Assembly: GCA_005884685.1 (NCBI GenBank)
Contig: VBAH01000038.1
Span: 1 to 63,763 of the forward strand
DNA length: 63,763 bases
Reading direction: 5' to 3'
Source: Alphaproteobacteria bacterium
Lineage (GTDB): Bacteria > Pseudomonadota > Alphaproteobacteria > Rhizobiales > Xanthobacteraceae
How positions within the stretch are numbered: position 1 is the stretch's first letter; each line of letters opens with the position of its first letter. Under the pieces are notes generated by a model. That model was not told the DNA's origin. It worked only from the letters and a program-made list of their open reading frames with translations, and made no database searches. Positions 1 to 63,763 of this stretch are shown in pieces. The translations under genes and the position numbers were made by a program.

Positions 1-466
1 CCATGTGATGGACGCCGCCGGGCGCACGGCCGCCCACACCGGCAAGGACTGCGTCGACTGGTGCGGCTCGACCGCGGGCGAGGGCTTCTCGGTTGCGGGC
101 AACATGCTGGCCGGCCCGGCCGTCATCGGCGAAACCGCGAAGGGCTACGTGGCCGACGCCGCATTGCCGTTTGCGCGCCGCCTGATCGCCGCGATGCACG
201 CTGGGCAAGCCGCGGGCGGCGACAAGCGCGGCAAGCAGTCGGCGGCGCTGCTGATCTATGGCGAGGAGGAGTGGCCCGACCTCGACCTGCGCGTCGACGA
301 CCACACCGATCCGCTTGCCGAGCTCTCGCGCCTTGAAGCGGTGAGCCGCGAGCGCTGGGTGCATTTCGCGAAATTCCTGCCGAGCAAGCGTAATCCGGTC
401 GGCATCGTCGATCGCGCGCAGCTTGAAGCAGGCATCGCCGCGGCGCTGGCCGCCGAGACGAAGTGA
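1..466 (+). CDS. DUF1028 family protein, C-terminal part (5' end outside window)
   Basis: The reading frame is already open at the left edge, so only the last ~154 residues are present. The conserved DUF1028 features are visible: a VMDAAGRTAAHTG segment, then GEGFSVAGNML, then AAGGDKRGKQSAALL. DUF1028 proteins are Ntn-hydrolase-like proteins of unproven activity that often sit with peptide ABC transporters and M20 peptidases, which is the arrangement here. The catalytic N-terminus cannot be examined. The family call is firm; no reaction can be assigned from this sequence. Confidence 0.85.
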   Translation, partial: HVMDAAGRTAAHTGKDCVDWCGSTAGEGFSVAGNMLAGPAVIGETAKGYVADAALPFARRLIAAMHAGQAAGGDKRGKQSAALLIYGEEEWPDLDLRVDDHTDPLAELSRLEAVSRERWVHFAKFLPSKRNPVGIVDRAQLEAGIAAALAAETK

Positions 467-488
467 TGATGCGACACGCTCCGGCCTC

Positions 489-617
489 TCCCCACCTCCC
501 CCTGCAAGGGGGAGGTCGACGCGCGAAGCGCGGCGGGTGGGGGTCCCTATTCCCAACCGCGCTTGACCCCCACCCGGTCTGCTTCGCAGACCGACCTCCC
601 CCTTTCAGGGGGAGGTA
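489..617. repeat. Palindromic intergenic element, 'CCTCCCCCT' type
   Basis: Two inverted modules, CACCTCCCCCTGCAAGGGGG and its partner near 593-616, flank a GGGTGGGGGTCC/GACCCCCACCC stem. It fills the gap between the DUF1028 gene and the ABC operon. Related arms occur at 15201-15340 and inside mutA (about 55428-55525). Confidence 0.8.
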
Positions 618-629
618 AGGGAGAGAGTT

Positions 630-1609
<980 letters not shown>

Positions 1610-1613
<4 letters not shown>

Positions 1614-2734
1614 GTGCACTGGTCGAAGCCGAGGGGCTGGTGAAGCGCTTCGTTGCGCGGCGCTCGATCTTCGGCCGGCCGCTCGCGCATGTTCATGCGG
1701 TCGATGGTGTGAGCTTCACGGTTGAGGCCGGCAAGACGCTCGCGCTGGTCGGCGAGTCCGGCTCCGGGAAGTCCACGGTCGGGCGGCTGGTGCTGCGGCT
1801 GATCGAGCCGACCGCCGGCCACGTGCGCTTCGCCGGACAGGACGTGTTCGCGCTCAACGAAGCCGATACGCGCGCCTACCGCCGCCAGGCACAGCTCGTC
1901 TTCCAGGATCCCTACGCCTCGCTCAATCCGCGCATGACGGTGGGCGACATCCTGGCCGAGCCGATCGCGCTGCACGGGATCGTGCCGCCCGCGCAGCGCC
2001 GCGAGCGCGTCGCGCAGGTGATGGAGCTGGTCGGGTTGGAGCCGCGTTTTGCGCCGCGCTATCCGCATGAATTCTCCGGCGGACAGCGCCAGCGCATCGT
2101 GATCGCGCGCGCGCTCGCGGTCGAGCCGAAGCTGATCGTGTGCGACGAGCCGGTCTCCGCGCTCGATGTGTCGATCCGCTCCCAGGTGCTCAATCTGCTG
2201 CGCGACCTGCAGCGCCGGCTCGGCCTCGCCTACATCTTCATCTCGCACGATCTCGCGGTGGTGAAGCACATCGCCGACCAGGTCGCCGTGATGTATCTCG
2301 GGCGCATCGTGGAGACCGCGCCGACGGATGAATTGTTTGCCAATCCGCGGCACCCGTATACGCAGGCTCTCCTCTCGGCGATCCCCGTCCCGCGTCCGCG
2401 CGCGCGCCGCGAGCGGACCATCCTGCAGGGTGACGTCCCGAGCCCGATCAATCCGCCCGCCGGCTGCCATCTGCATTTGCGCTGCCCGCACGCGATCGAG
2501 CGCTGCCGGATCGAGCGCCCCGCCTTGATCCCGGATGGCGCGCACGCGACGGCCTGCCATCGCTGGCCGGAGCTGCCTGCCGTCGCGGCAACGCCCGCGC
2601 AAACCGGCCGCTCGCCCGCCTTCGAGCGCCTGATCGAGGCATTTGCCCATCCAACGGACGTGCGGGGCGGTGCCGGTGTTGATACAGTCGGGAGCGGGAA
2701 AACGGCCGAAGCGCCGAACCTTGCCGGTCACTGA
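1610..2734 (+). CDS. Peptide-type ABC transporter ATP-binding protein (DppF/OppF-like)
   Basis: Second ATPase of the transporter, 374 residues. Walker A is GESGSGKST, the Q-loop lies in [13 protein letters not shown], the signature is FSGGQRQR and Walker B is [12 protein letters not shown]. The start is GTG at 1610 ([12 protein letters not shown]), overlapping the stop of the first ATPase. The open frame extends further upstream, but that part is antisense-like coding of the preceding gene and is not used. After the usual Cys-containing OppF tail there is a ~45-residue extension (from about [11 protein letters not shown]) with no recognisable domain, which may be lineage-specific or nonfunctional. 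Confidence 0.95.
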
Positions 2735-2746
2735 GGGGAGATCACG

Positions 2747-4258
2747 ATGAAAGCCATGCGCCTTGCGGCGGCTGCCGCGCTTGTCGCTCTGTCGTGCGGA
2801 ACGGCTGCAGCGCAGTCGCATCTGCGAATCGGGCTTGCCGAGGATCCGGACGTGCTCGATCCGACGCTTGCGCGTACCTATGTGGGGCGCATCGTGTTCG
2901 CGTCGATCTGCGACAAGCTGTTCGACATCGATGCCAAGCTCAACGTCATTCCGCAACTCGCGCTCAGCAACGAGACCTCCGAGGACGGCAAGACAGTCAC
3001 CATCAAGCTGCGCCCGAACGTGAAATTCCATGACGGCGAGAAGTTCGATGCGGAGGCTGCGAAGTTCTCGCTCGAGCGCCACCTCACCATGCAGGGCTCG
3101 TTCCGCAAGCCGGAGCTGGCCGCGATCGACACGATCGAGGTGGCCGATCCGCTCACCATCAAGCTGCACCTGAAGACGCCGTTCTCGCCGCTGATCGCGC
3201 AGCTGACCGATCGCGCCGGCATGATGGTGTCGCCCAAGGCGGCCAAGGAGGCGGGCGACAGGTTCGGCCTCAAGCCGGTTTGCGCCGGCCCCTACAAATT
3301 CGTCGAACGCGTGCAGCAGGACCGCATCGTGGTCGAAAAGTTCGCCGACTACTGGGACAAGGACAAACTGCACATCGACCGCATCACCTATCTGCCGATC
3401 GTGGATTCGACCGTGCGGCTCGCCAATCTGAGTTCCGGCGGGCTCGATCTGATCGAGCGGCTGAACGCGACCGACATGGCGGCCGTGAAGGCAGACTCCA
3501 AGCTCAAGCTCAACGAGCTGCCCGATCTGAGTTACTTCGGCCTGACGATCAACCTGGCGAATGGCGACAAGGCGAAGAACCCGCTCGGGCAGAACGCCAA
3601 AGTGCGTCAGGCGCTCGAACTTGCCATCGACCGTGAAGCGCTCAACCAGGTCGTGTTCAATGGGGAGTTCGTGCCGGGCAATCAGTGGGTCAGCCCTACG
3701 AATGCCTACTACCAGAAGAGCATCCCGATCCCGAAGCGCGATGTCGCGAAAGCGAAGGCGCTGATCAAGGAAGCGGGAGTGCAGACGCCGATTTCGATCG
3801 ACTTCATGGTGCCGCAGGGTGCCGAGAACAAGGCGGTCTCCGAGGTCGTGCAGGCGATGGCGGCGGAAGCAGGCTTCGACCTGAAGATCCGCGTCGCCGA
3901 ATTCGCGACCTCGCTGAAGGCGGCAGAGCAGGGCGACTATCAGATGTATTTCATCGGCTGGAGCGGGCGCACCGATCCCGACGGCAACATCTACATCTTC
4001 GAGAAGACCAAGGCGCCGCAGAATGTCACCGGCTTCTCCAATCCGGACGTCGACAAGGCGCTCGACGACGCGCGCCTCACGTCCGATCAGGCCAAGCGCA
4101 AGGCAATCTATGAGACCGCGGCGAAGATCCTGCTGACGGAAGACCCGATCCTCTATCTCTATCACCGCAAGGTGCTGATCGCGCAGACGACAAGGGTGGA
4201 CGGATTTGTTCCGGTTCCGGACGGCCTGGTGCGGGTGGTGGGGCTGAGGTTGAAATGA
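2747..4258 (+). CDS. ABC transporter substrate-binding protein, SBP_bac_5 (DppA-like)
   Basis: A 503-residue periplasmic solute receptor for the adjacent Dpp-like transporter. It has a Sec signal peptide (MKAMR, then an Ala/Leu-rich core ending AAAQ, cleavage near residue 23) and the family-5 pattern: LAEDPDVLDPTLART near the mature N-terminus and WVSPTNAYY, then FIGWSGRTDPDGN, in the second lobe. A strong GAGGGGAGATC ribosome binding site precedes ATG 2747. A palindromic element follows immediately and separates it from the permease genes, which may allow higher expression of the receptor than of the membrane components. Confidence 0.95.
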   Translation: MKAMRLAAAAALVALSCGTAAAQSHLRIGLAEDPDVLDPTLARTYVGRIVFASICDKLFDIDAKLNVIPQLALSNETSEDGKTVTIKLRPNVKFHDGEKFDAEAAKFSLERHLTMQGSFRKPELAAIDTIEVADPLTIKLHLKTPFSPLIAQLTDRAGMMVSPKAAKEAGDRFGLKPVCAGPYKFVERVQQDRIVVEKFADYWDKDKLHIDRITYLPIVDSTVRLANLSSGGLDLIERLNATDMAAVKADSKLKLNELPDLSYFGLTINLANGDKAKNPLGQNAKVRQALELAIDREALNQVVFNGEFVPGNQWVSPTNAYYQKSIPIPKRDVAKAKALIKEAGVQTPISIDFMVPQGAENKAVSEVVQAMAAEAGFDLKIRVAEFATSLKAAEQGDYQMYFIGWSGRTDPDGNIYIFEKTKAPQNVTGFSNPDVDKALDDARLTSDQAKRKAIYETAAKILLTEDPILYLYHRKVLIAQTTRVDGFVPVPDGLVRVVGLRLK

Positions 4259-4264
4259 CACGAG

Positions 4265-4386
4265 TGTCATCCCGGAAGCCGCGAAGCGGCTATCCGGGAT
4301 CCATTTGTCCGCGAACGCAGGCCTCGATGTTGTGGCGAGATGGATCCCGGCTCGCGCGGCCTTCGGCCGTTTGGCCGGGATGACGG
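4265..4386. repeat. Palindromic 'TCATCCCGG/CCGGGATGA' element between binding protein and permease genes
   Basis: Begins TGTCATCCCGG and ends GGCCGGGATGACGG, with inner stems GAAGCCGCGAAGCGGC and GGCCTTCGGCC. It shares the segment CCATTTGTCCGCGAACGC with the copy at 32407-32523. It fills nearly the whole gap before the permease start codon. Confidence 0.85.
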
Positions 4387-4392
4387 TCTGAG

Positions 4393-5334
4393 ATGCTCAC
4401 CTTCCTCGCCAAGCGCATCCTGCAGCTCATCCCGACGCTGTTCTTCGTGTCGGTGCTGATCTTTTCGCTGCAGCAGCTGCTGCCCGGCGACCCGGCGCTG
4501 ATCATGGCGGGCGAGGACCGCGATCCCGCCGTGATCGAGCAGATCCGCAAGCAATACCGGCTCGATCAACCGATCCCGGTGCAGTACGTGTTCTGGGTCA
4601 AGGGCGTGCTCTCCGGCGATCTCGGCGAGTCGATGCGCAACAAGCAGAAGGTGCTCGATCTCGTCCTGCAGAAGCTGCCGGTGACGATGCAGCTCGCCTC
4701 GATGGCGATCATCATCGCGCTGTCGATCGGCATCACGGCCGGCGTCATTTCGGCGGTCTACAAGGACACGCCCTGGGATTACGCGGCGAACGTATTTGCC
4801 TTGTGGGGGCTGTCGACGCCGAACTTCTGGCTCGGCATCATGCTGATCTTCCTGTTTTCGGTGCAGCTCGGATGGCTGCCGCCCTCGGGCTATGTGCCGC
4901 TGACCGAGGACTGGCGGCAAAGCCTCGCCACGACCATCATGCCTGCCTTCGTGCTCGGCAACGCGATCGCGGCGGTGCTGATGCGCCACACCCGCAGCGC
5001 GATGCTGCAGGCGCTCAACAGCGACTACGTGCGCACGGCGCGCGCCAAAGGATTGCTGGAACGTTCGGTGATCCTGAAGCATGCGATGCGCAATGCGCTG
5101 ACACCGGTCATTACGCTCGGCGCGCTGGAGTTCGGCACGCTGCTCTCCGGCGCGGTGCTGACCGAGCAGATCTTCACCATCCCGGGCTTCGGCAAGCTGA
5201 TCATCGATGCGGTGTTCAACCGCGACTACGCGGTGGTGCAGGGCGTCGTGCTGGTCACGGCGACGACCTACATCACGCTGAACCTGCTGGCCGACGTGCT
5301 GTACGTTCTGGTCAACCCGCGGCTGAGGGCTTGA
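4393..5334 (+). CDS. ABC transporter permease (DppB-like)
   Basis: A 313-residue inner-membrane permease with the DppB N-terminus (FLAKRILQLIPTLFFVSVL), the TMP_PDF_GP-like segment LLPGDPA, and the EAA-type cytoplasmic loop YVRTARAKGLLERSVILKHAMRN near residue 215. About six hydrophobic segments are apparent. The TGA stop overlaps a possible ATG of the next gene (TGATG at 5332-5336), so the two permeases were probably once translationally coupled. Confidence 0.95.
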   Translation: MLTFLAKRILQLIPTLFFVSVLIFSLQQLLPGDPALIMAGEDRDPAVIEQIRKQYRLDQPIPVQYVFWVKGVLSGDLGESMRNKQKVLDLVLQKLPVTMQLASMAIIIALSIGITAGVISAVYKDTPWDYAANVFALWGLSTPNFWLGIMLIFLFSVQLGWLPPSGYVPLTEDWRQSLATTIMPAFVLGNAIAAVLMRHTRSAMLQALNSDYVRTARAKGLLERSVILKHAMRNALTPVITLGALEFGTLLSGAVLTEQIFTIPGFGKLIIDAVFNRDYAVVQGVVLVTATTYITLNLLADVLYVLVNPRLRA

Positions 5335-5349
5335 TGCAAGCCTCTCACC

Positions 5350-5420
5350 CGCTCTCACCCGCGCAAGCGGGAGTCCAGAAGCCGGGACTCCTGGGTCCCC
5401 GTTTTCGCGGGGACGAGCGG
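5350..5420. repeat. Palindromic 'CGTCCCCGCGAAAGCGGGGACC' type element at the dppC 5' end
   Basis: Reverse-oriented copy of the element also found at 19434-19502, 20923-20992 and 38319-38386 (arms CGCGCAAGCGGGAGTCC and GTCCCCGTTTTCGCGGGGAC). If translation begins at 5334 it is read as the first ~30 residues of the permease. Confidence 0.8.
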
Positions 5421-5453
5421 GAGAGGAGAGCCGACGAGACGATCGAAAGCCCG

Positions 5454-6281
5454 ATGCGGCGCGCGCTGCGCCGGCTCAAGCGCCGTAAGGGCGCGGTCGC
5501 CGGCCTGATCGTGATCGCGCTGTTCGTGCTGGTCGCGGTGTTCGCGCCGCTGATCGCGCCCTACGATCCGGCGGCGCAGAGCTGGACCGCCGTGCGCAAG
5601 GCGCCCTCGGCCGCGCATTGGCTCGGCACCGACGACGTCGGGCGCGACGTGCTGGCGCGCGTGATCTTCGGCGCGCGCGCCTCGCTGCTCGCCGGCGTCA
5701 TCTCGGTCGCGATCGCGGTGTCGATCGGCGTGCCGCTCGGACTGATCTCCGGCTATCTCGGCGGCTGGGTCGACGCATTGCTTTCGCGCATCACCGACGC
5801 GATGCTGGCGGTGCCGTTTCTCATTCTCGCCATCGCGCTCGCGGCGTTCCTGGGCCCAAGCCTCGGCAATGCGATGATCGCGATCGGCGTCACGACGACA
5901 CCGATCTTCGTGCGCCTGACGCGCGGGCAGGTGATGGCGGTGAAGGTCGAGGACTATGTCGAGGCCGCGCGCGCGATCGGCAACCCGCGCTGGCGGATTG
6001 CGCTGTTTCACATCCTGCCGAACATCCTGCCCGCCCTGCTGGTGCAGGGCACGCTCTCGATTGCCGCCGCGATCATCGCGGAGGCTGCGCTCTCGTTCCT
6101 CGGCCTCGGTCAGCAACCGCCCGCGCCGTCGTGGGGCTCGATGCTCAACTCGGCGCAGCGCTTCCTCACCACCGCATCGTGGATGGCGATCTGGCCGGGC
6201 CTTGCGATCTTCTTGACCGTGCTGTCGTTCAACCTGGTCGGCGATGGCCTGCGCGACGCGCTCGACCCGAAGGAACGCTAG
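5454..6281 (+). CDS. ABC transporter permease (DppC-like)
   Basis: Partner permease of the DppB-like protein. From ATG 5454 it is 275 residues (MRRALRRLKRRKGAVAG...), with a transmembrane helix (LIVIALFVLVAVFAPLIAPY) and the EAA loop YVEAARAIGNPRWRIALFHI. An in-frame ATG at 5334 overlapping the dppB stop would add 40 residues, but most of those are encoded by a palindromic repeat and look nothing like a permease N-terminus, so 5454 is preferred. Against this, 5454 lacks a close ribosome binding site (AGGAGAG lies ~24 bases upstream). The true start is therefore uncertain, and the repeat may have reshaped it. Confidence 0.9.
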   Translation: MRRALRRLKRRKGAVAGLIVIALFVLVAVFAPLIAPYDPAAQSWTAVRKAPSAAHWLGTDDVGRDVLARVIFGARASLLAGVISVAIAVSIGVPLGLISGYLGGWVDALLSRITDAMLAVPFLILAIALAAFLGPSLGNAMIAIGVTTTPIFVRLTRGQVMAVKVEDYVEAARAIGNPRWRIALFHILPNILPALLVQGTLSIAAAIIAEAALSFLGLGQQPPAPSWGSMLNSAQRFLTTASWMAIWPGLAIFLTVLSFNLVGDGLRDALDPKER

Positions 6282-6283
6282 CC

Positions 6284-7081
6284 TTACAGCCGCTCGGGCT
6301 CGCCCGACGGCTGGCGGTCGCGCGGCCGTTCGCCGCGCTCGTCGCGATCGGTGCGCTCGCGCCACCGGTGCATCCGTTCGCGCCAGCCCTCACCCATGCC
6401 GCGGCGGCCCATATGCGGCTGCGCCAGCGTGAGACGCGCCTTCTGCTCGTCGGTGAGCGAGTTGTAGTAGGCATCCATCGCGGGCCGCACGGTGCGCACC
6501 GCCTCGAGCATCGCGGCAAGGCGCTTCTCGGCTGCCGCGAGGCGCCCGGTCGGCGTCACCGGACGTTCGGTCGTGCAGGCGGCGCGCATGATCTCGCCGG
6601 CCTTGCCGGCCGCCTCCTTGAGCTTGTCGAAACCGGCGCGCTGCTCCGCGGTCGGCTGGGTCGCACGTTCGACGCGCCCGATCATCATTTCGCCCATGCG
6701 CCCGCCCTCCGGCCCGCAGAAGTGCGCCATGCCGAACGGTTGCATCGCTGCGCCGCGCTCCATCATTGGGCCACGCCCCATCATGCCGGGCATCATGCCG
6801 TCGCGCCCGCCGAAGCGGCGCTCGTGCCAGCGGCGCGGGCCATCGTCATCGCCATCGCGCCGGCCCTCGTCCCGCCGGCGCCAGCGGCGGCCCGGCCCGT
6901 CCTCGTCGGAATAGCGGCCGTCCGGATAGCCGCGCCAGCCGGGGCCGCGGCCCTCGGGCGCGGCCTGCGGGGCGGGGGCGGCGGACGGGTTTTCGCCTTG
7001 CGGCGATTGCTGCGCGATGGCCGGGATCGCGATGGCGGCAGTCACCGCGAGCGCCGCCGCGCATAAGGCTGGCTTGAGCAT
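6284..7081 (-). CDS. Periplasmic LTXXQ-motif protein (Spy/CpxP-like)
   Basis: A 265-residue exported protein: signal peptide MLKPALCAAALAVTAAIAIP...AQQ, a long Arg/Gly/Asp-rich disordered segment, an all-helical middle, and an LTDEQKARL motif near residue 225 matching the LTXXQ family of envelope-stress chaperones and metal sensors. The start at 7081 has a GGAGGATATCC ribosome binding site; the frame is open 15 codons further but without one. It converges with dppC, only 2 bases apart. The central low-complexity part is unusually long for Spy. Function as a periplasmic chaperone is inferred from family only. Confidence 0.75.
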   Translation of the reverse strand: MLKPALCAAALAVTAAIAIPAIAQQSPQGENPSAAPAPQAAPEGRGPGWRGYPDGRYSDEDGPGRRWRRRDEGRRDGDDDGPRRWHERRFGGRDGMMPGMMGRGPMMERGAAMQPFGMAHFCGPEGGRMGEMMIGRVERATQPTAEQRAGFDKLKEAAGKAGEIMRAACTTERPVTPTGRLAAAEKRLAAMLEAVRTVRPAMDAYYNSLTDEQKARLTLAQPHMGRRGMGEGWRERMHRWRERTDRDERGERPRDRQPSGEPERL

Positions 7082-7235
7082 GGATATCCTCCGATGCGGC
7101 AGTCGCGCCGCGCGTTTCGCTCCCATGCAAAATTGTCATTCCATCCTTGGCGGAATGAAGGCGCTTGGCTCTCGCCACAGCATGAAATTCCCGTCATATG
7201 TTGAGCAAAGTCAAACCATTCAGGAGCAGTTCACG

Positions 7236-8390
7236 ATGTCGGGCGGGCAGAGCGAGAAGGCTGTGGTGGAATGGCTCGGCGGCCAGAGGAGCGCGATGCT
7301 CAAACTGCTCGAAGACATCGTGAACATCGATGGCGGCTCCTACGACAAGGCGGGTGTCGACGCGGTCGGGGCGCGCCTGCGCGCCTTCCTCGAAGGCGAG
7401 GGGATCGCCTGCGAGACGATCGCGAACGAGAGGTTCGGCGACGCGCTGCGCGCGACAGTCGGCGGACCCTCGAACAGCGCCGTCATGCTGATGGGCCATC
7501 GCGACACCGTGTTTCCCAAAGGCGAGCCGGCGCGGCGTCCGTTCAAGGTCGAGAACGGCCGTGCCTACGGGCCGGGCGTCGCCGACATGAAGGCCGGTCT
7601 GGTGATGAATGCCTTCGTGCTCGCGGCCTTCCAGAAGTTCGGCGGTTCGCCTGCGCCGCTCGTCGGGCTGTTCACCTCGGACGAGGAGATCGGCTCCCCC
7701 GCGTGCCGCCCGATCATCGAAGCCGAGGCGCGGCGCGCCCGCGCGGTGTTCAACTCCGAGCCCGGCCGGCCGACGGGCAATGTGGTGACCGGCCGCAAGG
7801 GCGGCGTGTTCATGAAGATGGAGATCACCGGCAAGGCCGCGCATTCCGGCGGCAACTTCACCGACGGCATCTCGGCGATCGAAGAACTGGCGCGCAAGAT
7901 TACCGCGCTGCACGCGATCACCGATCTCACCAAAGGCACGACCGTGAATGTCGGGCTCGTTTCGGGCGGCCAGACCGTCAACACGGTCGCGCCGTGGGCG
8001 AAGTGCGAGATCGACCTGCGCTACGTCACGCCGCCCGACCGCGAAGCCGCGATGGGCAAGATCGAGCGCATCGTCGCGGCGAGCAATGTGCCGGGCACCA
8101 GCGCGACACTGGAGATTGCGGGCGAATTCAAGCCGCTGGTCGAAGGCCCGGAGAACAAGCGGCTGTTCGAGCATTACGCCTCCTGCGCCAAAGACCTCGA
8201 TCTTGCAATCGAGGGCGAGTTCACGGGCGGCTGCGCGGACTCCGGCTTTACCGCGGGCGTCGGCACGCCGACCATCTGCGCGGTCGGCCCGGTCGGCGGC
8301 AAGGCGCACACGCCGGAGGAATATCTGGTGGTCGACTCGCTCGTCCCGCGCGCGCAGACGCTGGCATTGGCGGTCGCGCGATTGACGTGA
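7236..8390 (+). CDS. M20 family metallopeptidase (carboxypeptidase G2-like)
   Basis: A 384-residue zinc hydrolase. Metal-site motifs are MGHRDTVFPKG (first His/Asp), GPGVADMKAG (bridging Asp), TSDEEIGSP (catalytic Glu and ligand) and the C-terminal His in AHTPEEY. The dimerisation-domain HSGG is present. This arrangement matches the glutamate carboxypeptidase (CPG2) branch, which removes C-terminal Glu or hydrolyses N-acyl amino acids. ATG 7236 follows CAGGAG with 9-base spacing; upstream in-frame ATGs lie in the divergent promoter region of the Spy-like gene. Substrate is unknown; nearby peptide uptake genes make a peptide role reasonable. Confidence 0.9.
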   Translation: MSGGQSEKAVVEWLGGQRSAMLKLLEDIVNIDGGSYDKAGVDAVGARLRAFLEGEGIACETIANERFGDALRATVGGPSNSAVMLMGHRDTVFPKGEPARRPFKVENGRAYGPGVADMKAGLVMNAFVLAAFQKFGGSPAPLVGLFTSDEEIGSPACRPIIEAEARRARAVFNSEPGRPTGNVVTGRKGGVFMKMEITGKAAHSGGNFTDGISAIEELARKITALHAITDLTKGTTVNVGLVSGGQTVNTVAPWAKCEIDLRYVTPPDREAAMGKIERIVAASNVPGTSATLEIAGEFKPLVEGPENKRLFEHYASCAKDLDLAIEGEFTGGCADSGFTAGVGTPTICAVGPVGGKAHTPEEYLVVDSLVPRAQTLALAVARLT

Positions 8391-8400
8391 CACGGGGAAC

Positions 8401-8509
8401 TGTCGTCCCGGACGGCGCAAAGCGCCGAGCCGGGACCCCTGTATCCCGGTCCGTGATACGTGGGTCCCGGCTCTCGCCCGGTAAGGGCCGGGCTCGGCCG
8501 GGATGACAG
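8401..8509. repeat. Palindromic 'TCGTCCCGG/CCGGGATGA' element
   Basis: Starts CTGTCGTCCCGGAC and ends GGCCGGGATGACAG, with inner stems GGCGCAAAGCGCC and GCCCGGTAAGGGCCGGG. It occupies the first part of the 196-base gap before the flavin oxidoreductase. The remaining ~77 bases show nothing recognisable. Confidence 0.8.
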
Positions 8510-8586
8510 CTGAGCTTGCTTCACGTCTTCCACTCACTATGATCCGCGCTCCTTCCCTCCATCCCACACATTGAGCCCCACGCATC

Positions 8587-9699
8587 ATGACCAGCGCGCT
8601 GTTCTCGCCGTACAAGATCAATGGCCTCGAGCTTGCCAACCGCATCAACGTGGCGCCGATGTGCCAGTACTCGGCCGCCGACGGCGTGATCGGCGACTGG
8701 CACATGACGCATCTCGGCATGCTGGCGAATTCCGGGGCCGGGCTCGTGTTCGTCGAGATGACCGACGTGGAGCGGCGCGGCCGCATCACGCATGGCTGTG
8801 TCGGCATCTATTCGGACGATTGCGAGGCGGCGTTTGCGCGCGTCATCCAGCATTGCAAGCGCATCGGCACGGCGAAGTTCGGCATCCAGATCGCGCACGC
8901 GGGGCGCAAGGCCTCGTCGCAGAAGCCGTGGGAAGGCGGGCGCGGGCTCAAACCCGATCAGGACCCGTGGGAGACGATCGGGCCTTCGGCGATTCCGTTC
9001 GGCGCCGACTGGCCGCCGCCGCGCCAGATGTCCGAGGAAGATATCGCGCAAGTGCGCGACGCCTATGTGAACGGCGCGAAACGCGCGCTGCGCGTCGGCT
9101 TCGATGCGATCCAGCTGCACATGGCGCACGGCTATCTGATCCACGCGTTCACCTCGCCCATTTCGAACCGGCGCAACGACCGCTACGGCGGCGATCTTGC
9201 CGGCCGCATGTCGTTCAGCCTCGAAGTGGTGCGCGCGATCCGCTCCACCGTGCCCAAGGATTATCCGCTCGGCGCGCGCATCTCGGCGGTCGACTGGATC
9301 GACGGCGGGCTCACCGCCGATGACGCAGTGAAGTGGGTTGCCGCCATGAAGGAGAGTGGACTCGATTTCGTCGATGTGTCCTCAGGCGGGGTCACCGCGG
9401 ATACGCGCACGCCGACCACGCCGGGTTACAACGTGCCGATCGCCGAGCAGATCAAGCGCGAGACCGGGATTGCCACCAGCGTCGTCGGGCTGATCGCGAC
9501 GCCGCGTCAGGCCGAGGATATCGTCGCGAGCGGCAAGGCCGACCTGGTGGCGCTCGGCCGCGCGATGCTGGAAGACCCGCACTGGGCCTGGATCGCCGCC
9601 AAGGAGCTGGGCGCGGACGTGGCGCGGCCGAACCAGTATCTGCGTGCGGCGCCGAAGCTGTGGCCGGGCGCATCCTACCGGGATAACGCCGCGGCTTGA
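8587..9699 (+). CDS. NADH:flavin oxidoreductase, Old Yellow Enzyme family (YqjM-like)
   Basis: A 370-residue FMN-dependent TIM-barrel ene-reductase. The N-terminal LFSPYKINGLELANR and PMCQYSA (redox-modulating Cys of the YqjM class near residue 27) are diagnostic. HAGRKAS and HMAHGYLIHAFTSP carry the substrate-binding and barrel residues, followed by the typical SNRRNDRYGG. The enzymes use NAD(P)H to reduce activated C=C bonds; the physiological substrate is rarely known. It is followed 26 bases later by the amidase gene, so co-transcription is likely. Confidence 0.93.
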   Translation: MTSALFSPYKINGLELANRINVAPMCQYSAADGVIGDWHMTHLGMLANSGAGLVFVEMTDVERRGRITHGCVGIYSDDCEAAFARVIQHCKRIGTAKFGIQIAHAGRKASSQKPWEGGRGLKPDQDPWETIGPSAIPFGADWPPPRQMSEEDIAQVRDAYVNGAKRALRVGFDAIQLHMAHGYLIHAFTSPISNRRNDRYGGDLAGRMSFSLEVVRAIRSTVPKDYPLGARISAVDWIDGGLTADDAVKWVAAMKESGLDFVDVSSGGVTADTRTPTTPGYNVPIAEQIKRETGIATSVVGLIATPRQAEDIVASGKADLVALGRAMLEDPHWAWIAAKELGADVARPNQYLRAAPKLWPGASYRDNAAA

Positions 9700-9725
9700 C
9701 CTTAGCTTGATCGCGGGGACGAACG

Positions 9726-10982
9726 ATGCAGAACCTCGTGATCGATGCCGAGCGGCTGTGGGGCGAGCTGATGGAGACCGCCACCATCGGCGGCACGCCC
9801 AAGGGCGGCATCTGCCGCCTCACCTTGACCGATCTCGACCGCCAGGTGCGTGACTGGTTTCGCGCGCGAGCCGAGGCGCTCGGCTGCACCGTCACCGTGG
9901 ACGACATGGGCGCGATGTTCGCGCGCCGCCCGGGCCAGCGGAACGACATTGCGCCCATTGCGATGGGCAGCCACCTCGATACCCAGCCGACCGGCGGCAA
10001 GTTTGATGGTGTTCTTGGTGTTCTTGGCGCGCTGGAGGCTCTGCGGACTTTGGTGCAGGCCGGCTACGAGACGTTCGCGCCGATCGAGGTCGTCAACTGG
10101 ACCAACGAGGAAGGCTCGCGCTTTGCGCCCGCCATGGTCGCGTCCGGCGTGTTCGCCGGCGCCTTCACGCGCGACTGGGCGGTCTCGCGCGAGGACCGGA
10201 GCGGCGTGACGTTCGGCGCCGCGCTCGAGGCGATCGGCTATCGCGGAGCCGAGCCGTGCGGGCAGCATCCGCTCTCCGCATTTTTCGAGTTGCACATCGA
10301 GCAGGGGCCGATCCTCGAAGCCGAGAAAAAGGACATCGGCATCGTCACCGGCGTGCAGGGCATGCGCTGGTACGAGGTGACGGTGACCGGGGAATCCGCG
10401 CACACCGGCGCGACGCCGATGCGGCTGCGCAAGAATGCGCTGCTTGGGGCAGCGCGTCTGGTCGAGCGTGTCAATGCGATTGCGGAAGCGCATGCGCCGG
10501 CGGCGCTCGGCGCGGTCGGGCTGATGGAGGTGCGGCCGAATTCGCGCAACGTCGTGCCGGGCGAGGTATTCTTCTGCGTCGACCTGCGCCATCCGGACGC
10601 CGCCGTCCTCGACCGGCTCGAAGCGGCGTACACCGCGTCGCTGCGCGAGATCTGCGACCCACTCGCGCTGAGCGTGTCGTCGAGCCGCATCTGGGATCAG
10701 CCGCCGGTGCGCTTCGATGCCGCCTGTGTCGCGTCCGTGCGCCGTGCCGCCGCGCTGAGCGGATTGTCCGCGCAGGAGATTATTTCCGGTGCCGGCCACG
10801 ATGCGGCCTATGTTTCTCGCGTCGCGCCGACCGCGATGATTTTCGTCCCCTGCCGTGATGGCGTCAGCCACAACGAGGCCGAGTTCACCTCCAGGGAGCA
10901 GTGCGCGGCCGGTGCGCAGGTGCTGCTGCAGGCGGTGCTCGACTACGACCGGACGCTCGCGGAACGGCACGCGCGGAAATAA
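9726..10982 (+). CDS. M20-type Zn-dependent amidase (N-carbamoyl-L-amino acid hydrolase/allantoate amidohydrolase family)
   Basis: A 418-residue binuclear-metal amidohydrolase. Signatures are GSHLDTQPTGGKFDGVLGVL (His/Asp ligands), NEEGSRFAPAM (catalytic Glu pair), HIEQGPILE and the C-terminal GAGHDA. These distinguish the HyuC/AmaB/AllC branch from ordinary M20 peptidases: such enzymes release ammonia/CO2 from N-carbamoyl amino acids, allantoate or ureidoglycine-type substrates. Without hydantoinase or allantoinase genes alongside, the exact substrate cannot be chosen. Start ATG follows GGGGACGA. Confidence 0.9.
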   Translation: MQNLVIDAERLWGELMETATIGGTPKGGICRLTLTDLDRQVRDWFRARAEALGCTVTVDDMGAMFARRPGQRNDIAPIAMGSHLDTQPTGGKFDGVLGVLGALEALRTLVQAGYETFAPIEVVNWTNEEGSRFAPAMVASGVFAGAFTRDWAVSREDRSGVTFGAALEAIGYRGAEPCGQHPLSAFFELHIEQGPILEAEKKDIGIVTGVQGMRWYEVTVTGESAHTGATPMRLRKNALLGAARLVERVNAIAEAHAPAALGAVGLMEVRPNSRNVVPGEVFFCVDLRHPDAAVLDRLEAAYTASLREICDPLALSVSSSRIWDQPPVRFDAACVASVRRAAALSGLSAQEIISGAGHDAAYVSRVAPTAMIFVPCRDGVSHNEAEFTSREQCAAGAQVLLQAVLDYDRTLAERHARK

Positions 10983-11071
10983 TTTTTCAATGTGAGAAGG
11001 TGTCCCTCGCGGGCTTGTCATGACCCGCAGCTTTCCGCACATTGCCGGGACCTGCACTGCCCCGAGGCCGC

Positions 11072-11836
11072 ATGGTTCGCCCGCTCGCCGTCCGCCGCCA
11101 CAACGAGATCGTGCAACGTTTGCGCGCGGCCGGTTCGGTCAGCGTCGGCGAGCTTGCGACCGTCTTCGGCGTCTCGCACGAGACCATCCGGCGCGATTTG
11201 AAGCTGCTCGCGGACAACGGCCACCTCGACGTGGTGCACGGGGGCGCTGCGCGGCGCGGCATGATGGAGCCCTCGATCGCCCAGCGCGGCGAGGAGAACG
11301 CCGCGGGCAAGCTCGCGATCGCGCGCGCGGCCGCGCGCATGGTGGCCGACGCGAGCTCTCTCTTGATCGACTCCGGCACCACGACCGCGGCGCTGACGCA
11401 GGAACTGCTCGGCCGGCCCGGGCTCACCATTTTCACCAACTCGCTCAATCATGCGGTCACGCTCTGCCGCGTGCCGGGCAATCGCGTGGTGATGCTGGGC
11501 GGCGAGGTCGACAACAACGACGAGGCGACTTTCGGCACCGGCACGGCGACCGGAATCGACAGCGCGCGTGCTGACGTCGCATTCATCGGCGTCGGCGGGT
11601 TCGCCGAGGATGGCGGCATGACCGACTACTCGGTGGTCGCCGCGGAAACGCGCGGAAAGATGATCATGGCGGGCCGTGCTTATTTGCTCGCGGATCACAC
11701 CAAGTTCACGCGGCGCACGCCGTTTCGCGTGCCGAATATGGATAAATGCGCCGGCGTTATCGTCGACTGCATGCCGGATCGCGCGCTCGCGTCCATCTGG
11801 GCCGATCTGGGGTGGACCATCATCGTGGCGAAATAG
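11072..11836 (+). CDS. DeoR/GlpR-family transcriptional regulator
   Basis: A 254-residue repressor-type protein. An N-terminal winged helix-turn-helix (SVSVGELATVFGVSHETIRR, residues ~19-38) is followed by the HGGA linker and a DeoRC effector domain with SLLIDSGTTTAALTQEL, which in the family binds phosphorylated small molecules. ATG 11072 (MVRPLAVRRHNE) fits family N-termini better than the ATG ten codons upstream. It lies just ahead of the first FAD-GcvT gene in the same direction. The region upstream (10991) and the gap downstream (11841-11862) contain TGTGA-type sequences that could be its operators; that link is inference. Confidence 0.92.
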   Translation: MVRPLAVRRHNEIVQRLRAAGSVSVGELATVFGVSHETIRRDLKLLADNGHLDVVHGGAARRGMMEPSIAQRGEENAAGKLAIARAAARMVADASSLLIDSGTTTAALTQELLGRPGLTIFTNSLNHAVTLCRVPGNRVVMLGGEVDNNDEATFGTGTATGIDSARADVAFIGVGGFAEDGGMTDYSVVAAETRGKMIMAGRAYLLADHTKFTRRTPFRVPNMDKCAGVIVDCMPDRALASIWADLGWTIIVAK

Positions 11837-11840
11837 AATT

Positions 11841-11862
11841 GGTATTTTGTGATATTCTGTTG
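11841..11862 (+). promoter_or_regulatory. Candidate operator/promoter motif shared with phnW
   Basis: GGTATTTTGTGA followed by TATTCT lies 40 bases upstream of the FAD-GcvT start in a short AT-rich gap. It closely matches GGTATTATGTGA...AATTCT upstream of phnW (19733-19755). The match is by eye; statistical significance was not computed. Confidence 0.45.
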
Positions 11863-11902
11863 CTAGGTTTGGCATGCCGATCGAACCTGAGCCCGCAAGC
11901 GA

Positions 11903-14350
11903 ATGGACTCTCCCATATTTCCCGATAGCGCCCGGGCGGTCGTCATCGGCGGCGGCGTGATCGGCTGCTCGGTCGCCTACCATCTGGCGAAGCTCGGCTG
12001 GCGCGACATCATTCTGCTGGAGCAGGGCCGTCTCACCTGCGGCACCACGTGGCATGCGGCGGGCCTGGTCGGGCAACTGCGCGCGCACCAGAACATGACG
12101 CGGCTGGTGCAGTATTCGGCGCAGCTCTACCAGAGCCTCGAGGCCGAAACCGGGCAGGCGACCGGATGGAAGCAGTGCGGCTCGGTGCTGGTGGCGCGCG
12201 CGCCGGAGCGCGTCACGCTGTTCAAAAGGATCGCATCCGCGGCGCGTGCGCAGGGTGTCGCGTGCGAAATCATTTCGGTCGAGGAGGCCGCGCGAAAGTA
12301 TCCGGTGATGCGCACCGACGACATCCTCGGCGCGCTGTGGCTGCCGGATGACGCCAAGGTCAACCCCGCGGACGTGACGCAGGCGCTGGCCAAGGGCGCG
12401 CGCATGGGCGGCGCCAGAATTTTCGAGCAGACGCGCGTCACCGCGATCCACCAGAAGAATGGCATCGCGACCGGCGTCGCCACCTCGCGCGGCGACATTG
12501 CGGCCGAGGTCGTCATCAATTGCGCCGGGCAATGGGCAAAGCAGGTCGGCCGCCTCGCGGGCGTGACGGTGCCGCTGCATTCGGCCGAGCACATGTACAT
12601 CGTCACCGGCCGCATCGACGGCGTGCATTCCGACTTGCCCGTGCTGCGCGATCCGGATGGCTACATCTACGTCAAGGAAGAAGTCGGCGGGCTCTTGATG
12701 GGCGGCTTCGAGCCGGTCGCGAAGCCCTGGGGCGCGGACGGCATCCCGGAGAATTTCGAGTTCGGCATGCTCCCCGACGACTGGGACCAGTTCCAGATCC
12801 TGATGGAGAACGCGCTGATCCGGCTGCCGTGCCTGGAGACGGCCGAGATCAAGACCTTCATGAACGGCCCGGAGAGCTTTACGCCCGACAACAATTTCAT
12901 CATGGGCGAGGCGCCGGAATGTAAGAATTTCTTCGTCGCGGCCGGCTTCAACTCGATCGGGATCGCATCGGGCGGTGGCGCCGGGCGCGCGCTGGCCGAA
13001 TGGATCGCCGCGGGCGAGCCCTCGCTCGACCTGTGGCCGGTCGACATCCGCCGCTTCGCGCGCTTCCACGATAACGACCGCTTCCTCAGGGAACGCGTCA
13101 GCGAGGTGCTCGGCCTGCACTACATGATGCCGTGGCCGAACCGCGAATTGCAGTCGGCCCGGCCGCTGCGCCGCTCGCCGCTGTATGACCGGCTCGCGGC
13201 GCAGAACGCGCTGTTCGGCTCCAAGATGGGTTGGGACCGCGCCAACTTCTTCGCGCCGACGAAGGCCGAGGCGCGCATCGACTATTCGTGGGAGAAGCAG
13301 AACTGGTTTCCCTACGCGGCGGCCGAGCACGCGGCGACGCGCGAAGCGGTGACGATCGCCGATCTCAGCTCGTTTGCGAAATTTCTCGTGCAGGGCCGCG
13401 ACGCGGAGCGCGCGCTGCAATATCTCTGCGCCAACGATGTCGCGGTGCCGGTCGGCACGACGGTCTACACCGGCCTGCTCAATGCGCGCGGGACCTACGA
13501 GAGCGATCTGACCGTCGCGCGCCTCGGCGCCGATCGCTTCATGCTCGTGACCGGTACGGCGCAAGCCACGCGCGATGCGAACTGGATCAGGCGTAACCTT
13601 GGCGAGGCGGATGCGGCGCTCACCGACATCACCTCGGCCTATGCGGTGATTGCCGTGATGGGGCCGCGCGCGCGCGATCTGCTGGCGCGCCTGACCATGG
13701 CACCGCTCGGTCATGAGGCGTTTGCGTTCGGCGCGATCCGCGAAATCGGCATCGGCTACGCGACGGTGCTCGCCGCGCGCCGTACGTATGTGGGCGAGCT
13801 CGGCTGGGAGCTTTATGTCCCGACCGAGTACGCGTCCGGCGTCTATGACGCATTGATGGAGGCCGGCGCCGGTCTCGGCGTGCGCAACGCCGGCTACTAC
13901 GCGATCGAGTCGTTGCGGCTCGAAAAGGGCTACCGCGCCTGGGGCCGCGAGCTGACGCCCGATTACAATCCGTATGAGGCGGGTTTGAGTTTCGCCGTGA
14001 AGCGCAACAAGGACGATTTTCTCGGCCGCGCGGCGCTGCTCGCCGCGAAGGGAAAGCCGCCGGCGCGCCGGCTGATGAGCTTCGTCGCGCTGTCGCCCGA
14101 TACGCCGATCGCGCATGGCGGCGAATTGATCCTGCGCAACGGCGAACCCGCGGGCGAAGTGACTTCGGCCTCGTACGGCCACACCGTCGGAGGGATCGTC
14201 GCGCTCGGCTACGTGGCGACCGGCGGGGCGCGCATCGATGATGCCTGGCTCTCCGCCCGCTTCGCGATCGACATTGCCGGCGAGCGCGTACCCGTGCGGG
14301 CGAGCCTCAGGCCGCCGTACGATCCGGCCGGCGCGCGCGTGAAGGCATAG
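11903..14350 (+). CDS. FAD-dependent oxidoreductase-GcvT fusion (dimethylglycine/sarcosine dehydrogenase family)
   Basis: An 815-residue two-part enzyme. The N-terminal DAO half has the dinucleotide motif VVIGGGVIGCSVAYHLAKLG and the covalent-flavin-type segment TTWHAAGLVGQ. The C-terminal half is a GcvT-like folate-binding domain (TYVGELGWELYVPTEY, RLEKGYRAWG). Family members oxidatively remove an N-methyl group from dimethylglycine or sarcosine-like substrates and pass the one-carbon unit to tetrahydrofolate. Here a DMT exporter gene follows after 4 bases and a paralogue lies at 25289. Given the phosphonate genes nearby, an N-methylated aminophosphonate is a possible substrate, but dimethylglycine or sarcosine remains the default. 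No strong ribosome binding site is seen. Confidence 0.9.
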   Translation: MDSPIFPDSARAVVIGGGVIGCSVAYHLAKLGWRDIILLEQGRLTCGTTWHAAGLVGQLRAHQNMTRLVQYSAQLYQSLEAETGQATGWKQCGSVLVARAPERVTLFKRIASAARAQGVACEIISVEEAARKYPVMRTDDILGALWLPDDAKVNPADVTQALAKGARMGGARIFEQTRVTAIHQKNGIATGVATSRGDIAAEVVINCAGQWAKQVGRLAGVTVPLHSAEHMYIVTGRIDGVHSDLPVLRDPDGYIYVKEEVGGLLMGGFEPVAKPWGADGIPENFEFGMLPDDWDQFQILMENALIRLPCLETAEIKTFMNGPESFTPDNNFIMGEAPECKNFFVAAGFNSIGIASGGGAGRALAEWIAAGEPSLDLWPVDIRRFARFHDNDRFLRERVSEVLGLHYMMPWPNRELQSARPLRRSPLYDRLAAQNALFGSKMGWDRANFFAPTKAEARIDYSWEKQNWFPYAAAEHAATREAVTIADLSSFAKFLVQGRDAERALQYLCANDVAVPVGTTVYTGLLNARGTYESDLTVARLGADRFMLVTGTAQATRDANWIRRNLGEADAALTDITSAYAVIAVMGPRARDLLARLTMAPLGHEAFAFGAIREIGIGYATVLAARRTYVGELGWELYVPTEYASGVYDALMEAGAGLGVRNAGYYAIESLRLEKGYRAWGRELTPDYNPYEAGLSFAVKRNKDDFLGRAALLAAKGKPPARRLMSFVALSPDTPIAHGGELILRNGEPAGEVTSASYGHTVGGIVALGYVATGGARIDDAWLSARFAIDIAGERVPVRASLRPPYDPAGARVKA

Positions 14351-14354
14351 CCGG

Positions 14355-15200
14355 GTGGACCCCTTCGTCTTCGCCGCCGTGCTGGTTGCCGCCGCGTGCC
14401 ACGCCGCGTGGAACGCCCTGATCAAGATCAGGCTCGATCCGTTTCTCGCGATCGTGCTGATCTCGGCGATGGCCGGCATCGTCGCCTTGCCGCTGCTGTT
14501 GTACGTGCCGGTGCCGCCGCCCGCGGCATGGCCGTGGCTCGCGCTCTCGGTCGCGGCGCATCTCGGCTACTACATCGGCCTCTCCGGCGCCTACCGCGCG
14601 GGCGACATGGGGCAGGTTTACCCGATCGCGCGCGGCACCGCGCCGCTGATGACCGCGGCCGGCGGCGCGCTCCTGCTCGGCGAGAATTTCAACGTCGTCG
14701 GCTGGGGCGGCATTTTCGCGCTGACGTCGGGAATTTTCCTGCTCTCGCTGCGCGGCGGCGGCGAGTTTGCGCATCTCAACCGCCGCGCGGTCGGCTACGC
14801 GCTGTTCACCGCGGTGACGATCTGCTGCTACTCGCTGGTCGACGGGCAAGGCGCGCGCACCGCCGGCAACGCGCATAGCTATGCGCTATGGCTGTTCGTG
14901 ATCGACGGCGCGTTCATCACCGGCGTCGCGCTGCTCAGGCATGGCACCGGCGTGGTCCCGGGCGTGCTGCGCTTCTGGAAGAGCGGGCTGATCGGCGGCA
15001 CGCTCTCGCTCGCGGCGTACTGGATCGTGATCTGGGCGATGACCGTCCAGCCGATCGCGATCGTGGCGGCGCTGCGCGAGACCAGCGTGCTGTTCGCCGC
15101 GCTGATCGCGGTCGCGATCCTGAAGGAGCCGCTGCGCGCGAGCCGGGTTGTCGCGGCCGTGCTGATCGTCGCGGGCCTTGCCGCGATCAGGCTGCAGTAG
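14355..15200 (+). CDS. EamA/DMT-superfamily transporter
   Basis: A 281-residue inner-membrane protein with about ten hydrophobic segments in two EamA-like halves (first ~1-135, second ~150-281), GLSGAYRAGDMGQVYPIARG being typical of the family. The GTG start is 4 bases after the FAD-GcvT stop, so the two are probably co-transcribed and translationally linked. Such proteins generally export small metabolites or amino acids; whether this one handles a methylated amine or by-product of the upstream enzyme cannot be told from sequence. Confidence 0.88.
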   Translation: MDPFVFAAVLVAAACHAAWNALIKIRLDPFLAIVLISAMAGIVALPLLLYVPVPPPAAWPWLALSVAAHLGYYIGLSGAYRAGDMGQVYPIARGTAPLMTAAGGALLLGENFNVVGWGGIFALTSGIFLLSLRGGGEFAHLNRRAVGYALFTAVTICCYSLVDGQGARTAGNAHSYALWLFVIDGAFITGVALLRHGTGVVPGVLRFWKSGLIGGTLSLAAYWIVIWAMTVQPIAIVAALRETSVLFAALIAVAILKEPLRASRVVAAVLIVAGLAAIRLQ

Positions 15201-15340
15201 CTTCTTCTTCCCCTCTTCCGCTTGCGGGAGAGGGTGGCGAACGCCCATCAGGGCGTTTACGCCCGTCTTCGACGGGCTATGGGCGTGAGCCGGGAGAGGG
15301 CGCTTCTCAGTCGCCAAGAAGAATCTCCCTCTCCCGCCCT
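15201..15340. repeat. Palindromic element with nested 36-bp insert (copy 1)
   Basis: Arms of the CCCTCTTCCGC/CTCCCTCTCCCGCC type surround a loop containing the nested insert at 15246-15281, which begins CATCAGGGCGTTTACGCCC and ends TTCGACGGGCTATG. The insert is flanked by CGCC/GGCG, completing a hairpin. The same 36 bases occur at 33987-34022, 35461-35496 and 55459-55494. The following bases to 15620 hold no gene I can support. Confidence 0.8.
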
Positions 15341-15620
15341 CGCTGCGCTGGTCTTCCGTTTGGGCAGAAAAGACTAGGTCCGGCATCCAAAGGAGACTAG
15401 TGTCCCTGGATTCTCGGCAGTCGCCCGGACGACCCAGGCGCCGGCAACCCGAGAGCAACGTGAGCGCCCGCCTGTAAAGGAAAGGGGCCGAAACGCTCAC
15501 ATCGTCCCAATTCATCCAAAGCATCGTTATCCGTCGCGCCGCTGCGCGCGCGCCGGACATCAGGTCAACGAACAGCTGCTCTCGACGATACGTCGTTCTC
15601 CCACATGATCGGAATTCACG

Positions 15621-15800
15621 ATGATGAAGCTTCTGCCGCATCACGTCAGCATGACCGAGGCAAAGCGCCTCGGCGTTACGTCAGGATGGTACGGGACGAA
15701 GGTCAGCGGCACATTTGTGACCGGCCCTTTTCCCACAGAGGAAGGTTGCCTCAAGAACATCGCGCAGGTTGGCGCCATATCCCAAGATCAGCCGCTATGA
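15621..15800 (+). CDS. Small hypothetical protein (59 aa)
   Basis: An ATG-initiated frame of 59 codons (MMKLLPHHVSMTEAKRLG...QDQPL). It contains GTKVSGTFVTGPFPTEEGCL, a composition more protein-like than its antisense frames, and its stop TGA overlaps the ATG of the next secreted-protein gene (ATGA at 15797-15800), the usual sign of translational coupling. The ribosome binding site is weak. I do not recognise the family. It could be a spurious frame, but the overlap argues for a real two-gene unit. Confidence 0.45.
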   Translation: MMKLLPHHVSMTEAKRLGVTSGWYGTKVSGTFVTGPFPTEEGCLKNIAQVGAISQDQPL

Positions 15801-16129
15801 ACGGATTTGCTCAAGCGCCTCGATGCCTCGCCGCTGCTCTGGCCGCACGGGGTCCCGTCGCGGTGCGGTGTTCGATAGCCGCGGCGCTGCTCCTGTTGTC
15901 CCACCCCGCCGCGGCCTTGTACGCCGAGGTCAAGCCGGGCGTGAGCGTCGGCCTCGATTGCATCGCAAGCGTGAGCCTGTTGGCTCCCAAGCTGAGGACA
16001 TGCGCCATCGCCGAGGCAAAGATGCGAATCTGGTGCCCGAACGGTCAGGTGTTCGAGGGGTCGCTGGAGCATGGCGGCCCGTCGTCCGCTCTCGCGAGAT
16101 CGCTCTGCAATATGACCCAGGTGCCGTAG
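15797..16129 (+). CDS. Small secreted Cys-containing protein (110 aa), function unknown
   Basis: The N-terminal ~38 residues form a signal peptide with a hydrophobic core (CSIAAALLLLSHPAAAL) and a likely cleavage after AAA. The mature part is only ~72 residues, with four Cys (CIAS, RTCAIAE, IWCPN, SLCN) that could form two disulfides in the periplasm. The start overlaps the stop of the upstream 59-codon frame by 4 bases. A longer open frame extends upstream but would bury the signal peptide internally, so 15797 is chosen. No known domain recognised. Confidence 0.6.
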   Translation: MNGFAQAPRCLAAALAARGPVAVRCSIAAALLLLSHPAAALYAEVKPGVSVGLDCIASVSLLAPKLRTCAIAEAKMRIWCPNGQVFEGSLEHGGPSSALARSLCNMTQVP

Positions 16130-16238
16130 CGCACGAAGATCGCGCTCTCGCTCGTTGAGCGGGTCTCGGCGACGGCCGGCGAGCGGCGCGCTCGCTCCAA
16201 CCGGGCCGACGCGCGCCATGCGAGACAAGCCCTTGGAT

Positions 16239-17432
16239 TCACCCCATCGTCGCCAGCCGCACGGCTAGCGCGCACGCCCGCTCGTACTCCGTCACGTCGA
16301 CCCACTCGTCCACCGTGTGCGCCTCGTTCTGGCCGGCGCCGAAGGTCACCGTCGGGATGCCGTGGCGCACCATCCAGTTGGCATCGAGCCCGCCGTTGGT
16401 GGTGCGGATGTTGGGCTTGAGGCCAGCCGCCGACACCGCCGCGGCCGCGCGCTGCACAACGGGGAGCGAGTCCTTGATGCGGAACGGGTGATAGTCGGTC
16501 TGCACCTTGAACTTGATGCGGCCTGACTTCCCCTCGCTGTTCTTCACCGCCTTCGCGGCCTTCTCGAATGCGGCCTTGTAGGCGGCAGTGATCGCTTTGA
16601 AAAATTTCGCATCGTGGCTGCGCGACTCGCCGCGCACGTGCACGTAGTCGGTCACCACATTGGTGGCGTCGCCGGCCGGCCTCCCGGGACCGCCGGTCAC
16701 CGGGCCGACATTGCTGGTACCCTGCTTCCTGCCCTTCACGACCTTGCCGAACCAGCCGCCCTTCTTCACTTCGGCGAGCGCGAGCGCGAGGATCATGGTC
16801 GACGAGATGCCGCGCTCCGGCGCGCCGCCGGCATGCGAGGCGCGGCCGAAGATCTCGACCTCCCAGCGATCGGCGCCGACCGCGCCGACCACCACGTTCG
16901 ACGCAGCGCCGCCGTCATAGTTGAACGCCATCGAAGGCGCGCCGAGATCGGCCACATCGACGAAGCGCGCGCCCCACAGGCCGCTCTCCTCGCGCACGCA
17001 GAACAGCAGCGTGAGCGGCGGATGGGCGAGCTTTTGCTTGGCAAGCTCGGCCGCGAGCGTGACCAGCACGCCGCAGCCGGTGCGGTTGTCGCCGCCGAGC
17101 GCGGTCTTCGCGCTGTTGACGATCTTGCGGCCGGCAAGCTTCGGCTGCGCGCCGGCGCACAGCGGGACCGTGTCCATGTGTGTCATGAACAGCAGCGGCG
17201 GCTGGTTGTGCTGCGCGCCGCGACCGGGCAAATGCACGATCAGATTGCCGGTCTCGGTCGGCAGCGGGATGCGGGAATTCGCGTCGTCGAGATAGATCGC
17301 CTCCGCCGGCACGCCGACCTCTTTCAGCGCGGCCGCGATCTCGCGCCCGATCGCGGCCTCCTGCCCGGTGACGCCCTCGACGGCGAGAAAGCGCATCAAG
17401 CGCGAAACGGCGGCTTTGGTATCGACGGGCAT
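16239..17432 (-). CDS. M20 family metallopeptidase (peptidase T-like)
   Basis: A 397-residue zinc aminopeptidase-like protein. LLFMTHMDTVPLC holds the first His/Asp ligands, GGDNRTGCGVL the bridging Asp, FCVREESGLWGAR the catalytic Glu, and HAGGAPERGIS the dimerisation domain. The His in NEAHTVDEW is the last ligand. Overall layout resembles PepT-like tri/dipeptidases. ATG 17432 is preceded by AGGAAAG; the frame upstream is a shadow of the neighbouring MBL gene, which lies 41 bases upstream in the same direction, so an operon is likely. Substrate unknown. Confidence 0.9.
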   Translation of the reverse strand: MPVDTKAAVSRLMRFLAVEGVTGQEAAIGREIAAALKEVGVPAEAIYLDDANSRIPLPTETGNLIVHLPGRGAQHNQPPLLFMTHMDTVPLCAGAQPKLAGRKIVNSAKTALGGDNRTGCGVLVTLAAELAKQKLAHPPLTLLFCVREESGLWGARFVDVADLGAPSMAFNYDGGAASNVVVGAVGADRWEVEIFGRASHAGGAPERGISSTMILALALAEVKKGGWFGKVVKGRKQGTSNVGPVTGGPGRPAGDATNVVTDYVHVRGESRSHDAKFFKAITAAYKAAFEKAAKAVKNSEGKSGRIKFKVQTDYHPFRIKDSLPVVQRAAAAVSAAGLKPNIRTTNGGLDANWMVRHGIPTVTFGAGQNEAHTVDEWVDVTEYERACALAVRLATMG

Positions 17433-17473
17433 GGGCGTGCTTTCCTGACTTGTTGCGGCACGCCCACCATAGA

Positions 17474-18226
17474 TCAGGCGGCCTCCTTTTCCAGCACCGC
17501 GGACGCCTGTTTGCGCATGCGCTCCTCGTAATAGGTGCCGAGCGCGCGCAGCGCCGCGGCGCCGTCGCCCTGGAACGAGGGCCCGTGCATCAGCGCGAGC
17601 GTGCGCGGTGCAAGGTCCGCGAGCGCGCGGATCGTCGTTCCCATGCGCGGGCTGAGCGCCGAATAGTTGAACACGTCCTCGCCGGCAATCGCCGGCCCGA
17701 CCACATCGCGGTCGGTCAGCGCGGGGCCGTCGCCGAGCTGCGTGAACAGGTCGCCGCACAACAGCGTGCCGGTCGTCTCCTCGTACATCACGCCCGCGTC
17801 CCAGCCGTGCGGCGTATGCGGCGTGTCGAGATAGCGCACGCACTTTTCCCCGAGGTCGATCGTCTCCCGGTCGGCGAGCACGCGCGGCGTGCGGTCGGCC
17901 ATGTCGTTGAGCGAGACGTTGCAGCCGGTGGCCCCGTGCGCGACCTGCGCCTGCGGCGCGATGGCGAGCCACTCGTTCATGGCGCCGCACTCGTCGGCCT
18001 CGTAATGGCCGAATGCGATCCAGCGCAGCTTTTCGGGGGGAATGAGCCGGCTCACCGCGGTGCGGTTGAGCGGAAACATCCTGCGCAGGCCGGTGTGAAA
18101 CAGCAGCGGCTCGTTGCCGGTGATGAGGAAGGAGTTGAAGGTGAAGCCAGCAGGCGGCGCGATCTCGGAGACGTAGGTCGAGAGGCGATAGATGCCGGCG
18201 GCGATTTCGCTGATTTTCGTTTCCAT
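17474..18226 (-). CDS. MBL-fold diiron protein (ODP/flavodiiron-like metallo-hydrolase)
   Basis: A 250-residue metallo-beta-lactamase-fold protein with the ligand set of the oxygen-binding diiron proteins: H-x-E-x-D in FGHYEADECG, a His in TPHTPHGWD, the bridging Asp in LCGDLF and the C-terminal His in LMHGPSF. The HxExD form, rather than HxHxDH, points to a non-heme diiron site as in flavodiiron/ODP proteins; no flavodoxin or rubredoxin domain is fused. A role in O2 or redox sensing is inferred from the family. ATG 18226 follows AAGGAAG. It lies with the peptidase-T-like gene. Confidence 0.8.
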   Translation of the reverse strand: METKISEIAAGIYRLSTYVSEIAPPAGFTFNSFLITGNEPLLFHTGLRRMFPLNRTAVSRLIPPEKLRWIAFGHYEADECGAMNEWLAIAPQAQVAHGATGCNVSLNDMADRTPRVLADRETIDLGEKCVRYLDTPHTPHGWDAGVMYEETTGTLLCGDLFTQLGDGPALTDRDVVGPAIAGEDVFNYSALSPRMGTTIRALADLAPRTLALMHGPSFQGDGAAALRALGTYYEERMRKQASAVLEKEAA

Positions 18227-18371
18227 GACGTTTCTTCCTTGTTTTTGCGCGCCGCGTTGGGCGGTCGCGAGATTGGTCGTACCAGCAGCGGGAGTGAGCC
18301 CGAGCGGCACTTCACGTTCAATGCACAAGTCTGTGTGCAGATGTTCATCCCGGCTGCGCGCACAAACTCCG

Positions 18372-18489
18372 CTGTCATCCCTGCCAAGCGGCGCGCCGCG
18401 TCGCGCGAGCCGGGATCCATCGCGCTGCTCGCACAGGTGGAGAGATGGGTCCCGGGTCCCGCCACTTCGTGGCTCGCCCGGGGTGACAG
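18372..18489. repeat. Palindromic 'TCATCC...GGGTGACAG' element
   Basis: A divergent copy of the TCATCCCGG family: CTGTCATCCCTGCC at the left, ATGGGTCCCGGGTCCCGCC and CGGGGTGACAG at the right, with a CGGCGCGCCGCG stem inside. It fills most of the gap between the MBL and SMP-30 genes. Confidence 0.75.
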
Positions 18490-18498
18490 CAGAGCTTT

Positions 18499-19410
18499 TC
18501 AGAAAGTCCTATGCCCGTTCACGTGCAGCATCACGCCGTAGAGCGAGTTCGTCGCCGTGATGTAGAGCATGTTCCGCTTCGGCCCGCCGAACACGACGTT
18601 GGAGCAGATCTCCGGCACCTTCACCTTGCCGATCAAGGTGCCGTCGGTGTCGAGGCAGTGCACGCCGTCGTCGGTCGCGGCCCACAGCCGGCCGTCGGTG
18701 TCGAAGCGCATGCCGTCGAAGCGGCCCGCCGTGCAGTCGGCGAATTCCGCGCCGCCGGTGAGCTTAGCCCCTTCGCCCACGTCGAACACGCGGATGTGCT
18801 TCGGCTGACCCTTGGTGCGCCCGCCCGCCGAATCCACGATGTAGAGCTTTCTCTCGTCGGGCGAGAACGCGAGGCCGTTCGGGCGGATGAAGTCGTCGGC
18901 GACGATTCTGAGCTCGCCGGTCTTGCCGTCGACCCGATAGACGTTGTTGCCGACCTCCTGCTCGGCCTTGTGGCCCTCGTAGTCGGAGAGGATCCCGTAG
19001 GGCGGATCGGTGAACCAGATCGAGTCGTCGGACTTCACCACCACGTCGTTCGGTGAGTTGAGCTGCTTGCCCTGGTAGTTGTCGGCGATCACCGTGATGC
19101 GGCCGTCGATCTCGGTGCGCGAAACGCGCCGCCCGCCATGCTCGCAGGAAACGAGCCGGCCCTGGCGGTCGACCGTGTGGCCGTTGGCGTAGCCGCACGG
19201 CGTGCGGAACACCGAGACCGAGCCGTCGGTCTCGTCGTAGCGCATGATGCGGTCGTTCGGGATGTCGGAGAACAGCGTGTAGCGCCCGGCCGGGAAATAC
19301 ACCGGCCCCTCGGTCCAGCGCGCGCCGGTCCACAGCCGCTCCAGGTGTGAGGTGCGGTTGACGCAGGAGCGGAAGCGCTCGTCGAGCACGTCGTAGTCGC
19401 TGGCGGCCAT
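18499..19410 (-). CDS. SMP-30/gluconolactonase-family protein
   Basis: A 303-residue six-bladed beta-propeller lactonase. RWTEGPVYFPAGRYTLFSDIPN carries the first metal-ligand Glu, QLNSPNDVVVKSDDSIWFTDPP the Asn-Asp motif of the active site, and FDGMRFDTDGRLW the last propeller segment. Such enzymes hydrolyse sugar lactones or other lactones with a divalent metal; no sugar-acid genes are adjacent. ATG 19410 is preceded by TTGGAG at good spacing; an in-frame ATG at 19431 would add seven residues. Transcribed away from phnW across a repeat-rich gap. Confidence 0.88.
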   Translation of the reverse strand: MAASDYDVLDERFRSCVNRTSHLERLWTGARWTEGPVYFPAGRYTLFSDIPNDRIMRYDETDGSVSVFRTPCGYANGHTVDRQGRLVSCEHGGRRVSRTEIDGRITVIADNYQGKQLNSPNDVVVKSDDSIWFTDPPYGILSDYEGHKAEQEVGNNVYRVDGKTGELRIVADDFIRPNGLAFSPDERKLYIVDSAGGRTKGQPKHIRVFDVGEGAKLTGGAEFADCTAGRFDGMRFDTDGRLWAATDDGVHCLDTDGTLIGKVKVPEICSNVVFGGPKRNMLYITATNSLYGVMLHVNGHRTF

Positions 19411-19433
19411 GGGATGACTCCAATGGATCATGA

Positions 19434-19502
19434 CCGCTCGTCCCCGCGAAAGCGGGGACCCAGTTCTTGGCCCTGGATTCCCGCTTGCGCGGGAATGAGC
19501 GG
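19434..19502. repeat. Palindromic 'CGCTCGTCCCCGCGAAAGCGGGG' element
   Basis: The left arm CGTCCCCGCGAAAGCGGGGA and right arm CCCGCTTGCGCGGGAATGAGCGG form two stems around a short loop. Near-identical copies lie at 20923-20992 and 38319-38386; a reversed copy lies at 5350-5420. Confidence 0.85.
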
Positions 19503-19547
19503 AGAGGGCTCGAAGTTGGCGCAGCAAGATAGCGGCTTTACGCAGGC

Positions 19548-19676
19548 TGTCATCCCGGCCGAGCGCAGCGAGAGCCGGGATCCATCCAGCCGCGGGCGCA
19601 GATCGCATGGGTCCCGGATAGCCGCTGCGCGGCTTCCGGGACGACAGCGCGTTTGCCCGGGTTCCGGGATGACAGC
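19548..19676. repeat. Palindromic 'TCATCCCGG/GGGACGACAG' element with a trailing half-copy
   Basis: A full element (GCTGTCATCCCGGCCGAGCG ... CTTCCGGGACGACAG) is followed by a second right end (TTCCGGGATGACAG), as if a partial duplication occurred. It ends ~90 bases upstream of phnW. Confidence 0.8.
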
Positions 19677-19732
19677 GGAGTTTGGATAACTTCCGGCCGT
19701 CATGAATCTATGCTACATTTGCCCGAATTTGT

Positions 19733-19755
19733 GGTATTATGTGACAATTCTCACA
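19733..19755 (+). promoter_or_regulatory. Candidate operator upstream of phnW (TGTGA-N6-TCACA inverted repeat)
   Basis: TGTGACAATTCTCACA at 19740-19755 is a near-perfect palindrome ending 13 bases before the phnW start. TATTAT at 19735-19740 could be a -10 box, in which case a bound regulator would occlude the promoter. The preceding GGTATT and following AATTCT are also found upstream of the FAD-GcvT gene (11841-11862). Confidence 0.55.
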
Positions 19756-19768
19756 GAAGGCTACCCGA

Positions 19769-20914
19769 ATGCGCGCAAAGCCCGCCGCCGCGTCCGACAC
19801 CGGCGATCCGCTGCTGCTGACCCCCGGCCCGCTCACGACCGGCAAGCGCGTGAAAGAGGTGATGGTCCACGACTGGGGCTCGCGCGACGCGACATTTCTG
19901 AAGATCAACGCCGAGGTGCTGACGCGGCTGCCCGAGATCGTGAATGGCGAGGGCGACTACGTCACCGTCCCGATGCAGGGCTCGGGCACGTTCGCCGTCG
20001 AGGCGATGCTGACCACGTTCGTGCCGCCGACCGGCCATGTGCTGGCGCTGATCAACGGCGCTTACGGCCATCGCGCCCGGAAGATTTTGGATATCGCAAA
20101 GCGCAAGGTCACCGTGCACGAGACGCCGGAGGACACGCCGCCCGATCTCGCGGTGGTGGAGCATCTGCTGAAAGCAGATGCCACGATCACCCACGTCTTG
20201 GCCGTGCATTGCGAGACCACGTCGGGCATCCTCAATCCGATCGGCGAGATCGCCGCGCTGGCGCGGACATATGGCAGGAGCTTTCTGCTCGATTCGATGA
20301 GTGCCTTCGGGGCGCTGCCGCTCGACGCGCAAGGGCTCGGCGTCGATGCGATCGCGGCCTCCTCGAACAAATGCATCGAGGGCGTGCCGGGGCTCGGCTT
20401 CGTGATCGCGCGGCGCGCCGCGCTCGAGCAAACGCAAGGGAACGCGACGACCTTGGTGCTCGACCTGCACGACCAGTGGCGCAACTTCGAAAAGACCGGG
20501 CAGTACCGCTTCACGCCGCCGATCCATGTGATCGTGTCGTTCCATCAGGCGCTGATGGAGTTTTTTGCCGAGGGCGGGCAGCCGGGGCGGGGCAAGCGCT
20601 ATGCCGAGAACTGCCGCGTGCTGATCGAGGGCATGCGCGCGCTCGGCTTCGAGACCTTGCTCGGCAGCAACCTGCAGGCGCCGATCATCGTCACGTTTCG
20701 CATGCCGGCCGATCCGGCGTTCCGCTTTCAGGCGTTCTACGACGCGCTGAAGGAGCGCGGCTACGTGATCTATCCCGGCAAGCTGACGGTGGCGGACTCA
20801 TTCCGCATCGGCTGCATCGGGCGGCTATACCCTGATCACATGCGTGGCGCGCTGGCGGCGATCCGCGATATTCTGGATGAGATGGGCGTGAAGAGCTTGA
20901 AGGCGGCGGCATGA
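19769..20914 (+). CDS. phnW: 2-aminoethylphosphonate--pyruvate transaminase
   Basis: A 381-residue class V aminotransferase converting 2-aminoethylphosphonate plus pyruvate to phosphonoacetaldehyde plus alanine. It shows the PhnW hallmarks LLTPGPLTTGKRVK and DWGSRDATFL at the N-terminus, GSGTFAVEAM for phosphate binding, and SSNKCIEGVPGLGF, with the PLP lysine at residue ~201. The next genes are phnA and phnY, so the product is oxidised to phosphonoacetate rather than cleaved by PhnX. The short AT-rich leader carries an operator-like palindrome. Call is firm by motif and by context. Confidence 0.95.
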   Translation: MRAKPAAASDTGDPLLLTPGPLTTGKRVKEVMVHDWGSRDATFLKINAEVLTRLPEIVNGEGDYVTVPMQGSGTFAVEAMLTTFVPPTGHVLALINGAYGHRARKILDIAKRKVTVHETPEDTPPDLAVVEHLLKADATITHVLAVHCETTSGILNPIGEIAALARTYGRSFLLDSMSAFGALPLDAQGLGVDAIAASSNKCIEGVPGLGFVIARRAALEQTQGNATTLVLDLHDQWRNFEKTGQYRFTPPIHVIVSFHQALMEFFAEGGQPGRGKRYAENCRVLIEGMRALGFETLLGSNLQAPIIVTFRMPADPAFRFQAFYDALKERGYVIYPGKLTVADSFRIGCIGRLYPDHMRGALAAIRDILDEMGVKSLKAAA

Positions 20915-20922
20915 TTTTTGTG

Positions 20923-20992
20923 CCGCTCGTCCCCGCGAAAGCGGGGACCCAGGGCCGAAGAACTGGATGCCCGCTTTCGCGGGCATGAGCGG
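20923..20992. repeat. Palindromic 'CGCTCGTCCCCGCGAAAGCGGGG' element between phnW and phnA
   Basis: CGCTCGTCCCCGCGAAAGCG at the left and GCCCGCTTTCGCGGGCATGA at the right. It spans almost the entire phnW-phnA gap, leaving only a GGGGAGAGAG ribosome binding site before phnA. Confidence 0.85.
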
Positions 20993-21006
20993 GGAGAGAG
21001 AATGAG

Positions 21007-22257
21007 ATGAACATCCAGCGCACCCCGACGGTCTCGGTCAACGGCCGCGAGTACAGGTTTCCGAAATCACCGACCGTGTGCGTATGCATCGACGGCTCGG
21101 AGCCGGGCTATATCGAGCGCGCGATCGATGCGGGGCTGGCGCCGAATTTCGCGCGGCTGATGACGACCGGCGCGAACCTCACAGCGCTCTCGGCAATGCC
21201 GAGCTTCACCAATCCGAACAACATCTCGATCATCACCGGGCGCCCGCCGGCGGTGCACGGCATCGCGGGCAACTATTTCTTCGATCCCGCGCAGGGCAAG
21301 GAAGTGATGATGAACGACGCGAGCTTCCTGCGCGCGCCGACCATCATGCAGGCGTTCCACGATTTCGGCGCCAAGGTCGCGGTCGTGACCGCCAAGGACA
21401 AGCTGCGCGCACTGCTCGGTCACGGCCTCGACATGGCGAGCGGCCGCGCGATCGCGTTCTCCTCCGAGAAGGCCGACAAGGCAACGGTGCCGGACAACGG
21501 CATCGGCGATGTGCTTAAGCGCATCGGCAAGCCGCTGCCGCAGGTTTACTCGTCCGATCTCTCCGAGTTCGTTTTTGCCGCCGGCGTCTCGATCCTCAAG
21601 CGCGAGCGGCCCGACCTGATGTATCTCTCGACCACCGACTACGTGCAGCACAAGGCGGCGCCCGGCAGCGAAATGGCGAACGCGTTCTACGCCATGATGG
21701 ACCGCTATGTCGGCGAGCTGGATGCGCAGGGCTGCGTACTCGTGCTCACGGCCGACCACGGCATGAACGACAAGCATCTGCCGAACGGCGAACCTGACGT
21801 GATCTACCTGCAGAGGCTGTTCGACGAATGGCCCGGCGCCGGCGCGGCGCGCGTCATCCTGCCGATCACCGATCCGTATGTGGCGCATCATGGCGCACTG
21901 GGATCGTTCGCGACGGTCTATCTGCCGGCAGGCACTGACGTTGACGCGATTCTCACGCGCCTGCGCGCGGTCGAGGGCGTCGACGTTGCACTCAGCCGCG
22001 ATGAGGCCTGGGCACGTTTCGAGCTGCCGGCCGACCGCATCGGCGACATCCTGGTGGTCTCCACCATCCACAAGGTGCTCGGCACCAGCCAGGAGCGGCA
22101 CGATCTCTCCGGCCTCACCGAGCCGTTGCGCTCGCACGGCGGGCTGACCGAGCAGGTGGTGCCGATGATCGCTAATCGGAAAGTAACGCTGCCCGAGGGG
22201 CACCGGCTGCGCAACTTCGACGTGTTCGACGTGGCGCTGAACAGGGTTGCGGCATGA
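21007..22257 (+). CDS. phnA: Phosphonoacetate hydrolase
   Basis: A 416-residue alkaline-phosphatase-superfamily enzyme cleaving the C-P bond of phosphonoacetate to acetate and phosphate. The di-zinc residues are visible: Asp29 in VCIDGSEPG, the nucleophile Thr68 in [17 protein letters not shown], Asp and His in STTDYVQHK, Asp-His in TADHGMND, and the final His in SHGGLTEQ. These numbers agree with the known rhizobial enzyme as I remember it. It overlaps phnY by 4 bases (ATGA). Here it supplies the Pi-releasing step of the PhnW-PhnY-PhnA route. Confidence 0.95.
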
Positions 22258-23705
22258 ACATCCACACCACTCCCCCGGTGCGCCACGAGGCGATGCGCAT
22301 CGCCGGCAAGCGCGTCGAGACGGACCAGCAGATCGAAGTGCTCAACCCGTACACCGGCGCGGTCGTCGGCACCGTGCCGGCGGCGCGGGGCGAGCATGTG
22401 CGCGAGGCGTTCGCGAAAGCGAAATCCTTCAAGCCGAAGCTCACGCGCTACGAGCGCCAGCAAATCCTGCTGCGCACCGCCGATCTGCTCGCCGCCCGCA
22501 AGGAGGACTTCGCCCGGCTGATCACCGCAGAGTCCGGCCTGTGCTGGAAGGACTCGCTCTACGAGGCGGGGCGCGCCTACGACGTCTATTCGTTCGCCGG
22601 CCAGCTCACCATCAAGGACGACGGCGAGACCTACGCCTGCGATATTTCTCCGCAGGGCAAGCAGCGCAAGATCTTCACCACGCGCTTTCCGCTCAACGGC
22701 GTCATCTCGGCGATCACGCCGTTCAATCACCCGCTCAACATGGTGTCGCACAAGTTGGCGCCCGCGATCGCGACCAACAACCGCGTGGTGCTCAAGCCTA
22801 CCGAGCTGACGCCGCTGACTGCATTGGCGCTCGCCGATGTGCTGTACGAAGCGGGCCTCCCGCCGGAGATGCTGTCGGTCGTCACCGGCAATCCGGGGAC
22901 GATGGGCGACGCGATGATCACCGACCCCGATTGCGATCTGATCACGTTCACCGGCTCGGTGAAGGTCGGCAAGTACATCGCCGACAAGGCCGGCTACCGC
23001 CGCATCGTGCTGGAGCTGGGTGGCAACGATCCGCTGATCGTGATGGAGGACGCCGACCTCGACAAGGCGGCCGAGCTTGCCGTCACCGGTGCGACGAAGA
23101 ACTCGGGCCAACGCTGCACCGCCGTGAAGCGCATCCTGGTGGTCGACAGGGTGGCGGACGAATTCGCCCAGCTCGTGCTCGCCAAGGCGAAGAAGCTGAA
23201 AGCCGGCGACCCGATGGATCCGGCGACCGACGTCGGCACCGTGATCCACGAGGGCGCCGCGAAGAACTTCGAGCGCCGCGTGAACGATGCGGTGCACAAA
23301 GGCGCGAAGCTGCTGCACGGCAATAACCGGCAGGGCGCGCTCTATCCGCCGACCGTGGTCGACCACGTGCCGTACGGCTGCGAGCTGGTGCACGAGGAGA
23401 CGTTCGGGCCGGTGATCCCGATCATCCGCTGCCCGGATGACATCGCGCAGGTGATCCGCATTTCCAATTCGACGGCGTACGGCCTCTCGTCCGGCGTGTG
23501 CACCAACCGGCTCGACTACATCACGCGCTTCATCAACGAGCTCGATGTCGGCACCGTCAACGTCTGGGAAGTGCCGGGCTACCGCATCGAGATGTCGCCG
23601 TTCGGCGGCATCAAGGATTCCGGCCTCGGCTACAAGGAGGGCGTGGTCGAGGCGATGAAGAGCTTCACCAACGTGAAGACGTATTCGCTGCCGTGGCCAA
23701 GCTGA
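22254..23705 (+). CDS. phnY: Phosphonoacetaldehyde dehydrogenase
   Basis: A 483-residue NAD-dependent aldehyde dehydrogenase oxidising phosphonoacetaldehyde to phosphonoacetate. It has the NAD-site [14 protein letters not shown], the glutamate of [12 protein letters not shown] and the catalytic cysteine (~288) in [12 protein letters not shown]. The overlap with phnA and the presence of phnW upstream identify it as PhnY rather than a generic dehydrogenase. The three genes form one translationally compact unit, interrupted only by a palindromic element between phnW and phnA. Confidence 0.95.
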
Positions 23706-23707
23706 GC

Positions 23708-23852
23708 TGTCATCCCGGCCAAGCGGCCGCAGGCCGCGCGCGCCGGGACCCATTGCGCCGCTGATACCAGGAGGAAGAATGGGTCCCGGGTCTCGCTGAG
23801 CCTGTCATCGGGCCGCGCTTCGCGCGGGCCCGTTGGCTCGGCCGGGATGACA
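23708..23852. repeat. Palindromic TCATCCCGG element carrying nested insert 2 (copy C)
   Basis: Starts CTGTCATCCCGGCC and ends CTCGGCCGGGATGACA. At 23798-23839 it contains, in reverse orientation, the ~40-bp insert also present at ~37001-37045 and ~52165-52204: CTGTCATCGGGCCGCG then CGCGGGCCCGTTGG. It separates phnY from the Rieske gene. Confidence 0.8.
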
Positions 23853-23867
23853 TTGGAGTTGGTGGGG

Positions 23868-25163
23868 ATGACCGGTTCCGTCTACGACTACGATCCCGAG
23901 CGCATCGAAGCGCTGTGCGGCGCCTACCGCGGTGCCGGGCCGCTCACGCGGCCGTTCTACACCTCGCCCGAAATCCACAATGCCGACATGGACCGCATCT
24001 GGCGGCGCCACTGGCTCTACGCCGGACACGCCTGCCTGATCCCGCGGCCCGGCGACTGGATGACCTGGGCGATCGGGTTCGACTCGGTGATTTTGGCGCG
24101 CGGCAAGGACGGCGAACTTCGCGCGTTTCACAACACCTGCCGGCATCGCGGCGCGCGCGTCTGCCGTGAGGAGCAGGGGCATGCACGCGCCTTCGTCTGC
24201 CCTTATCACGCCTGGACCTACGATCTCGATGGCCGCCTGAAGACCGCGACCGAGCGCGAGTTCGGTGTGCATCCATCCAGGCTCGGGCTGCATCCGGTGC
24301 CGTTGAAGAATGTCGCCGGGCTGTTGTTCGTCGCGCTCGGCGACGATCCGGTGAGCTTCGATCGCGTCGCCGCTGAAGTTGGCGACGAAATGAAGCATCA
24401 GGGGCTTGAGGACGCGAAGCTCGCGAAAAGCGTCCGCTACACGGTGAAAGCCAACTGGAAGCTCGTCTTCGAGAACAATCGCGAGTGCTATCACTGTAAC
24501 ACCGCGCATCCCGAATATGTGCGGGGCACCTACGACACCGCGCGCTTTTCGCCGCAGACCATGCCTGAAGTCGAGCGCGCCGAAAAGCTTGCGAGCGAGC
24601 GCTTCGCCCGCATGGGCCTCGGCGACGCGATGGCGTCATCCGAGATGACCGGCGCCTACTGGCGCGCCGCGCGTACGCCGCTGGTGGAAGGGTGGGTAAC
24701 TCAGAGCCTCGACGGCAAGCGGGTGGCGCCGCTGATGGGGACGTTCCGCGCGCGTAACGAATGGAGCGCCGGCACGCTGCGCTCGACCATCTTCCCGAAT
24801 TTCTGGCAGCACGCGAGCGACGACCACGCGGTCGCGACCCGCCTCACGCCGATCGATGCCACGACCTGTCAGGCCGATGTCACTTGGTTCGTGCACAAGG
24901 ACGCGGTCGAGGGGAAGGACTACGACCTCGCCAAGCTGATGCCGTTCTGGCAGCGCACCTCGGAGCAGGATTGGGAGATTTGCGAGGCGAACCAGGCCGG
25001 CATCCTGTCGCCGCGCTATGAGCCGGGGCCGTATTCGAGCGTGCGCGAAACCAACGTGCAGCATTTCGTCGATTGGTATCTGGGCGCGCTAGTGTCCCGA
25101 TTCCGACGTTCGTATCCCTTACCGCGCGCTCTTCCACGAACGTCGGAATCGAAAGGACACTAG
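23868..25163 (+). CDS. Rieske oxygenase alpha subunit, quaternary-amine (GbcA-like) type; 3' end altered by a palindromic insert
   Basis: A 431-residue mononuclear-iron oxygenase. The Rieske cluster is CRHRG...FVCPYHAWTYD (residues ~94-115); the catalytic iron site is ENNRECYHCNTAHPE, in which Glu replaces the usual Asp between the domains, as in carnitine- and glycine-betaine-type demethylases. It would therefore oxidise an N-methyl group, releasing formaldehyde. ATG 23868 follows GGAGTTGGTGGGG. The last 16 residues (SRFRRSYPLPRALPRTSE..) are encoded by a hairpin; beyond two hairpins an in-frame PRAHLKAVRG plus stop remains, which looks like the original tail. No reductase partner is in the window. 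Confidence 0.88.
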   Translation: MTGSVYDYDPERIEALCGAYRGAGPLTRPFYTSPEIHNADMDRIWRRHWLYAGHACLIPRPGDWMTWAIGFDSVILARGKDGELRAFHNTCRHRGARVCREEQGHARAFVCPYHAWTYDLDGRLKTATEREFGVHPSRLGLHPVPLKNVAGLLFVALGDDPVSFDRVAAEVGDEMKHQGLEDAKLAKSVRYTVKANWKLVFENNRECYHCNTAHPEYVRGTYDTARFSPQTMPEVERAEKLASERFARMGLGDAMASSEMTGAYWRAARTPLVEGWVTQSLDGKRVAPLMGTFRARNEWSAGTLRSTIFPNFWQHASDDHAVATRLTPIDATTCQADVTWFVHKDAVEGKDYDLAKLMPFWQRTSEQDWEICEANQAGILSPRYEPGPYSSVRETNVQHFVDWYLGALVSRFRRSYPLPRALPRTSESKGH

Positions 25164-25164
25164 C
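25088..25164. repeat. Palindrome 1 at the Rieske gene 3' end
   Basis: CTAGTGTCCCGATTCCGACG at the left pairs with CGTCGGAATCGAAAGGACAC at the right. It encodes the terminal residues and stop of the oxygenase as now read. Confidence 0.85.
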
Positions 25165-25175
25165 CAATGTTTGAT

Positions 25176-25256
25176 TCCAGTGTGGCTTTGGTTTTGACGT
25201 TCCTACGACCGACCTGCCGCGAGACTGGTAGCAACGTCAAAACCGCCACACTGGGC
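25176..25256. repeat. Palindrome 2 between the Rieske and FAD-GcvT genes
   Basis: CAGTGTGGCTTTGGTTTTGA pairs with CAACGTCAAAACCGCCACAC around a ~25-base loop. It directly follows palindrome 1, and its sequence is unlike the TCATCCCGG family. Confidence 0.85.
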
Positions 25257-25288
25257 GGGCCGCGCGCGCACCTGAAGGCGGTGCGCGG

Positions 25289-27703
25289 TTGAGCAAGATT
25301 CCCGGCGCCGCCCGCATCGTCATTATCGGCGGCGGCGCCATCGGCTGTTCCATTGCCTATCATCTGGCGAAGCTCGGCCAGCGCGACGTGTTGCTCTTGG
25401 AAAAGAAGACGCTCACGGCCGGATGCACGTGGCACGCCGCCGGCCTGCTCGGGCAGATGCGCTCCAAGGTCAATCTTACGCGGCTGATGCAGTACTCGGC
25501 GAAGCTGTGCGCGACGATCGGCGCGGAAGTCGATCAGGATGTCGGCTGGCGCAATGTCGGTAGCATCCGTCTGGCGAGCAGCGATGCGCGCTGGGAGGAA
25601 TTGAAGCGCGCCGCGACTGCGGCGAAAAGCTACGGCTTCGACCTCGAGCTGATCGGGCCGAACGAGGTCAAAGACAAGTTTCCGCTGGTCGATCTGAAAG
25701 ACGTGCGCGGTGCGACCTGGATCGCCAGCGACGGTTACGTCGATCCCTATTCGCTCACCATGGCGTATGCGAAAGGCGCGCGGCAGGGCGGCGTGAAGAT
25801 CGTCGAAGGCGCGATGGTCACCGGCTTCCGGCAGGCGAATGGGCGGATCACGCATGTCGTCACCGATCAGGGCGAGGTCGCCTGCGAGATCGCCGTCAAT
25901 GCCGCGGGCCTGTGGGCGCGGCACGTCGGCGAGATGGCCGGGATCGAACTTCCGGTTACCGTGGTCGAACACCAGTATCTGGTGACGGAGAAATCTCCGC
26001 TCATTCCCGACCGCCAGCCGACGCTGCGCGACCCGGACCTGAATTTCTATTTGAAGTCCGAGCCGGGCGCGCTCGCGATCGGCGGCTGGGAGCGCGGCAC
26101 GATTGCGGTGAATGGTTTGGGCAAGCTGCCACTCGATTTCGGGCAGGAGCTGTTTCAGCAAAACCTCGACCGCCTCGCCGAAATCGCCGGTCCTGCGGCG
26201 GAACGCATCCCGGTGCTCAACGAGGTCGGCATCCGCACCGTGATCAACGGCCCGATCCCGGTCTCGGCCGACGGCGAACCCGTGATGGGCATCGCGGAAG
26301 GGATCGAGAACTTCTTCATCGCCTGCGGCTTCACCGCCGGCATTGCGGCTTCGGGCGGTGCGGGCCTCGCGATGGCGAACTGGATCGCCAGCGGCGATCC
26401 CGGCATGGATCTCTGGCCATTCGATCTGCGCCGCTTCGGCAGACTGCACAGCGGGCTTGCCTATCTGCGCGATGCCGCGATTGAAAGCTACGCGCGCTAC
26501 TACACGATCGCGTGGCCGGAGGAGGAGCGCGAAGCCTGCCGCCCGCTGCGCCGTTCGCCGCTGCACGCGATCCTCGCTGCCAACGGCGCGGTGCACGGGC
26601 AGAAATTCGGTTTCGAGCGTCCGAATTTTCTCGTGAATGGCAAGGCGCCCTCGCTCGAAACCTTCGAGCGCTCGGCGCTCGCGCCAGTCGTCTCCCGCGA
26701 GCACAGGGCGATCCGCGAGAGTGTCGCGCTGATCGACATGTCCTCATTCTCCAAGTTCGAGATCACCGGGCAGGGCGCGCTGCGCACTCTGCAATGGCTC
26801 GCGGCGGGAAACCTCGACAAGGGCGCGGGCGCCGTCGTCTATACCCAGCTTCTCAATGCCAAGGGCGGCATCGAGGCCGATCTCACCATCATGCAGCCCA
26901 AGGAAGGCACGTTCTATGTGGTGACCGGCTCGGGCTTCGGCGTGCGCGACGGCGGCTGGATCCGCAAGCACATGCCGCGCGACGGCTCGGTCGCCTTCAA
27001 GGACGTGTCGAGCGCCTATGGGGTGATCAATCTGTGCGGGCCGCGCGCGCGCGACGTGCTCAGCCTCGCCAGCGAAAACGACGTGTCGAATGCGGCGTTC
27101 CCCTACATGACCTGCCACTGGATCCGCATCGGCTATGCGCCGGTGATGGCGGCGCGCATCACCTATGTGGGCGAACTCGGCTGGGAATTGCACGTCCCGA
27201 CCGAATTCGTCGCCTATGTCTACGAGACGCTGCGCGCGGCAGGCGCCGCCTTCGGCATCACGGATGCCGGCTACAAGGCGATCAACAGCCTGCGGATGGA
27301 AAAGCGCTACCTCTACTGGAGCGCCGACATCTCGCCTGACGAAACACCGCTCGAAGCTGGCCTCGGTTTTGCTGTGTCGCTCCGGAAGGGCGATTTCCTC
27401 GGGAAGGACGCGCTGCTGGCGCAAAAGGAGGCAGGGCTCAAGCGCCGGCTGGAATGTTTCGCGCTGGAAACGCCCCTTTCGGTCTATGGTGGGGAGGCGA
27501 TGATCGCCAACGGCAAGATCATCGGCATGACCACCAGCGGCGATTTCGGGCACTCGGTCGGCCGATCGCTGGTGCTCGGCTATGTGCCGGCCGAGTATTT
27601 CGGGCAGAACTCAATCGAAATCGAGGCTTTCGGCCGGCGCAGCCTTGCGACCCGTGTCGAGGGGTGCATTTACGATCCGAAGAACGAGCGGGTGCGGGCA
27701 TGA
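25289..27703 (+). CDS. FAD-dependent oxidoreductase-GcvT fusion, second copy (sarcosine/dimethylglycine dehydrogenase family)
   Basis: An 804-residue paralogue of the enzyme at 11903: VIIGGGAIGCSIAYHLAKLG for FAD, CTWHAAGLLGQMRSK for the flavin-linking region, and a C-terminal GcvT domain (TYVGELGWELHVPTEF). It starts at TTG 25289 after AAGGCGG; the TTG overlaps the TGA that I take to be the original stop of the Rieske gene (TTGA), consistent with a former coupled oxygenase-demethylase pair. Placement after phnWAY and before the aminoethylphosphonate importer suggests demethylation of an imported N-methylated amine. Substrate is not proven by sequence. Confidence 0.9.
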   Translation: MSKIPGAARIVIIGGGAIGCSIAYHLAKLGQRDVLLLEKKTLTAGCTWHAAGLLGQMRSKVNLTRLMQYSAKLCATIGAEVDQDVGWRNVGSIRLASSDARWEELKRAATAAKSYGFDLELIGPNEVKDKFPLVDLKDVRGATWIASDGYVDPYSLTMAYAKGARQGGVKIVEGAMVTGFRQANGRITHVVTDQGEVACEIAVNAAGLWARHVGEMAGIELPVTVVEHQYLVTEKSPLIPDRQPTLRDPDLNFYLKSEPGALAIGGWERGTIAVNGLGKLPLDFGQELFQQNLDRLAEIAGPAAERIPVLNEVGIRTVINGPIPVSADGEPVMGIAEGIENFFIACGFTAGIAASGGAGLAMANWIASGDPGMDLWPFDLRRFGRLHSGLAYLRDAAIESYARYYTIAWPEEEREACRPLRRSPLHAILAANGAVHGQKFGFERPNFLVNGKAPSLETFERSALAPVVSREHRAIRESVALIDMSSFSKFEITGQGALRTLQWLAAGNLDKGAGAVVYTQLLNAKGGIEADLTIMQPKEGTFYVVTGSGFGVRDGGWIRKHMPRDGSVAFKDVSSAYGVINLCGPRARDVLSLASENDVSNAAFPYMTCHWIRIGYAPVMAARITYVGELGWELHVPTEFVAYVYETLRAAGAAFGITDAGYKAINSLRMEKRYLYWSADISPDETPLEAGLGFAVSLRKGDFLGKDALLAQKEAGLKRRLECFALETPLSVYGGEAMIANGKIIGMTTSGDFGHSVGRSLVLGYVPAEYFGQNSIEIEAFGRRSLATRVEGCIYDPKNERVRA

Positions 27704-27827
27704 GGCGCTCCCGCTGGCGCTACGCCAAGGAAACTGGGTAAGCTGATGTGGGAATTCGTGCAGGTGTCATCTGCCGGAAGCATTCGTCCGGGCTAGTTTC
27801 GACAGTTTTGAGGGGAAGGAGAACAAC

Positions 27828-28856
27828 ATGCTCAAACGAGGTTTCGCTCTCTTGGGCGCGGGTTGTCTTGCCGCGCTCGTTGCGGCGGCGCCGGCATTCG
27901 CGCAGAAGACAAAAGTTACGCTCTATACGGCACTCGAGAACGACCAGCTCGGCCCGTTTAAGCAGATCATCGAGGCCGCGGTGCCCGAAGCCGATATCGT
28001 GTGGGTGCGCGACTCCACTGGCGTCATCACGGCGCGCTTCTTGGCCGAGAAGGACAATCCGCGCGCCGACATGGTGTTCGGCCTTGCGGTCACCAGCCTG
28101 ATCCTGTTCGAGAAGCAGGGCCTGCTGGAGACTTATGAGCCCAAGGGCGTAGACAAGCTCAGGCCCCAGTTCCGCGACGGTACACCGCCCTACACCTGGA
28201 CCGGCATGGACGCGTTCGTGTCTGTCGTGTGTTTCAACACGGCCGAAGCCGCCAAGGGCAACGTCAAGGCGCCAACCTCCTGGAAGGACCTGACCGGGCC
28301 TGAGTACAAGGGCAAGATTGTCATGCCGCATCCGGCGTCGTCCGGCACCGGCTATCTCGCGGTTGCGGCCTGGCTGCAGATCATGGGCGAGGCCGAGGGC
28401 TGGAAGTTCATGGACGGCCTGCACGAGAACATCGGGGTCTATACCCATTCCGGCTCGGCGCCGTGCGTGCAGGCGGCGAAGGGCGAACGGATGGTCGGGA
28501 TCGGCTTCGACATGCGCGGCGCGCGTGAGAAGTCGCAAGGGGCGCCGCTCGAACTCATCCTGCCGAAGGAAGGCGCCGGCTGGGATATGGAGGCGACCAG
28601 CATCGTCAAGGGCACGAAGAATCTTGCCATCGCCAAGCAGATTGCCGATTGGGGCGCGAGCAAACAGGCGAGCGAGCTTTACTCGAAGTATTACGCGCTG
28701 GTGGCCGACCCGACGGTGAGGAATCTTCCGACCAATTATCCGGCGACGGCCGAGCAGGCGATGGTGAAGAACGACTTCGCCTGGATGGCCGAGAACCGCG
28801 ACCGCATTCTCGCCGAATGGTCGAAGCGCTACGAAAGCAAGGCCGCGCCGAAATAA
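27828..28856 (+). CDS. 2-aminoethylphosphonate-type ABC transporter substrate-binding protein
   Basis: A 342-residue periplasmic receptor of the iron/thiamine/aminoethylphosphonate (SBP type 6-like) class. The signal peptide is MLKRGFALLGAGCLAALVAA..AFAQK. Mature motifs include VTLYTALENDQLGPFKQI, IVWVRDSTGVITARF and YKGKIVMPHPASSGTGYL, the pattern of receptors annotated for 2-aminoethylphosphonate. A GGGGAAGGAG ribosome binding site precedes ATG 27828. ATPase and permease genes follow, and phnWAY precedes, so uptake of 2-aminoethylphosphonate or an N-methyl derivative is the best reading. A palindrome directly follows the gene. Confidence 0.88.
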   Translation: MLKRGFALLGAGCLAALVAAAPAFAQKTKVTLYTALENDQLGPFKQIIEAAVPEADIVWVRDSTGVITARFLAEKDNPRADMVFGLAVTSLILFEKQGLLETYEPKGVDKLRPQFRDGTPPYTWTGMDAFVSVVCFNTAEAAKGNVKAPTSWKDLTGPEYKGKIVMPHPASSGTGYLAVAAWLQIMGEAEGWKFMDGLHENIGVYTHSGSAPCVQAAKGERMVGIGFDMRGAREKSQGAPLELILPKEGAGWDMEATSIVKGTKNLAIAKQIADWGASKQASELYSKYYALVADPTVRNLPTNYPATAEQAMVKNDFAWMAENRDRILAEWSKRYESKAAPK

Positions 28857-28859
28857 GAA

Positions 28860-28967
28860 CCTCATCCTGAGGAGCGCCTGAAGGGCGCGTCCCGAAGGAT
28901 GACCAGAGGCTCAGCGTGTGTTGCCATCCTTCGAGACGGGCGCTTTGCGCCCTCCTCAGGATGAGGG
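28860..28967. repeat. Palindromic 'CCTCATCCTGAGGAG' element after the binding-protein gene
   Basis: CCTCATCCTGAGGAGCGCC pairs with GCCCTCCTCAGGATGAGG, with CCGAAGGATG/CATCCTTCG as an inner stem. It differs in sequence from the TCATCCCGG family but occupies the equivalent position after a transporter receptor gene. Confidence 0.85.
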
Positions 28968-28986
28968 CATCGTACGCGGATTGGGG

Positions 28987-30111
28987 ATGCGCATGGATGC
29001 ATCGGTAAAGTCGATGCAGAGCGGCAGTGCGAACACCGCGGGCCCCTTCCTGCGCATCCGCGCGCTCGCGAAGCGGTTCGGCGCGTTCACGGCGCTCAAG
29101 GACATCGATCTCGATGTTGCGAAGGGGGAGTTCGTCTGCTTCCTCGGACCCTCCGGTTGCGGCAAGACCACGCTGCTGCGCGCGATCGCCGGCCTCGATC
29201 CGCAGGACGAGGGGCTGATCGAGATCGCGGGCCGCGACGTGTCGAACCTGCCGCCGGCCGCGCGCGACTTCGGCATTGTGTTCCAGTCCTACGCGCTGTT
29301 TCCCAACCTCACGGTCGCGGCGAATGTCGGCTACGGCCTGGTCAATCGCCGCGCCGGCAGGGCCGCGATGGATGCGCGCGTGAAGGAACTGCTGGCATTG
29401 GTCGGCCTGCCCGAGCAGGGCACGAAGTATCCGGGCCAGCTTTCCGGCGGTCAGCAGCAGCGCGTCGCGCTGGCCCGCGCGCTGGCTACCTCGCCCGGCC
29501 TCTTGCTGCTCGACGAGCCGCTCTCCGCGCTCGATGCGCGCGTGCGCGTGCGGCTGCGCGAGGAGATCAAGCAGCTGCAGCGCCGGCTCGGCGTCACCAC
29601 CATTATGGTGACGCACGACCAGGAAGAAGCGCTCGCGATGGCCGACCGCATCGTGGTGATGAGAGAGGGCGTGATCGAACAGGTAGGCACGCCGTCCGAG
29701 ATCTACCGCAAGCCCGCGACCGCGTTCGTCGCCGATTTCGTCGGCACGATGACGTTTCTCGATGCACAGGTGAGCGGCCCCGACCGGCTGCGCTTCGGCA
29801 CCATCGAACTGGCCTGCAACAGCATCAACGGATTTGCGCACGGCGCCGCGGTGCGCATCGGGCTGCGCCCGGAGGAAATCCGTGTGCGCAACATCGACGC
29901 CGCGACGCCGAACCGGATCGACGCGCGCGTTTCGCTGCTCGATTTCCTCGGCGCGTTCTGCCGCGCCCGGCTCGAGCCCGAGGCTGCCCCGGGTGTCGCC
30001 ATCCTCGCGGACTTCTCCGCCAACCTGATGCGCGATCTTTCCGTCGTCGAGGGGCAAACGCTCACCATCGCGCTGCCGCCGGAATCGCTGCGCGTGTTCG
30101 CCAAGTCATGA
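28987..30111 (+). CDS. 2-aminoethylphosphonate-type ABC transporter ATP-binding protein
   Basis: A 374-residue ATPase: Walker A GPSGCGKTT, Q-loop in IVFQSYALFPNLTV, signature LSGGQQQR, Walker B LLLLDEPLSALD, H-loop in VTHDQEEA, and a C-terminal TOBE-like regulatory domain (from ~270). It resembles the phosphonate/iron/spermidine branch. The open frame begins upstream inside the palindrome; ATG 28987 or 28993, preceded by TTGGGG, is preferred because residues before it are repeat-encoded. Works with the receptor upstream and the fused permease downstream. Confidence 0.9.
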   Translation: MRMDASVKSMQSGSANTAGPFLRIRALAKRFGAFTALKDIDLDVAKGEFVCFLGPSGCGKTTLLRAIAGLDPQDEGLIEIAGRDVSNLPPAARDFGIVFQSYALFPNLTVAANVGYGLVNRRAGRAAMDARVKELLALVGLPEQGTKYPGQLSGGQQQRVALARALATSPGLLLLDEPLSALDARVRVRLREEIKQLQRRLGVTTIMVTHDQEEALAMADRIVVMREGVIEQVGTPSEIYRKPATAFVADFVGTMTFLDAQVSGPDRLRFGTIELACNSINGFAHGAAVRIGLRPEEIRVRNIDAATPNRIDARVSLLDFLGAFCRARLEPEAAPGVAILADFSANLMRDLSVVEGQTLTIALPPESLRVFAKS

Positions 30112-30130
30112 AGGCCGCCACAGACACGAC

Positions 30131-30240
30131 TGTCATCCCGGGCGAGGCTGAAGGCCGAGACCCGGGACCCATTTCTGCGCGAACGCTGAGCGCGGTGGCA
30201 CATGGGTCCCGGCTTTCGCTGCGCTCGGCCGGGATGACAG
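30131..30240. repeat. Palindromic TCATCCCGG/CCGGGATGA element between ATPase and permease genes
   Basis: CTGTCATCCCGGGCGAGGC at the left and CGCTCGGCCGGGATGACAG at the right, with GGGACCCAT/ATGGGTCCC inner arms. The permease ATG follows 13 bases later. Confidence 0.85.
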
Positions 30241-30253
30241 GCGAGCGTTTGGC

Positions 30254-31951
30254 ATGAGCGTCGCCACGGTACCGCTTCCGGTGATCGCGCAACGGGTCTC
30301 GCGCGAGGCCTGGGTCGCGCGCGCCGGCGTCATCCTTCTGGTCGCGTGGCTGGTGCTATCGATCGCGCTGCCGCTGTGGGCGCTGTTGTCGAAAAGCTTC
30401 CAGAATGCGAACGGCGAATTCATCGGCGTCGCCAACTACCTGCGCTATTTCTCGACGCCGAGCCTGTTCAATTCGATCTTCAACAGCGTCGGCGTTGCGA
30501 TCGCGACCACGGTGATCGTGATTCCGCTCGCGTTCGTCTACGCCTACGCGCTCACGCGCACCCGCATGCGCTTCAAGGGGCTTTTTTACGCAGCAGCGAT
30601 GCTGCCGCTGTTCGCGCCGTCGCTGCTCTCCGCCATCTCCCTCATCTACCTGTTCGGCAACCAGGGCCTGCTCAAGGGCCTGATGTTCGGCTCGTCGATC
30701 TACGGCGCGAACGGGATCATCGTTGCGCAGGTGTTCTACTGCTTCCCGCACGCGCTGATCATTGCCGTCACCGCGCTCGCGCTCGCCGATGCGCGGCTCT
30801 ACGAGGTTGCCGACGCGCTCGGCACCAGGAAGTCGCGCATCTTCCGCACCGTCACCTTGCCGGGCGCGAAGTTCGGCCTGATCAATGCGGCCTTCGTGGT
30901 GTTCACGCTCGTCGTCACCGACTTCGGCATCGCCAAGGTGATCGGCGGCCAGTTCAACGTGCTCGCGACCGACGCCTACAAGCAGGTGGTCGGCCAGCAG
31001 AACTTCGAGATGGGTGCGGTGGTCGGCATGGTGCTGCTCGTGCCGGCGGTGCTCGCCTTCGTGATCGACCGCATGGTGCAGCGCCGCCAGGTGGCGCTGC
31101 TCTCGGCGCGCGCGGTTCCGCTCGAACCGAAGCAGAATCGCCCGCGCGACGCTGCGCTGATGGTCTACTGCCTCGTGATCGGCGGAATTCTGGTCGGCGT
31201 GCTCGGCACCGCGATCTGGGCCTCATTCATCACCTATTGGCCGTATAACCTCACGCCGACCTTGAAGAACTACGACTTCGCCAATTTCGATCCCGGCGGC
31301 TGGTCGCCGTATTTCACGTCGATCTGGATGGCGACGCTTGCGGCCGTGTTCGGCACGGGAATCGTGTTCACCGGCGCGTATGTCGTCGAGAAAACCAGGG
31401 TGATGCCGGGCGGGCGCATGATCGCGCATCTGCTCGCGATGCTGCCGATGGCGGTGCCCGGCCTGGTGCTGGGCCTGGGTTACGTGTTCTTCGTCAACGC
31501 CAGATGGAATCCGCTCGGCTTTCTCTACGGCACGCTCGCCGTGCTGGTGATCAACTCGATCGCGCATTTCTACACCGTGGCGCATATCACCTCGCTCACC
31601 GCGCTGAAGCAGATCGATCCGGAATTCGAATCGGTGTCCGCCTCGCTCAAGGTGCCGTTCTGGCGCACGTTCGCGCGTGTCACGGTGCCGATCTGCTGGC
31701 CCGCGATCCTCGACATTGCGATCTATATTTTTGTCAATGCGCTAACGACTGTGTCGGCAGTGATCTTCCTCTATGGACCCGACACCAAGCTCGCCGCGAT
31801 CGCCATCGTGCACATGGACGAGATGGGTGCCTCCGCCGCCGCCGCCGGCATGGCGACGATGATCGTGTTCACGGCGCTCGGCGCGAAGCTCTTGCAGCTC
31901 CTGCTCGACCGCCTGCTGTTCACGCGCCTGCAGGCCTGGCGCAAGAGATGA
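30254..31951 (+). CDS. 2-aminoethylphosphonate-type ABC transporter permease (fused double permease)
   Basis: A 565-residue inner-membrane protein with two binding-protein-dependent transport domains in tandem. The first EAA-type loop is YEVADALGTRKSRIFRTVTL (~residue 180), the second FESVSASLKVPFWRTFARV (~residue 460). About twelve transmembrane segments are apparent. A fused permease serves both halves of the channel, as in the FbpB/AfuB and aminoethylphosphonate systems. It completes a three-gene importer; no second permease gene is needed. Confidence 0.92.
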   Translation: MSVATVPLPVIAQRVSREAWVARAGVILLVAWLVLSIALPLWALLSKSFQNANGEFIGVANYLRYFSTPSLFNSIFNSVGVAIATTVIVIPLAFVYAYALTRTRMRFKGLFYAAAMLPLFAPSLLSAISLIYLFGNQGLLKGLMFGSSIYGANGIIVAQVFYCFPHALIIAVTALALADARLYEVADALGTRKSRIFRTVTLPGAKFGLINAAFVVFTLVVTDFGIAKVIGGQFNVLATDAYKQVVGQQNFEMGAVVGMVLLVPAVLAFVIDRMVQRRQVALLSARAVPLEPKQNRPRDAALMVYCLVIGGILVGVLGTAIWASFITYWPYNLTPTLKNYDFANFDPGGWSPYFTSIWMATLAAVFGTGIVFTGAYVVEKTRVMPGGRMIAHLLAMLPMAVPGLVLGLGYVFFVNARWNPLGFLYGTLAVLVINSIAHFYTVAHITSLTALKQIDPEFESVSASLKVPFWRTFARVTVPICWPAILDIAIYIFVNALTTVSAVIFLYGPDTKLAAIAIVHMDEMGASAAAAGMATMIVFTALGAKLLQLLLDRLLFTRLQAWRKR

Positions 31952-31961
31952 TACACTCAGT

Positions 31962-32073
31962 TGTCATCCCGGCCGAGCGAAGCGAGAGCCGGGACCCATC
32001 TATCCGCGAGTATCGAGGGTAGTGGTATATGGGTCCCGGATCGGCTCGCGTTGCTCGCCGTCCGGGATGACAG
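31962..32073. repeat. Palindromic TCATCCCGG element, left bracket of the GIY-YIG gene
   Basis: Its right part (32021-32073, AGTGGTATATGGGTCCCGGA ... GGGATGACAG) is repeated at 32471-32523 with a single mismatch, exactly 450 bases downstream. Confidence 0.9.
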
Positions 32074-32088
32074 CCGAGTGCTTTGCTC

Positions 32089-32385
32089 ATGCCGTACTAC
32101 CTCTACATTCTCGCAAGCGGGCGTCGCGGCACGCTCTACATCGGTGTGACCAACGACTTGGTGCGCCGTGTCTACGAGCATCGCACCGATGCTATTGCCG
32201 GATTTACCAAGAAGCATTGCATCCACCGATTGGTTTATTATGAAGTCCACGATGACATCAGCGAAACGATCGCGAGAGAGAAGCGCATCAAGCGCTGGGC
32301 GCGGGCTTGGAAAGTGGAATTGATCGAGAAGCAGAATGAGGATTGGCACGATCTGTGGCCAACCTTAGGAGCTTGGGGCAGATGA
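32089..32385 (+). CDS. GIY-YIG nuclease family protein (98 aa)
   Basis: A single-domain endonuclease of the UvrC/YhbQ superfamily. YYLYILASG and TLYIGVTNDLVRRVYEH form the GIY-YIG motif with the catalytic Tyr and Arg; REKRIKRWARAWKVELIEK holds the conserved Glu/Lys region. ATG 32089 (MPYYLYIL) is chosen over a TTG two codons upstream. It stands alone between two copies of a palindromic repeat whose right arms are 52/53 identical, so it may travel with, or act on, these repeats. Known family members of this size have no settled role. Confidence 0.9.
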   Translation: MPYYLYILASGRRGTLYIGVTNDLVRRVYEHRTDAIAGFTKKHCIHRLVYYEVHDDISETIAREKRIKRWARAWKVELIEKQNEDWHDLWPTLGAWGR

Positions 32386-32406
32386 TCGGCGGTGAAACAC
32401 TCTCCG

Positions 32407-32523
32407 TTGTCATCCCGGGCGAGGCCGGAGGGCGAGACCCGGGACCCATTTGTCCGCGAACGCGGGATGCAGTGGTATATGGGTCCCGGATCGGCTCGCG
32501 CTGCTCGCCGTCCGGGATGACAG
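32407..32523. repeat. Palindromic TCATCCCGG element, right bracket of the GIY-YIG gene
   Basis: GTCATCCCGGGCGAGGCC at the left; the right part at 32471-32523 is a near-identical direct repeat of 32021-32073. Confidence 0.9.
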
Positions 32524-32541
32524 TTGAGTGTGTGACAGCCC

Positions 32542-33912
32542 GTGAATAAGCCCACTCCCTCCGAATCCGAAAGCGACACCAACCTGTCGCCGCAGCGGCG
32601 CGCATGGGCGGAGAAGAATCTCGACGCCGAGGCGCAGACGCTGCTCGCCGAGGACGAGAAGTATTTCCTGCGCCAGTCGGTCTCGACGCCGTGCCTCAAC
32701 GCCATCGTCAAGGCGGACGGCATCTGGATCGAGGACACCGCCGGCCGCCGCTATATGGATTTCCATGGCAACAACGTGCACCACATCGGCTACGGCCATC
32801 CGCGGCTGAAGCGCGCGATCGCCGAGCAGATGGACGCGCTGCCGTTCGCGCCGCGCCGCTACACCTGCGGGCCGGCGGTGGCGCTCGCCGCGAAACTTGC
32901 CGAGATCGCGCCCGGCAACCTCTCCAAGGTGCTGTTCACCCCCGGCGGTTCGGACGCGGTGGAAGTGGCGATCAAGATCGCGCGTGCCGCGACCGGCCGC
33001 TACAAGATGCTGTCGTTCTGGGACGCGTTCCACGGCGCGGGCTTCGGCGCCGCCGCGGTCGGTGGCGAAGCGCTGTTCCGCTCCGGCGGCGTCGGCCCGT
33101 TGATGCCGGGCGCCGAGCATGTTGCGCCCTACGCGGGTTACCGCTGTCCCTACGGCACATCGACCATCGGGGCGAGCGCGGACGCCTGTGCGCGCATGAT
33201 CGAATATGTGCTCGAGCGCGAAGGTGACATCGCGGCCTTCATCGCCGAGCCGATGCGCGCGGTGCCGCACATTCCCCCACCCGGGTTCTGGCGGCGCGTT
33301 CGCGCGGCTTGCGACCGTCACGGCACGCTGTTGATCTTCGATGAGATCCCGACCGGGCTCGGCAAGACCGGCAAGATGTTTGCGTCCCAGCACGACGGGG
33401 TGGTGCCGGACCTTCTCGTGCTCGGCAAGGCGCTCGGCGGCGGGATCGTGCCGATCGCGGCCGTGCTGGCGCGGCCGGAGCTCGATGTCGGCGCGGCGTA
33501 CGCGTTCGGCCACTACACGCACGAGAAGAACCCGGTGACGGCGCGCGCTGCACTCACCACCATCCAGATCATCGAGGACGAGGAACTGGTGGCGAACGCC
33601 GGCAGGGTCGGAGCTTCCGCACTCGCGCGCCTGCACGAGATGAAATCGAAGCATGCGCTGATCGGCGACGTGCGCGGCCTCGGCCTGCTGCTCGGGATCG
33701 AGCTGGTCACCTCGCGCGTGAGTAAGGCGCCGGCCAAGGCCGCGGCCGAAGCCGTGATGTATCGCGCGCTGGAGACGGGGCTGTCGTTCAAGACAACATT
33801 CGGCAACGTCTTGACGCTGACGCCGCCATTGACGGTGACCGAGGCCGAGATGGGCAAGGCGCTCGATATTCTCGATGAGGCGATCGGCACTGTCGCGGCG
33901 GAGAAGCCGTGA
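32542..33912 (+). CDS. Class III PLP enzyme; candidate (R)-1-hydroxy-2-aminoethylphosphonate ammonia-lyase (PbfA-like)
   Basis: A 456-residue fold-type I PLP protein with the class III layout: FTPGGSDAVEVAIKIAR, LLIFDEIPTGLGKTGKMF and the PLP lysine (~296) in LVLGKALGGGIVP. The DEIPTG and LGK versions depart from the common transaminase DEVQTG/AK forms. PbfA, an established ammonia-lyase in phosphonate clusters that yields phosphonoacetaldehyde, belongs to this family; location just after the aminoethylphosphonate importer makes it a good candidate. An omega-aminotransferase for another amine is the alternative, particularly given the ligase and dehydrogenases that follow. GTG start. Confidence 0.6.
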   Translation: MNKPTPSESESDTNLSPQRRAWAEKNLDAEAQTLLAEDEKYFLRQSVSTPCLNAIVKADGIWIEDTAGRRYMDFHGNNVHHIGYGHPRLKRAIAEQMDALPFAPRRYTCGPAVALAAKLAEIAPGNLSKVLFTPGGSDAVEVAIKIARAATGRYKMLSFWDAFHGAGFGAAAVGGEALFRSGGVGPLMPGAEHVAPYAGYRCPYGTSTIGASADACARMIEYVLEREGDIAAFIAEPMRAVPHIPPPGFWRRVRAACDRHGTLLIFDEIPTGLGKTGKMFASQHDGVVPDLLVLGKALGGGIVPIAAVLARPELDVGAAYAFGHYTHEKNPVTARAALTTIQIIEDEELVANAGRVGASALARLHEMKSKHALIGDVRGLGLLLGIELVTSRVSKAPAKAAAEAVMYRALETGLSFKTTFGNVLTLTPPLTVTEAEMGKALDILDEAIGTVAAEKP

Positions 33913-33915
33913 ATC

Positions 33916-34032
33916 CGTCATGGCCGGGCTTGTCCCGGCCATCCACGTCTTTAACGTGTCCATGAAGGAAGACGTGGATGCCCGGCCATCAGGGCGTTTA
34001 CGCCCGTCTTCGACGGGCTATGGCCGGGCATA
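33916..34032. repeat. Palindromic 'TCATGGCCGGG' element with nested 36-bp insert (copy 2)
   Basis: GTCATGGCCGGGCTTGTCCC and ATCCACGTCTTTAACGTG/GAAGACGTGGAT stems; at 33987-34022 the 36-bp insert sits between ATGCCCGGC and GCCGGGCAT. If translated it would add about 23 residues to the next protein, which I do not accept. Confidence 0.85.
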
Positions 34033-34046
34033 ACGCGGGAGGGGGC

Positions 34047-35414
34047 ATGGCAGGGAATCTCAGCTTCAGCGAATTAAAGAAAGCCGTCGCGGCCGGCACG
34101 ATCGACACCGTGATCGTCGCGATGGTGGACATGCAGGGCCGCCTCATCGGCAAGCGCTTCCAGGCGGAGTTCTTCCTCGACGGCGCGCACGAGGAGACGC
34201 ACGGCTGCGACTACCTGCTCGCCGACGACATCGACATGGAGCCGGTGCCGGGCTACGCGGCGGCGAGCTGGGACAAGGGTTACGGCGATTTCGTCATGAA
34301 GCCCGACATGACGACCTTGCGCCGCCTGCCGTGGCTCGACGGCACCGCGCTGGTGCTCGCCGACGTGCTCGATCACCATCACCACGACGTGCCGCATTCG
34401 CCGCGCGCGATGTTGAAGGCCCAGGTCGCGCGGCTGAAGAGCCGGAAGATGCGCGCCTACTGCGCCTCCGAGCTCGAGTTCTACCTGTTCGACGAGAGCT
34501 ACGAGGCGATCCACGGCAAGCACTACGTCGCCCCGAAAACCGCCGGGCATTACATCGAGGACTATCACATCCTGCAGACCACCAAGGAGGAGGGCGTGAT
34601 GCGCGCCATCCGCCGCGGGCTGCAGGGCGCGGGCATTCCGGTGGAGAACTCGAAAGGCGAGTGGGGCCCGGGGCAGGAGGAGATCAACGTCCGCTATTCC
34701 GACGCGCTCGACATGGCCGACAACCATGCGATCCTGAAGAATGGCGTGAAGGAGATCGCGCACCTGCAGGGCAAGGCCGTCACCTTCATGGCGAAATGGA
34801 ATTACGGGCTCGCCGGTTCCTCCTCGCACATCCACGCGTCGCTGTGGGACGCGGCCGGCAGGACGCCGCTGTTCTTCGACAGGCGCGCCGAGCTCGGCAT
34901 GTCGGCGCTGATGCGCGCGTTCGTCGCTGGCCAGCTCGCCTACGCGCGCGACATGACGTATTTTCTCGCGCCCTACATCAATTCGTACAAGCGCTTCCAG
35001 GTCGGCACCTTCGCGCCGACCAAGGCGGTGTGGAGCCGCGACAACCGCACCGCCGGGTTTCGTTTATGCGGCGAGGGGAGCAAGGCGATCCGCATCGAGT
35101 GCCGCATCGGCGGCGCGGACCTCAACCCGTATCTCGCATTCGCCGCGCTGATCGCGGCGGGCCTGAAGGGTGTCGAGGAGAAGCTCGAACTGGAGGCGCC
35201 GTTCTCCGGCGATGCCTATCACGGCAAGAAACTGCCCGAGGTGCCGAAGACCTTGCGCGAGGCGACCGAGTGCCTCGACAAGTCGAAGATGCTGCGCGCG
35301 GCCTTCGGCGAGGCGGTGGTCGATCACTATGTGCATACTGCAAAGTGGGAGCAGTTCGAGTACGACCGGCGCGTCACCGACTGGGAGCTGATGCGCGGGT
35401 TTGAGAGGTATTGA
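34047..35414 (+). CDS. Glutamine-synthetase-family ligase (gamma-glutamyl-amine synthetase-like)
   Basis: A 455-residue GS-fold enzyme: the beta-grasp N-terminus (VIVAMVDMQGRLIGKRF), metal-binding ASELEFYLF, EEINVRYSDALDMADN, and the catalytic-core GSSSHIHASLWD with later SYKRFQVGTFAPTKAVW. Members lying outside true GlnA ligate glutamate to amines such as putrescine or ethanolamine. With a PLP enzyme, an aldehyde dehydrogenase and an alcohol dehydrogenase it could form a gamma-glutamylation route for an amine. ATG 34047 follows GGGAGGGGG; the longer frame begins in a repeat. The amine is unknown. Confidence 0.8.
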   Translation: MAGNLSFSELKKAVAAGTIDTVIVAMVDMQGRLIGKRFQAEFFLDGAHEETHGCDYLLADDIDMEPVPGYAAASWDKGYGDFVMKPDMTTLRRLPWLDGTALVLADVLDHHHHDVPHSPRAMLKAQVARLKSRKMRAYCASELEFYLFDESYEAIHGKHYVAPKTAGHYIEDYHILQTTKEEGVMRAIRRGLQGAGIPVENSKGEWGPGQEEINVRYSDALDMADNHAILKNGVKEIAHLQGKAVTFMAKWNYGLAGSSSHIHASLWDAAGRTPLFFDRRAELGMSALMRAFVAGQLAYARDMTYFLAPYINSYKRFQVGTFAPTKAVWSRDNRTAGFRLCGEGSKAIRIECRIGGADLNPYLAFAALIAAGLKGVEEKLELEAPFSGDAYHGKKLPEVPKTLREATECLDKSKMLRAAFGEAVVDHYVHTAKWEQFEYDRRVTDWELMRGFERY

Positions 35415-35440
35415 TGCAGACGCCGGAGCACACATTGAGG

Positions 35441-35586
35441 CTGTCATCCCGGGCGAGCGCCTTAAGCGCGTTCACGCGCGTCTGCGACGCGCTATGGCGC
35501 GAGACCCGGGACCCATCGTTCACCTGCGCTGGCCGAGAGATGGGTCCCGGCTCGCGCGGCCTTCGGCCGCTTGGCCGGGATGACAG
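35441..35586. repeat. Palindromic TCATCCCGG element with diverged nested 36-bp insert (copy 4)
   Basis: CTGTCATCCCGGGCGAGCGC at the left, GGCCGGGATGACAG at the right. At 35461-35496 it holds a diverged insert starting CTTAAGCGCGTTCACGCG and ending GACGCGCTATG, matching the 36-bp insert family at most positions, with the stem bases changed in a paired manner. Confidence 0.8.
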
Positions 35587-35596
35587 CGGAGTGTGA

Positions 35597-36982
35597 ATGC
35601 CCTCCATCGTCTGCATCTCCCCCGTTGACGGGCGCGAGGTGGTGCGGCGCGCCGCGTCGTCAACCGCCGAGATCGGTAGCGCCATAGCGGCCGCGCGCAA
35701 GGCGCAGGCGGAATGGCGGCGCGTGCCGGTCGCAGAGCGCGGCAGAATCCTCTCGAAGGCCGTCGATGCCATGCTGGCGATGCGTGACGCGATCGCGCCC
35801 GAGCTGGCGTGGCAGATGGGCCGCCCGGTGCGCTACGGCGGCAACGAGCTCAACGGCTTCGAGGAGCGCGCGCGCCACATGATCGCGATCGCCGAGAGCG
35901 CGCTCGCGAACATCGTTCCGGAGCCGAAGGCCGGTTTCAGGCGCTACGTCGCGCGCGAACCGATCGGCATCGTCCTCACGGTGGCGCCCTGGAATTACCC
36001 TTATCTAACCGCGGTGAACTCGGTGGTGCCGGCGCTGATGGCCGGCAATGCCGTGATCCTGAAACACGCCGCGCAGACCTTGCTGGTCGGCGACCGCTTC
36101 CAGGCCGCGATGGACAAAGCGGGATTGCCGAAGGGCCTGTTCCGCACGCTGACCTTGACCCACGACGACACCACCGAGCTGATCGGCTCCGGCGCGGTCG
36201 ATCAAGTCTGCTTTACCGGCTCGGTCGGCGCCGGCAAGGCAATCGAGCGGGCAGCCGCCGGCACCTTCGCGGGCGTCGGACTGGAGCTCGGCGGCAAGGA
36301 CCCGGCCTATGTGCGGCCTGACGTCGACCTCGCGCACGCGGTCGAGAACATCGTCGATGGCGCGTACTTCAATTCCGGCCAATGCTGCTGCGGCATCGAA
36401 CGCGTCTACGTGCACGCCGGCGTCTATGACACGTTCGTCGATCGCTTCGTGGACCTGACGAAACAATACGTGCTCGACGATCCGCTCGATCCGGACACCA
36501 CGCTCGGTCCGATGGCGCAGCCGCGCCTTGCCGCGACAGTGCGCGAACACATCGGTGAGGCGCTGCACAAAGGCGCGAAGGCGCTGATCGACACAAAACC
36601 GTTCGCGCGCGACCGCGCGGGCTCGACCTATGTGGCGCCGCAGGCGCTGGTCGACGTCGACCACTCGATGAAGGTGATGATGGACGAGACCTTCGGGCCG
36701 GTGGTCGGGATCATGAAGGTGAAGGACGACGCGGAAGCCGTCCGCCTGATGAACGACTCGCCGTATGGCCTCACGGCGTCGATCTGGACACGCGACATGG
36801 ATGCGGCCGAGCGCATCGGCGGCGAGATCGAGACCGGCACCGTCTACATGAACCGCTGCGACTATCTCGATCCGGGCCTTGCCTGGACCGGCGTGAAGGA
36901 CACCGGCCGCGGCGCGACGCTGTCGCGCGTGGGCTATGAGTCGTTGACGCGGCCGAAGAGCTATCATTTGAGGGAGGTCTAG
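35597..36982 (+). CDS. NAD(P)-dependent aldehyde dehydrogenase
   Basis: A 461-residue ALDH of the succinate-semialdehyde-like group: VAPWNYPYLTAVNSVVPAL for the cofactor, FTGSVGAGKAIE, the glutamate in LELGGKDPAYV and a cysteine cluster FNSGQCCCGIERV, in which the central Cys is catalytic. It is closely followed by an iron alcohol dehydrogenase and preceded by a GS-like ligase, so it probably oxidises an amine-derived aldehyde. It is clearly different from PhnY at 22254, which shares only the general fold. Confidence 0.88.
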   Translation: MPSIVCISPVDGREVVRRAASSTAEIGSAIAAARKAQAEWRRVPVAERGRILSKAVDAMLAMRDAIAPELAWQMGRPVRYGGNELNGFEERARHMIAIAESALANIVPEPKAGFRRYVAREPIGIVLTVAPWNYPYLTAVNSVVPALMAGNAVILKHAAQTLLVGDRFQAAMDKAGLPKGLFRTLTLTHDDTTELIGSGAVDQVCFTGSVGAGKAIERAAAGTFAGVGLELGGKDPAYVRPDVDLAHAVENIVDGAYFNSGQCCCGIERVYVHAGVYDTFVDRFVDLTKQYVLDDPLDPDTTLGPMAQPRLAATVREHIGEALHKGAKALIDTKPFARDRAGSTYVAPQALVDVDHSMKVMMDETFGPVVGIMKVKDDAEAVRLMNDSPYGLTASIWTRDMDAAERIGGEIETGTVYMNRCDYLDPGLAWTGVKDTGRGATLSRVGYESLTRPKSYHLREV

Positions 36983-36988
36983 CTCCGC

Positions 36989-37130
36989 TGTCATCCCGGG
37001 CGAGCCAACGGGTCCGCGCGAAGGCGCGGCCCGATGACAGGCTCCGCGAGACCCGGGACCCATCTTTCGGCTTGCGCGAAAGGAGAGATGGGTCCCGGAT
37101 AGCCGCCTTCGGCGGCTTCCGGGATGACAG
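36989..37130. repeat. Palindromic TCATCCCGG element with nested insert 2 (copy A)
   Basis: CTGTCATCCCGGGCGAG at the left, GGCTTCCGGGATGACAG at the right. At about 37001-37045 it holds the forward insert: GAGCCAACGGGTCCGCG then CGCGGCCCGATGACAGGCTC. Confidence 0.85.
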
Positions 37131-37153
37131 CGGTGCCAATGGAAGGATCTGCA

Positions 37154-38311
<1,158 letters not shown>

Positions 38312-38318
38312 TTTCTCC

Positions 38319-38386
38319 CGCTCGTCCCCGCGAAAGCGGGGACCCAGGGCCAAGAGCTGGATGCCCGCTTTCGCGGGCATGAGCGG
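38319..38386. repeat. Palindromic 'CGCTCGTCCCCGCGAAAGCGGGG' element
   Basis: CGCTCGTCCCCGCGAAAGCG and GCCCGCTTTCGCGGGCATGA, almost identical to 20923-20992. It lies between convergent genes and could serve as a bidirectional terminator-like hairpin. Confidence 0.85.
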
Positions 38387-38389
38387 AGA

Positions 38390-39072
38390 TCATTGATATC
38401 GCCTCGCCAGATCCTCCGGGCTAGCCCCGAAGTAATACGCAAGCCGCAGGCGCCACATCAGCAGGATCGTGCGCGCGACGCCGCGCCTTTCCCAGCGCCG
38501 CCCGGACGTGGTGACGCGTGCACGCAGGCAGAGCGGCGGCGAGACGCGCTTGAGACGCCGCGCCAATTCGATGTCCTCCATCAGGGCGATCGCGGGAAAG
38601 CCGCCCGCCGTGGCGAAGGCATCGCGCGTGGAGAACATCGCCTGATCGCCGGTCGTGATCCCGGTCAGGCGCGAGCGCGTATTCATCGATGCGGCGACGA
38701 ACGGCAGCAGCCGATGCGTTCCGGCGATCGCGACGTCGAAGCGGCCCCAGCCTCGGCGCGACCGCGCGAGGCCGTCACGGATCAGCCGGTCGGCGTCGGC
38801 GGGCAGCCGCGTGTCGGCGTGCAGGAACATGAGCACGTCGCCGCGCGCGACAGCGGCGCCGGCGTTCATTTGCATGGCCCGCCCGCGGGCGCTCGCGATG
38901 ACCCGATCGGCGAGTGGTGCCGCCAGTGCCGCCGTGCCGTCGGCGCTGCCGCCGTCCACGACGACGACCTCGGTGCCGCGCGCGCGCAACGGCGCGACCG
39001 CCTGCAGCGCGGCCACAATCGTCGCGGCTTCGTCGAGAACCGGGATGATGATGGAGAGCGACGGCTCGCCCG

Positions 39073-39076
<4 letters not shown>
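38390..39076 (-). CDS. Family 2 glycosyltransferase of arsenosugar type (TIGR04283-like)
   Basis: A 228-residue GT-A enzyme: SIIIPVLDEAATIVAAL at the N-terminus, VVVDGGSADGTA, and a DxD-like region LMFLHADTRLP. It overlaps arsS by 4 bases (ATGA), the usual arrangement in arsenosugar clusters, where the transferase is thought to act on the arsenic-containing nucleoside or sugar product. Function beyond glycosyl transfer is inferred from this pairing. Confidence 0.88.
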
Positions 39077-40047
<971 letters not shown>

Positions 40048-40202
40048 GCCGCCTTCCGAGTCATTGTGTGTCGGCCCGGAAACTCGCACGGCACATGTCG
40101 CGCGTCACCTCGGTGGTGCGCTCGCAGGCACAATTTCGCGTGACTTGGTGGTTAGGCGTGCGCTCGGTAGCGCGCGGGCATTGAGTTCGCCATTCTCCTC
40201 GA

Positions 40203-40376
40203 TCAGCCCGCGCCATCGATGCGGCTCGTTGTTTTTTTCTCGCGCTCTTCCGCCTTGCCGGCCAAATCAATCCATACGGCCGCCATATCGAGCAGACTCT
40301 GCCGGTGCTCCGGCATCGACTGCGCGAGCTTCCTGCATTCCTCGGCGTACTGCCGGTATGTATTCGCGTTCTGCAT
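40203..40376 (-). CDS. Small conserved hypothetical protein (57 aa), YRxYAxEC family
   Basis: A 57-residue helical protein: NTYRQYAEECRKLAQSMPEH then LLDMAAVWIDLAGKAEEREK. The same pattern, Y-(x2)-Y-A-x-E-C-x-(x2)-A-Q followed by LLxMAxxWxxLA, occurs in the 52-residue protein at 40480 on the other strand, so each supports the other as real. Small proteins of this pattern are familiar from Bradyrhizobium-like genomes without known function. Predicted cytoplasmic. Ribosome binding site not obvious. Confidence 0.7.
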   Translation of the reverse strand: MQNANTYRQYAEECRKLAQSMPEHRQSLLDMAAVWIDLAGKAEEREKKTTSRIDGAG

Positions 40377-40479
40377 GGCGAATAAAAACGCGCGGGAGGT
40401 TCCTCAAGTTCCCAGTTATCCACGGAACCGTTCGCCCTCAGTCGCGTTAGCACCATCAGCTTTTTGCCGGAGGGTGTGA

Positions 40480-40638
40480 ATGCCGACGGGAGGCTCCGAG
40501 CGATACAAGGACTATGCCGCCGAGTGTCTGCGGATTGCGCAGCAAACGATGGATCACGGGCAGAAGGCGCGGCTTCTTGAAATGGCCGACGCGTGGCAAC
40601 GGCTCGCGGAGGCGGCGAGCAAGCACCAGCAGAAATAG
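40480..40638 (+). CDS. Small conserved hypothetical protein (52 aa), YRxYAxEC family
   Basis: A 52-residue helical protein: SERYKDYAAECLRIAQQTMD then KARLLEMADAWQRLAEAASK. It is a paralogue of the protein on the opposite strand at 40203-40376. ATG 40480 is preceded by a CCGGAGGG ribosome binding site. The two genes are divergent, with starts 103 bases apart. Function unknown. Confidence 0.75.
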   Translation: MPTGGSERYKDYAAECLRIAQQTMDHGQKARLLEMADAWQRLAEAASKHQQK

Positions 40639-40651
40639 CAAGACGGGAGCG

Positions 40652-41449
40652 CTACCGCGGTGTCGCGCCGGGACTGGCCGCTCGCGCGACGGCCGCTTCA
40701 AGACCGATCCGCCCGAAGCCCGGCAGCTTCACGGCGGGGCGGCGCAAGTCAACGCCGGCGACGAGGCCGAGCACGTTGACCTCGATGCCTTCCACCCAGC
40801 CCATCTTCATGCCGAGCACGCCCCAGAGACTCGCCTCGATACCGGTGCCGCTGTCGCTCAGGCCGAGGTACGGATAAGGGCGATAGTCGCGCCCGATCGC
40901 GTTCGGCGGCATCGTGACTCCGAGCTCCGGCACCGCGCGCAACACGGTTGCGACGAACGTGTTGCTGTTCGGCCCCGGCCAGACGCGATAGTCGCCGGCA
41001 TTGGCGAATTGATAACGCTTCACCGCATCCTCGACACGCGGGATCAGCGCGGTCGCCTGCGCGCCGCTGATATCGACCAGCACCGTCGGCTTGTTGCCGT
41101 ACCAGAGGCCGTCCGGCGCCCAGCCATTGGTACGTACCGGATTGCCCCAGCCGACCACGTCGTAGCGGGTCCAGCTGCGCGCGCCTTCGCGCTTGAGCAC
41201 GATCCAGCTGTGCACCGCGACCGTGCCCTTCCAGCCGCCGGTCTGGCCGTTCATCACCAGCACGCGCGCCGGCGTGTAATCGGCGGCGGCCGGCAGGGTG
41301 CGGCTGCTCGACCAGTCGGCATCGCGCCAGGAGCGCGGGCCGTTGTCATAGGCGAACAGCGCGGCGCGCGCCGCGACCGGCAACAGGAACAAAGCGAGGA
41401 GGGTGAACACCATGCGTTTGCGGCGGGAGCGGCGAGGCGGTTGGTCCAT
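40652..41449 (-). CDS. DUF3750 domain-containing protein
   Basis: A 265-residue protein with an N-terminal membrane segment (MVFTLLALFLLPVAARAA) behind a basic leader, and the DUF3750 core: VHSWIVLKREGARSWTRYDV, GWAPDGLWYGNKP, and WPGPNSNTFVATVLRAVPEL. The NTFV/His residues hint at a periplasmic peptidase-like fold (NlpC/P60-like), but this is a guess. ATG 41449 is chosen; the upstream open frame has no protein-like signal. It converges with the small gene at 40480. Confidence 0.8.
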   Translation of the reverse strand: MDQPPRRSRRKRMVFTLLALFLLPVAARAALFAYDNGPRSWRDADWSSSRTLPAAADYTPARVLVMNGQTGGWKGTVAVHSWIVLKREGARSWTRYDVVGWGNPVRTNGWAPDGLWYGNKPTVLVDISGAQATALIPRVEDAVKRYQFANAGDYRVWPGPNSNTFVATVLRAVPELGVTMPPNAIGRDYRPYPYLGLSDSGTGIEASLWGVLGMKMGWVEGIEVNVLGLVAGVDLRRPAVKLPGFGRIGLEAAVARAASPGATPR

Positions 41450-41567
41450 GGTATCAGCGAGTATAAATGGTTTTGGCCGCAACTGTGGCAAGCCTGCGCT
41501 TCGGCCGGCAACATGACAAATGCGTAATCCGCGCCGGTGGAAGCCATGCGCCGCGGCTGCCGGAGCG

Positions 41568-42965
41568 CTACGGCCACTCCGGCGCGTGTGTTCCAAGCGG
41601 CACCGATGGCCGCGCCCAGTGTGGCGGCGTTTCCGACATCGTTGCGGCGTGGCGCACGGTGGTGAGTCGGCCGAAGCCTGAATCGTTTTCTTCAAGCCGG
41701 TCCTGGACGTCATCGAATCCGGGATCCGGGCAGGCAAAACCGTCGGCCAGCCGCCCGAGCCCGCGCATCCACTGGCCGGTCTGGGCGAGCGACACGCGCA
41801 CGTGCCAGCTGCCGCCCTCGGTCACGCGGCGCGCGAGCGCCGTCATCGCGCCGAACGCCATCAGGTAGCCGCTCGCGTGGTCGATCGCCTGGCAGGGCAG
41901 GGGCCTTGGCTGTTTTGCGCCCGCTGCATCCGCTTCTGCGCAGTTCATGCCGTTGGCATTCTGCACCAGCGAGTCGAAGCCGCGCCGGTTCGCCCATGGG
42001 CCTTCGTGACCGTAGGCAGAGAGCGACACGTAGACGATGCCCGGGCGCAGGCGCGCGGCCTCGTCGGGACCGAAGCCGTTTTTCTCCATGGCGCCAGGAC
42101 GATAGCCCTGCACGAAAATGTCCGCGTCGCGCACAAGGCGCGCGAGCGCGGCGCGCCCGGCCGGCTCGCGCAGATCGACGAAGGCGGACAGCTTGCCGCG
42201 CCCGTTGTCGATCACCAGCGGCAGCATCTGCGGCATTTGCGCGGCGGTTACCGACATCACATCTGCGCCGTGCGCCGCCAGCGTCCTCCCGCACACCGGG
42301 CCGGCGATGACGCGCGTGAGGTCGAGCACGCGCACGCCTGACAGCGGCCGCTCTCCCGGCGGCAGCGGCAGCGGCGGCGCGTCGCCGATCTTCTCGATCG
42401 AGAACACCGGCAGCCCGGCGACCGCGCGGCCTTGGCCGTGCGCATCCCATTCGGCGAATGAGCGCGTGGCAGTCACCACCAGCCCAGCTTCGGCGGCGGC
42501 GGTCTCGAAAGCCTCCGCCTGCCACCCATCGAGAGCGCGCTGCACCCCCTCGCGCGAATACTCGCAGCCGAGCAGCTTCAGCACGCCATCGCGGTGATGC
42601 GGAAAATTCGTGTGCAGGCGCACCCAGCGGGCGTCGCCGCAGCGATAGAGCCCGGCAATCTTGTCCCAGATCTCGCCGCGGGCCGCACCGGCAATGCGCA
42701 TGTAGCGCTCGCTGCGAAACTCGATCGCCGCGTCGCGCATATCAACGCTGACGCGCTGCTGTCGCCCGGTACGCAAACGCCACAGCTCCGCGGCGGCGAG
42801 CGCGGACGCCGCGATGCTCGCCTGCGCGGCGGTGCCGACTGCGAACGACGAAGGCAGCGCAGGCTCGCCGCCGGTCAACGCGACCGCTTCGAGCGCGTCA
42901 TCGCGCTGGCCCGCGTGGCGCCACAGCGCGGTCAGGATCGCTTCCGGATCTTGCGGACTCCCCAT
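41568..42965 (-). CDS. CaiB/BaiF-type CoA-transferase family protein with unusual two-half layout
   Basis: A 465-residue family III CoA-transferase. The canonical N-terminal motif LSGVRVLDLTRVIAGPVCGR appears only after ~210 residues, followed by VYVSLSAYGHEGPW and the likely nucleophile Asp in RRGFDSLVQ. The first ~190 residues resemble the C-terminal large-domain helix region of the family (AAQASIAASALAAAELWRLR, then RVSVDMRDAAIEF), so the protein looks like a degenerate tandem or permuted form. It stands alone; the acid partner cannot be assigned. Confidence 0.8.
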   Translation of the reverse strand: MGSPQDPEAILTALWRHAGQRDDALEAVALTGGEPALPSSFAVGTAAQASIAASALAAAELWRLRTGRQQRVSVDMRDAAIEFRSERYMRIAGAARGEIWDKIAGLYRCGDARWVRLHTNFPHHRDGVLKLLGCEYSREGVQRALDGWQAEAFETAAAEAGLVVTATRSFAEWDAHGQGRAVAGLPVFSIEKIGDAPPLPLPPGERPLSGVRVLDLTRVIAGPVCGRTLAAHGADVMSVTAAQMPQMLPLVIDNGRGKLSAFVDLREPAGRAALARLVRDADIFVQGYRPGAMEKNGFGPDEAARLRPGIVYVSLSAYGHEGPWANRRGFDSLVQNANGMNCAEADAAGAKQPRPLPCQAIDHASGYLMAFGAMTALARRVTEGGSWHVRVSLAQTGQWMRGLGRLADGFACPDPGFDDVQDRLEENDSGFGRLTTVRHAATMSETPPHWARPSVPLGTHAPEWP

Positions 42966-42975
42966 TGCGTAGCCC

Positions 42976-43004
42976 TTGCCTTTCTGATGAAATTAATCTA
43001 TATA
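42976..43004 (+). promoter_or_regulatory. Sigma-70-like promoter of the toxin-antitoxin operon
   Basis: TTGCCT, a 17-base spacer and TATATA in an unusually AT-rich stretch, 25 bases upstream of the antitoxin ATG. The segment around it (CTTTCTG ... GTAGAAAG) could be the autoregulatory operator. Confidence 0.55.
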
Positions 43005-43029
43005 AATCTTGCTGTAGAAAGAACCGGCC

Positions 43030-43413
43030 ATGCGGAAACCTGCTGCGAAATCCAGCCCGGCGCCCGAGGCCGGTCCGACGATAACCAAGGCTATCCTGCG
43101 GGCCGCTCAACGTCTCGGGATCTCGAACAAGGCCATCGGCTCCATCGTCGGCCTCTCCGAGGCCACGGTATCGCGCATGGGGAGCGGCGGCTACGCACTC
43201 CGACCGGGTGACAAGCCGTTCGAGCTCTCGGTGCTGTTTGTGCGCCTCTACCGTTCGCTCGACGCCATCACCGGCGGCGACGACGCGGTTGCGCGCGCAT
43301 GGCTGCGCAGCGAGAACACGGCGCTGGGCGGAATGCCGCTGACGCTGGTGCAATCGGTCCAGGGAATGGTCAATGTCATCGCGTACCTGGACGCCCGGCG
43401 CGCTGTCGGCTGA
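43030..43413 (+). CDS. Xre/MbcA/ParS-type antitoxin (DUF2384-like)
   Basis: A 127-residue antitoxin with an N-terminal helix-turn-helix (KAILRAAQRLGISNKAIGSI, VGLSEATVSRM) and a C-terminal toxin-binding domain (ARAWLRSENTALGGMPLTLV, then GMVNVIAYLDARRA) characteristic of MbcA/Xre partners of RES toxins. The DNA-binding half would autorepress the operon. The toxin frame starts 41 bases before its stop. Confidence 0.9.
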   Translation: MRKPAAKSSPAPEAGPTITKAILRAAQRLGISNKAIGSIVGLSEATVSRMGSGGYALRPGDKPFELSVLFVRLYRSLDAITGGDDAVARAWLRSENTALGGMPLTLVQSVQGMVNVIAYLDARRAVG

Positions 43414-44143
43414 ACAACGGCCCCTGTCGGGCATATGCTGGCGCGTGATCGAGGCGCAGCACAGGGTCTCGACGCTCAAGCTGGTGGACACGCTCGACGA
43501 ACAGTCTTTGCTTGAAAGTCTGATCGAGGAGACGAAACCGCCGGTGCCCCCCGAGTGCCGCCACCTGCACTATCTTCTCTCGACGCCGTTCCGCTACGCC
43601 TCGATCTATCCGCGCGGCTCACGCTTCCGGCGCGCCGGGATGACGCTCGGCGTTTACTATGCGTCTGCTTCGGCGGCGACCGCGGTCGCCGAGATGACGT
43701 TCCATCGATTGCTGTTCTTCGCCGAATCCCCGGCAACGCCATGGCCCGTGAATGCCGGCGAGTTCACCGCATTTTCCGTGCCTTACGCGACCGCGCTTGG
43801 AATCGACCTTACGAAGCCCCCGCTCTCACGGGACGAGGCGATCTGGACCAACGTCACCGCGTATGAGGGGTGTCAGGCACTCGCCGAGGCGGCACGCGCC
43901 GCCGCGATTACCGTCATTGCGTATCGGTCTGTGCGCGATCCGGGGCGCGGCACTAGCATGGCGCTCCTGTCCTGTACTGCGTTCGCGCGCGATGAGCCGA
44001 CGGAGCGCGAGACCTGGCGGATTCAGTTCGGGGTCAGCGGTGCGCGCGCCGTGTGTGAATTTTCCGACGCGCGGCTGGAATTTGGGCGTGCCGCATTCGC
44101 CGCCGACCCGCGCATTGCGCGGCTGAACTGGGAGCGCGGCTAG
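43373..44143 (+). CDS. RES-domain toxin (NAD+-targeting family)
   Basis: A 256-residue toxin partner. The RES residues are visible: Arg in FRYASIYPRGSRFRRAG, Glu in AVAEMTFHRLLFF, Ser in GTSMALLSCTAF. RES toxins degrade or phosphorolyse NAD+ (MbcT-like) or ADP-ribosylate targets, halting growth until the antitoxin returns. ATG 43373, with AGGGA upstream, overlaps the antitoxin by 41 bases; internal starts would remove the conserved RVIEAQHRVSTLKLVD. The 3' end overlaps the convergent beta-helix gene by 4 bases. Confidence 0.88.
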   Translation: MSSRTWTPGALSAEQRPLSGICWRVIEAQHRVSTLKLVDTLDEQSLLESLIEETKPPVPPECRHLHYLLSTPFRYASIYPRGSRFRRAGMTLGVYYASASAATAVAEMTFHRLLFFAESPATPWPVNAGEFTAFSVPYATALGIDLTKPPLSRDEAIWTNVTAYEGCQALAEAARAAAITVIAYRSVRDPGRGTSMALLSCTAFARDEPTERETWRIQFGVSGARAVCEFSDARLEFGRAAFAADPRIARLNWERG

Positions 44144-45522
44144 CGCACCCGGTTGCCGTTGATCGCAAGCTGCGCGTAGCGCGCAGCGCCGTCGCGCGCG
44201 AGATCGCCGGTCATCGGCTTGCGCTGGTCCATGCCGACGATGGCGCCGTTCTTCGCCGCAGCGATCAGGTTGTCGGCGATCACCGCGGATCCTGCGCCCG
44301 GCGTCACCGACACCGCGATGCCGACGCCCGCGCCGCGCACCACGTTGCCGGTGACGCTGACGTCGCGCAGGTATTGTCCCCAACCGACCGAGATGCCGGC
44401 GACCGGCGCATTCTCGATGACGTTGCCGGTGACCGCAGCGTCGGCCTCGATGCCGATGCCGATGCCGTTGCCGTCGTTCGGGTCGGTGCCGGCGGGGCGT
44501 TTCGGCACGAGGTTGCGGATCAGGTTGCCCGACACGACAGCGAGCCGGCCGCCCTGATTGAAGTTGGTCACTGCGACGCCGATCGCGGCGCCGTCGATCG
44601 TGTTGTTGGCGATCACCGCGCCCTCGAAACCGAACTCCGCATAGATCGCGACCTCACCGAGCCCGGTGCAGCTGTTGCTGGTGATCTGGATGTTGGAAGC
44701 CGCATTGCCGCGCACCGCCGAGAAGGCCGCGTTACGGATGCGGTTTCCCCGCACGCTCACATTGTGCGCGCGGAAGACGTTGATGGCATTGCCGTTCTGC
44801 CCCGAGCCGCCGGCCTGCGCAGCGGTATCCTCGATGCGATTGTCGAGAATCTGCGTGCCATCGTCTCCGGCCTGCGAGCGCCACACCTGAATGCCGTTGT
44901 TCGCCGCGTTGCGGATCGTGTTGCGCGCAATGATGAGTCCGCGCGAGTCGAGCGCGTGGATCGCGGCGCCGGGCGCGCCCGTGACGGTCGTGGTGGTGAT
45001 TTCGCCCTCGATCCCCTCGAGCAGGATGCCGATGCCGCCGATGCCGCCGATGCCGACCACCTCGCAATCGCGGATCGCGATGCCGCGTCCGGCCGCGAGC
45101 TGAATGAGGCCGCTGTTGCCGGGGAGGGCCTTGCCGCCGCCGTCGAAGATGATGCCGGAGAGCAGGATGTGATCCGCGCCCCGCGCCACGATGATCGGAG
45201 CATTCTCCGTCGCGACGATGCGCGTCGCGCCGGGAACGCCAACGAGCCGCGCGCCGGTGGGAAGCACTAGTCCGCGCGCGCGATACACGCCGGGTGCAAG
45301 GATCAGCGGCAGCCGCGCGCCCGCGGTGCGGTCGATCGCGCGCTGGAGCATCTCGGTGCTGTCGTCGGAGCCGTTGAAACGGACGCCGAGATGGATGGCG
45401 TCGACGCCGAGTCCCGACACCGGCACGGTGCTCGACGTGGCCGGCGCCGCGATGGTTTCGGTCGCGGTGAATGCGCCCGTTGCGGCGGTGGCTCCGAGAA
45501 AATAGCGGCGGTCGATACTCAT
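44140..45522 (-). CDS. Tat-exported parallel beta-helix protein (TIGR03808-like)
   Basis: A 460-residue exported repeat protein. The N-terminus SIDRRYFLGATAATGAF is a twin-arginine signal. The body is a right-handed beta-helix with repeated NxIxN-type coils (ARNTIRNAANNGIQV, VRGNRIRNAAFSAV, ISGNLIRN-like turns), as in pectate-lyase or NosD proteins. It belongs to a group of Tat-translocated repetitive proteins of unknown function in alphaproteobacteria. ATG 45522 follows GGAGGAGCG; the open frame 8 codons upstream is not needed. A polysaccharide-related role is possible but unsupported here. Confidence 0.85.
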   Translation of the reverse strand: MSIDRRYFLGATAATGAFTATETIAAPATSSTVPVSGLGVDAIHLGVRFNGSDDSTEMLQRAIDRTAGARLPLILAPGVYRARGLVLPTGARLVGVPGATRIVATENAPIIVARGADHILLSGIIFDGGGKALPGNSGLIQLAAGRGIAIRDCEVVGIGGIGGIGILLEGIEGEITTTTVTGAPGAAIHALDSRGLIIARNTIRNAANNGIQVWRSQAGDDGTQILDNRIEDTAAQAGGSGQNGNAINVFRAHNVSVRGNRIRNAAFSAVRGNAASNIQITSNSCTGLGEVAIYAEFGFEGAVIANNTIDGAAIGVAVTNFNQGGRLAVVSGNLIRNLVPKRPAGTDPNDGNGIGIGIEADAAVTGNVIENAPVAGISVGWGQYLRDVSVTGNVVRGAGVGIAVSVTPGAGSAVIADNLIAAAKNGAIVGMDQRKPMTGDLARDGAARYAQLAINGNRVR

Positions 45523-45599
45523 GGCGCTCCTCCAGGAGGAACGCACGCTTCAAGATACCTGCCACCCGCGCTGTGCCGTGGCGGGACACGCCGTCAAGG

Positions 45600-46217
45600 T
45601 TAATGCCGGCGCGCTGCGAGCAGCGCGAGCAGAATGGCCTCTCCGGCGCGCACCAGCGCAGCTTGCGTCACGCGGCGTTTTTTGCCCGGGCGGCGCCGCA
45701 CGTTTGCAACCGGCGGAATGTGAATGAACTGCGCCAGCGTTCCGGATCGGGACGCTTCGAGCGCGCGCCAATAGACGTAGTTGCAGAGGTATCGTCCGGC
45801 ATCGCGCGAGACGCGGCTGGGCGCGCGGCTCGCGCGCGCCGCGCCGAGCAGGCGCGCGAAGGGCGCTTGCCCGCGGGCATCCGGCATTCCGGCGGCGATC
45901 GCGCGAGCGTTGGGGCGAAAACCGGTTACGTCGGGGAACAGGATCGACACCGTATTGCGCGCACGCGTTTCGATGCGCACGAATGGCGTACGCGCCGCGA
46001 GGCCGAACATCAGCACGATGTCGGGTCTGTGTCTTGCGAGAAGCTTCGGCAGGTCGCGATCGACCGACGCATAGCTCGTCTCGAAAATGTGCACCGCGCG
46101 ATGAACGTCGGCGAATGCCGGCCGCCGCCGTTTTGCGAGCGCCAGCGCAAGCGGCCCGCTCGGATTGAACGGCGCGCCGGGAAAGCGGCCGAAGCCGGTG
46201 ATGAGAACCGTGGTCAT
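45600..46217 (-). CDS. Pyroglutamyl-peptidase I family (C15) cysteine peptidase
   Basis: A 205-residue C15 enzyme: TVLITGFGRFPGAPFNPSG at the N-terminus, Glu in VRIETRARN, catalytic Cys in DAGRYLCNYVYW, and His in FIHIPPV, giving the Glu-Cys-His triad. These remove N-terminal pyroglutamate from peptides. The C-terminus is Arg-rich and slightly shorter than usual. It overlaps the upstream CDF transporter gene by 4 bases (ATGA), although no functional connection is obvious. Confidence 0.85.
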   Translation of the reverse strand: MTTVLITGFGRFPGAPFNPSGPLALALAKRRRPAFADVHRAVHIFETSYASVDRDLPKLLARHRPDIVLMFGLAARTPFVRIETRARNTVSILFPDVTGFRPNARAIAAGMPDARGQAPFARLLGAARASRAPSRVSRDAGRYLCNYVYWRALEASRSGTLAQFIHIPPVANVRRRPGKKRRVTQAALVRAGEAILLALLAARRH

Positions 46218-47167
46218 GCGCTCGCCGTCGCGACCGGGGGTGCGCGCTGATCGCGCGTGCCGATCGATTGCGGCTTGACGAAAATCCGCGACACCTCGGG
46301 ATGCTGCTGGCAGATGCGGCGTTCGATCGCCGCAACGGCCTGTTCGATCTGCGGCGTGTTCAACTCGTCCTTGAACTCGAGGCTGAGCGCGGCCACGACC
46401 TGGTCGGGCGCGAGGTGCACGGTCACGAGGTCGTTGACGCGCTCGACGCCCGGCTGTTCGGCCGCGATCTGGCGAATGGACCGCATCGTGCGGCCGCGCG
46501 CGCCTTCGCCGATCAGCAGCGCCTTACTCTCGCGGGCCAAGAATGTCGCCGTTGCTGCCAGCACGATGCCGATCCCGATCGATGCAGCGCCGTCGAGCAC
46601 CGGCATGTTGAGCTGGACGGCGGCAAACGTGCCGAAAAACGCGATCACGATTCCGATCAGCGCCGCTGAGTCCTCGAACAGGACAAGGAACGAGGGCGGA
46701 TCCTTGCTGACGTGAACCGCCTCGATGTAGCCGAGCGCGCCACGCGTCTTATTGAACTCCTTCAGCGCGATCAAAAACGTAGCGCCCTCGAACACGAACG
46801 AGGCGCCGAGCACGAGGTAGTTCACGAATGGGTCGCTGATGTGCACCGGGTCCCGGATGTGCGCGATTCCTTCATAGATCGAAATGCCCGCTCCGAGCGA
46901 GAAGATCAGCAGCGCGACGATGAAGCTCCAGAAATAGAGTTCGCGGCCGTAGCCGAGTGGATGGTCCTCATCGGGCGGTTGCGCGGCGCGGTTGATACCA
47001 TAGAGCAGGAGGAGCTGATTGGAGGTATCCACGACGGAGTGCACGCCCTCGCTCAGCATCGCCGAACTGCCGGTCCACCCTGCGGCGGCGAACTTCGTGA
47101 CGGCGATCATCAGATTGCCGGCGAGCGCGGCGTAGATGACTTTGCGCGATGCGGATCCGGCGGCCAT
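46214..47167 (-). CDS. Cation diffusion facilitator (CDF) family transporter
   Basis: A 317-residue inner-membrane cation/proton antiporter. It has the CDF signature GSSAMLSEGVHSVVDTSNQL with HxxxD metal-site residues on one helix and a second, less regular set further on, about six transmembrane segments, and a cytoplasmic C-terminal domain (RIFVKPQ). Likely exports Zn2+, Fe2+ or a similar divalent ion. It is 41 bases downstream of meaB in the same direction. Metal specificity cannot be read reliably. Confidence 0.88.
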   Translation of the reverse strand: MAAGSASRKVIYAALAGNLMIAVTKFAAAGWTGSSAMLSEGVHSVVDTSNQLLLLYGINRAAQPPDEDHPLGYGRELYFWSFIVALLIFSLGAGISIYEGIAHIRDPVHISDPFVNYLVLGASFVFEGATFLIALKEFNKTRGALGYIEAVHVSKDPPSFLVLFEDSAALIGIVIAFFGTFAAVQLNMPVLDGAASIGIGIVLAATATFLARESKALLIGEGARGRTMRSIRQIAAEQPGVERVNDLVTVHLAPDQVVAALSLEFKDELNTPQIEQAVAAIERRICQQHPEVSRIFVKPQSIGTRDQRAPPVATASA

Positions 47168-47208
47168 GTCCCTGCCAAGCTGGTGATGCGGATTGCAGTT
47201 CCTGCGGC

Positions 47209-48195
47209 TTAAACGCCCAACGCCGTCGCGATTTCATCCACGGCGAGCGACGGCGCAAGCGTCCCCTCCGCGACGGATTTCTCGATCGCCGGCAGCCGTG
47301 CCTTGAGCTTCGCGTCGGACTTCAGCCGCAGGTGAACCCGGTCCTCGAGCATCGCCCACATCCACTTGACCTGCTGCTCGCGCCGGCGCGCTGCGAATTC
47401 GCCTGAGGCGGACAGCTGCTGGCGATGCGCCAATACCTGCGCCCAAAGTTGCGCGACGCCCTCGCCGGTAAGGGCCGAGTACGTCGTGACCGGCGGTCCC
47501 CATGTCGCCGAGCGCGGGGTGAGGATATGCAGCGCGGCGCGGTATTCGCCCGCGGCCGCTTTGGCGCGCTTGATATTGTCGCCATCGGCCTTGTTGACCG
47601 CGATCATGTCGGCAAGCTCGACCACGCCTTTCTTGATCCCCTGCAATTCGTCGCCCGCACCCGGCAGCATCAGCACAAGGAAGAAATCCGTCATGTCGGC
47701 GACGGCGGTCTCCGACTGCCCGATCCCGACGGTTTCGACCAGAATCACGTCGAAGCCCGCGGCCTCGCAGATCAGCATGGTTTCGCGTGTCTTCGCCGCG
47801 ACACCGCCGAGCGTGCCGGCGGCAGGCGAGGGGCGGATAAAGGCGCTTGGAACGGTAGCGAGTCGCGCCATGCGAGTCTTATCGCCGAGGATCGAGCCGC
47901 CGGTGCGGGCGGACGAAGGATCAACCGCCAGCACCGCGACCTTGTGGCCTTTTTCCGTCAGGTGCGTGCCGAGTGCATCGATCGTGGTTGACTTGCCGAC
48001 GCCGGGCGAGCCGGTGATGCCGACGCGCACGGCCTTTCCGGTCTCGGCAAGCAGTTCCTGCACCAGCCGGTGCGCGGCCTGCTGATGGTCGGCACGCTTG
48101 CTCTCCACCAAGGTAATGGCGCGCGCGAGCGTCGCGCGGTCGCCGGCGCGCAACGCGCGGGCGAGGCTCCGGATGTCGGGGAACGGCGCGGCCAT
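47209..48195 (-). CDS. meaB: Methylmalonyl-CoA mutase-associated GTPase MeaB
   Basis: A 328-residue G3E-family P-loop GTPase that protects and reloads the B12 cofactor of methylmalonyl-CoA mutase. Walker A is GITGSPGVGKST (~residues 58-69); VLAVDPSSARTGGSILGDKTRM and ILVETVGIGQSE (switch region) follow, then the NKADGDN guanine-specificity motif. The mutase subunits are ~5 kb away on the same strand, so the functional link is by family and by presence, not by operon. Confidence 0.95.
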   Translation of the reverse strand: MAAPFPDIRSLARALRAGDRATLARAITLVESKRADHQQAAHRLVQELLAETGKAVRVGITGSPGVGKSTTIDALGTHLTEKGHKVAVLAVDPSSARTGGSILGDKTRMARLATVPSAFIRPSPAAGTLGGVAAKTRETMLICEAAGFDVILVETVGIGQSETAVADMTDFFLVLMLPGAGDELQGIKKGVVELADMIAVNKADGDNIKRAKAAAGEYRAALHILTPRSATWGPPVTTYSALTGEGVAQLWAQVLAHRQQLSASGEFAARRREQQVKWMWAMLEDRVHLRLKSDAKLKARLPAIEKSVAEGTLAPSLAVDEIATALGV

Positions 48196-48242
48196 GACGC
48201 CGTCACTTTAGCCGGGATTCTTATGGGACACTCAAGACACCG

Positions 48243-48267
48243 GGAACTTTTCCGGCCCCGGCGCATT
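48243..48267 (+). promoter_or_regulatory. Weak candidate EcfG-type (general stress) promoter
   Basis: GGAAC, 16 bases, then CATT, against the alphaproteobacterial EcfG pattern GGAAC-N16/17-CGTT; one mismatch in the -10 element. It lies 22 bases ahead of the HWE kinase start. HWE kinases often act in the general stress response, which adds slight support. Confidence 0.3.
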
Positions 48268-48289
48268 CAGGGAGGGTTTAGACCAAGGC

Positions 48290-49828
48290 GTGATGAATGC
48301 TCGCGTGAACCAGTTCACCCAGCTTCTGCGCCGGCTGCCGGGCCTTTTGCAAGGCTTGCGGCGCCGGCGCTTTGGCGCGCGTCCAGAGCAGCCGGCGGCT
48401 TCCGACCTCGCCACCCAGGAGGCGCTGCGCGAGTCCGAGGAGCGGCTGCGGCTGGTTCGCCGCGCCACGGGACTTGGCATGTACGAGATCGATTGGGTCG
48501 CGCGGCGGCGTTACTGGTCGCCCGAACTGCGCGCGATCCTGCGTGCGCCGGCCGACCTCGACATCAACACCGATATCGACCTCCTCGAGCGCATCATCCC
48601 AAATGACATGCGCACGCGCTTCCGCGCGAAGCTGCAGGCGTCGCTCGATCCCGAGAGGGGGGGCGATTACGATGACGAACACCGCATTACGCGCTTCGAC
48701 GGCTCCACCGGCTGGATTCTGCTGCGCGGCAAGACCTTCTTCTCGGAGGGGGCGGAAGGGAAGCGCCCCACGCGCTCGATCGGCCTGATCGTCGACATCA
48801 CGGACCGCAAGCGCGGCGAGGAGGCGAATGCGCTGCTCGCCTCGACGGTGCACTCATCAACCGACGCAATCTTCTCGATCGATCCGGATCTGACCATCAA
48901 GACCTGGAACGGCGGGGCCGAGCAGCTGTACGGCTACACCGCGCTCGAGGCGATCGGCCGCTCATTGCGGGTCATCTGCCCGGAAAAACTGCATGACGAG
49001 CAGGCCGGGCTTTACAGGGAGACGATGAACGGCAGGCCGGTGCTGCTCGAGACGACGCGCCGGCACAAGGACGGCCACCTGATCCCGGTCGGGATCAGCG
49101 GCTCGCCGATCTTTTCGTCGGAAGGTCGCGTGATCGGGGTCGCGGCAGTGCATCGCGATATGACGGAGCACCGGGCCTATGAGGAGCATCTCGCCTTCAC
49201 GTTGCGCGAGTTGTCGCATCGCACGAAGAACCTGTTGGCCGTGGTGCAGGGCCTCGCACACATGATCGCGCGACGCTCGGATGACATCGACGCTTTCGAA
49301 GCGCGCTTCCGCGGCTGCGTCCAGGCGCTTGCCTACAGCCATGACCTCCTGGTGCAGCATGACTGGCAGGGCGCGACGCTGGAGGAATTGCTGCGCGTGC
49401 AGCTTGCGCCGTTCGGCGGCGTCGACGGCGCCAAGATCGTCGCGCAGGGACCGGAGGTCTTCCTCACGCCGCCGACCATGCAATCGCTCGGCCTCATCAT
49501 GCACGAGCTTGCCACCAACGCGACCAAGCATGGGGCGCTGTCGAGCCCGACCGGCTCGGTGGCGATCGGCTGGACACGCGATCCGAGCGACAACGGGATC
49601 AGGCTCAACTGGCAGGAGCGCGGCGGGCCGCTGGTCGGGCAGCCGAAGCGCAAGGGATTCGGCCAGGTCGTTTTCGAGCGCATCGGGGCGTCGCTTGACG
49701 GGGCGATTTCGGTCGACTTCCGGCCCGAGGGCTTTGTTTGCGACGTCACGATTGCGGCCAATAACCTGCTTTCGCCGGGCAAGCGGCCCCAGGGCGATCG
49801 GCCAGGCGCCGGCGGCACGGTTCATTGA
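48290..49828 (+). CDS. PAS-domain HWE-family sensor histidine kinase
   Basis: A 512-residue soluble kinase. The first PAS-type domain spans ~45-175 (RLVRRATGLGMYEIDWVARR...GWILLRG), the second ~185-305 (SSTDAIFSIDPDLTIKTWNG). The phosphoacceptor region LRELSHRTKNLLAVVQGLA then an N-box in GLIMHELATNATKHGALS follow. The HWE signature distinguishes it from HisKA kinases. No transmembrane helix and no adjacent response regulator are present, so it is an orphan. GTG 48290 or ATG 48293 is the start. Ligand unknown; PAS domains could bind flavin or heme. Confidence 0.9.
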   Translation: MMNARVNQFTQLLRRLPGLLQGLRRRRFGARPEQPAASDLATQEALRESEERLRLVRRATGLGMYEIDWVARRRYWSPELRAILRAPADLDINTDIDLLERIIPNDMRTRFRAKLQASLDPERGGDYDDEHRITRFDGSTGWILLRGKTFFSEGAEGKRPTRSIGLIVDITDRKRGEEANALLASTVHSSTDAIFSIDPDLTIKTWNGGAEQLYGYTALEAIGRSLRVICPEKLHDEQAGLYRETMNGRPVLLETTRRHKDGHLIPVGISGSPIFSSEGRVIGVAAVHRDMTEHRAYEEHLAFTLRELSHRTKNLLAVVQGLAHMIARRSDDIDAFEARFRGCVQALAYSHDLLVQHDWQGATLEELLRVQLAPFGGVDGAKIVAQGPEVFLTPPTMQSLGLIMHELATNATKHGALSSPTGSVAIGWTRDPSDNGIRLNWQERGGPLVGQPKRKGFGQVVFERIGASLDGAISVDFRPEGFVCDVTIAANNLLSPGKRPQGDRPGAGGTVH

Positions 49829-49980
49829 CAGATCAGCTACTTGTTTCGTATCAATGACTTACATCCAGGGGCCGAGGTATCGCAGGAGCTGAGTGCCGGC
49901 CGCAGGCGGCGAATTTTTCGCTCCCTGTCGCCCGCAAATCAGGTATCATCATGCCAGGTGGAAGGGTGCGGGAGAATTTC

Positions 49981-52146
49981 ATGCGTCGGCTCGCGACGAC
50001 CCTTTGCCTTGCGTCGCTTCCTTTCCTTCACGTCAGCGCCGCGTCAGCCTCCGACATCGTTTGGGAGGTGCAGAACCCGTTTCGCTTCTTCAAGAAGCCG
50101 GCGGCCTTCGCGCTGCATGAGAAGGCGTTCGATGCGGTGCGCGGCAAGGCGGACTCGCCGCTCCCCGCGAACATTGTCTGGCGCACCGAGCGTCGCCTGA
50201 ACGATCCGGACTGCAGCGACAAGTCGAGCCCCGGTCGCTGCTACGACACCAAGCGCGCGGGCTACGAGCGCTCGCGGCTCGGCTGGGCCGCGCAGACGCT
50301 CGAGTCGACCTGCTACGAGCGCGCCTCACGGCCCTTCCGCTACCTGGGCATGTGCGAGCGGCAATATTCCTGGGGCAGCGCGAAGGAAGACTACGTCCTG
50401 CCTGACGCGCACACGGTGGACGTAAGCCTGTCTGCCGAACGGCTCGCCGAGGCTGGCGCGGGCGACTGCACGTTCTCCTGGCTGCCGCGCGCGGGCGCCG
50501 GCAAGGGCGAGACGATCAAGCAGGCATGCAAAAAGCCGTTCGTCATCAAGCGGGTGCCGTATTCGCCGGACACCAAGGTTTCCGGCGCCAACGTCAAGGT
50601 GACGCTGCCGGACGCGCGCGAACTCACCGCGAGCGTGATCGTCGAGGACGTGTTCGTGGTCGCGCTCGGCGATTCATTCATGTCGGGCGAGAGCAATCCG
50701 GACCGTCCCGTGTCGTTCAGCCCGTCGCGCGAGATGGTCTACGACCCGAGCATGACAAACGATCGCGAGCAGCTTGCCTCGCGCGACTATAAGGCGAAAG
50801 CGAATGCGTTTGGGCTGGCCTCGGTCGACAGCGGCTTCGATCCGAAGAGTCTGCCGCGCCGCAAGATGGAGGACGAGGCGAAGGGCCTCGTCTATCGGCC
50901 GAACTCCGCTGAATTCCAGACGGCGTTTGACAAGAGCGCCGCCCAGTGGCTCTCGGCCGACTGCCATCGTTCGCAATACGGCTACCCGTTCCGCGTCGGC
51001 ATCGCGATGGCGCTGGAGAATCGCCACCGCGCCGTGACGCTGGTCAGCGTCGCGTGCTCGGGTGCCGACGTCACCGGGCTGTTCATGGATCACGACGCGC
51101 GCGAGCGCGCGAGCGAGAAGGGTGGCGCGAAAGTGCCGCCGCAGCTCGATCAGCTGGCGGACCTGATCTGCCGCGGCGGGCGGCAGGGCCGCACACAGGC
51201 GGCGAGCTACACGCTGCCGGTCTACAAATACGGCAGCACCGGCATTTCGGCGCAGACCGTATCGAAGCAATGGTGCCCGCCGGGCAGCCGCAAGCGGCCG
51301 ATCGACCTGGTGCTGCTCTCGATCGGCGGCAACGACGTCGGTTTCGGCGCGCTCGCGCTCTACGCCAGTATCGAGAATGCGCGCGACCTGGCGCCGATCG
51401 CGGCGCTGGCGGGCGGTGAACTGCGTTACGGGCCGGATGTGGCGCGCGCCTATCTCGGCCAGCTCGACAAGCGCATCAAGGCGGTGCGCGACGCGCTGGT
51501 CGACGGATTCGGCGTCGATCCCTCGCACGTGCTGCAGAATGCCTATGAGCCGATCCAGTTCGACGAGGTCGGCGGCTATTGCGGCTCGCAGGCGACGCTC
51601 GGCATGGACGTGCACCCCTCGCTCAAGGTGAACAAGGCGCGGCTGAACGAGGCGGCCGACGTTGCCGCCGAATTGCAGAAGCGGCTCGCCTGCATGGCGC
51701 GTAGCGGCGCCGGTTGTCCGTCTGGACTCGCGACCGGGAGCGGCACCGGCTTCCGCTTCATCACCGAGCACACGGCGGACTTTACCAAGCGCGGCATCTG
51801 CGCGCGCGACCCGACCCGCGCGCTGATGGACCAGGCCTCGATGAAAATGCCGCGCCGCTCCAGGACGACCGACGACTGGGAGCCGTACTCGCCGGCCGGC
51901 GCGCTGCCTTACGCGCATCGCTGGCGGCTCATTCACAATCCGAACGACGCCTTCCTCACCGCGAATACGCATCGCGAGGGCATCTCGCCGTTCGACATTC
52001 TCCAGCCCGCTTTCGCGGCGCTCACCTCCGGCGCGTTCCACCCGACCGCCGAGGCCCATGCGATCGTCGCCGACCACGTGATGCGCCACGTGCGCGCGAT
52101 CCTCGACAAGGAGAAGAAGACGGTCGCCGAGGGAAGGCTGAATTGA
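49981..52146 (+). CDS. Large secreted SGNH/GDSL-like hydrolase (721 aa)
   Basis: The signal peptide MRRLATTLCLASLPFLHVSAASAS targets it to the periplasm. An N-terminal ~225-residue Cys-containing domain of no known family precedes an SGNH hydrolase domain: block I ALGDSFMSGES (Ser nucleophile near residue 234), then VSVACSGADV, block III SIGGNDVGFG, and block V HPTAEAHA near the C-terminus (catalytic His). Such esterases deacetylate glycans or cleave lipids. The length is about double a typical GDSL esterase. ATG 49981 follows GGGAGAATTTC. Confidence 0.82.
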   Translation: MRRLATTLCLASLPFLHVSAASASDIVWEVQNPFRFFKKPAAFALHEKAFDAVRGKADSPLPANIVWRTERRLNDPDCSDKSSPGRCYDTKRAGYERSRLGWAAQTLESTCYERASRPFRYLGMCERQYSWGSAKEDYVLPDAHTVDVSLSAERLAEAGAGDCTFSWLPRAGAGKGETIKQACKKPFVIKRVPYSPDTKVSGANVKVTLPDARELTASVIVEDVFVVALGDSFMSGESNPDRPVSFSPSREMVYDPSMTNDREQLASRDYKAKANAFGLASVDSGFDPKSLPRRKMEDEAKGLVYRPNSAEFQTAFDKSAAQWLSADCHRSQYGYPFRVGIAMALENRHRAVTLVSVACSGADVTGLFMDHDARERASEKGGAKVPPQLDQLADLICRGGRQGRTQAASYTLPVYKYGSTGISAQTVSKQWCPPGSRKRPIDLVLLSIGGNDVGFGALALYASIENARDLAPIAALAGGELRYGPDVARAYLGQLDKRIKAVRDALVDGFGVDPSHVLQNAYEPIQFDEVGGYCGSQATLGMDVHPSLKVNKARLNEAADVAAELQKRLACMARSGAGCPSGLATGSGTGFRFITEHTADFTKRGICARDPTRALMDQASMKMPRRSRTTDDWEPYSPAGALPYAHRWRLIHNPNDAFLTANTHREGISPFDILQPAFAALTSGAFHPTAEAHAIVADHVMRHVRAILDKEKKTVAEGRLN

Positions 52147-52154
52147 CGCGCAGC

Positions 52155-52275
52155 GTCATACCCCGCCAACGGGTCCGGCCAAAGGCCGGCCCGATGACTG
52201 GCTCCGGCGGGGTATCCAGGCAAAACCGCAAGTTTTGAGTCGACTGGATCGTCTGCCTTCGCGGACGATGACGGC
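52155..52275. repeat. Palindromic element with nested insert 2 (copy B)
   Basis: CATACCCCGCC ... GGCGGGGTATCC arms enclose, at about 52165-52204, the insert starting GCCAACGGGTCCGG and ending CCCGATGACTGGC. The host arms differ from the TCATCCCGG family. A second small stem (GATCGTCTGCCTTCGCGGAC) follows. Confidence 0.8.
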
Positions 52276-52280
52276 GGCGA

Positions 52281-52790
52281 CTACTTCCGCACCATCCGCG
52301 AGACCGGCGCGCTGCGTTTGAGCGCCGCGAAGAACGCCGCCGGATCGGCGACTTTGTCGATGCGGCATTCGAACTGGTTGCGCCGCACGACGCCGAGCGC
52401 AGCCATCTTCGCCTGATCCTGCTTGTCGCATTCGGCCGGGATCACAACGAGCTCCTGACCGTCGGTGCGCACAAGGACGTAGCCGTAGCCGCTGTCCCCC
52501 TGCAGCCTGACCTGCGCAATGTGCTCGTCGCCCGAGAGCGGATGGAACGTCACCGGCGTCGCGACGCCCTTCTGGTTGATGAAGTCATACACATTGTTCG
52601 GACCTGGACGCACTTCGATCGGATCGCTCGGCGTTTCCTTGCCGTTGTCCTGCTCGAAGGTCGCGAACTTTCCGCCGTCGCCGAGCGCCAGCACTGCGGT
52701 CTCGGTGCCGAACAGCGGACGGTCGGAGGCAAAGCAGCCGGAAAGGAGCAAACCGAGCGCGAGCGCAAAAGGGATCAACGATCGTCGCAT
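52281..52790 (-). CDS. Putative lipoprotein, function unknown
   Basis: A 169-residue protein with a lipobox (LLLSGCFASD; lipidated Cys ~19) after a hydrophobic leader. The mature part is mixed alpha/beta, including GYVLVRTDGQELVVIPAECD and a Cys in NQFECRID, which with Cys in AECD could form a disulfide. No recognised domain. It is 9 bases from the mutB start codon side on the same strand, but transcription from mutAB into it is plausible. Confidence 0.75.
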   Translation of the reverse strand: MRRSLIPFALALGLLLSGCFASDRPLFGTETAVLALGDGGKFATFEQDNGKETPSDPIEVRPGPNNVYDFINQKGVATPVTFHPLSGDEHIAQVRLQGDSGYGYVLVRTDGQELVVIPAECDKQDQAKMAALGVVRRNQFECRIDKVADPAAFFAALKRSAPVSRMVRK

Positions 52791-52799
52791 GAATGCGGG

Positions 52800-54952
<2,153 letters not shown>

Positions 54953-54956
<4 letters not shown>

Positions 54957-56890
54957 GCCGATTCAGCGCCTCTCAGGCGAAGGATATCATGCGCCGCGCG
55001 CGACGTCGCCAGCACGTCGCAGCCGGCATAAATGAAATCCTGCACGCCGGCAGCCTTCAAGGCGGATTCAAGTTCGCCCGGGCGGCCAGCCAGATAGATA
55101 TGGGCCGCGCCCATCGCTTTCAGCGCCCGTGCGGCATCTGCAGCTTCGGCCGCATAGACCTTGTCTGACGAGCACAGGCAAACGAGTTTCGCGCCCGATG
55201 ATTTGAAGGCCGCGATCATGTCATTGCGGTCCGCGAAGCCGTCATTGGAGACAGCCTCGATCCCGCCGGCCTCGAAGAAATTCTTGGCGAACAGCGTGCG
55301 CGCGGTGAAATCCGAAGCCTTGCCGAGATTGGCGAGAAAGACTTTCGGCCGCGCACCGGTTGCTTCGAGCATACGGTCGGACGTATCGCGCAGTTGCTCG
55401 AACGGTGCGGCAAGCCGGATGCGGGGGAGGGCCGCGAACTCGGTCGGCTCCCTTCCCCCATAGCCCGTCGAAGACGGGCGTAGACGCCCTGATGGAGGGG
55501 GAGGGTCGGGGAGGGGGGTAGCTTTTGGCGCCCCATCCTCCACATGCACTGCCGTCTCATGAATATCGGGAAACTCGCTCGTGCCGGTGAGCGCATCCCG
55601 GCGCCGCGCAATGTTTTTCTCGCGCTCGGCGCGCGTCGCCGCGACCTTGTTCTGGATCAGGCCCGCTTCGAGCGCGGCCGCTACGCCACCGGCGTTCTCG
55701 ATCTCCTGAAACAGGACCCAGGCCGCTTCGCAAAGCTGCTGCGTCAAGTCCTCGATCCCGCCCGAGCCGGCGGCCGGGTCCGCGACCTTCGCAAGATGAG
55801 ACTCTTCCAGCAGGATGAGCTGCGTGTTGCGTGCAATACGGCGCGCGAAGCGGTCGGGCATTCCGATCGCGGCGGTGAACGGCAGCACCGTGATCGCGTC
55901 CGCGCCGCCGAGGCCCGCGGCGAATACCGCGACTGTCGCGCGCAGGATGTTCACGTACGGGTCGCGCCGCGTCATCATGCGCCAGGCGCTCTCGGCGGCA
56001 AGATAAGTCGGCTCCGGGGCAAGCCCGCAGGCCTGCTCGACGCGCGCCCACAGTTTCCGGATGCTGCGGAACTTCGCGACGGTGAGAAACTGATCGGCGT
56101 CCGCGGCGAGACGGAAATAGATCATGCGCCGCGCGGCATCGAGTGCGATCTCGCCGGCTTCGAGCGCGCGCAGGTATGCGACCGCGCTGGCCAGCGCGAA
56201 CGCGAGCTCCTGCGCCTCCGAGCCGCCGGCGTTGTGGATCACGCGCGCGTCCGCGACCGCGAAGGGGCCGCGGAACCCGTCGTCTGCAAGTTGTTTCACC
56301 AAGCCGGCAAAGTACGGCGCCAGCTCGTTCCATGGCCGGATCGTGCTCCCCGCCGCCGCCATGTGCCCGAGCGGATTGAGCGCCGCGCGCATTTCGACGC
56401 CCTCGGGCGCAACCCCGCGTTTCTTTACCAGCGCGGCGAAGTTCTTCGCCGCATCGCGTGTTTCCGCCGCGACATTGAAGTCGATGGTGACGCCCGCGTC
56501 GAGGTAGACTCCGTCGAGCACGCGCTCCAATGTTTCGAGGGAGGAGTCGAGCCCGTAGCCGTTCGCATTGATCGAGCCCTTGCAGACGATGGTCAGCCCG
56601 GTCGCGCCGTTCTCCAGATCGTGCAGCGCCTGTTCGTTCGCGGCGGCGGGATCGGGATGATCGACGCGCTGCATCACCGTCCACGGGGCGCCCGGGGTGC
56701 GCGCCGCGACCGGGCGCACGTTGGCGGCGCGGGCATACAGCGGTTGGATCGCCAGCCCGTCGTAGGTTTTCGCAACCAGCCGCTTGTCGAACGGCGCGCC
56801 CTTGAGCACGCCATCGACCAGCTTGAGCCATTGCTCGCGCGTAGCGGCGGGGAATTCACTTGCGAATGCAAGCTCTTCGGCGTCGGACAT
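54953..56890 (-). CDS. mutA: Methylmalonyl-CoA mutase small subunit, with a repeat-encoded linker
   Basis: A 645-residue non-catalytic partner of MutB: a mutase-like barrel ([35 protein letters not shown]) and a degenerate cobalamin-binding-like C-terminal domain ([19 protein letters not shown]) lacking the DxHxxG ligand, as normal for the small subunit. Between them, at residues ~456-488, lies a stretch ([20 protein letters not shown]..) encoded by a palindromic repeat with a nested 36-bp insert, read in frame without stop. The linker position makes it tolerable. The start fits the family. Confidence 0.93.
55428..55525. repeat. Palindromic element with nested 36-bp insert (copy 3), inside mutA
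   Basis: Reverse-oriented: CCCTTCCCCCAT ... ATGGAGGGGGAGGG arms, with the insert at 55459-55494 (CATAGCCCGTCGAAGACG then GACGCCCTGATG). It contributes an in-frame segment to the MutA linker. Confidence 0.85.
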
Positions 56891-56937
56891 GAGGAACTTC
56901 TAGGCACCTCGGAAGGCGAAAGCAATGAAGGTGCCAG

Positions 56938-57429
56938 CTACCGGAGCGCGGACAGCTTCTCGATGCCGGCGGCATCGACCTGTGCAGCCGCGTCGCGCAC
57001 GCGCCGGCCGGCGATCAGGCGATCCGGCACGATCTCGGCGAGCGGTGCGAGTACGAAGGCGCGCACGAACAGCCGCGGATGCGGCAGCGTAAGGTCAGGC
57101 TCGTTCAGCGACAGATCGCCGTACGCGAGCAGGTCGATGTCGATCGTGCGCGGTCCCCAGCGCTGCTCGTTGGAGCGGTTGCGGCCGAGTGCGCGTTCGA
57201 CGGTCTGCGCACGACCGAGCAGCGCGCGCGGCGACAGCGTCGTCTCGACCGCGATGGCACAATTGATGAAGGGTGGCTGGTCGGTCACACCCCACGGTGG
57301 CGTGCGGTAGTCGGAGGAGCGGGCGATCAGTTTCACCTCTGCGCCTTCGGCGAACAGCGCGACCGCCTCATCGAGCGTGGTCCGCACATCACCGACATTG
57401 CCGCCAAGCCCGAGCAGCGCCTCAGTCAT
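56938..57429 (-). CDS. folK: 2-amino-4-hydroxy-6-hydroxymethyldihydropteridine pyrophosphokinase
   Basis: A 163-residue HPPK that transfers pyrophosphate from ATP to the pterin in folate synthesis. ALLGLGGNVGDVRTTLDEA, FINCAIAVETTLSPRALL and the metal-binding GPRTIDIDLLAYGD are the family landmarks. ATG 57429 is chosen, overlapping folP by 8 bases; the frame upstream is a folP shadow. The product is used by FolP, encoded immediately upstream. Confidence 0.95.
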   Translation of the reverse strand: MTEALLGLGGNVGDVRTTLDEAVALFAEGAEVKLIARSSDYRTPPWGVTDQPPFINCAIAVETTLSPRALLGRAQTVERALGRNRSNEQRWGPRTIDIDLLAYGDLSLNEPDLTLPHPRLFVRAFVLAPLAEIVPDRLIAGRRVRDAAAQVDAAGIEKLSALR

Positions 57430-58270
57430 GGCGCGCCTTCTGGATCGCCGCCGTGACGCGCACCGCCTGCACGGTCTCGGCCACATCGTGCACGCGCACA
57501 ATGTCGGCGCCGGCCAGTACCGAGAGCACATTCCCGGCGATCGACCCGCCGAGCCGCTCGCCGGGCCTCGACGGCGACACGAAGTTGATGAAGCGCTTGC
57601 GCGAGAGTCCCATCAGCAGCGGGAGGCCGAACGAACGCAATTCGCCGAGCCGCGCGATCACCGTGATGCTTTGCTCGGGCGTCTTGCCGAAGCCGATGCC
57701 GGGATCGAGTACGATGCGGTCGCGGCCGATGCCGGCCTTCGCGGCGATATCGAGGGAACGCGAAAAAAACGTCTTCACGTCGGCCATGATATCGAGCGCC
57801 GGATCGGGCGCTTCGCGGTTGTGCATCACGACGGCTGGCACGCCATGCTCGGCGGCGACCCGCGCCATGTCGGGATCGCGCTGCAGACCCCACACGTCGT
57901 TGAGGATCGCGGCACCCTGTTCGAGCGCCCAGGCGGCGACCCTGGCCTTGATGGTATCGATCGAAACCGGGAGCCCGAGTTCGATCACGGGCCGCAGCAC
58001 GGGGCCGAGGCGGGCAAGCTCATCATCGAGCGAGACCGGCTGTGCCCCCACATAGGGCCGGGTCGACTGCGCTCCGACGTCGAGAAAATCCGCGCCGTCG
58101 CCTTGCATGCGCCGCGCCTGCGCGAGCGCGGCGTCGGGATCGATGAAACGGCCGCCATCGGAGAACGAATCCGGCGTGACGTTGAGGATGCCCATCACCA
58201 GCGGGCGGCGTTCGCCGAGCAGGCGGACGAGGAGATCCGTATTCCGCGTGGTGGAATGCGTCAGCGCCAT
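57422..58270 (-). CDS. folP: Dihydropteroate synthase
   Basis: A 282-residue TIM-barrel enzyme joining the FolK product with p-aminobenzoate. MGILNVTPDSFSDGG holds the pyrophosphate-binding Asn; DVGAQSTRP, ILNDVWGL and VMHNREAPDP follow, with RIVLDPGIGFGKT for pterin binding. It overlaps folK, so folP-folK is a two-gene folate operon. Tetrahydrofolate is also the one-carbon acceptor for the FAD-GcvT demethylases. Confidence 0.95.
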   Translation of the reverse strand: MALTHSTTRNTDLLVRLLGERRPLVMGILNVTPDSFSDGGRFIDPDAALAQARRMQGDGADFLDVGAQSTRPYVGAQPVSLDDELARLGPVLRPVIELGLPVSIDTIKARVAAWALEQGAAILNDVWGLQRDPDMARVAAEHGVPAVVMHNREAPDPALDIMADVKTFFSRSLDIAAKAGIGRDRIVLDPGIGFGKTPEQSITVIARLGELRSFGLPLLMGLSRKRFINFVSPSRPGERLGGSIAGNVLSVLAGADIVRVHDVAETVQAVRVTAAIQKARHD

Positions 58271-58314
58271 TGCGCCGCTTTGCGGCGGCGCTGCAACGGA
58301 GTCAAGCGCAGCTG

Positions 58315-58722
58315 CTAGTAGCGGATTTTCGGCTCAAGGTTCCTGGCCTCGGCGATCCAGTGTTCGACGCGCTTCGCAGTCGGCAACAGCTCGACGCGTT
58401 TGCGCCTGGCGTTGGCGGCAGCCATCGCCTCGGCGAGCCGGCCGGGATTGCGGTACTTCAATTCCCGCACGGTATCGACGCCGGCGTCCTTGAGCAGCTC
58501 GGCATACGGCTCGCGCACGCCTTTGATGCGCATGCGGTCCGCGAGATTGGCCCAGCGCAGCACGGTTTGTTCGCTGGCATCGAGCTTTTCGGCGAGAATC
58601 TTGCGATCTTTCGCCGTCTGGGACGCTTCGAGCAGCTTTTCGGTGGTCCGAATGCCGAGCGTCTTCAGTCTGGCGGCCATCGCGGGCCCGATGCCTGCGA
58701 TGGACCGGATAGGATAGGACAC
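58315..58722 (-). CDS. DUF4332-like helix-hairpin-helix protein
   Basis: A 135-residue small protein with two helix-hairpin-helix-like repeats: SIAGIGPAMAARLKTLGIRT, then MRIKGVREPYAELLKDAGVD. This is the DUF4332 pattern, possibly nucleic-acid binding. GTG 58722 is chosen because GAAGGAGACG precedes it at ideal spacing; the open frame upstream is Arg-rich and not protein-like. Function unknown. Confidence 0.8.
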   Translation of the reverse strand: MSYPIRSIAGIGPAMAARLKTLGIRTTEKLLEASQTAKDRKILAEKLDASEQTVLRWANLADRMRIKGVREPYAELLKDAGVDTVRELKYRNPGRLAEAMAAANARRKRVELLPTAKRVEHWIAEARNLEPKIRY

Positions 58723-58782
58723 GCGACGTCTCCTTCGTTCCGTGCGAGCGCGCTGCGACAGCCATAAGCCGGCGCGCGCCAA

Positions 58783-59111
58783 ACGGCTGTAGAGTGTCAG
58801 GCGGAGTGGTCGAAGCCGAGTACGCGCGGTACAAACTTGCCGCGCGTGCGGCGCTCACCGAACGTGATCATGGTCCCCCTCATGCCCCCGCGCCGCGGCA
58901 GGTTACGATGATCTTGAACAGGCTTCCGCACAAACACAAGCATGACATGCGTGAAGCGTCGAGACGAACAAGCAATCGCCGCAGCATTCTTCGTCAGCGT
59001 GACTGCAATGACACAGATCGTTTCACGCAGTGGAAGGCGCGCGCGCGGGTCTCTATAACGGGGACGCGGAGGTGCGGCGCAACGCGGCGCTGAGCACCCG
59101 GGAGTGAATGC
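58783..59111. other. 329-base gap with no supported gene
   Basis: A 99-codon frame exists on the plus strand, but its composition (RRTSNRRSILRQ...) is not protein-like and it has no ribosome binding site. I see no RNA gene or palindromic element here. Confidence 0.6.
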
Positions 59112-60692
59112 ATGGCGGATCTCGATCAAGACGACCGGATTTACGTCGGCAAAAGCGTCAAGCCGGAATACCTGATGCTGCGGTACGGCAATCGCCACGG
59201 GCTGGTGACGGGCGCGACCGGTACCGGCAAGACGGTGACGCTGCAGGTGCTCGCCGAGGGCTTCTCGCGCGCCGGCGTTTCGGTGTTTGCGGCCGACGTC
59301 AAGGGCGATCTCTCCGGCATCGCGGCGGTCGGCGAGCCCAAGGAGCCGTTCGTCCAGCGCGCCAAGGACCTCGGCTTCGCGTATCAGCCGGACGAATTCC
59401 CGGTGATCTTCTGGGACCTGTTCGGCGAGCAGGGCCATCCGGTGCGCGCGACCATCACGGAGATGGGCCCGCTGCTGCTGGCGCGGCTGATGGACCTCAA
59501 CGATGTCCAGGAAGGCGTGCTGAACATCGCGTTTCGGGTCGCCGACGAGCAGGGGCTGCTGCTGCTCGACATGAAAGACCTGCGCGCGATGCTCGCTTTC
59601 ATCGCCGAGCATGCCGACGAGCTCACAACGCAGTACGGCAACGTCTCGAAGGCTACGATCGGCACGATCCAGCGCCAGCTTCTGGTGCTGGAAAACCAGG
59701 GCGGCCCGAAATTCTTCGCCGAGCCGGCGCTCGATCTGAAGGATTTCATGAAGGTCGACCGCGACGGCCGCGGTATCATCAACATCCTCGCGGCCGACAG
59801 ACTGATGGAGAACCCGCGGCTCTATGCGACGTTCCTGTTGTGGCTGCTCTCCGAGCTGTTTCAGGTGCTGCCCGAGGTCGGCGATCCGGAAAAGCCGAAG
59901 CTGGTGTTTTTCTTCGACGAGGCGCATCTCCTGTTCAACGAAGCGCCCAAGGCGCTGCTCGACAAGATCGAGCAGGTGGTGCGGCTGATCCGCTCCAAGG
60001 GCGTCGGCGTCTATTTCGTCACGCAGAATCCGCTCGACGTGCCCGACAAGGTGCTGGCGCAGCTCGGAAACCGGGTGCAGCACGCGCTGCGCGCGTTCAC
60101 GCCGCGCGACCAGAAGGCGGTGCGGGCGGCGGCCGAAACCTTCCGTGCAAACCCGAAGCTCGATACCGCCACCGTCATCAGCGAGCTCGGCAAGGGGGAG
60201 GCGCTGGTATCGTTCCTGGAAGGCAACGGCACGCCGTCGATGGTCGAGCGCTGCATGGTGCGCCCGCCTTCGGCGCGCGTCGGGCCGGTCACGCCGGAAG
60301 AACGCAAGGCCGTGATCATGAAGAGCCCGGTGAAGGGAAAATACGACCAGACGGTCGATTCCGATTCTGCCTATGAGATGCTGCAGCGGCGCACGCATGA
60401 AACCGCCGCGCCCGCCGGCCCGGAGGGAGCGCCCGGAGCACCGGCAGGGCAGGGCGGTGGCCTGCTCGACAGCGTCGGCGGCATGCTCGGCTCGATCTTC
60501 GGGACCAATCGTCCGCGCGGCCAGCGTCTGTCGACCGGTCAACTGATCACGCGCGAGATCACCCGCTCGGTGACCAACAAATTCGCCGGCCAGGTCGCGG
60601 CGAACATCGGCAAATCGATCGGCGGCTCGATGGGCGGCTCGGTCGGCCGGGCAATCGTGCGCGGAACCCTGGGCGGGATATTGCGCAGATAG
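59112..60692 (+). CDS. HerA-like ATPase (DUF853 family, YjgR-like)
   Basis: A 526-residue P-loop ATPase of the HerA/FtsK superfamily. Walker A is [15 protein letters not shown] (~residues 33-47), Walker [17 protein letters not shown], and an arginine-finger region lies in [20 protein letters not shown]. The C-terminus is a Gly/Ala/Pro linker followed by a basic tail ([20 protein letters not shown]). DUF853 proteins are widespread, with a poorly defined role, possibly in DNA translocation. ATG follows GGGAG. Confidence 0.9.
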
Positions 60693-60698
60693 TCCTTG

Positions 60699-60840
60699 CG
60701 TCATTCCGGGGCGCGGACGAAGTCCCCGAGCCCCGGAATCCATAAACATCGGCGTTGCGAAATTGCGCGGCTGGTGCGACATCGCTGTCTTGTGGTTATG
60801 GATTCCGGGCTCACGCCTTCGGCGTGCCCCGGCATGACAG
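60699..60840. repeat. Palindromic 'TCATTCCGGGGC/GCCCCGGCATGA' element
   Basis: GTCATTCCGGGGCGCGGACG at the left and GGCGTGCCCCGGCATGACAG at the right, with GGAATCCATAA/TTATGGATTCC inner arms. It lies between the HerA-like and M20 genes. Confidence 0.85.
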
Positions 60841-60855
60841 TCTTCGGAGCCCCCA

Positions 60856-62262
60856 ATGACCTCTGCCGCCAAGGCCCTTCCGGCCGTACTCGAGCGCATC
60901 GATGCCGATCTCGAGGAGAGCCTCGACCGCCTGTTCGACCTGGTGCGCATTCCGTCGATCTCGACCGACCGCGCGTACAAGGACCACTGCCGCGCCGCGG
61001 CCGATCACGTGGCGAAGGATCTGGAGAGCCTCGGCCTGGACGCCGAGGTGCGCCCGACCGCAGGCCACCCGGTCGTTACGGCGAAGAGCAACGGCGCGAC
61101 CGCGGCGAACGGCGGGCCGCGTGTGCTCTTCTACGGCCACTACGACGTGCAGCCGGTCGATCCGCTCGATCTGTGGAAGTCGCCGCCGTTCGAGCCGCGC
61201 ATCGACAGGCTGCCCGATGGCCGCAAGATCATCGTCGGGCGCGGCGCATGCGACGACAAGGGCCAGCTGATGACCTTCATCGAGGCGCTGCGCGCCTACA
61301 AGACGGTCACCGGCGGCATTCCGATCGACGTCACGATGATGATCGAGGGCGAGGAGGAATGCGGCTCGAAGAGCCTGTTCGATTTCGTGCGCAGCAACGC
61401 CGCCGAGTTCAAGCGCGATCTCGCGCTCGTCTGCGACACCGGCATGTGGAGCCCGACCACGCCGCTGGTCACGACATCCTTGCGCGGGCTGCTCTACGAA
61501 GAGGTGACGATCAGCTGCGCCGACCGCGACCTGCATTCCGGCCTGTTCGGCGGCGGCGCCGCCAATCCGATCCGCATCCTCGCGCGCATCATCGCGGGCC
61601 TGCACGATGAGGACGGCCGCGTCACCGTGCCGGGCTACTACGACGGCGTTCCGGAGCTGCCGGCCGACATCAAGGCGGACCTGAAAGCGCTCAATTTGAC
61701 GCCCGAAGAATTCCTCGGCCAGGTCGGGCTGAAAGTACCGGCAGGCGAGAAGGACCGCATGCTGATCGAGCAGATTTCGACGCGGCCGACCTGCGACGTG
61801 AACGGCATCGTCGGCGGCTATACCGGCGAGGGCGCGAAGACCGTGATTGCCGCGCACGCGTCGGCGAAAATCTCGTTCCGCCTCGTCGGCACGCAGGACC
61901 CCGAGAAGATCCGCGATTCATTCCGCGCTTACGTGCGCTCACAGCTTCCGCCCGATGCCAAGGCCGAGTTCATCAACCACGCCTGCAGCCCGGCGCTGCA
62001 GGTTGCCTACGAAAACCCCGCGCTCGCCAAGGCGCGCGCCGCGCTGACCGAGGAATGGGGCACCAAGGCGGTCGCGGTCGGCTCGGGCGGCTCGATCCCG
62101 ATCGTCGGCGATTTCAAGAGCGTGCTCGGCATGGATACGCTGCTGGTCGGCTTCGGTCTCGACGACGACCGCGTGCATTCGCCGAACGAGAAATACGACC
62201 TGACCTCGTTCCACAAGGGTACGCGCTCGTGGGCACGCATCATCGCGGCGCTGGTGGGGTAA
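60856..62262 (+). CDS. M20 family dipeptidase
   Basis: A 468-residue two-metal peptidase of the ArgE/DapE/CNDP class. LFYGHYDVQPVDPLDLW, GRGACDDKGQLM, MMIEGEEECGSKSL, CDTGMWS and LHSGLFGGGAANP carry the metal and dimerisation residues; the final His is in VHSPNEKYD. It resembles cytosolic nonspecific dipeptidases. It stands alone between two palindromic elements. Substrate unknown. Confidence 0.93.
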   Translation: MTSAAKALPAVLERIDADLEESLDRLFDLVRIPSISTDRAYKDHCRAAADHVAKDLESLGLDAEVRPTAGHPVVTAKSNGATAANGGPRVLFYGHYDVQPVDPLDLWKSPPFEPRIDRLPDGRKIIVGRGACDDKGQLMTFIEALRAYKTVTGGIPIDVTMMIEGEEECGSKSLFDFVRSNAAEFKRDLALVCDTGMWSPTTPLVTTSLRGLLYEEVTISCADRDLHSGLFGGGAANPIRILARIIAGLHDEDGRVTVPGYYDGVPELPADIKADLKALNLTPEEFLGQVGLKVPAGEKDRMLIEQISTRPTCDVNGIVGGYTGEGAKTVIAAHASAKISFRLVGTQDPEKIRDSFRAYVRSQLPPDAKAEFINHACSPALQVAYENPALAKARAALTEEWGTKAVAVGSGGSIPIVGDFKSVLGMDTLLVGFGLDDDRVHSPNEKYDLTSFHKGTRSWARIIAALVG

Positions 62263-62269
62263 GCGCTGG

Positions 62270-62402
62270 TCATCCCGGGGCGGCCGCAGGCCGAGCCCGG
62301 GATCCATAACCACAGGCCGGCTTGATTTGGCACAGACTGAGTTTTCATCGACAGGGTGGTGGTTATGGATCCCGGGCCTCGCTTCGCTCGCCCGGGATGA
62401 CA
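62270..62402. repeat. Palindromic TCATCCCGGGGC/GCCCGGGATGA element
   Basis: GTCATCCCGGGGCGGCCGC and GCTCGCCCGGGATGACAG arms, with GGATCCATAACCAC/GTGGTTATGGATCC inner arms. Lies between convergent genes. Confidence 0.85.
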
Positions 62403-62416
62403 GGGCCAGGACGGTC

Positions 62417-63202
62417 CTACTCCCCTCGCCACTGCGGCGCACGCTTGGTCAGGAACGCGTCGAGACCCTCGCGAAAATCCTTGCTCATGTAGCACATCAG
62501 GATCAGGTCGTGGCCTTCCTCGGCCGACAGCCGCGGCTGCAGGCGGCGCATCGCCTCCTTGGTGGCGTGCAAGGTGAGCGGCGCATGGCTTGCCAGCAGC
62601 GTCGCGAGGTCGCCGGCGCGCTGCTGCAGCGCTTCGACGTCCTCGACCACCTCGCTCAACAGACCCAGCGCAAGGGCCTCCTGCGCTTCGACCAGACGCG
62701 CCGTGAAGATGATGTCCTTCACGCGCGCGGGACCGAGTAGCGCCGCAAGGCGGCCGTAGTTCGCCATCGAGAGGCAGTTCCCGAGCGTGCGCGCGATCGG
62801 GAAGCCGAATTTCGCCGTCTTGGTGCCGACGCGCAAATCGCAGCAGGCCGCAATGGCGGCACCGCCGCCGGTGCAGGCGCCGGCGATCGCCGCAATGGTG
62901 GGCACGCGGCATTCTTCCAGCACCCCGAGCACGCGGTCGTTGCGCGCCTCGTATGCGATCGCATCCTCCGGCGTCTTGAATGCGCGAAACTGATTGATGT
63001 CCGTGCCGGATGCGAACGCCTTGTCGCCGGCGCCGGTGAAGATCAGCACCTTGATGGCGCGGTCCTCGTTCGCTTCCTTGCAGATCTCGGCGACGCGCTC
63101 GTACATCTGGAACGTGAACGCATTGCGCGCCTGCGGCCGGTTGAACGTGACGCGTCCGATGCCGTCGCGCACGTCGAAGAGGATGTCGTTTGGTTCTGTC
63201 AT
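62417..63202 (-). CDS. Enoyl-CoA hydratase/isomerase family protein
   Basis: A 261-residue crotonase. VTFNRPQARNAFTFQM, FASGTDINQF and AIAGACTGGGAAIAACCDLR provide the CoA and oxyanion-hole residues. The usual catalytic Glu pair is not plainly conserved (YGRLAALLGP in place of a G-E motif), so the reaction may not be hydration. ATG 63202 follows GCAGGAGAC; the upstream frame overlaps the next gene's shadow. Acyl substrate unknown. Confidence 0.88.
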   Translation of the reverse strand: MTEPNDILFDVRDGIGRVTFNRPQARNAFTFQMYERVAEICKEANEDRAIKVLIFTGAGDKAFASGTDINQFRAFKTPEDAIAYEARNDRVLGVLEECRVPTIAAIAGACTGGGAAIAACCDLRVGTKTAKFGFPIARTLGNCLSMANYGRLAALLGPARVKDIIFTARLVEAQEALALGLLSEVVEDVEALQQRAGDLATLLASHAPLTLHATKEAMRRLQPRLSAEEGHDLILMCYMSKDFREGLDAFLTKRAPQWRGE

Positions 63203-63254
63203 GTCTGTCTCCTGCAGGCGTGTGTCTTTGATGATGCGAGGCGGCCGGTCAAGC

Positions 63255-63763
63255 TCAGAGCGCGAGCGCCGGCAGGGCGCTGAGATCGCGCACGACCTTG
63301 GCCGGCGGGAACTCCGGATACTCCTCCGGCAGATTGGCGCGGTTGACCCACACACAGGCGAAACCGAACGACGCCGCGCCCATCACGTCCCAGCGGTTCG
63401 ACGAGACGAACGCGATGTCGCCGGCCGTGAGGCCGAGCGCATCGGAACACATCGCATAGACTTCGCGCCGCGGCTTGTAGATGCGGATCGCGTCGATCGA
63501 GAGCACCGCATCGAGATCCGTACCGATGCCCGCCGCGGTCACGGCGCCATCGAGCATGCGCGGATTGCCGTTCGACAGGATCGCGGTCTTGAAGCCCTTT
63601 GCATGCAGTACGCTCAGCGCGTCGCGCGCATCGGGGAACGCATCGAGCTTGAAATAGGCCTCGAGCAGGGTCGCGCGCAGCGCACGATCGACGGTCGGGC
63701 AGCGCGCCAGCGCATGGTCGAGCGCACGCTCCGTCAGGGTCCAGAAATCGACGTAATGCCCGG
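63255..63763 (-). CDS. Haloacid dehalogenase type II, C-terminal part (5' end outside window)
   Basis: About 169 residues of an L-2-haloacid-dehalogenase-like HAD enzyme are visible, the frame running off the right edge. FKTAILSNGNP is motif II, IRIYKPRREVYAM holds the motif III Lys, and FVSSNRWDVMGA is the SSN-x-WD motif specific to type II haloacid dehalogenases. The nucleophile Asp near the N-terminus lies outside the window. It would hydrolyse (S)-2-haloacids to 2-hydroxyacids. Confidence 0.9.
   Translation of the reverse strand, partial: GHYVDFWTLTERALDHALARCPTVDRALRATLLEAYFKLDAFPDARDALSVLHAKGFKTAILSNGNPRMLDGAVTAAGIGTDLDAVLSIDAIRIYKPRREVYAMCSDALGLTAGDIAFVSSNRWDVMGAASFGFACVWVNRANLPEEYPEFPPAKVVRDLSALPALAL

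What the first reader, a model, noticed from the sequence alone, without database searches (positions are those of the whole stretch)
11072..31951. Possible pathway for N-methylated 2-aminoethylphosphonates: Rieske oxygenase and two FAD-GcvT demethylases interleaved with phnWAY and an aminoethylphosphonate importer
Seen: phnW, phnA and phnY sit between two sarcosine/dimethylglycine-dehydrogenase-type fusions; a Rieske oxygenase with the quaternary-amine signature (Glu in RECYH) lies between phnY and the second fusion; an aminoethylphosphonate-type importer follows. Known: GbcA-like oxygenases remove a methyl from quaternary amines, and FAD-GcvT enzymes remove further N-methyls onto folate. Inferred: trimethyl-aminoethylphosphonate goes to dimethyl (Rieske), monomethyl and free 2-aminoethylphosphonate (two FAD-GcvT enzymes), then PhnW, PhnY, PhnA to acetate and Pi. 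The default alternative is an independent glycine-betaine route placed nearby.
Basis: partly seen in the sequence, partly recalled or inferred. Interest (0 to 1): 0.82.

Follow-up and report, generated by a model that had tools for sequence, protein, structure and literature searches.

The report
Stepwise demethylation route for methylated aminoethylphosphonates
A gene cluster that breaks down a common natural phosphorus compound also carries three enzymes that look made to strip methyl groups, one at a time, from its methylated forms, and the same partnership recurs in distant bacteria, which points to a way of recycling phosphorus that we did not find described.

Summary
In detail: phnW, phnA, phnY, a Rieske oxygenase, two FAD-GcvT fusions (FG1, FG2) and an aminoethylphosphonate (AEP) importer are at the stated places. 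The known phosphonate gene pbfA follows.

The interpretation survives its own test. phnW is in 24 of 24 genomes of the Rieske subfamily (23 over the cut-off, one cut by a contig end), against 16 of 49 genomes with related Rieskes and 92 of 397 of the order. FG1 orthologues (60% or more) lie within 20 kb of phnW in 14 of 19 genomes; 0 of 130 listed weaker homologues do. Six loci match the window's phn operon, FG1 included, without Rieske-FG2. Two Aminobacter plasmids carry Rieske, reductase, FG2 and FG1; in one the phnWAY genes and importer follow.

Best reading: trimethyl-AEP to dimethyl (Rieske), monomethyl (FG2) and free AEP (FG1), then PhnW, PhnY, PhnA. No substrate was tested. FG2 is the weakest link: close homologues occur away from phn genes, and verrucomicrobial loci lack it. 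No searched paper describes it. New variant of a known kind.

The parts
11042..11836 (+). DeoR-family regulator next to FG1
   Evidence: Pfam DeoRC and HTH_DeoR; a DeoR homologue lies beside FG1 in 12 of 19 FG1 loci of the order
11903..14350 (+). FG1: FAD-GcvT fusion, proposed N-methyl-AEP demethylase (last methyl)
   Evidence: DAO, FAO_M, GCV_T, GCV_T_C; orthologues clustered with phnW or the AEP importer; phn-linked clade in tree
14355..15200 (+). EamA-type membrane protein, TIGR03340-like (phosphonate utilisation associated), 4 bp after FG1
   Evidence: 160 bits, below the cut-off of 288; same place in 6 colinear operons
19769..20914 (+). phnW, AEP-pyruvate transaminase
   Evidence: over curated cut-off
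21007..22257 (+). phnA, phosphonoacetate hydrolase
   Evidence: over curated cut-off
22254..23705 (+). phnY, phosphonoacetaldehyde dehydrogenase
   Evidence: over curated cut-off
23847..25163 (+). Rieske oxygenase of group Vb type, proposed trimethyl-AEP demethylase
   Evidence: Rieske and Ring_hydroxyl_A; closest solved structures incl. stachydrine demethylase; own clade with own residues
25289..27703 (+). FG2: FAD-GcvT fusion, proposed dimethyl-AEP demethylase
   Evidence: domains; an FG2 homologue follows the clade Rieske in 17 of 17 proteobacterial loci, in 0 of 7 verrucomicrobial ones
27828..28856 (+). PhnS2, AEP-binding protein of importer
   Evidence: TIGR03261 over cut-off
28918..30111 (+). 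PhnT2, importer ATPase
   Evidence: TIGR03265 over cut-off
30254..31951 (+). PhnU2, importer permease
   Evidence: TIGR03262 over cut-off
32542..33912 (+). [quoted passage not shown]
   Evidence: NF049939, 672 vs 525 bits
33978..38311 (+). Glutamine-synthetase-like, aldehyde dehydrogenase and iron alcohol dehydrogenase genes; possible side branch
   Evidence: homologues of one or more of the three precede FG1 in G402, G403, G404, G406 and in L266, L268, L270, L277, L278; role not worked out

Best explanation
The locus is an AEP-degradation operon (import; PhnW, PhnY, PhnA to acetate and phosphate; PbfA for the hydroxylated analogue) with an added N-demethylation funnel that leaves the C-P bond intact. 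The Rieske enzyme oxidises one methyl of the quaternary amine trimethyl-AEP and releases formaldehyde, giving dimethyl-AEP. FG2 removes the second methyl and FG1 the third, each oxidising the N-methyl on FAD and passing the carbon to tetrahydrofolate. Free AEP then goes to PhnW. FG1 alone is a more widespread module for monomethyl-AEP (perhaps also dimethyl-AEP); Rieske-FG2 is an add-on that extends the operon to trimethyl-AEP. Shown: gene identities, recurrence, operon colinearity, conserved residues. Inferred: substrates, order of steps, fate of the methyls, electron donor.
For: (1) phnW in 24 of 24 Rieske-clade genomes (23 over cut-off, 1 partial at a contig end) vs 16 of 49 and 92 of 397 (own genome included) in controls (Fisher p about 1e-7 and 3e-13). 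phnA and phnY lie with phnW in 17 of the 24, in Alphaproteobacteria and Verrucomicrobia. (2) The AEP importer lies directly beside Rieske-FG2 in L038, L039, L040, L041, L043 and the window. (3) FG1 at 60% or more: 19 of 19 genomes have phnW, 14 within 20 kb; 0 of 130 listed weaker homologues are that near. (4) DeoR, FG1, EamA, phnW, phnA, phnY, phnS2, phnT2, phnU2 lie in the window's order in 6 of 19 loci (pbfA also in view in 5 of them) with no Rieske match in the stretch; in the window Rieske-FG2 stands between phnY and phnS2. (5) Aminobacter niigataensis MD1 plasmid: Rieske, PDR/VanB reductase, FG2, DeoR, FG1, then phnW, phnA, phnY, importer within about 27 kb. (6) Group-Vb marks present (definition from passages of PMC7948474). 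(7) Of 16 positions that set the clade apart on 20 sequences, 13 held in 3 of 3 clade members not used to find them. (8) FG1 and FG2 keep the His, Tyr and Asp aligned with dimethylglycine oxidase His225, Tyr259, Asp552 (roles recalled).
Against: No substrate or product was observed. FG2 homologues at 53-58% occur in genomes without phnW and fall among the Rieske-linked ones in the tree; no phn gene or Rieske turned up in the 10 such neighbourhoods fetched. The 7 verrucomicrobial clade loci have no FG2 after the Rieske; a shorter FAD oxidoreductase follows in five. 17 of 24 clade loci show no phn gene in the stretch held. No reductase was found in the part of the window scanned: the genome has one Fer2-FAD-NAD reductase, unlinked, and no match to the Aminobacter one. 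Seven of 24 clade genomes show phnW without phnA/phnY in the stretch fetched, and in one verrucomicrobium phnW lies beside PEP mutase, so it may serve synthesis there. Two of 25 genomes had no FAO_M hit. 23 of 24 clade records are titled MAG, and the genomes are not independent.
Confidence: 0.68

Rival explanations
1. Betaine route: Rieske, FG2 and FG1 convert glycine betaine to dimethylglycine, sarcosine and glycine, and only sit near phn genes.
For: Same enzyme classes as the betaine route; the genome has no other PF00848 or FAO_M protein, so no betaine route of this kind elsewhere; Rhizobium and Phyllobacterium loci outside the clade also hold a Rieske and two FAD-GcvT genes.
Against: The Rieske scores 352 bits on the GbcA model against a cut-off of 670, less than two tested members of the sister group (518-520). 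But no Rieske in my set was shown to be a true GbcA: eight other out-of-clade ones score only 270-343. FG1 is a clade apart from the FAD-GcvT pairs beside other Rieskes. Strong, repeated phn linkage.
Confidence: 0.15
2. FG1 works like PbfC: it oxidises monomethyl-AEP straight to phosphonoacetaldehyde and methylamine, with the folate domain idle or used for other methyls.
For: PbfB, PbfC and PbfD in AEP clusters act on monomethyl-AEP; PbfC and PbfD were shown to make phosphonoacetaldehyde and, by an assay with data not shown, no formaldehyde (PMC10590968, passages). A glutamine-synthetase-like gene, which could handle an amine, is near FG1 in three clade genomes (L178, L180, L201).
Against: The probable PbfC of Azospirillum B510 is a single DAO domain, 31-32% identical to FG1/FG2 and without GCV_T; FG1 keeps the acid aligned with Asp552 of dimethylglycine oxidase.
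Confidence: 0.2
3. The natural substrate is N-methylated 1-hydroxy-AEP, which is demethylated and then opened by PbfA instead of PhnW.
For: PbfA is in the window and a pbfA-like gene lies with FG1 in 9 of 19 loci of the order and in L285 and L286.
Against: phnW is in view in 14 of the same 19 loci, pbfA in 9; both substrates may be used.
Confidence: 0.1

Closest known systems
PhnWAY pathway with ancillary Pbf enzymes (PbfA; PbfB/C/D on N-methyl-AEP), PMC10590968, PMC10574752
   Same: Extra genes in AEP clusters that widen the range of substrates; PbfA is present here
   Different: PbfC and PbfD yield phosphonoacetaldehyde directly and none of the enzymes of that study acts on trimethyl-AEP. 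Here a Rieske enzyme and folate-linked fusions would yield free AEP.
TmpA/TmpB route for trimethyl-AEP (as cited in PMC10574752 and PMC10590968)
   Same: Same proposed substrate
   Different: TmpAB cleaves C-P and yields glycine betaine plus phosphate; here the methyls would go first and C-P is cut by PhnA
Glycine betaine catabolism (GbcA, dimethylglycine and sarcosine demethylases)
   Same: Same three-step logic and enzyme classes
   Different: GbcA model cut-off not met; placed in AEP operons; FG1 in a phn-linked clade
Stachydrine demethylase Stc2 (3vca, 4qup) and other group-Vb Rieske oxygenases
   Same: Among the closest solved structures (326 bits; Foldseek 39% identity) and Vb signature
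   Different: Of the clade residues D230, T277, R312, N318, F319, W376, C379, N403, seven differ in Stc2 as aligned (Asp230 is shared); phn context

Membership tests
Group Vb Rieske oxygenases | Rieske Cys2His2 and mononuclear iron 2-His-1-Asp ligands | tested here: met
   C98, H100, C118, H121, H216, H221, D375 conserved in all 20 clade and 32 other rows; assignment as ligands by family motif (recalled)
Group Vb Rieske oxygenases | Bridging Glu, Cys-X-X-Cys pair, Asn at the CntA Tyr203 position (PMC7948474, PMC10952381, passages) | tested here: met
   E213, C214, C217 and N211 in 20 of 20 clade rows and 3 of 3 Aminobacter-type rows; of 32 other rows 15 have Asn and 17 Tyr or Phe at 211; definitions
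Group Vb Rieske oxygenases | Partner reductase | tested here: inconclusive
   One Fer2-FAD-NAD reductase in the genome, not linked; in Aminobacter a PDR/VanB reductase is next to the Rieske
Glycine betaine monooxygenase GbcA (NF058607) | Curated model cut-off of 670 bits | tested here: not met
   352 bits; 0 of 25 genomes (own and 24 clade) reach it
Dimethylglycine dehydrogenase/oxidase-type FAD-folate demethylases | DAO-FAO_M-GCV_T-GCV_T_C architecture and catalytic His/Tyr/Asp | tested here: met
   Domains; residues aligned with DMGO His225, Tyr259, Asp552 kept (roles recalled; mammalian DMGDH has Glu at the last one in the same alignments)
Dimethylglycine dehydrogenase/oxidase-type FAD-folate demethylases | Activity on dimethylglycine | not testable with these tools
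   needs assay
PbfB/PbfC/PbfD | Membership of the Pbf sequence groups | tested here: inconclusive
   Only one probable PbfC was compared (Azospirillum B510 locus, accession not confirmed): 31-32% identity and no GcvT domain there; PbfB and PbfD not compared
PhnWAY pathway, PhnS2T2U2 importer, PbfA | Curated model cut-offs | tested here: met
TmpA/TmpB route | tmpA and tmpB genes | not tested
   No model search was run for them

The most novel reading that the evidence does not exclude
A modular demethylation funnel that keeps C-P intact, in Alphaproteobacteria and Verrucomicrobia: a dedicated Rieske subfamily acts on trimethyl-AEP and flavoenzymes (two folate-linked ones in the window) finish the job, so that methylated AEPs feed phosphate, nitrogen and one-carbon units to the cell; FG1 alone is a common, overlooked monomethyl-AEP demethylase, also in Sinorhizobium meliloti.
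Probability: 0.58. Interest if true: 0.75.

Novelty: new variant of a known kind. Interest (0 to 1): 0.67.

Why it matters
The sources read describe only one trimethyl-AEP route (TmpAB), and the authors of PMC10590968 say it is the only one described. A second one, built from betaine-type enzymes, would link phosphonate and quaternary-amine cycling and give gene markers for it. It would also give a function to FAD-GcvT genes annotated only as 'FAD-dependent oxidoreductase' in rhizobia. It is directly testable in cultured strains.

Tried and rejected
A 1232-aa ORF in L039 looked like a natural Rieske-FG2 fusion; the domain scan showed no Rieske in that frame, so it was an artefact of gene calling and was dropped.

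FG2 was considered as an independent marker of the pathway; some searches showed close homologues without phn genes or a Rieske nearby, so it is not used as one.

I first called the out-of-clade Rieskes 'GbcA-like'. On checking, none of the ten scanned reaches the GbcA cut-off (two 518-520, eight 270-343 bits), and 17 of the 32 in the alignment have Tyr or Phe at the position where GbcA and Stc2 have Asn (rule). They are called 'related Rieskes' here, no verified GbcA is in my trees, and my odds were lowered slightly for that (best explanation 0.70 to 0.68, novel case 0.60 to 0.58).

L106 (Roseovarius), outside the clade, has phnA and phnY about 5 kb from a 37%-identical Rieske; not followed. 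17 of the 24 clade loci show no phnW, phnA, phnY or importer set in the stretch held (L035, L036, L037, L042, L044, L046-L055 except L050 counted once, i.e. L046, L047, L048, L049, L050, L051, L052, L053, L054, L055, and L057, L058; L048 has only a generic ATPase match); several are cut short by contig ends. For those the evidence is at genome level only.

Pocket geometry could not be measured: model coordinates were not in the Python box. That Arg312 and the other clade residues line the pocket is not claimed. Three of the 16 clade positions (227, 267, 366) did not carry over to the plasmid enzymes, and the window itself departs from the clade majority at 197 and 227.

Rows left out: one search was capped (586 stretches, best 80 loci kept). 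L056 was kept out of the clade because the tree puts it elsewhere. L052 was too short for the tree but was counted among the 24 genomes. In one search, 6 of the 56 out-of-clade loci were left out to meet the limit (L099, L102, L108, L109, L112, L113) and L083 was not held, leaving 49 genomes; 20 of 49 matched at 1e-60, 16 over the cut-off. In the trees near-duplicate rows were thinned. The list was cut by the tool, so '0 of 130' means of those listed.
Full report
What is there. The stated genes were confirmed by curated models. Reading along the + strand: DeoR regulator, FG1 (FAD-GcvT), EamA-type membrane protein, a 4.6-kb stretch with an M20 peptidase-like and a gluconolactonase-like gene on the other strand, phnW, phnA, phnY, Rieske oxygenase, FG2 (FAD-GcvT), PhnS2, PhnT2, PhnU2, a small GIY-YIG gene, PbfA, a glutamine-synthetase-like gene, an aldehyde dehydrogenase and an iron alcohol dehydrogenase. 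In the genome (5.39 Mb, given as 100% complete) no other Ring_hydroxyl_A or FAO_M protein was found.

Relatives of the Rieske enzyme. In 397 genomes of the order the best non-self matches are 42-43% identical. A scan of 84,980 species genomes, capped, gave 80 loci. In the tree the window and 23 of these loci form one group of 24 rows (SH-aLRT 82), apart from the related Rieskes. Aminobacter, Shinella and Sinorhizobium RAC02 plasmid enzymes join it as a group of 27 (support 96). The group holds Alphaproteobacteria and Verrucomicrobiota. Closest solved structures are stachydrine demethylase and 3n0q, then carnitine oxygenase. It carries the published group-Vb marks, that is, those of demethylases. 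Sixteen positions set 20 clade rows apart from 32 others; 13 of them hold in 3 of 3 plasmid enzymes that were not used to find them, among these D230, T277, R312, N318, F319, W376, C379 and N403, and three do not (227, 267, 366). W368, conserved in all 52 rows, is His in the plasmid enzymes. No verified GbcA is among the rows: the ten related Rieskes scanned score 270-520 bits on a model with a cut-off of 670, the window 352.

Context of the Rieske clade. An FG2 homologue follows the Rieske in 17 of 17 proteobacterial clade loci; in the 7 verrucomicrobial ones it does not, and a shorter FAD oxidoreductase (30-38% to FG1/FG2) follows in L045 (cut by the contig end), L047, L051, L052 and L054. 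The AEP importer lies beside the pair in five loci besides the window (L038, L039, L040, L041, L043); phnW, phnA and phnY are near it in L034 and in the verrucomicrobial L045; phnA and phnY in L039. The other 17 of 24 loci show no phn genes in the stretch held. At genome level 24 of 24 clade genomes hold phnW (23 over the cut-off; the 24th is truncated at a contig end), reached by loci L034-L058 except L056. Controls: 92 of 397 genomes of the order, own included, and 16 of 49 genomes with out-of-clade related Rieskes. In 17 of the 24, phnA and phnY lie with phnW; in two of the other seven (G401, G407) an AEP-type LysR regulator flanks phnW, below its cut-off. 23 of 24 clade records are MAGs and the genomes share ancestry, so p values are only a guide.

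FG1 is a phn gene. In the order, 19 non-self homologues have 60% identity or more: all 19 genomes have phnW, and 14 have it within 20 kb. Of 130 listed weaker homologues 58 are in phnW genomes and none is within 20 kb. In the fetched neighbourhoods phnW is in view in 14 of 19, PhnS2/U2 in 16, one or the other in 18 (all but L276); six (L267, L271-L275) are colinear with the window from DeoR to PhnU2 with no Rieske match. In the tree, phn-linked FG1s form one group that also takes in verrucomicrobial ones beside phnW, apart from unlinked homologues and from the FAD-GcvT pairs beside related Rieskes. S. meliloti RCAM1750 carries DeoR-FG1 with phnW, phnA and importer genes on a 1.65-Mb plasmid, FG1 annotated only as an FAD-dependent oxidoreductase.

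An independent arrangement in cultured strains. Plasmid paAMD1 of Aminobacter niigataensis MD1 has Rieske, PDR/VanB reductase, FG2 (73%), DeoR, a dihydrofolate-reductase-family gene, FG1 (64%), and then phnW, phnA, phnY and the importer. Aminobacter sp. MSH1 has the same Rieske-to-FG1 block (its phn genes were not in the stretch read). Sinorhizobium RAC02 and Shinella zoogloeoides Teo12 have Rieske, FG2, FG1, a pbfA-like gene and PhnU2 in view.

Mechanism. FG1 and FG2 keep the residues aligned with dimethylglycine oxidase His225, Tyr259 (flavin site) and Asp552 (folate site) (their roles are recalled, not read). [quoted passage not shown] FG2 next to it would take the dimethyl form, and FG1, which occurs without it in AEP operons, the monomethyl form. 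This order is inference from linkage.

What speaks against it. FG2 homologues at 53-58% occur in genomes lacking phnW and are mixed with Rieske-linked FG2s in the tree; in 10 such neighbourhoods no phn genes other than generic ATPase or dehydrogenase matches, and no Rieske, were found. Verrucomicrobial loci lack FG2. The only FAD_binding_6 reductase found in the genome is unlinked. In one verrucomicrobium phnW sits beside PEP mutase and phosphonopyruvate decarboxylase genes. Nothing here measures a substrate.

Print. PMC10590968 (passages and sections 8 and 17) describes PbfB/C/D on monomethyl-AEP, finds no action on trimethyl-AEP, and names an iron-oxygenase pair (TmpAB) as the only trimethyl-AEP route described; the words Rieske, GcvT and folate do not occur in its main text. 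PMC10574752 (passages) and PMC12366243 (passages) hold no occurrence of Rieske. PMC8316502 (passages) gives AEP transporters. Searches listed no paper whose title or abstract start proposes this route; most subscription papers and bioRxiv are not in the library.

Noticed in passing
window 33978-38311; L178, L180, L183, L201, L266, L268, L270, L277, L278: Glutamine-synthetase-like, aldehyde dehydrogenase and iron alcohol dehydrogenase genes (one or more) recur before FG1 in distant genomes; they may form a gamma-glutamyl amine or hydroxyethylphosphonate side branch.
   Followed up: partly
L045 (Verrucomicrobia MAG): PEP mutase-nucleotidyltransferase fusion, phosphonopyruvate decarboxylase, phnW, phnA and phnY lie beside a clade Rieske: synthesis and breakdown genes together.
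   Followed up: partly
own family f1: None of the 18 other listed genomes of the window's family has a phnW match at 1e-100 or an FG1 match at 1e-180; the cluster was probably acquired horizontally.
   Followed up: no
L282 15265-15924, L311 12265-12924: A dihydrofolate-reductase-family gene sits between DeoR and FG1 on two Aminobacter plasmids, in keeping with a folate link.
   Followed up: no
L106 (Roseovarius aestuarii): phnA and phnY lie about 5 kb from an out-of-clade Rieske (37% identity): possibly another recruitment.
   Followed up: no
L303-L307, L309 (tandem); also L301, L302, L308, L310: A widespread tandem of FG1-like and FG2-like fusions without phn genes or a Rieske nearby, with an ABC ATPase in the neighbourhood; substrate unknown.
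   Followed up: partly
L047, L051, L052, L054 (Verrucomicrobia): A shorter FAD oxidoreductase, not FG2, follows the clade Rieske; it may be a Pbf-like enzyme.
   Followed up: no
window 8587-10982; L191: An OYE-type flavoenzyme lies upstream of DeoR-FG1 in the window and an OYE homologue (62%) lies directly before FG1 in G397.
   Followed up: no
L287 17754-19182: phnY of S. meliloti RCAM1750 matches in two overlapping pieces and has no listed gene, so it looks interrupted in that record.
   Followed up: no
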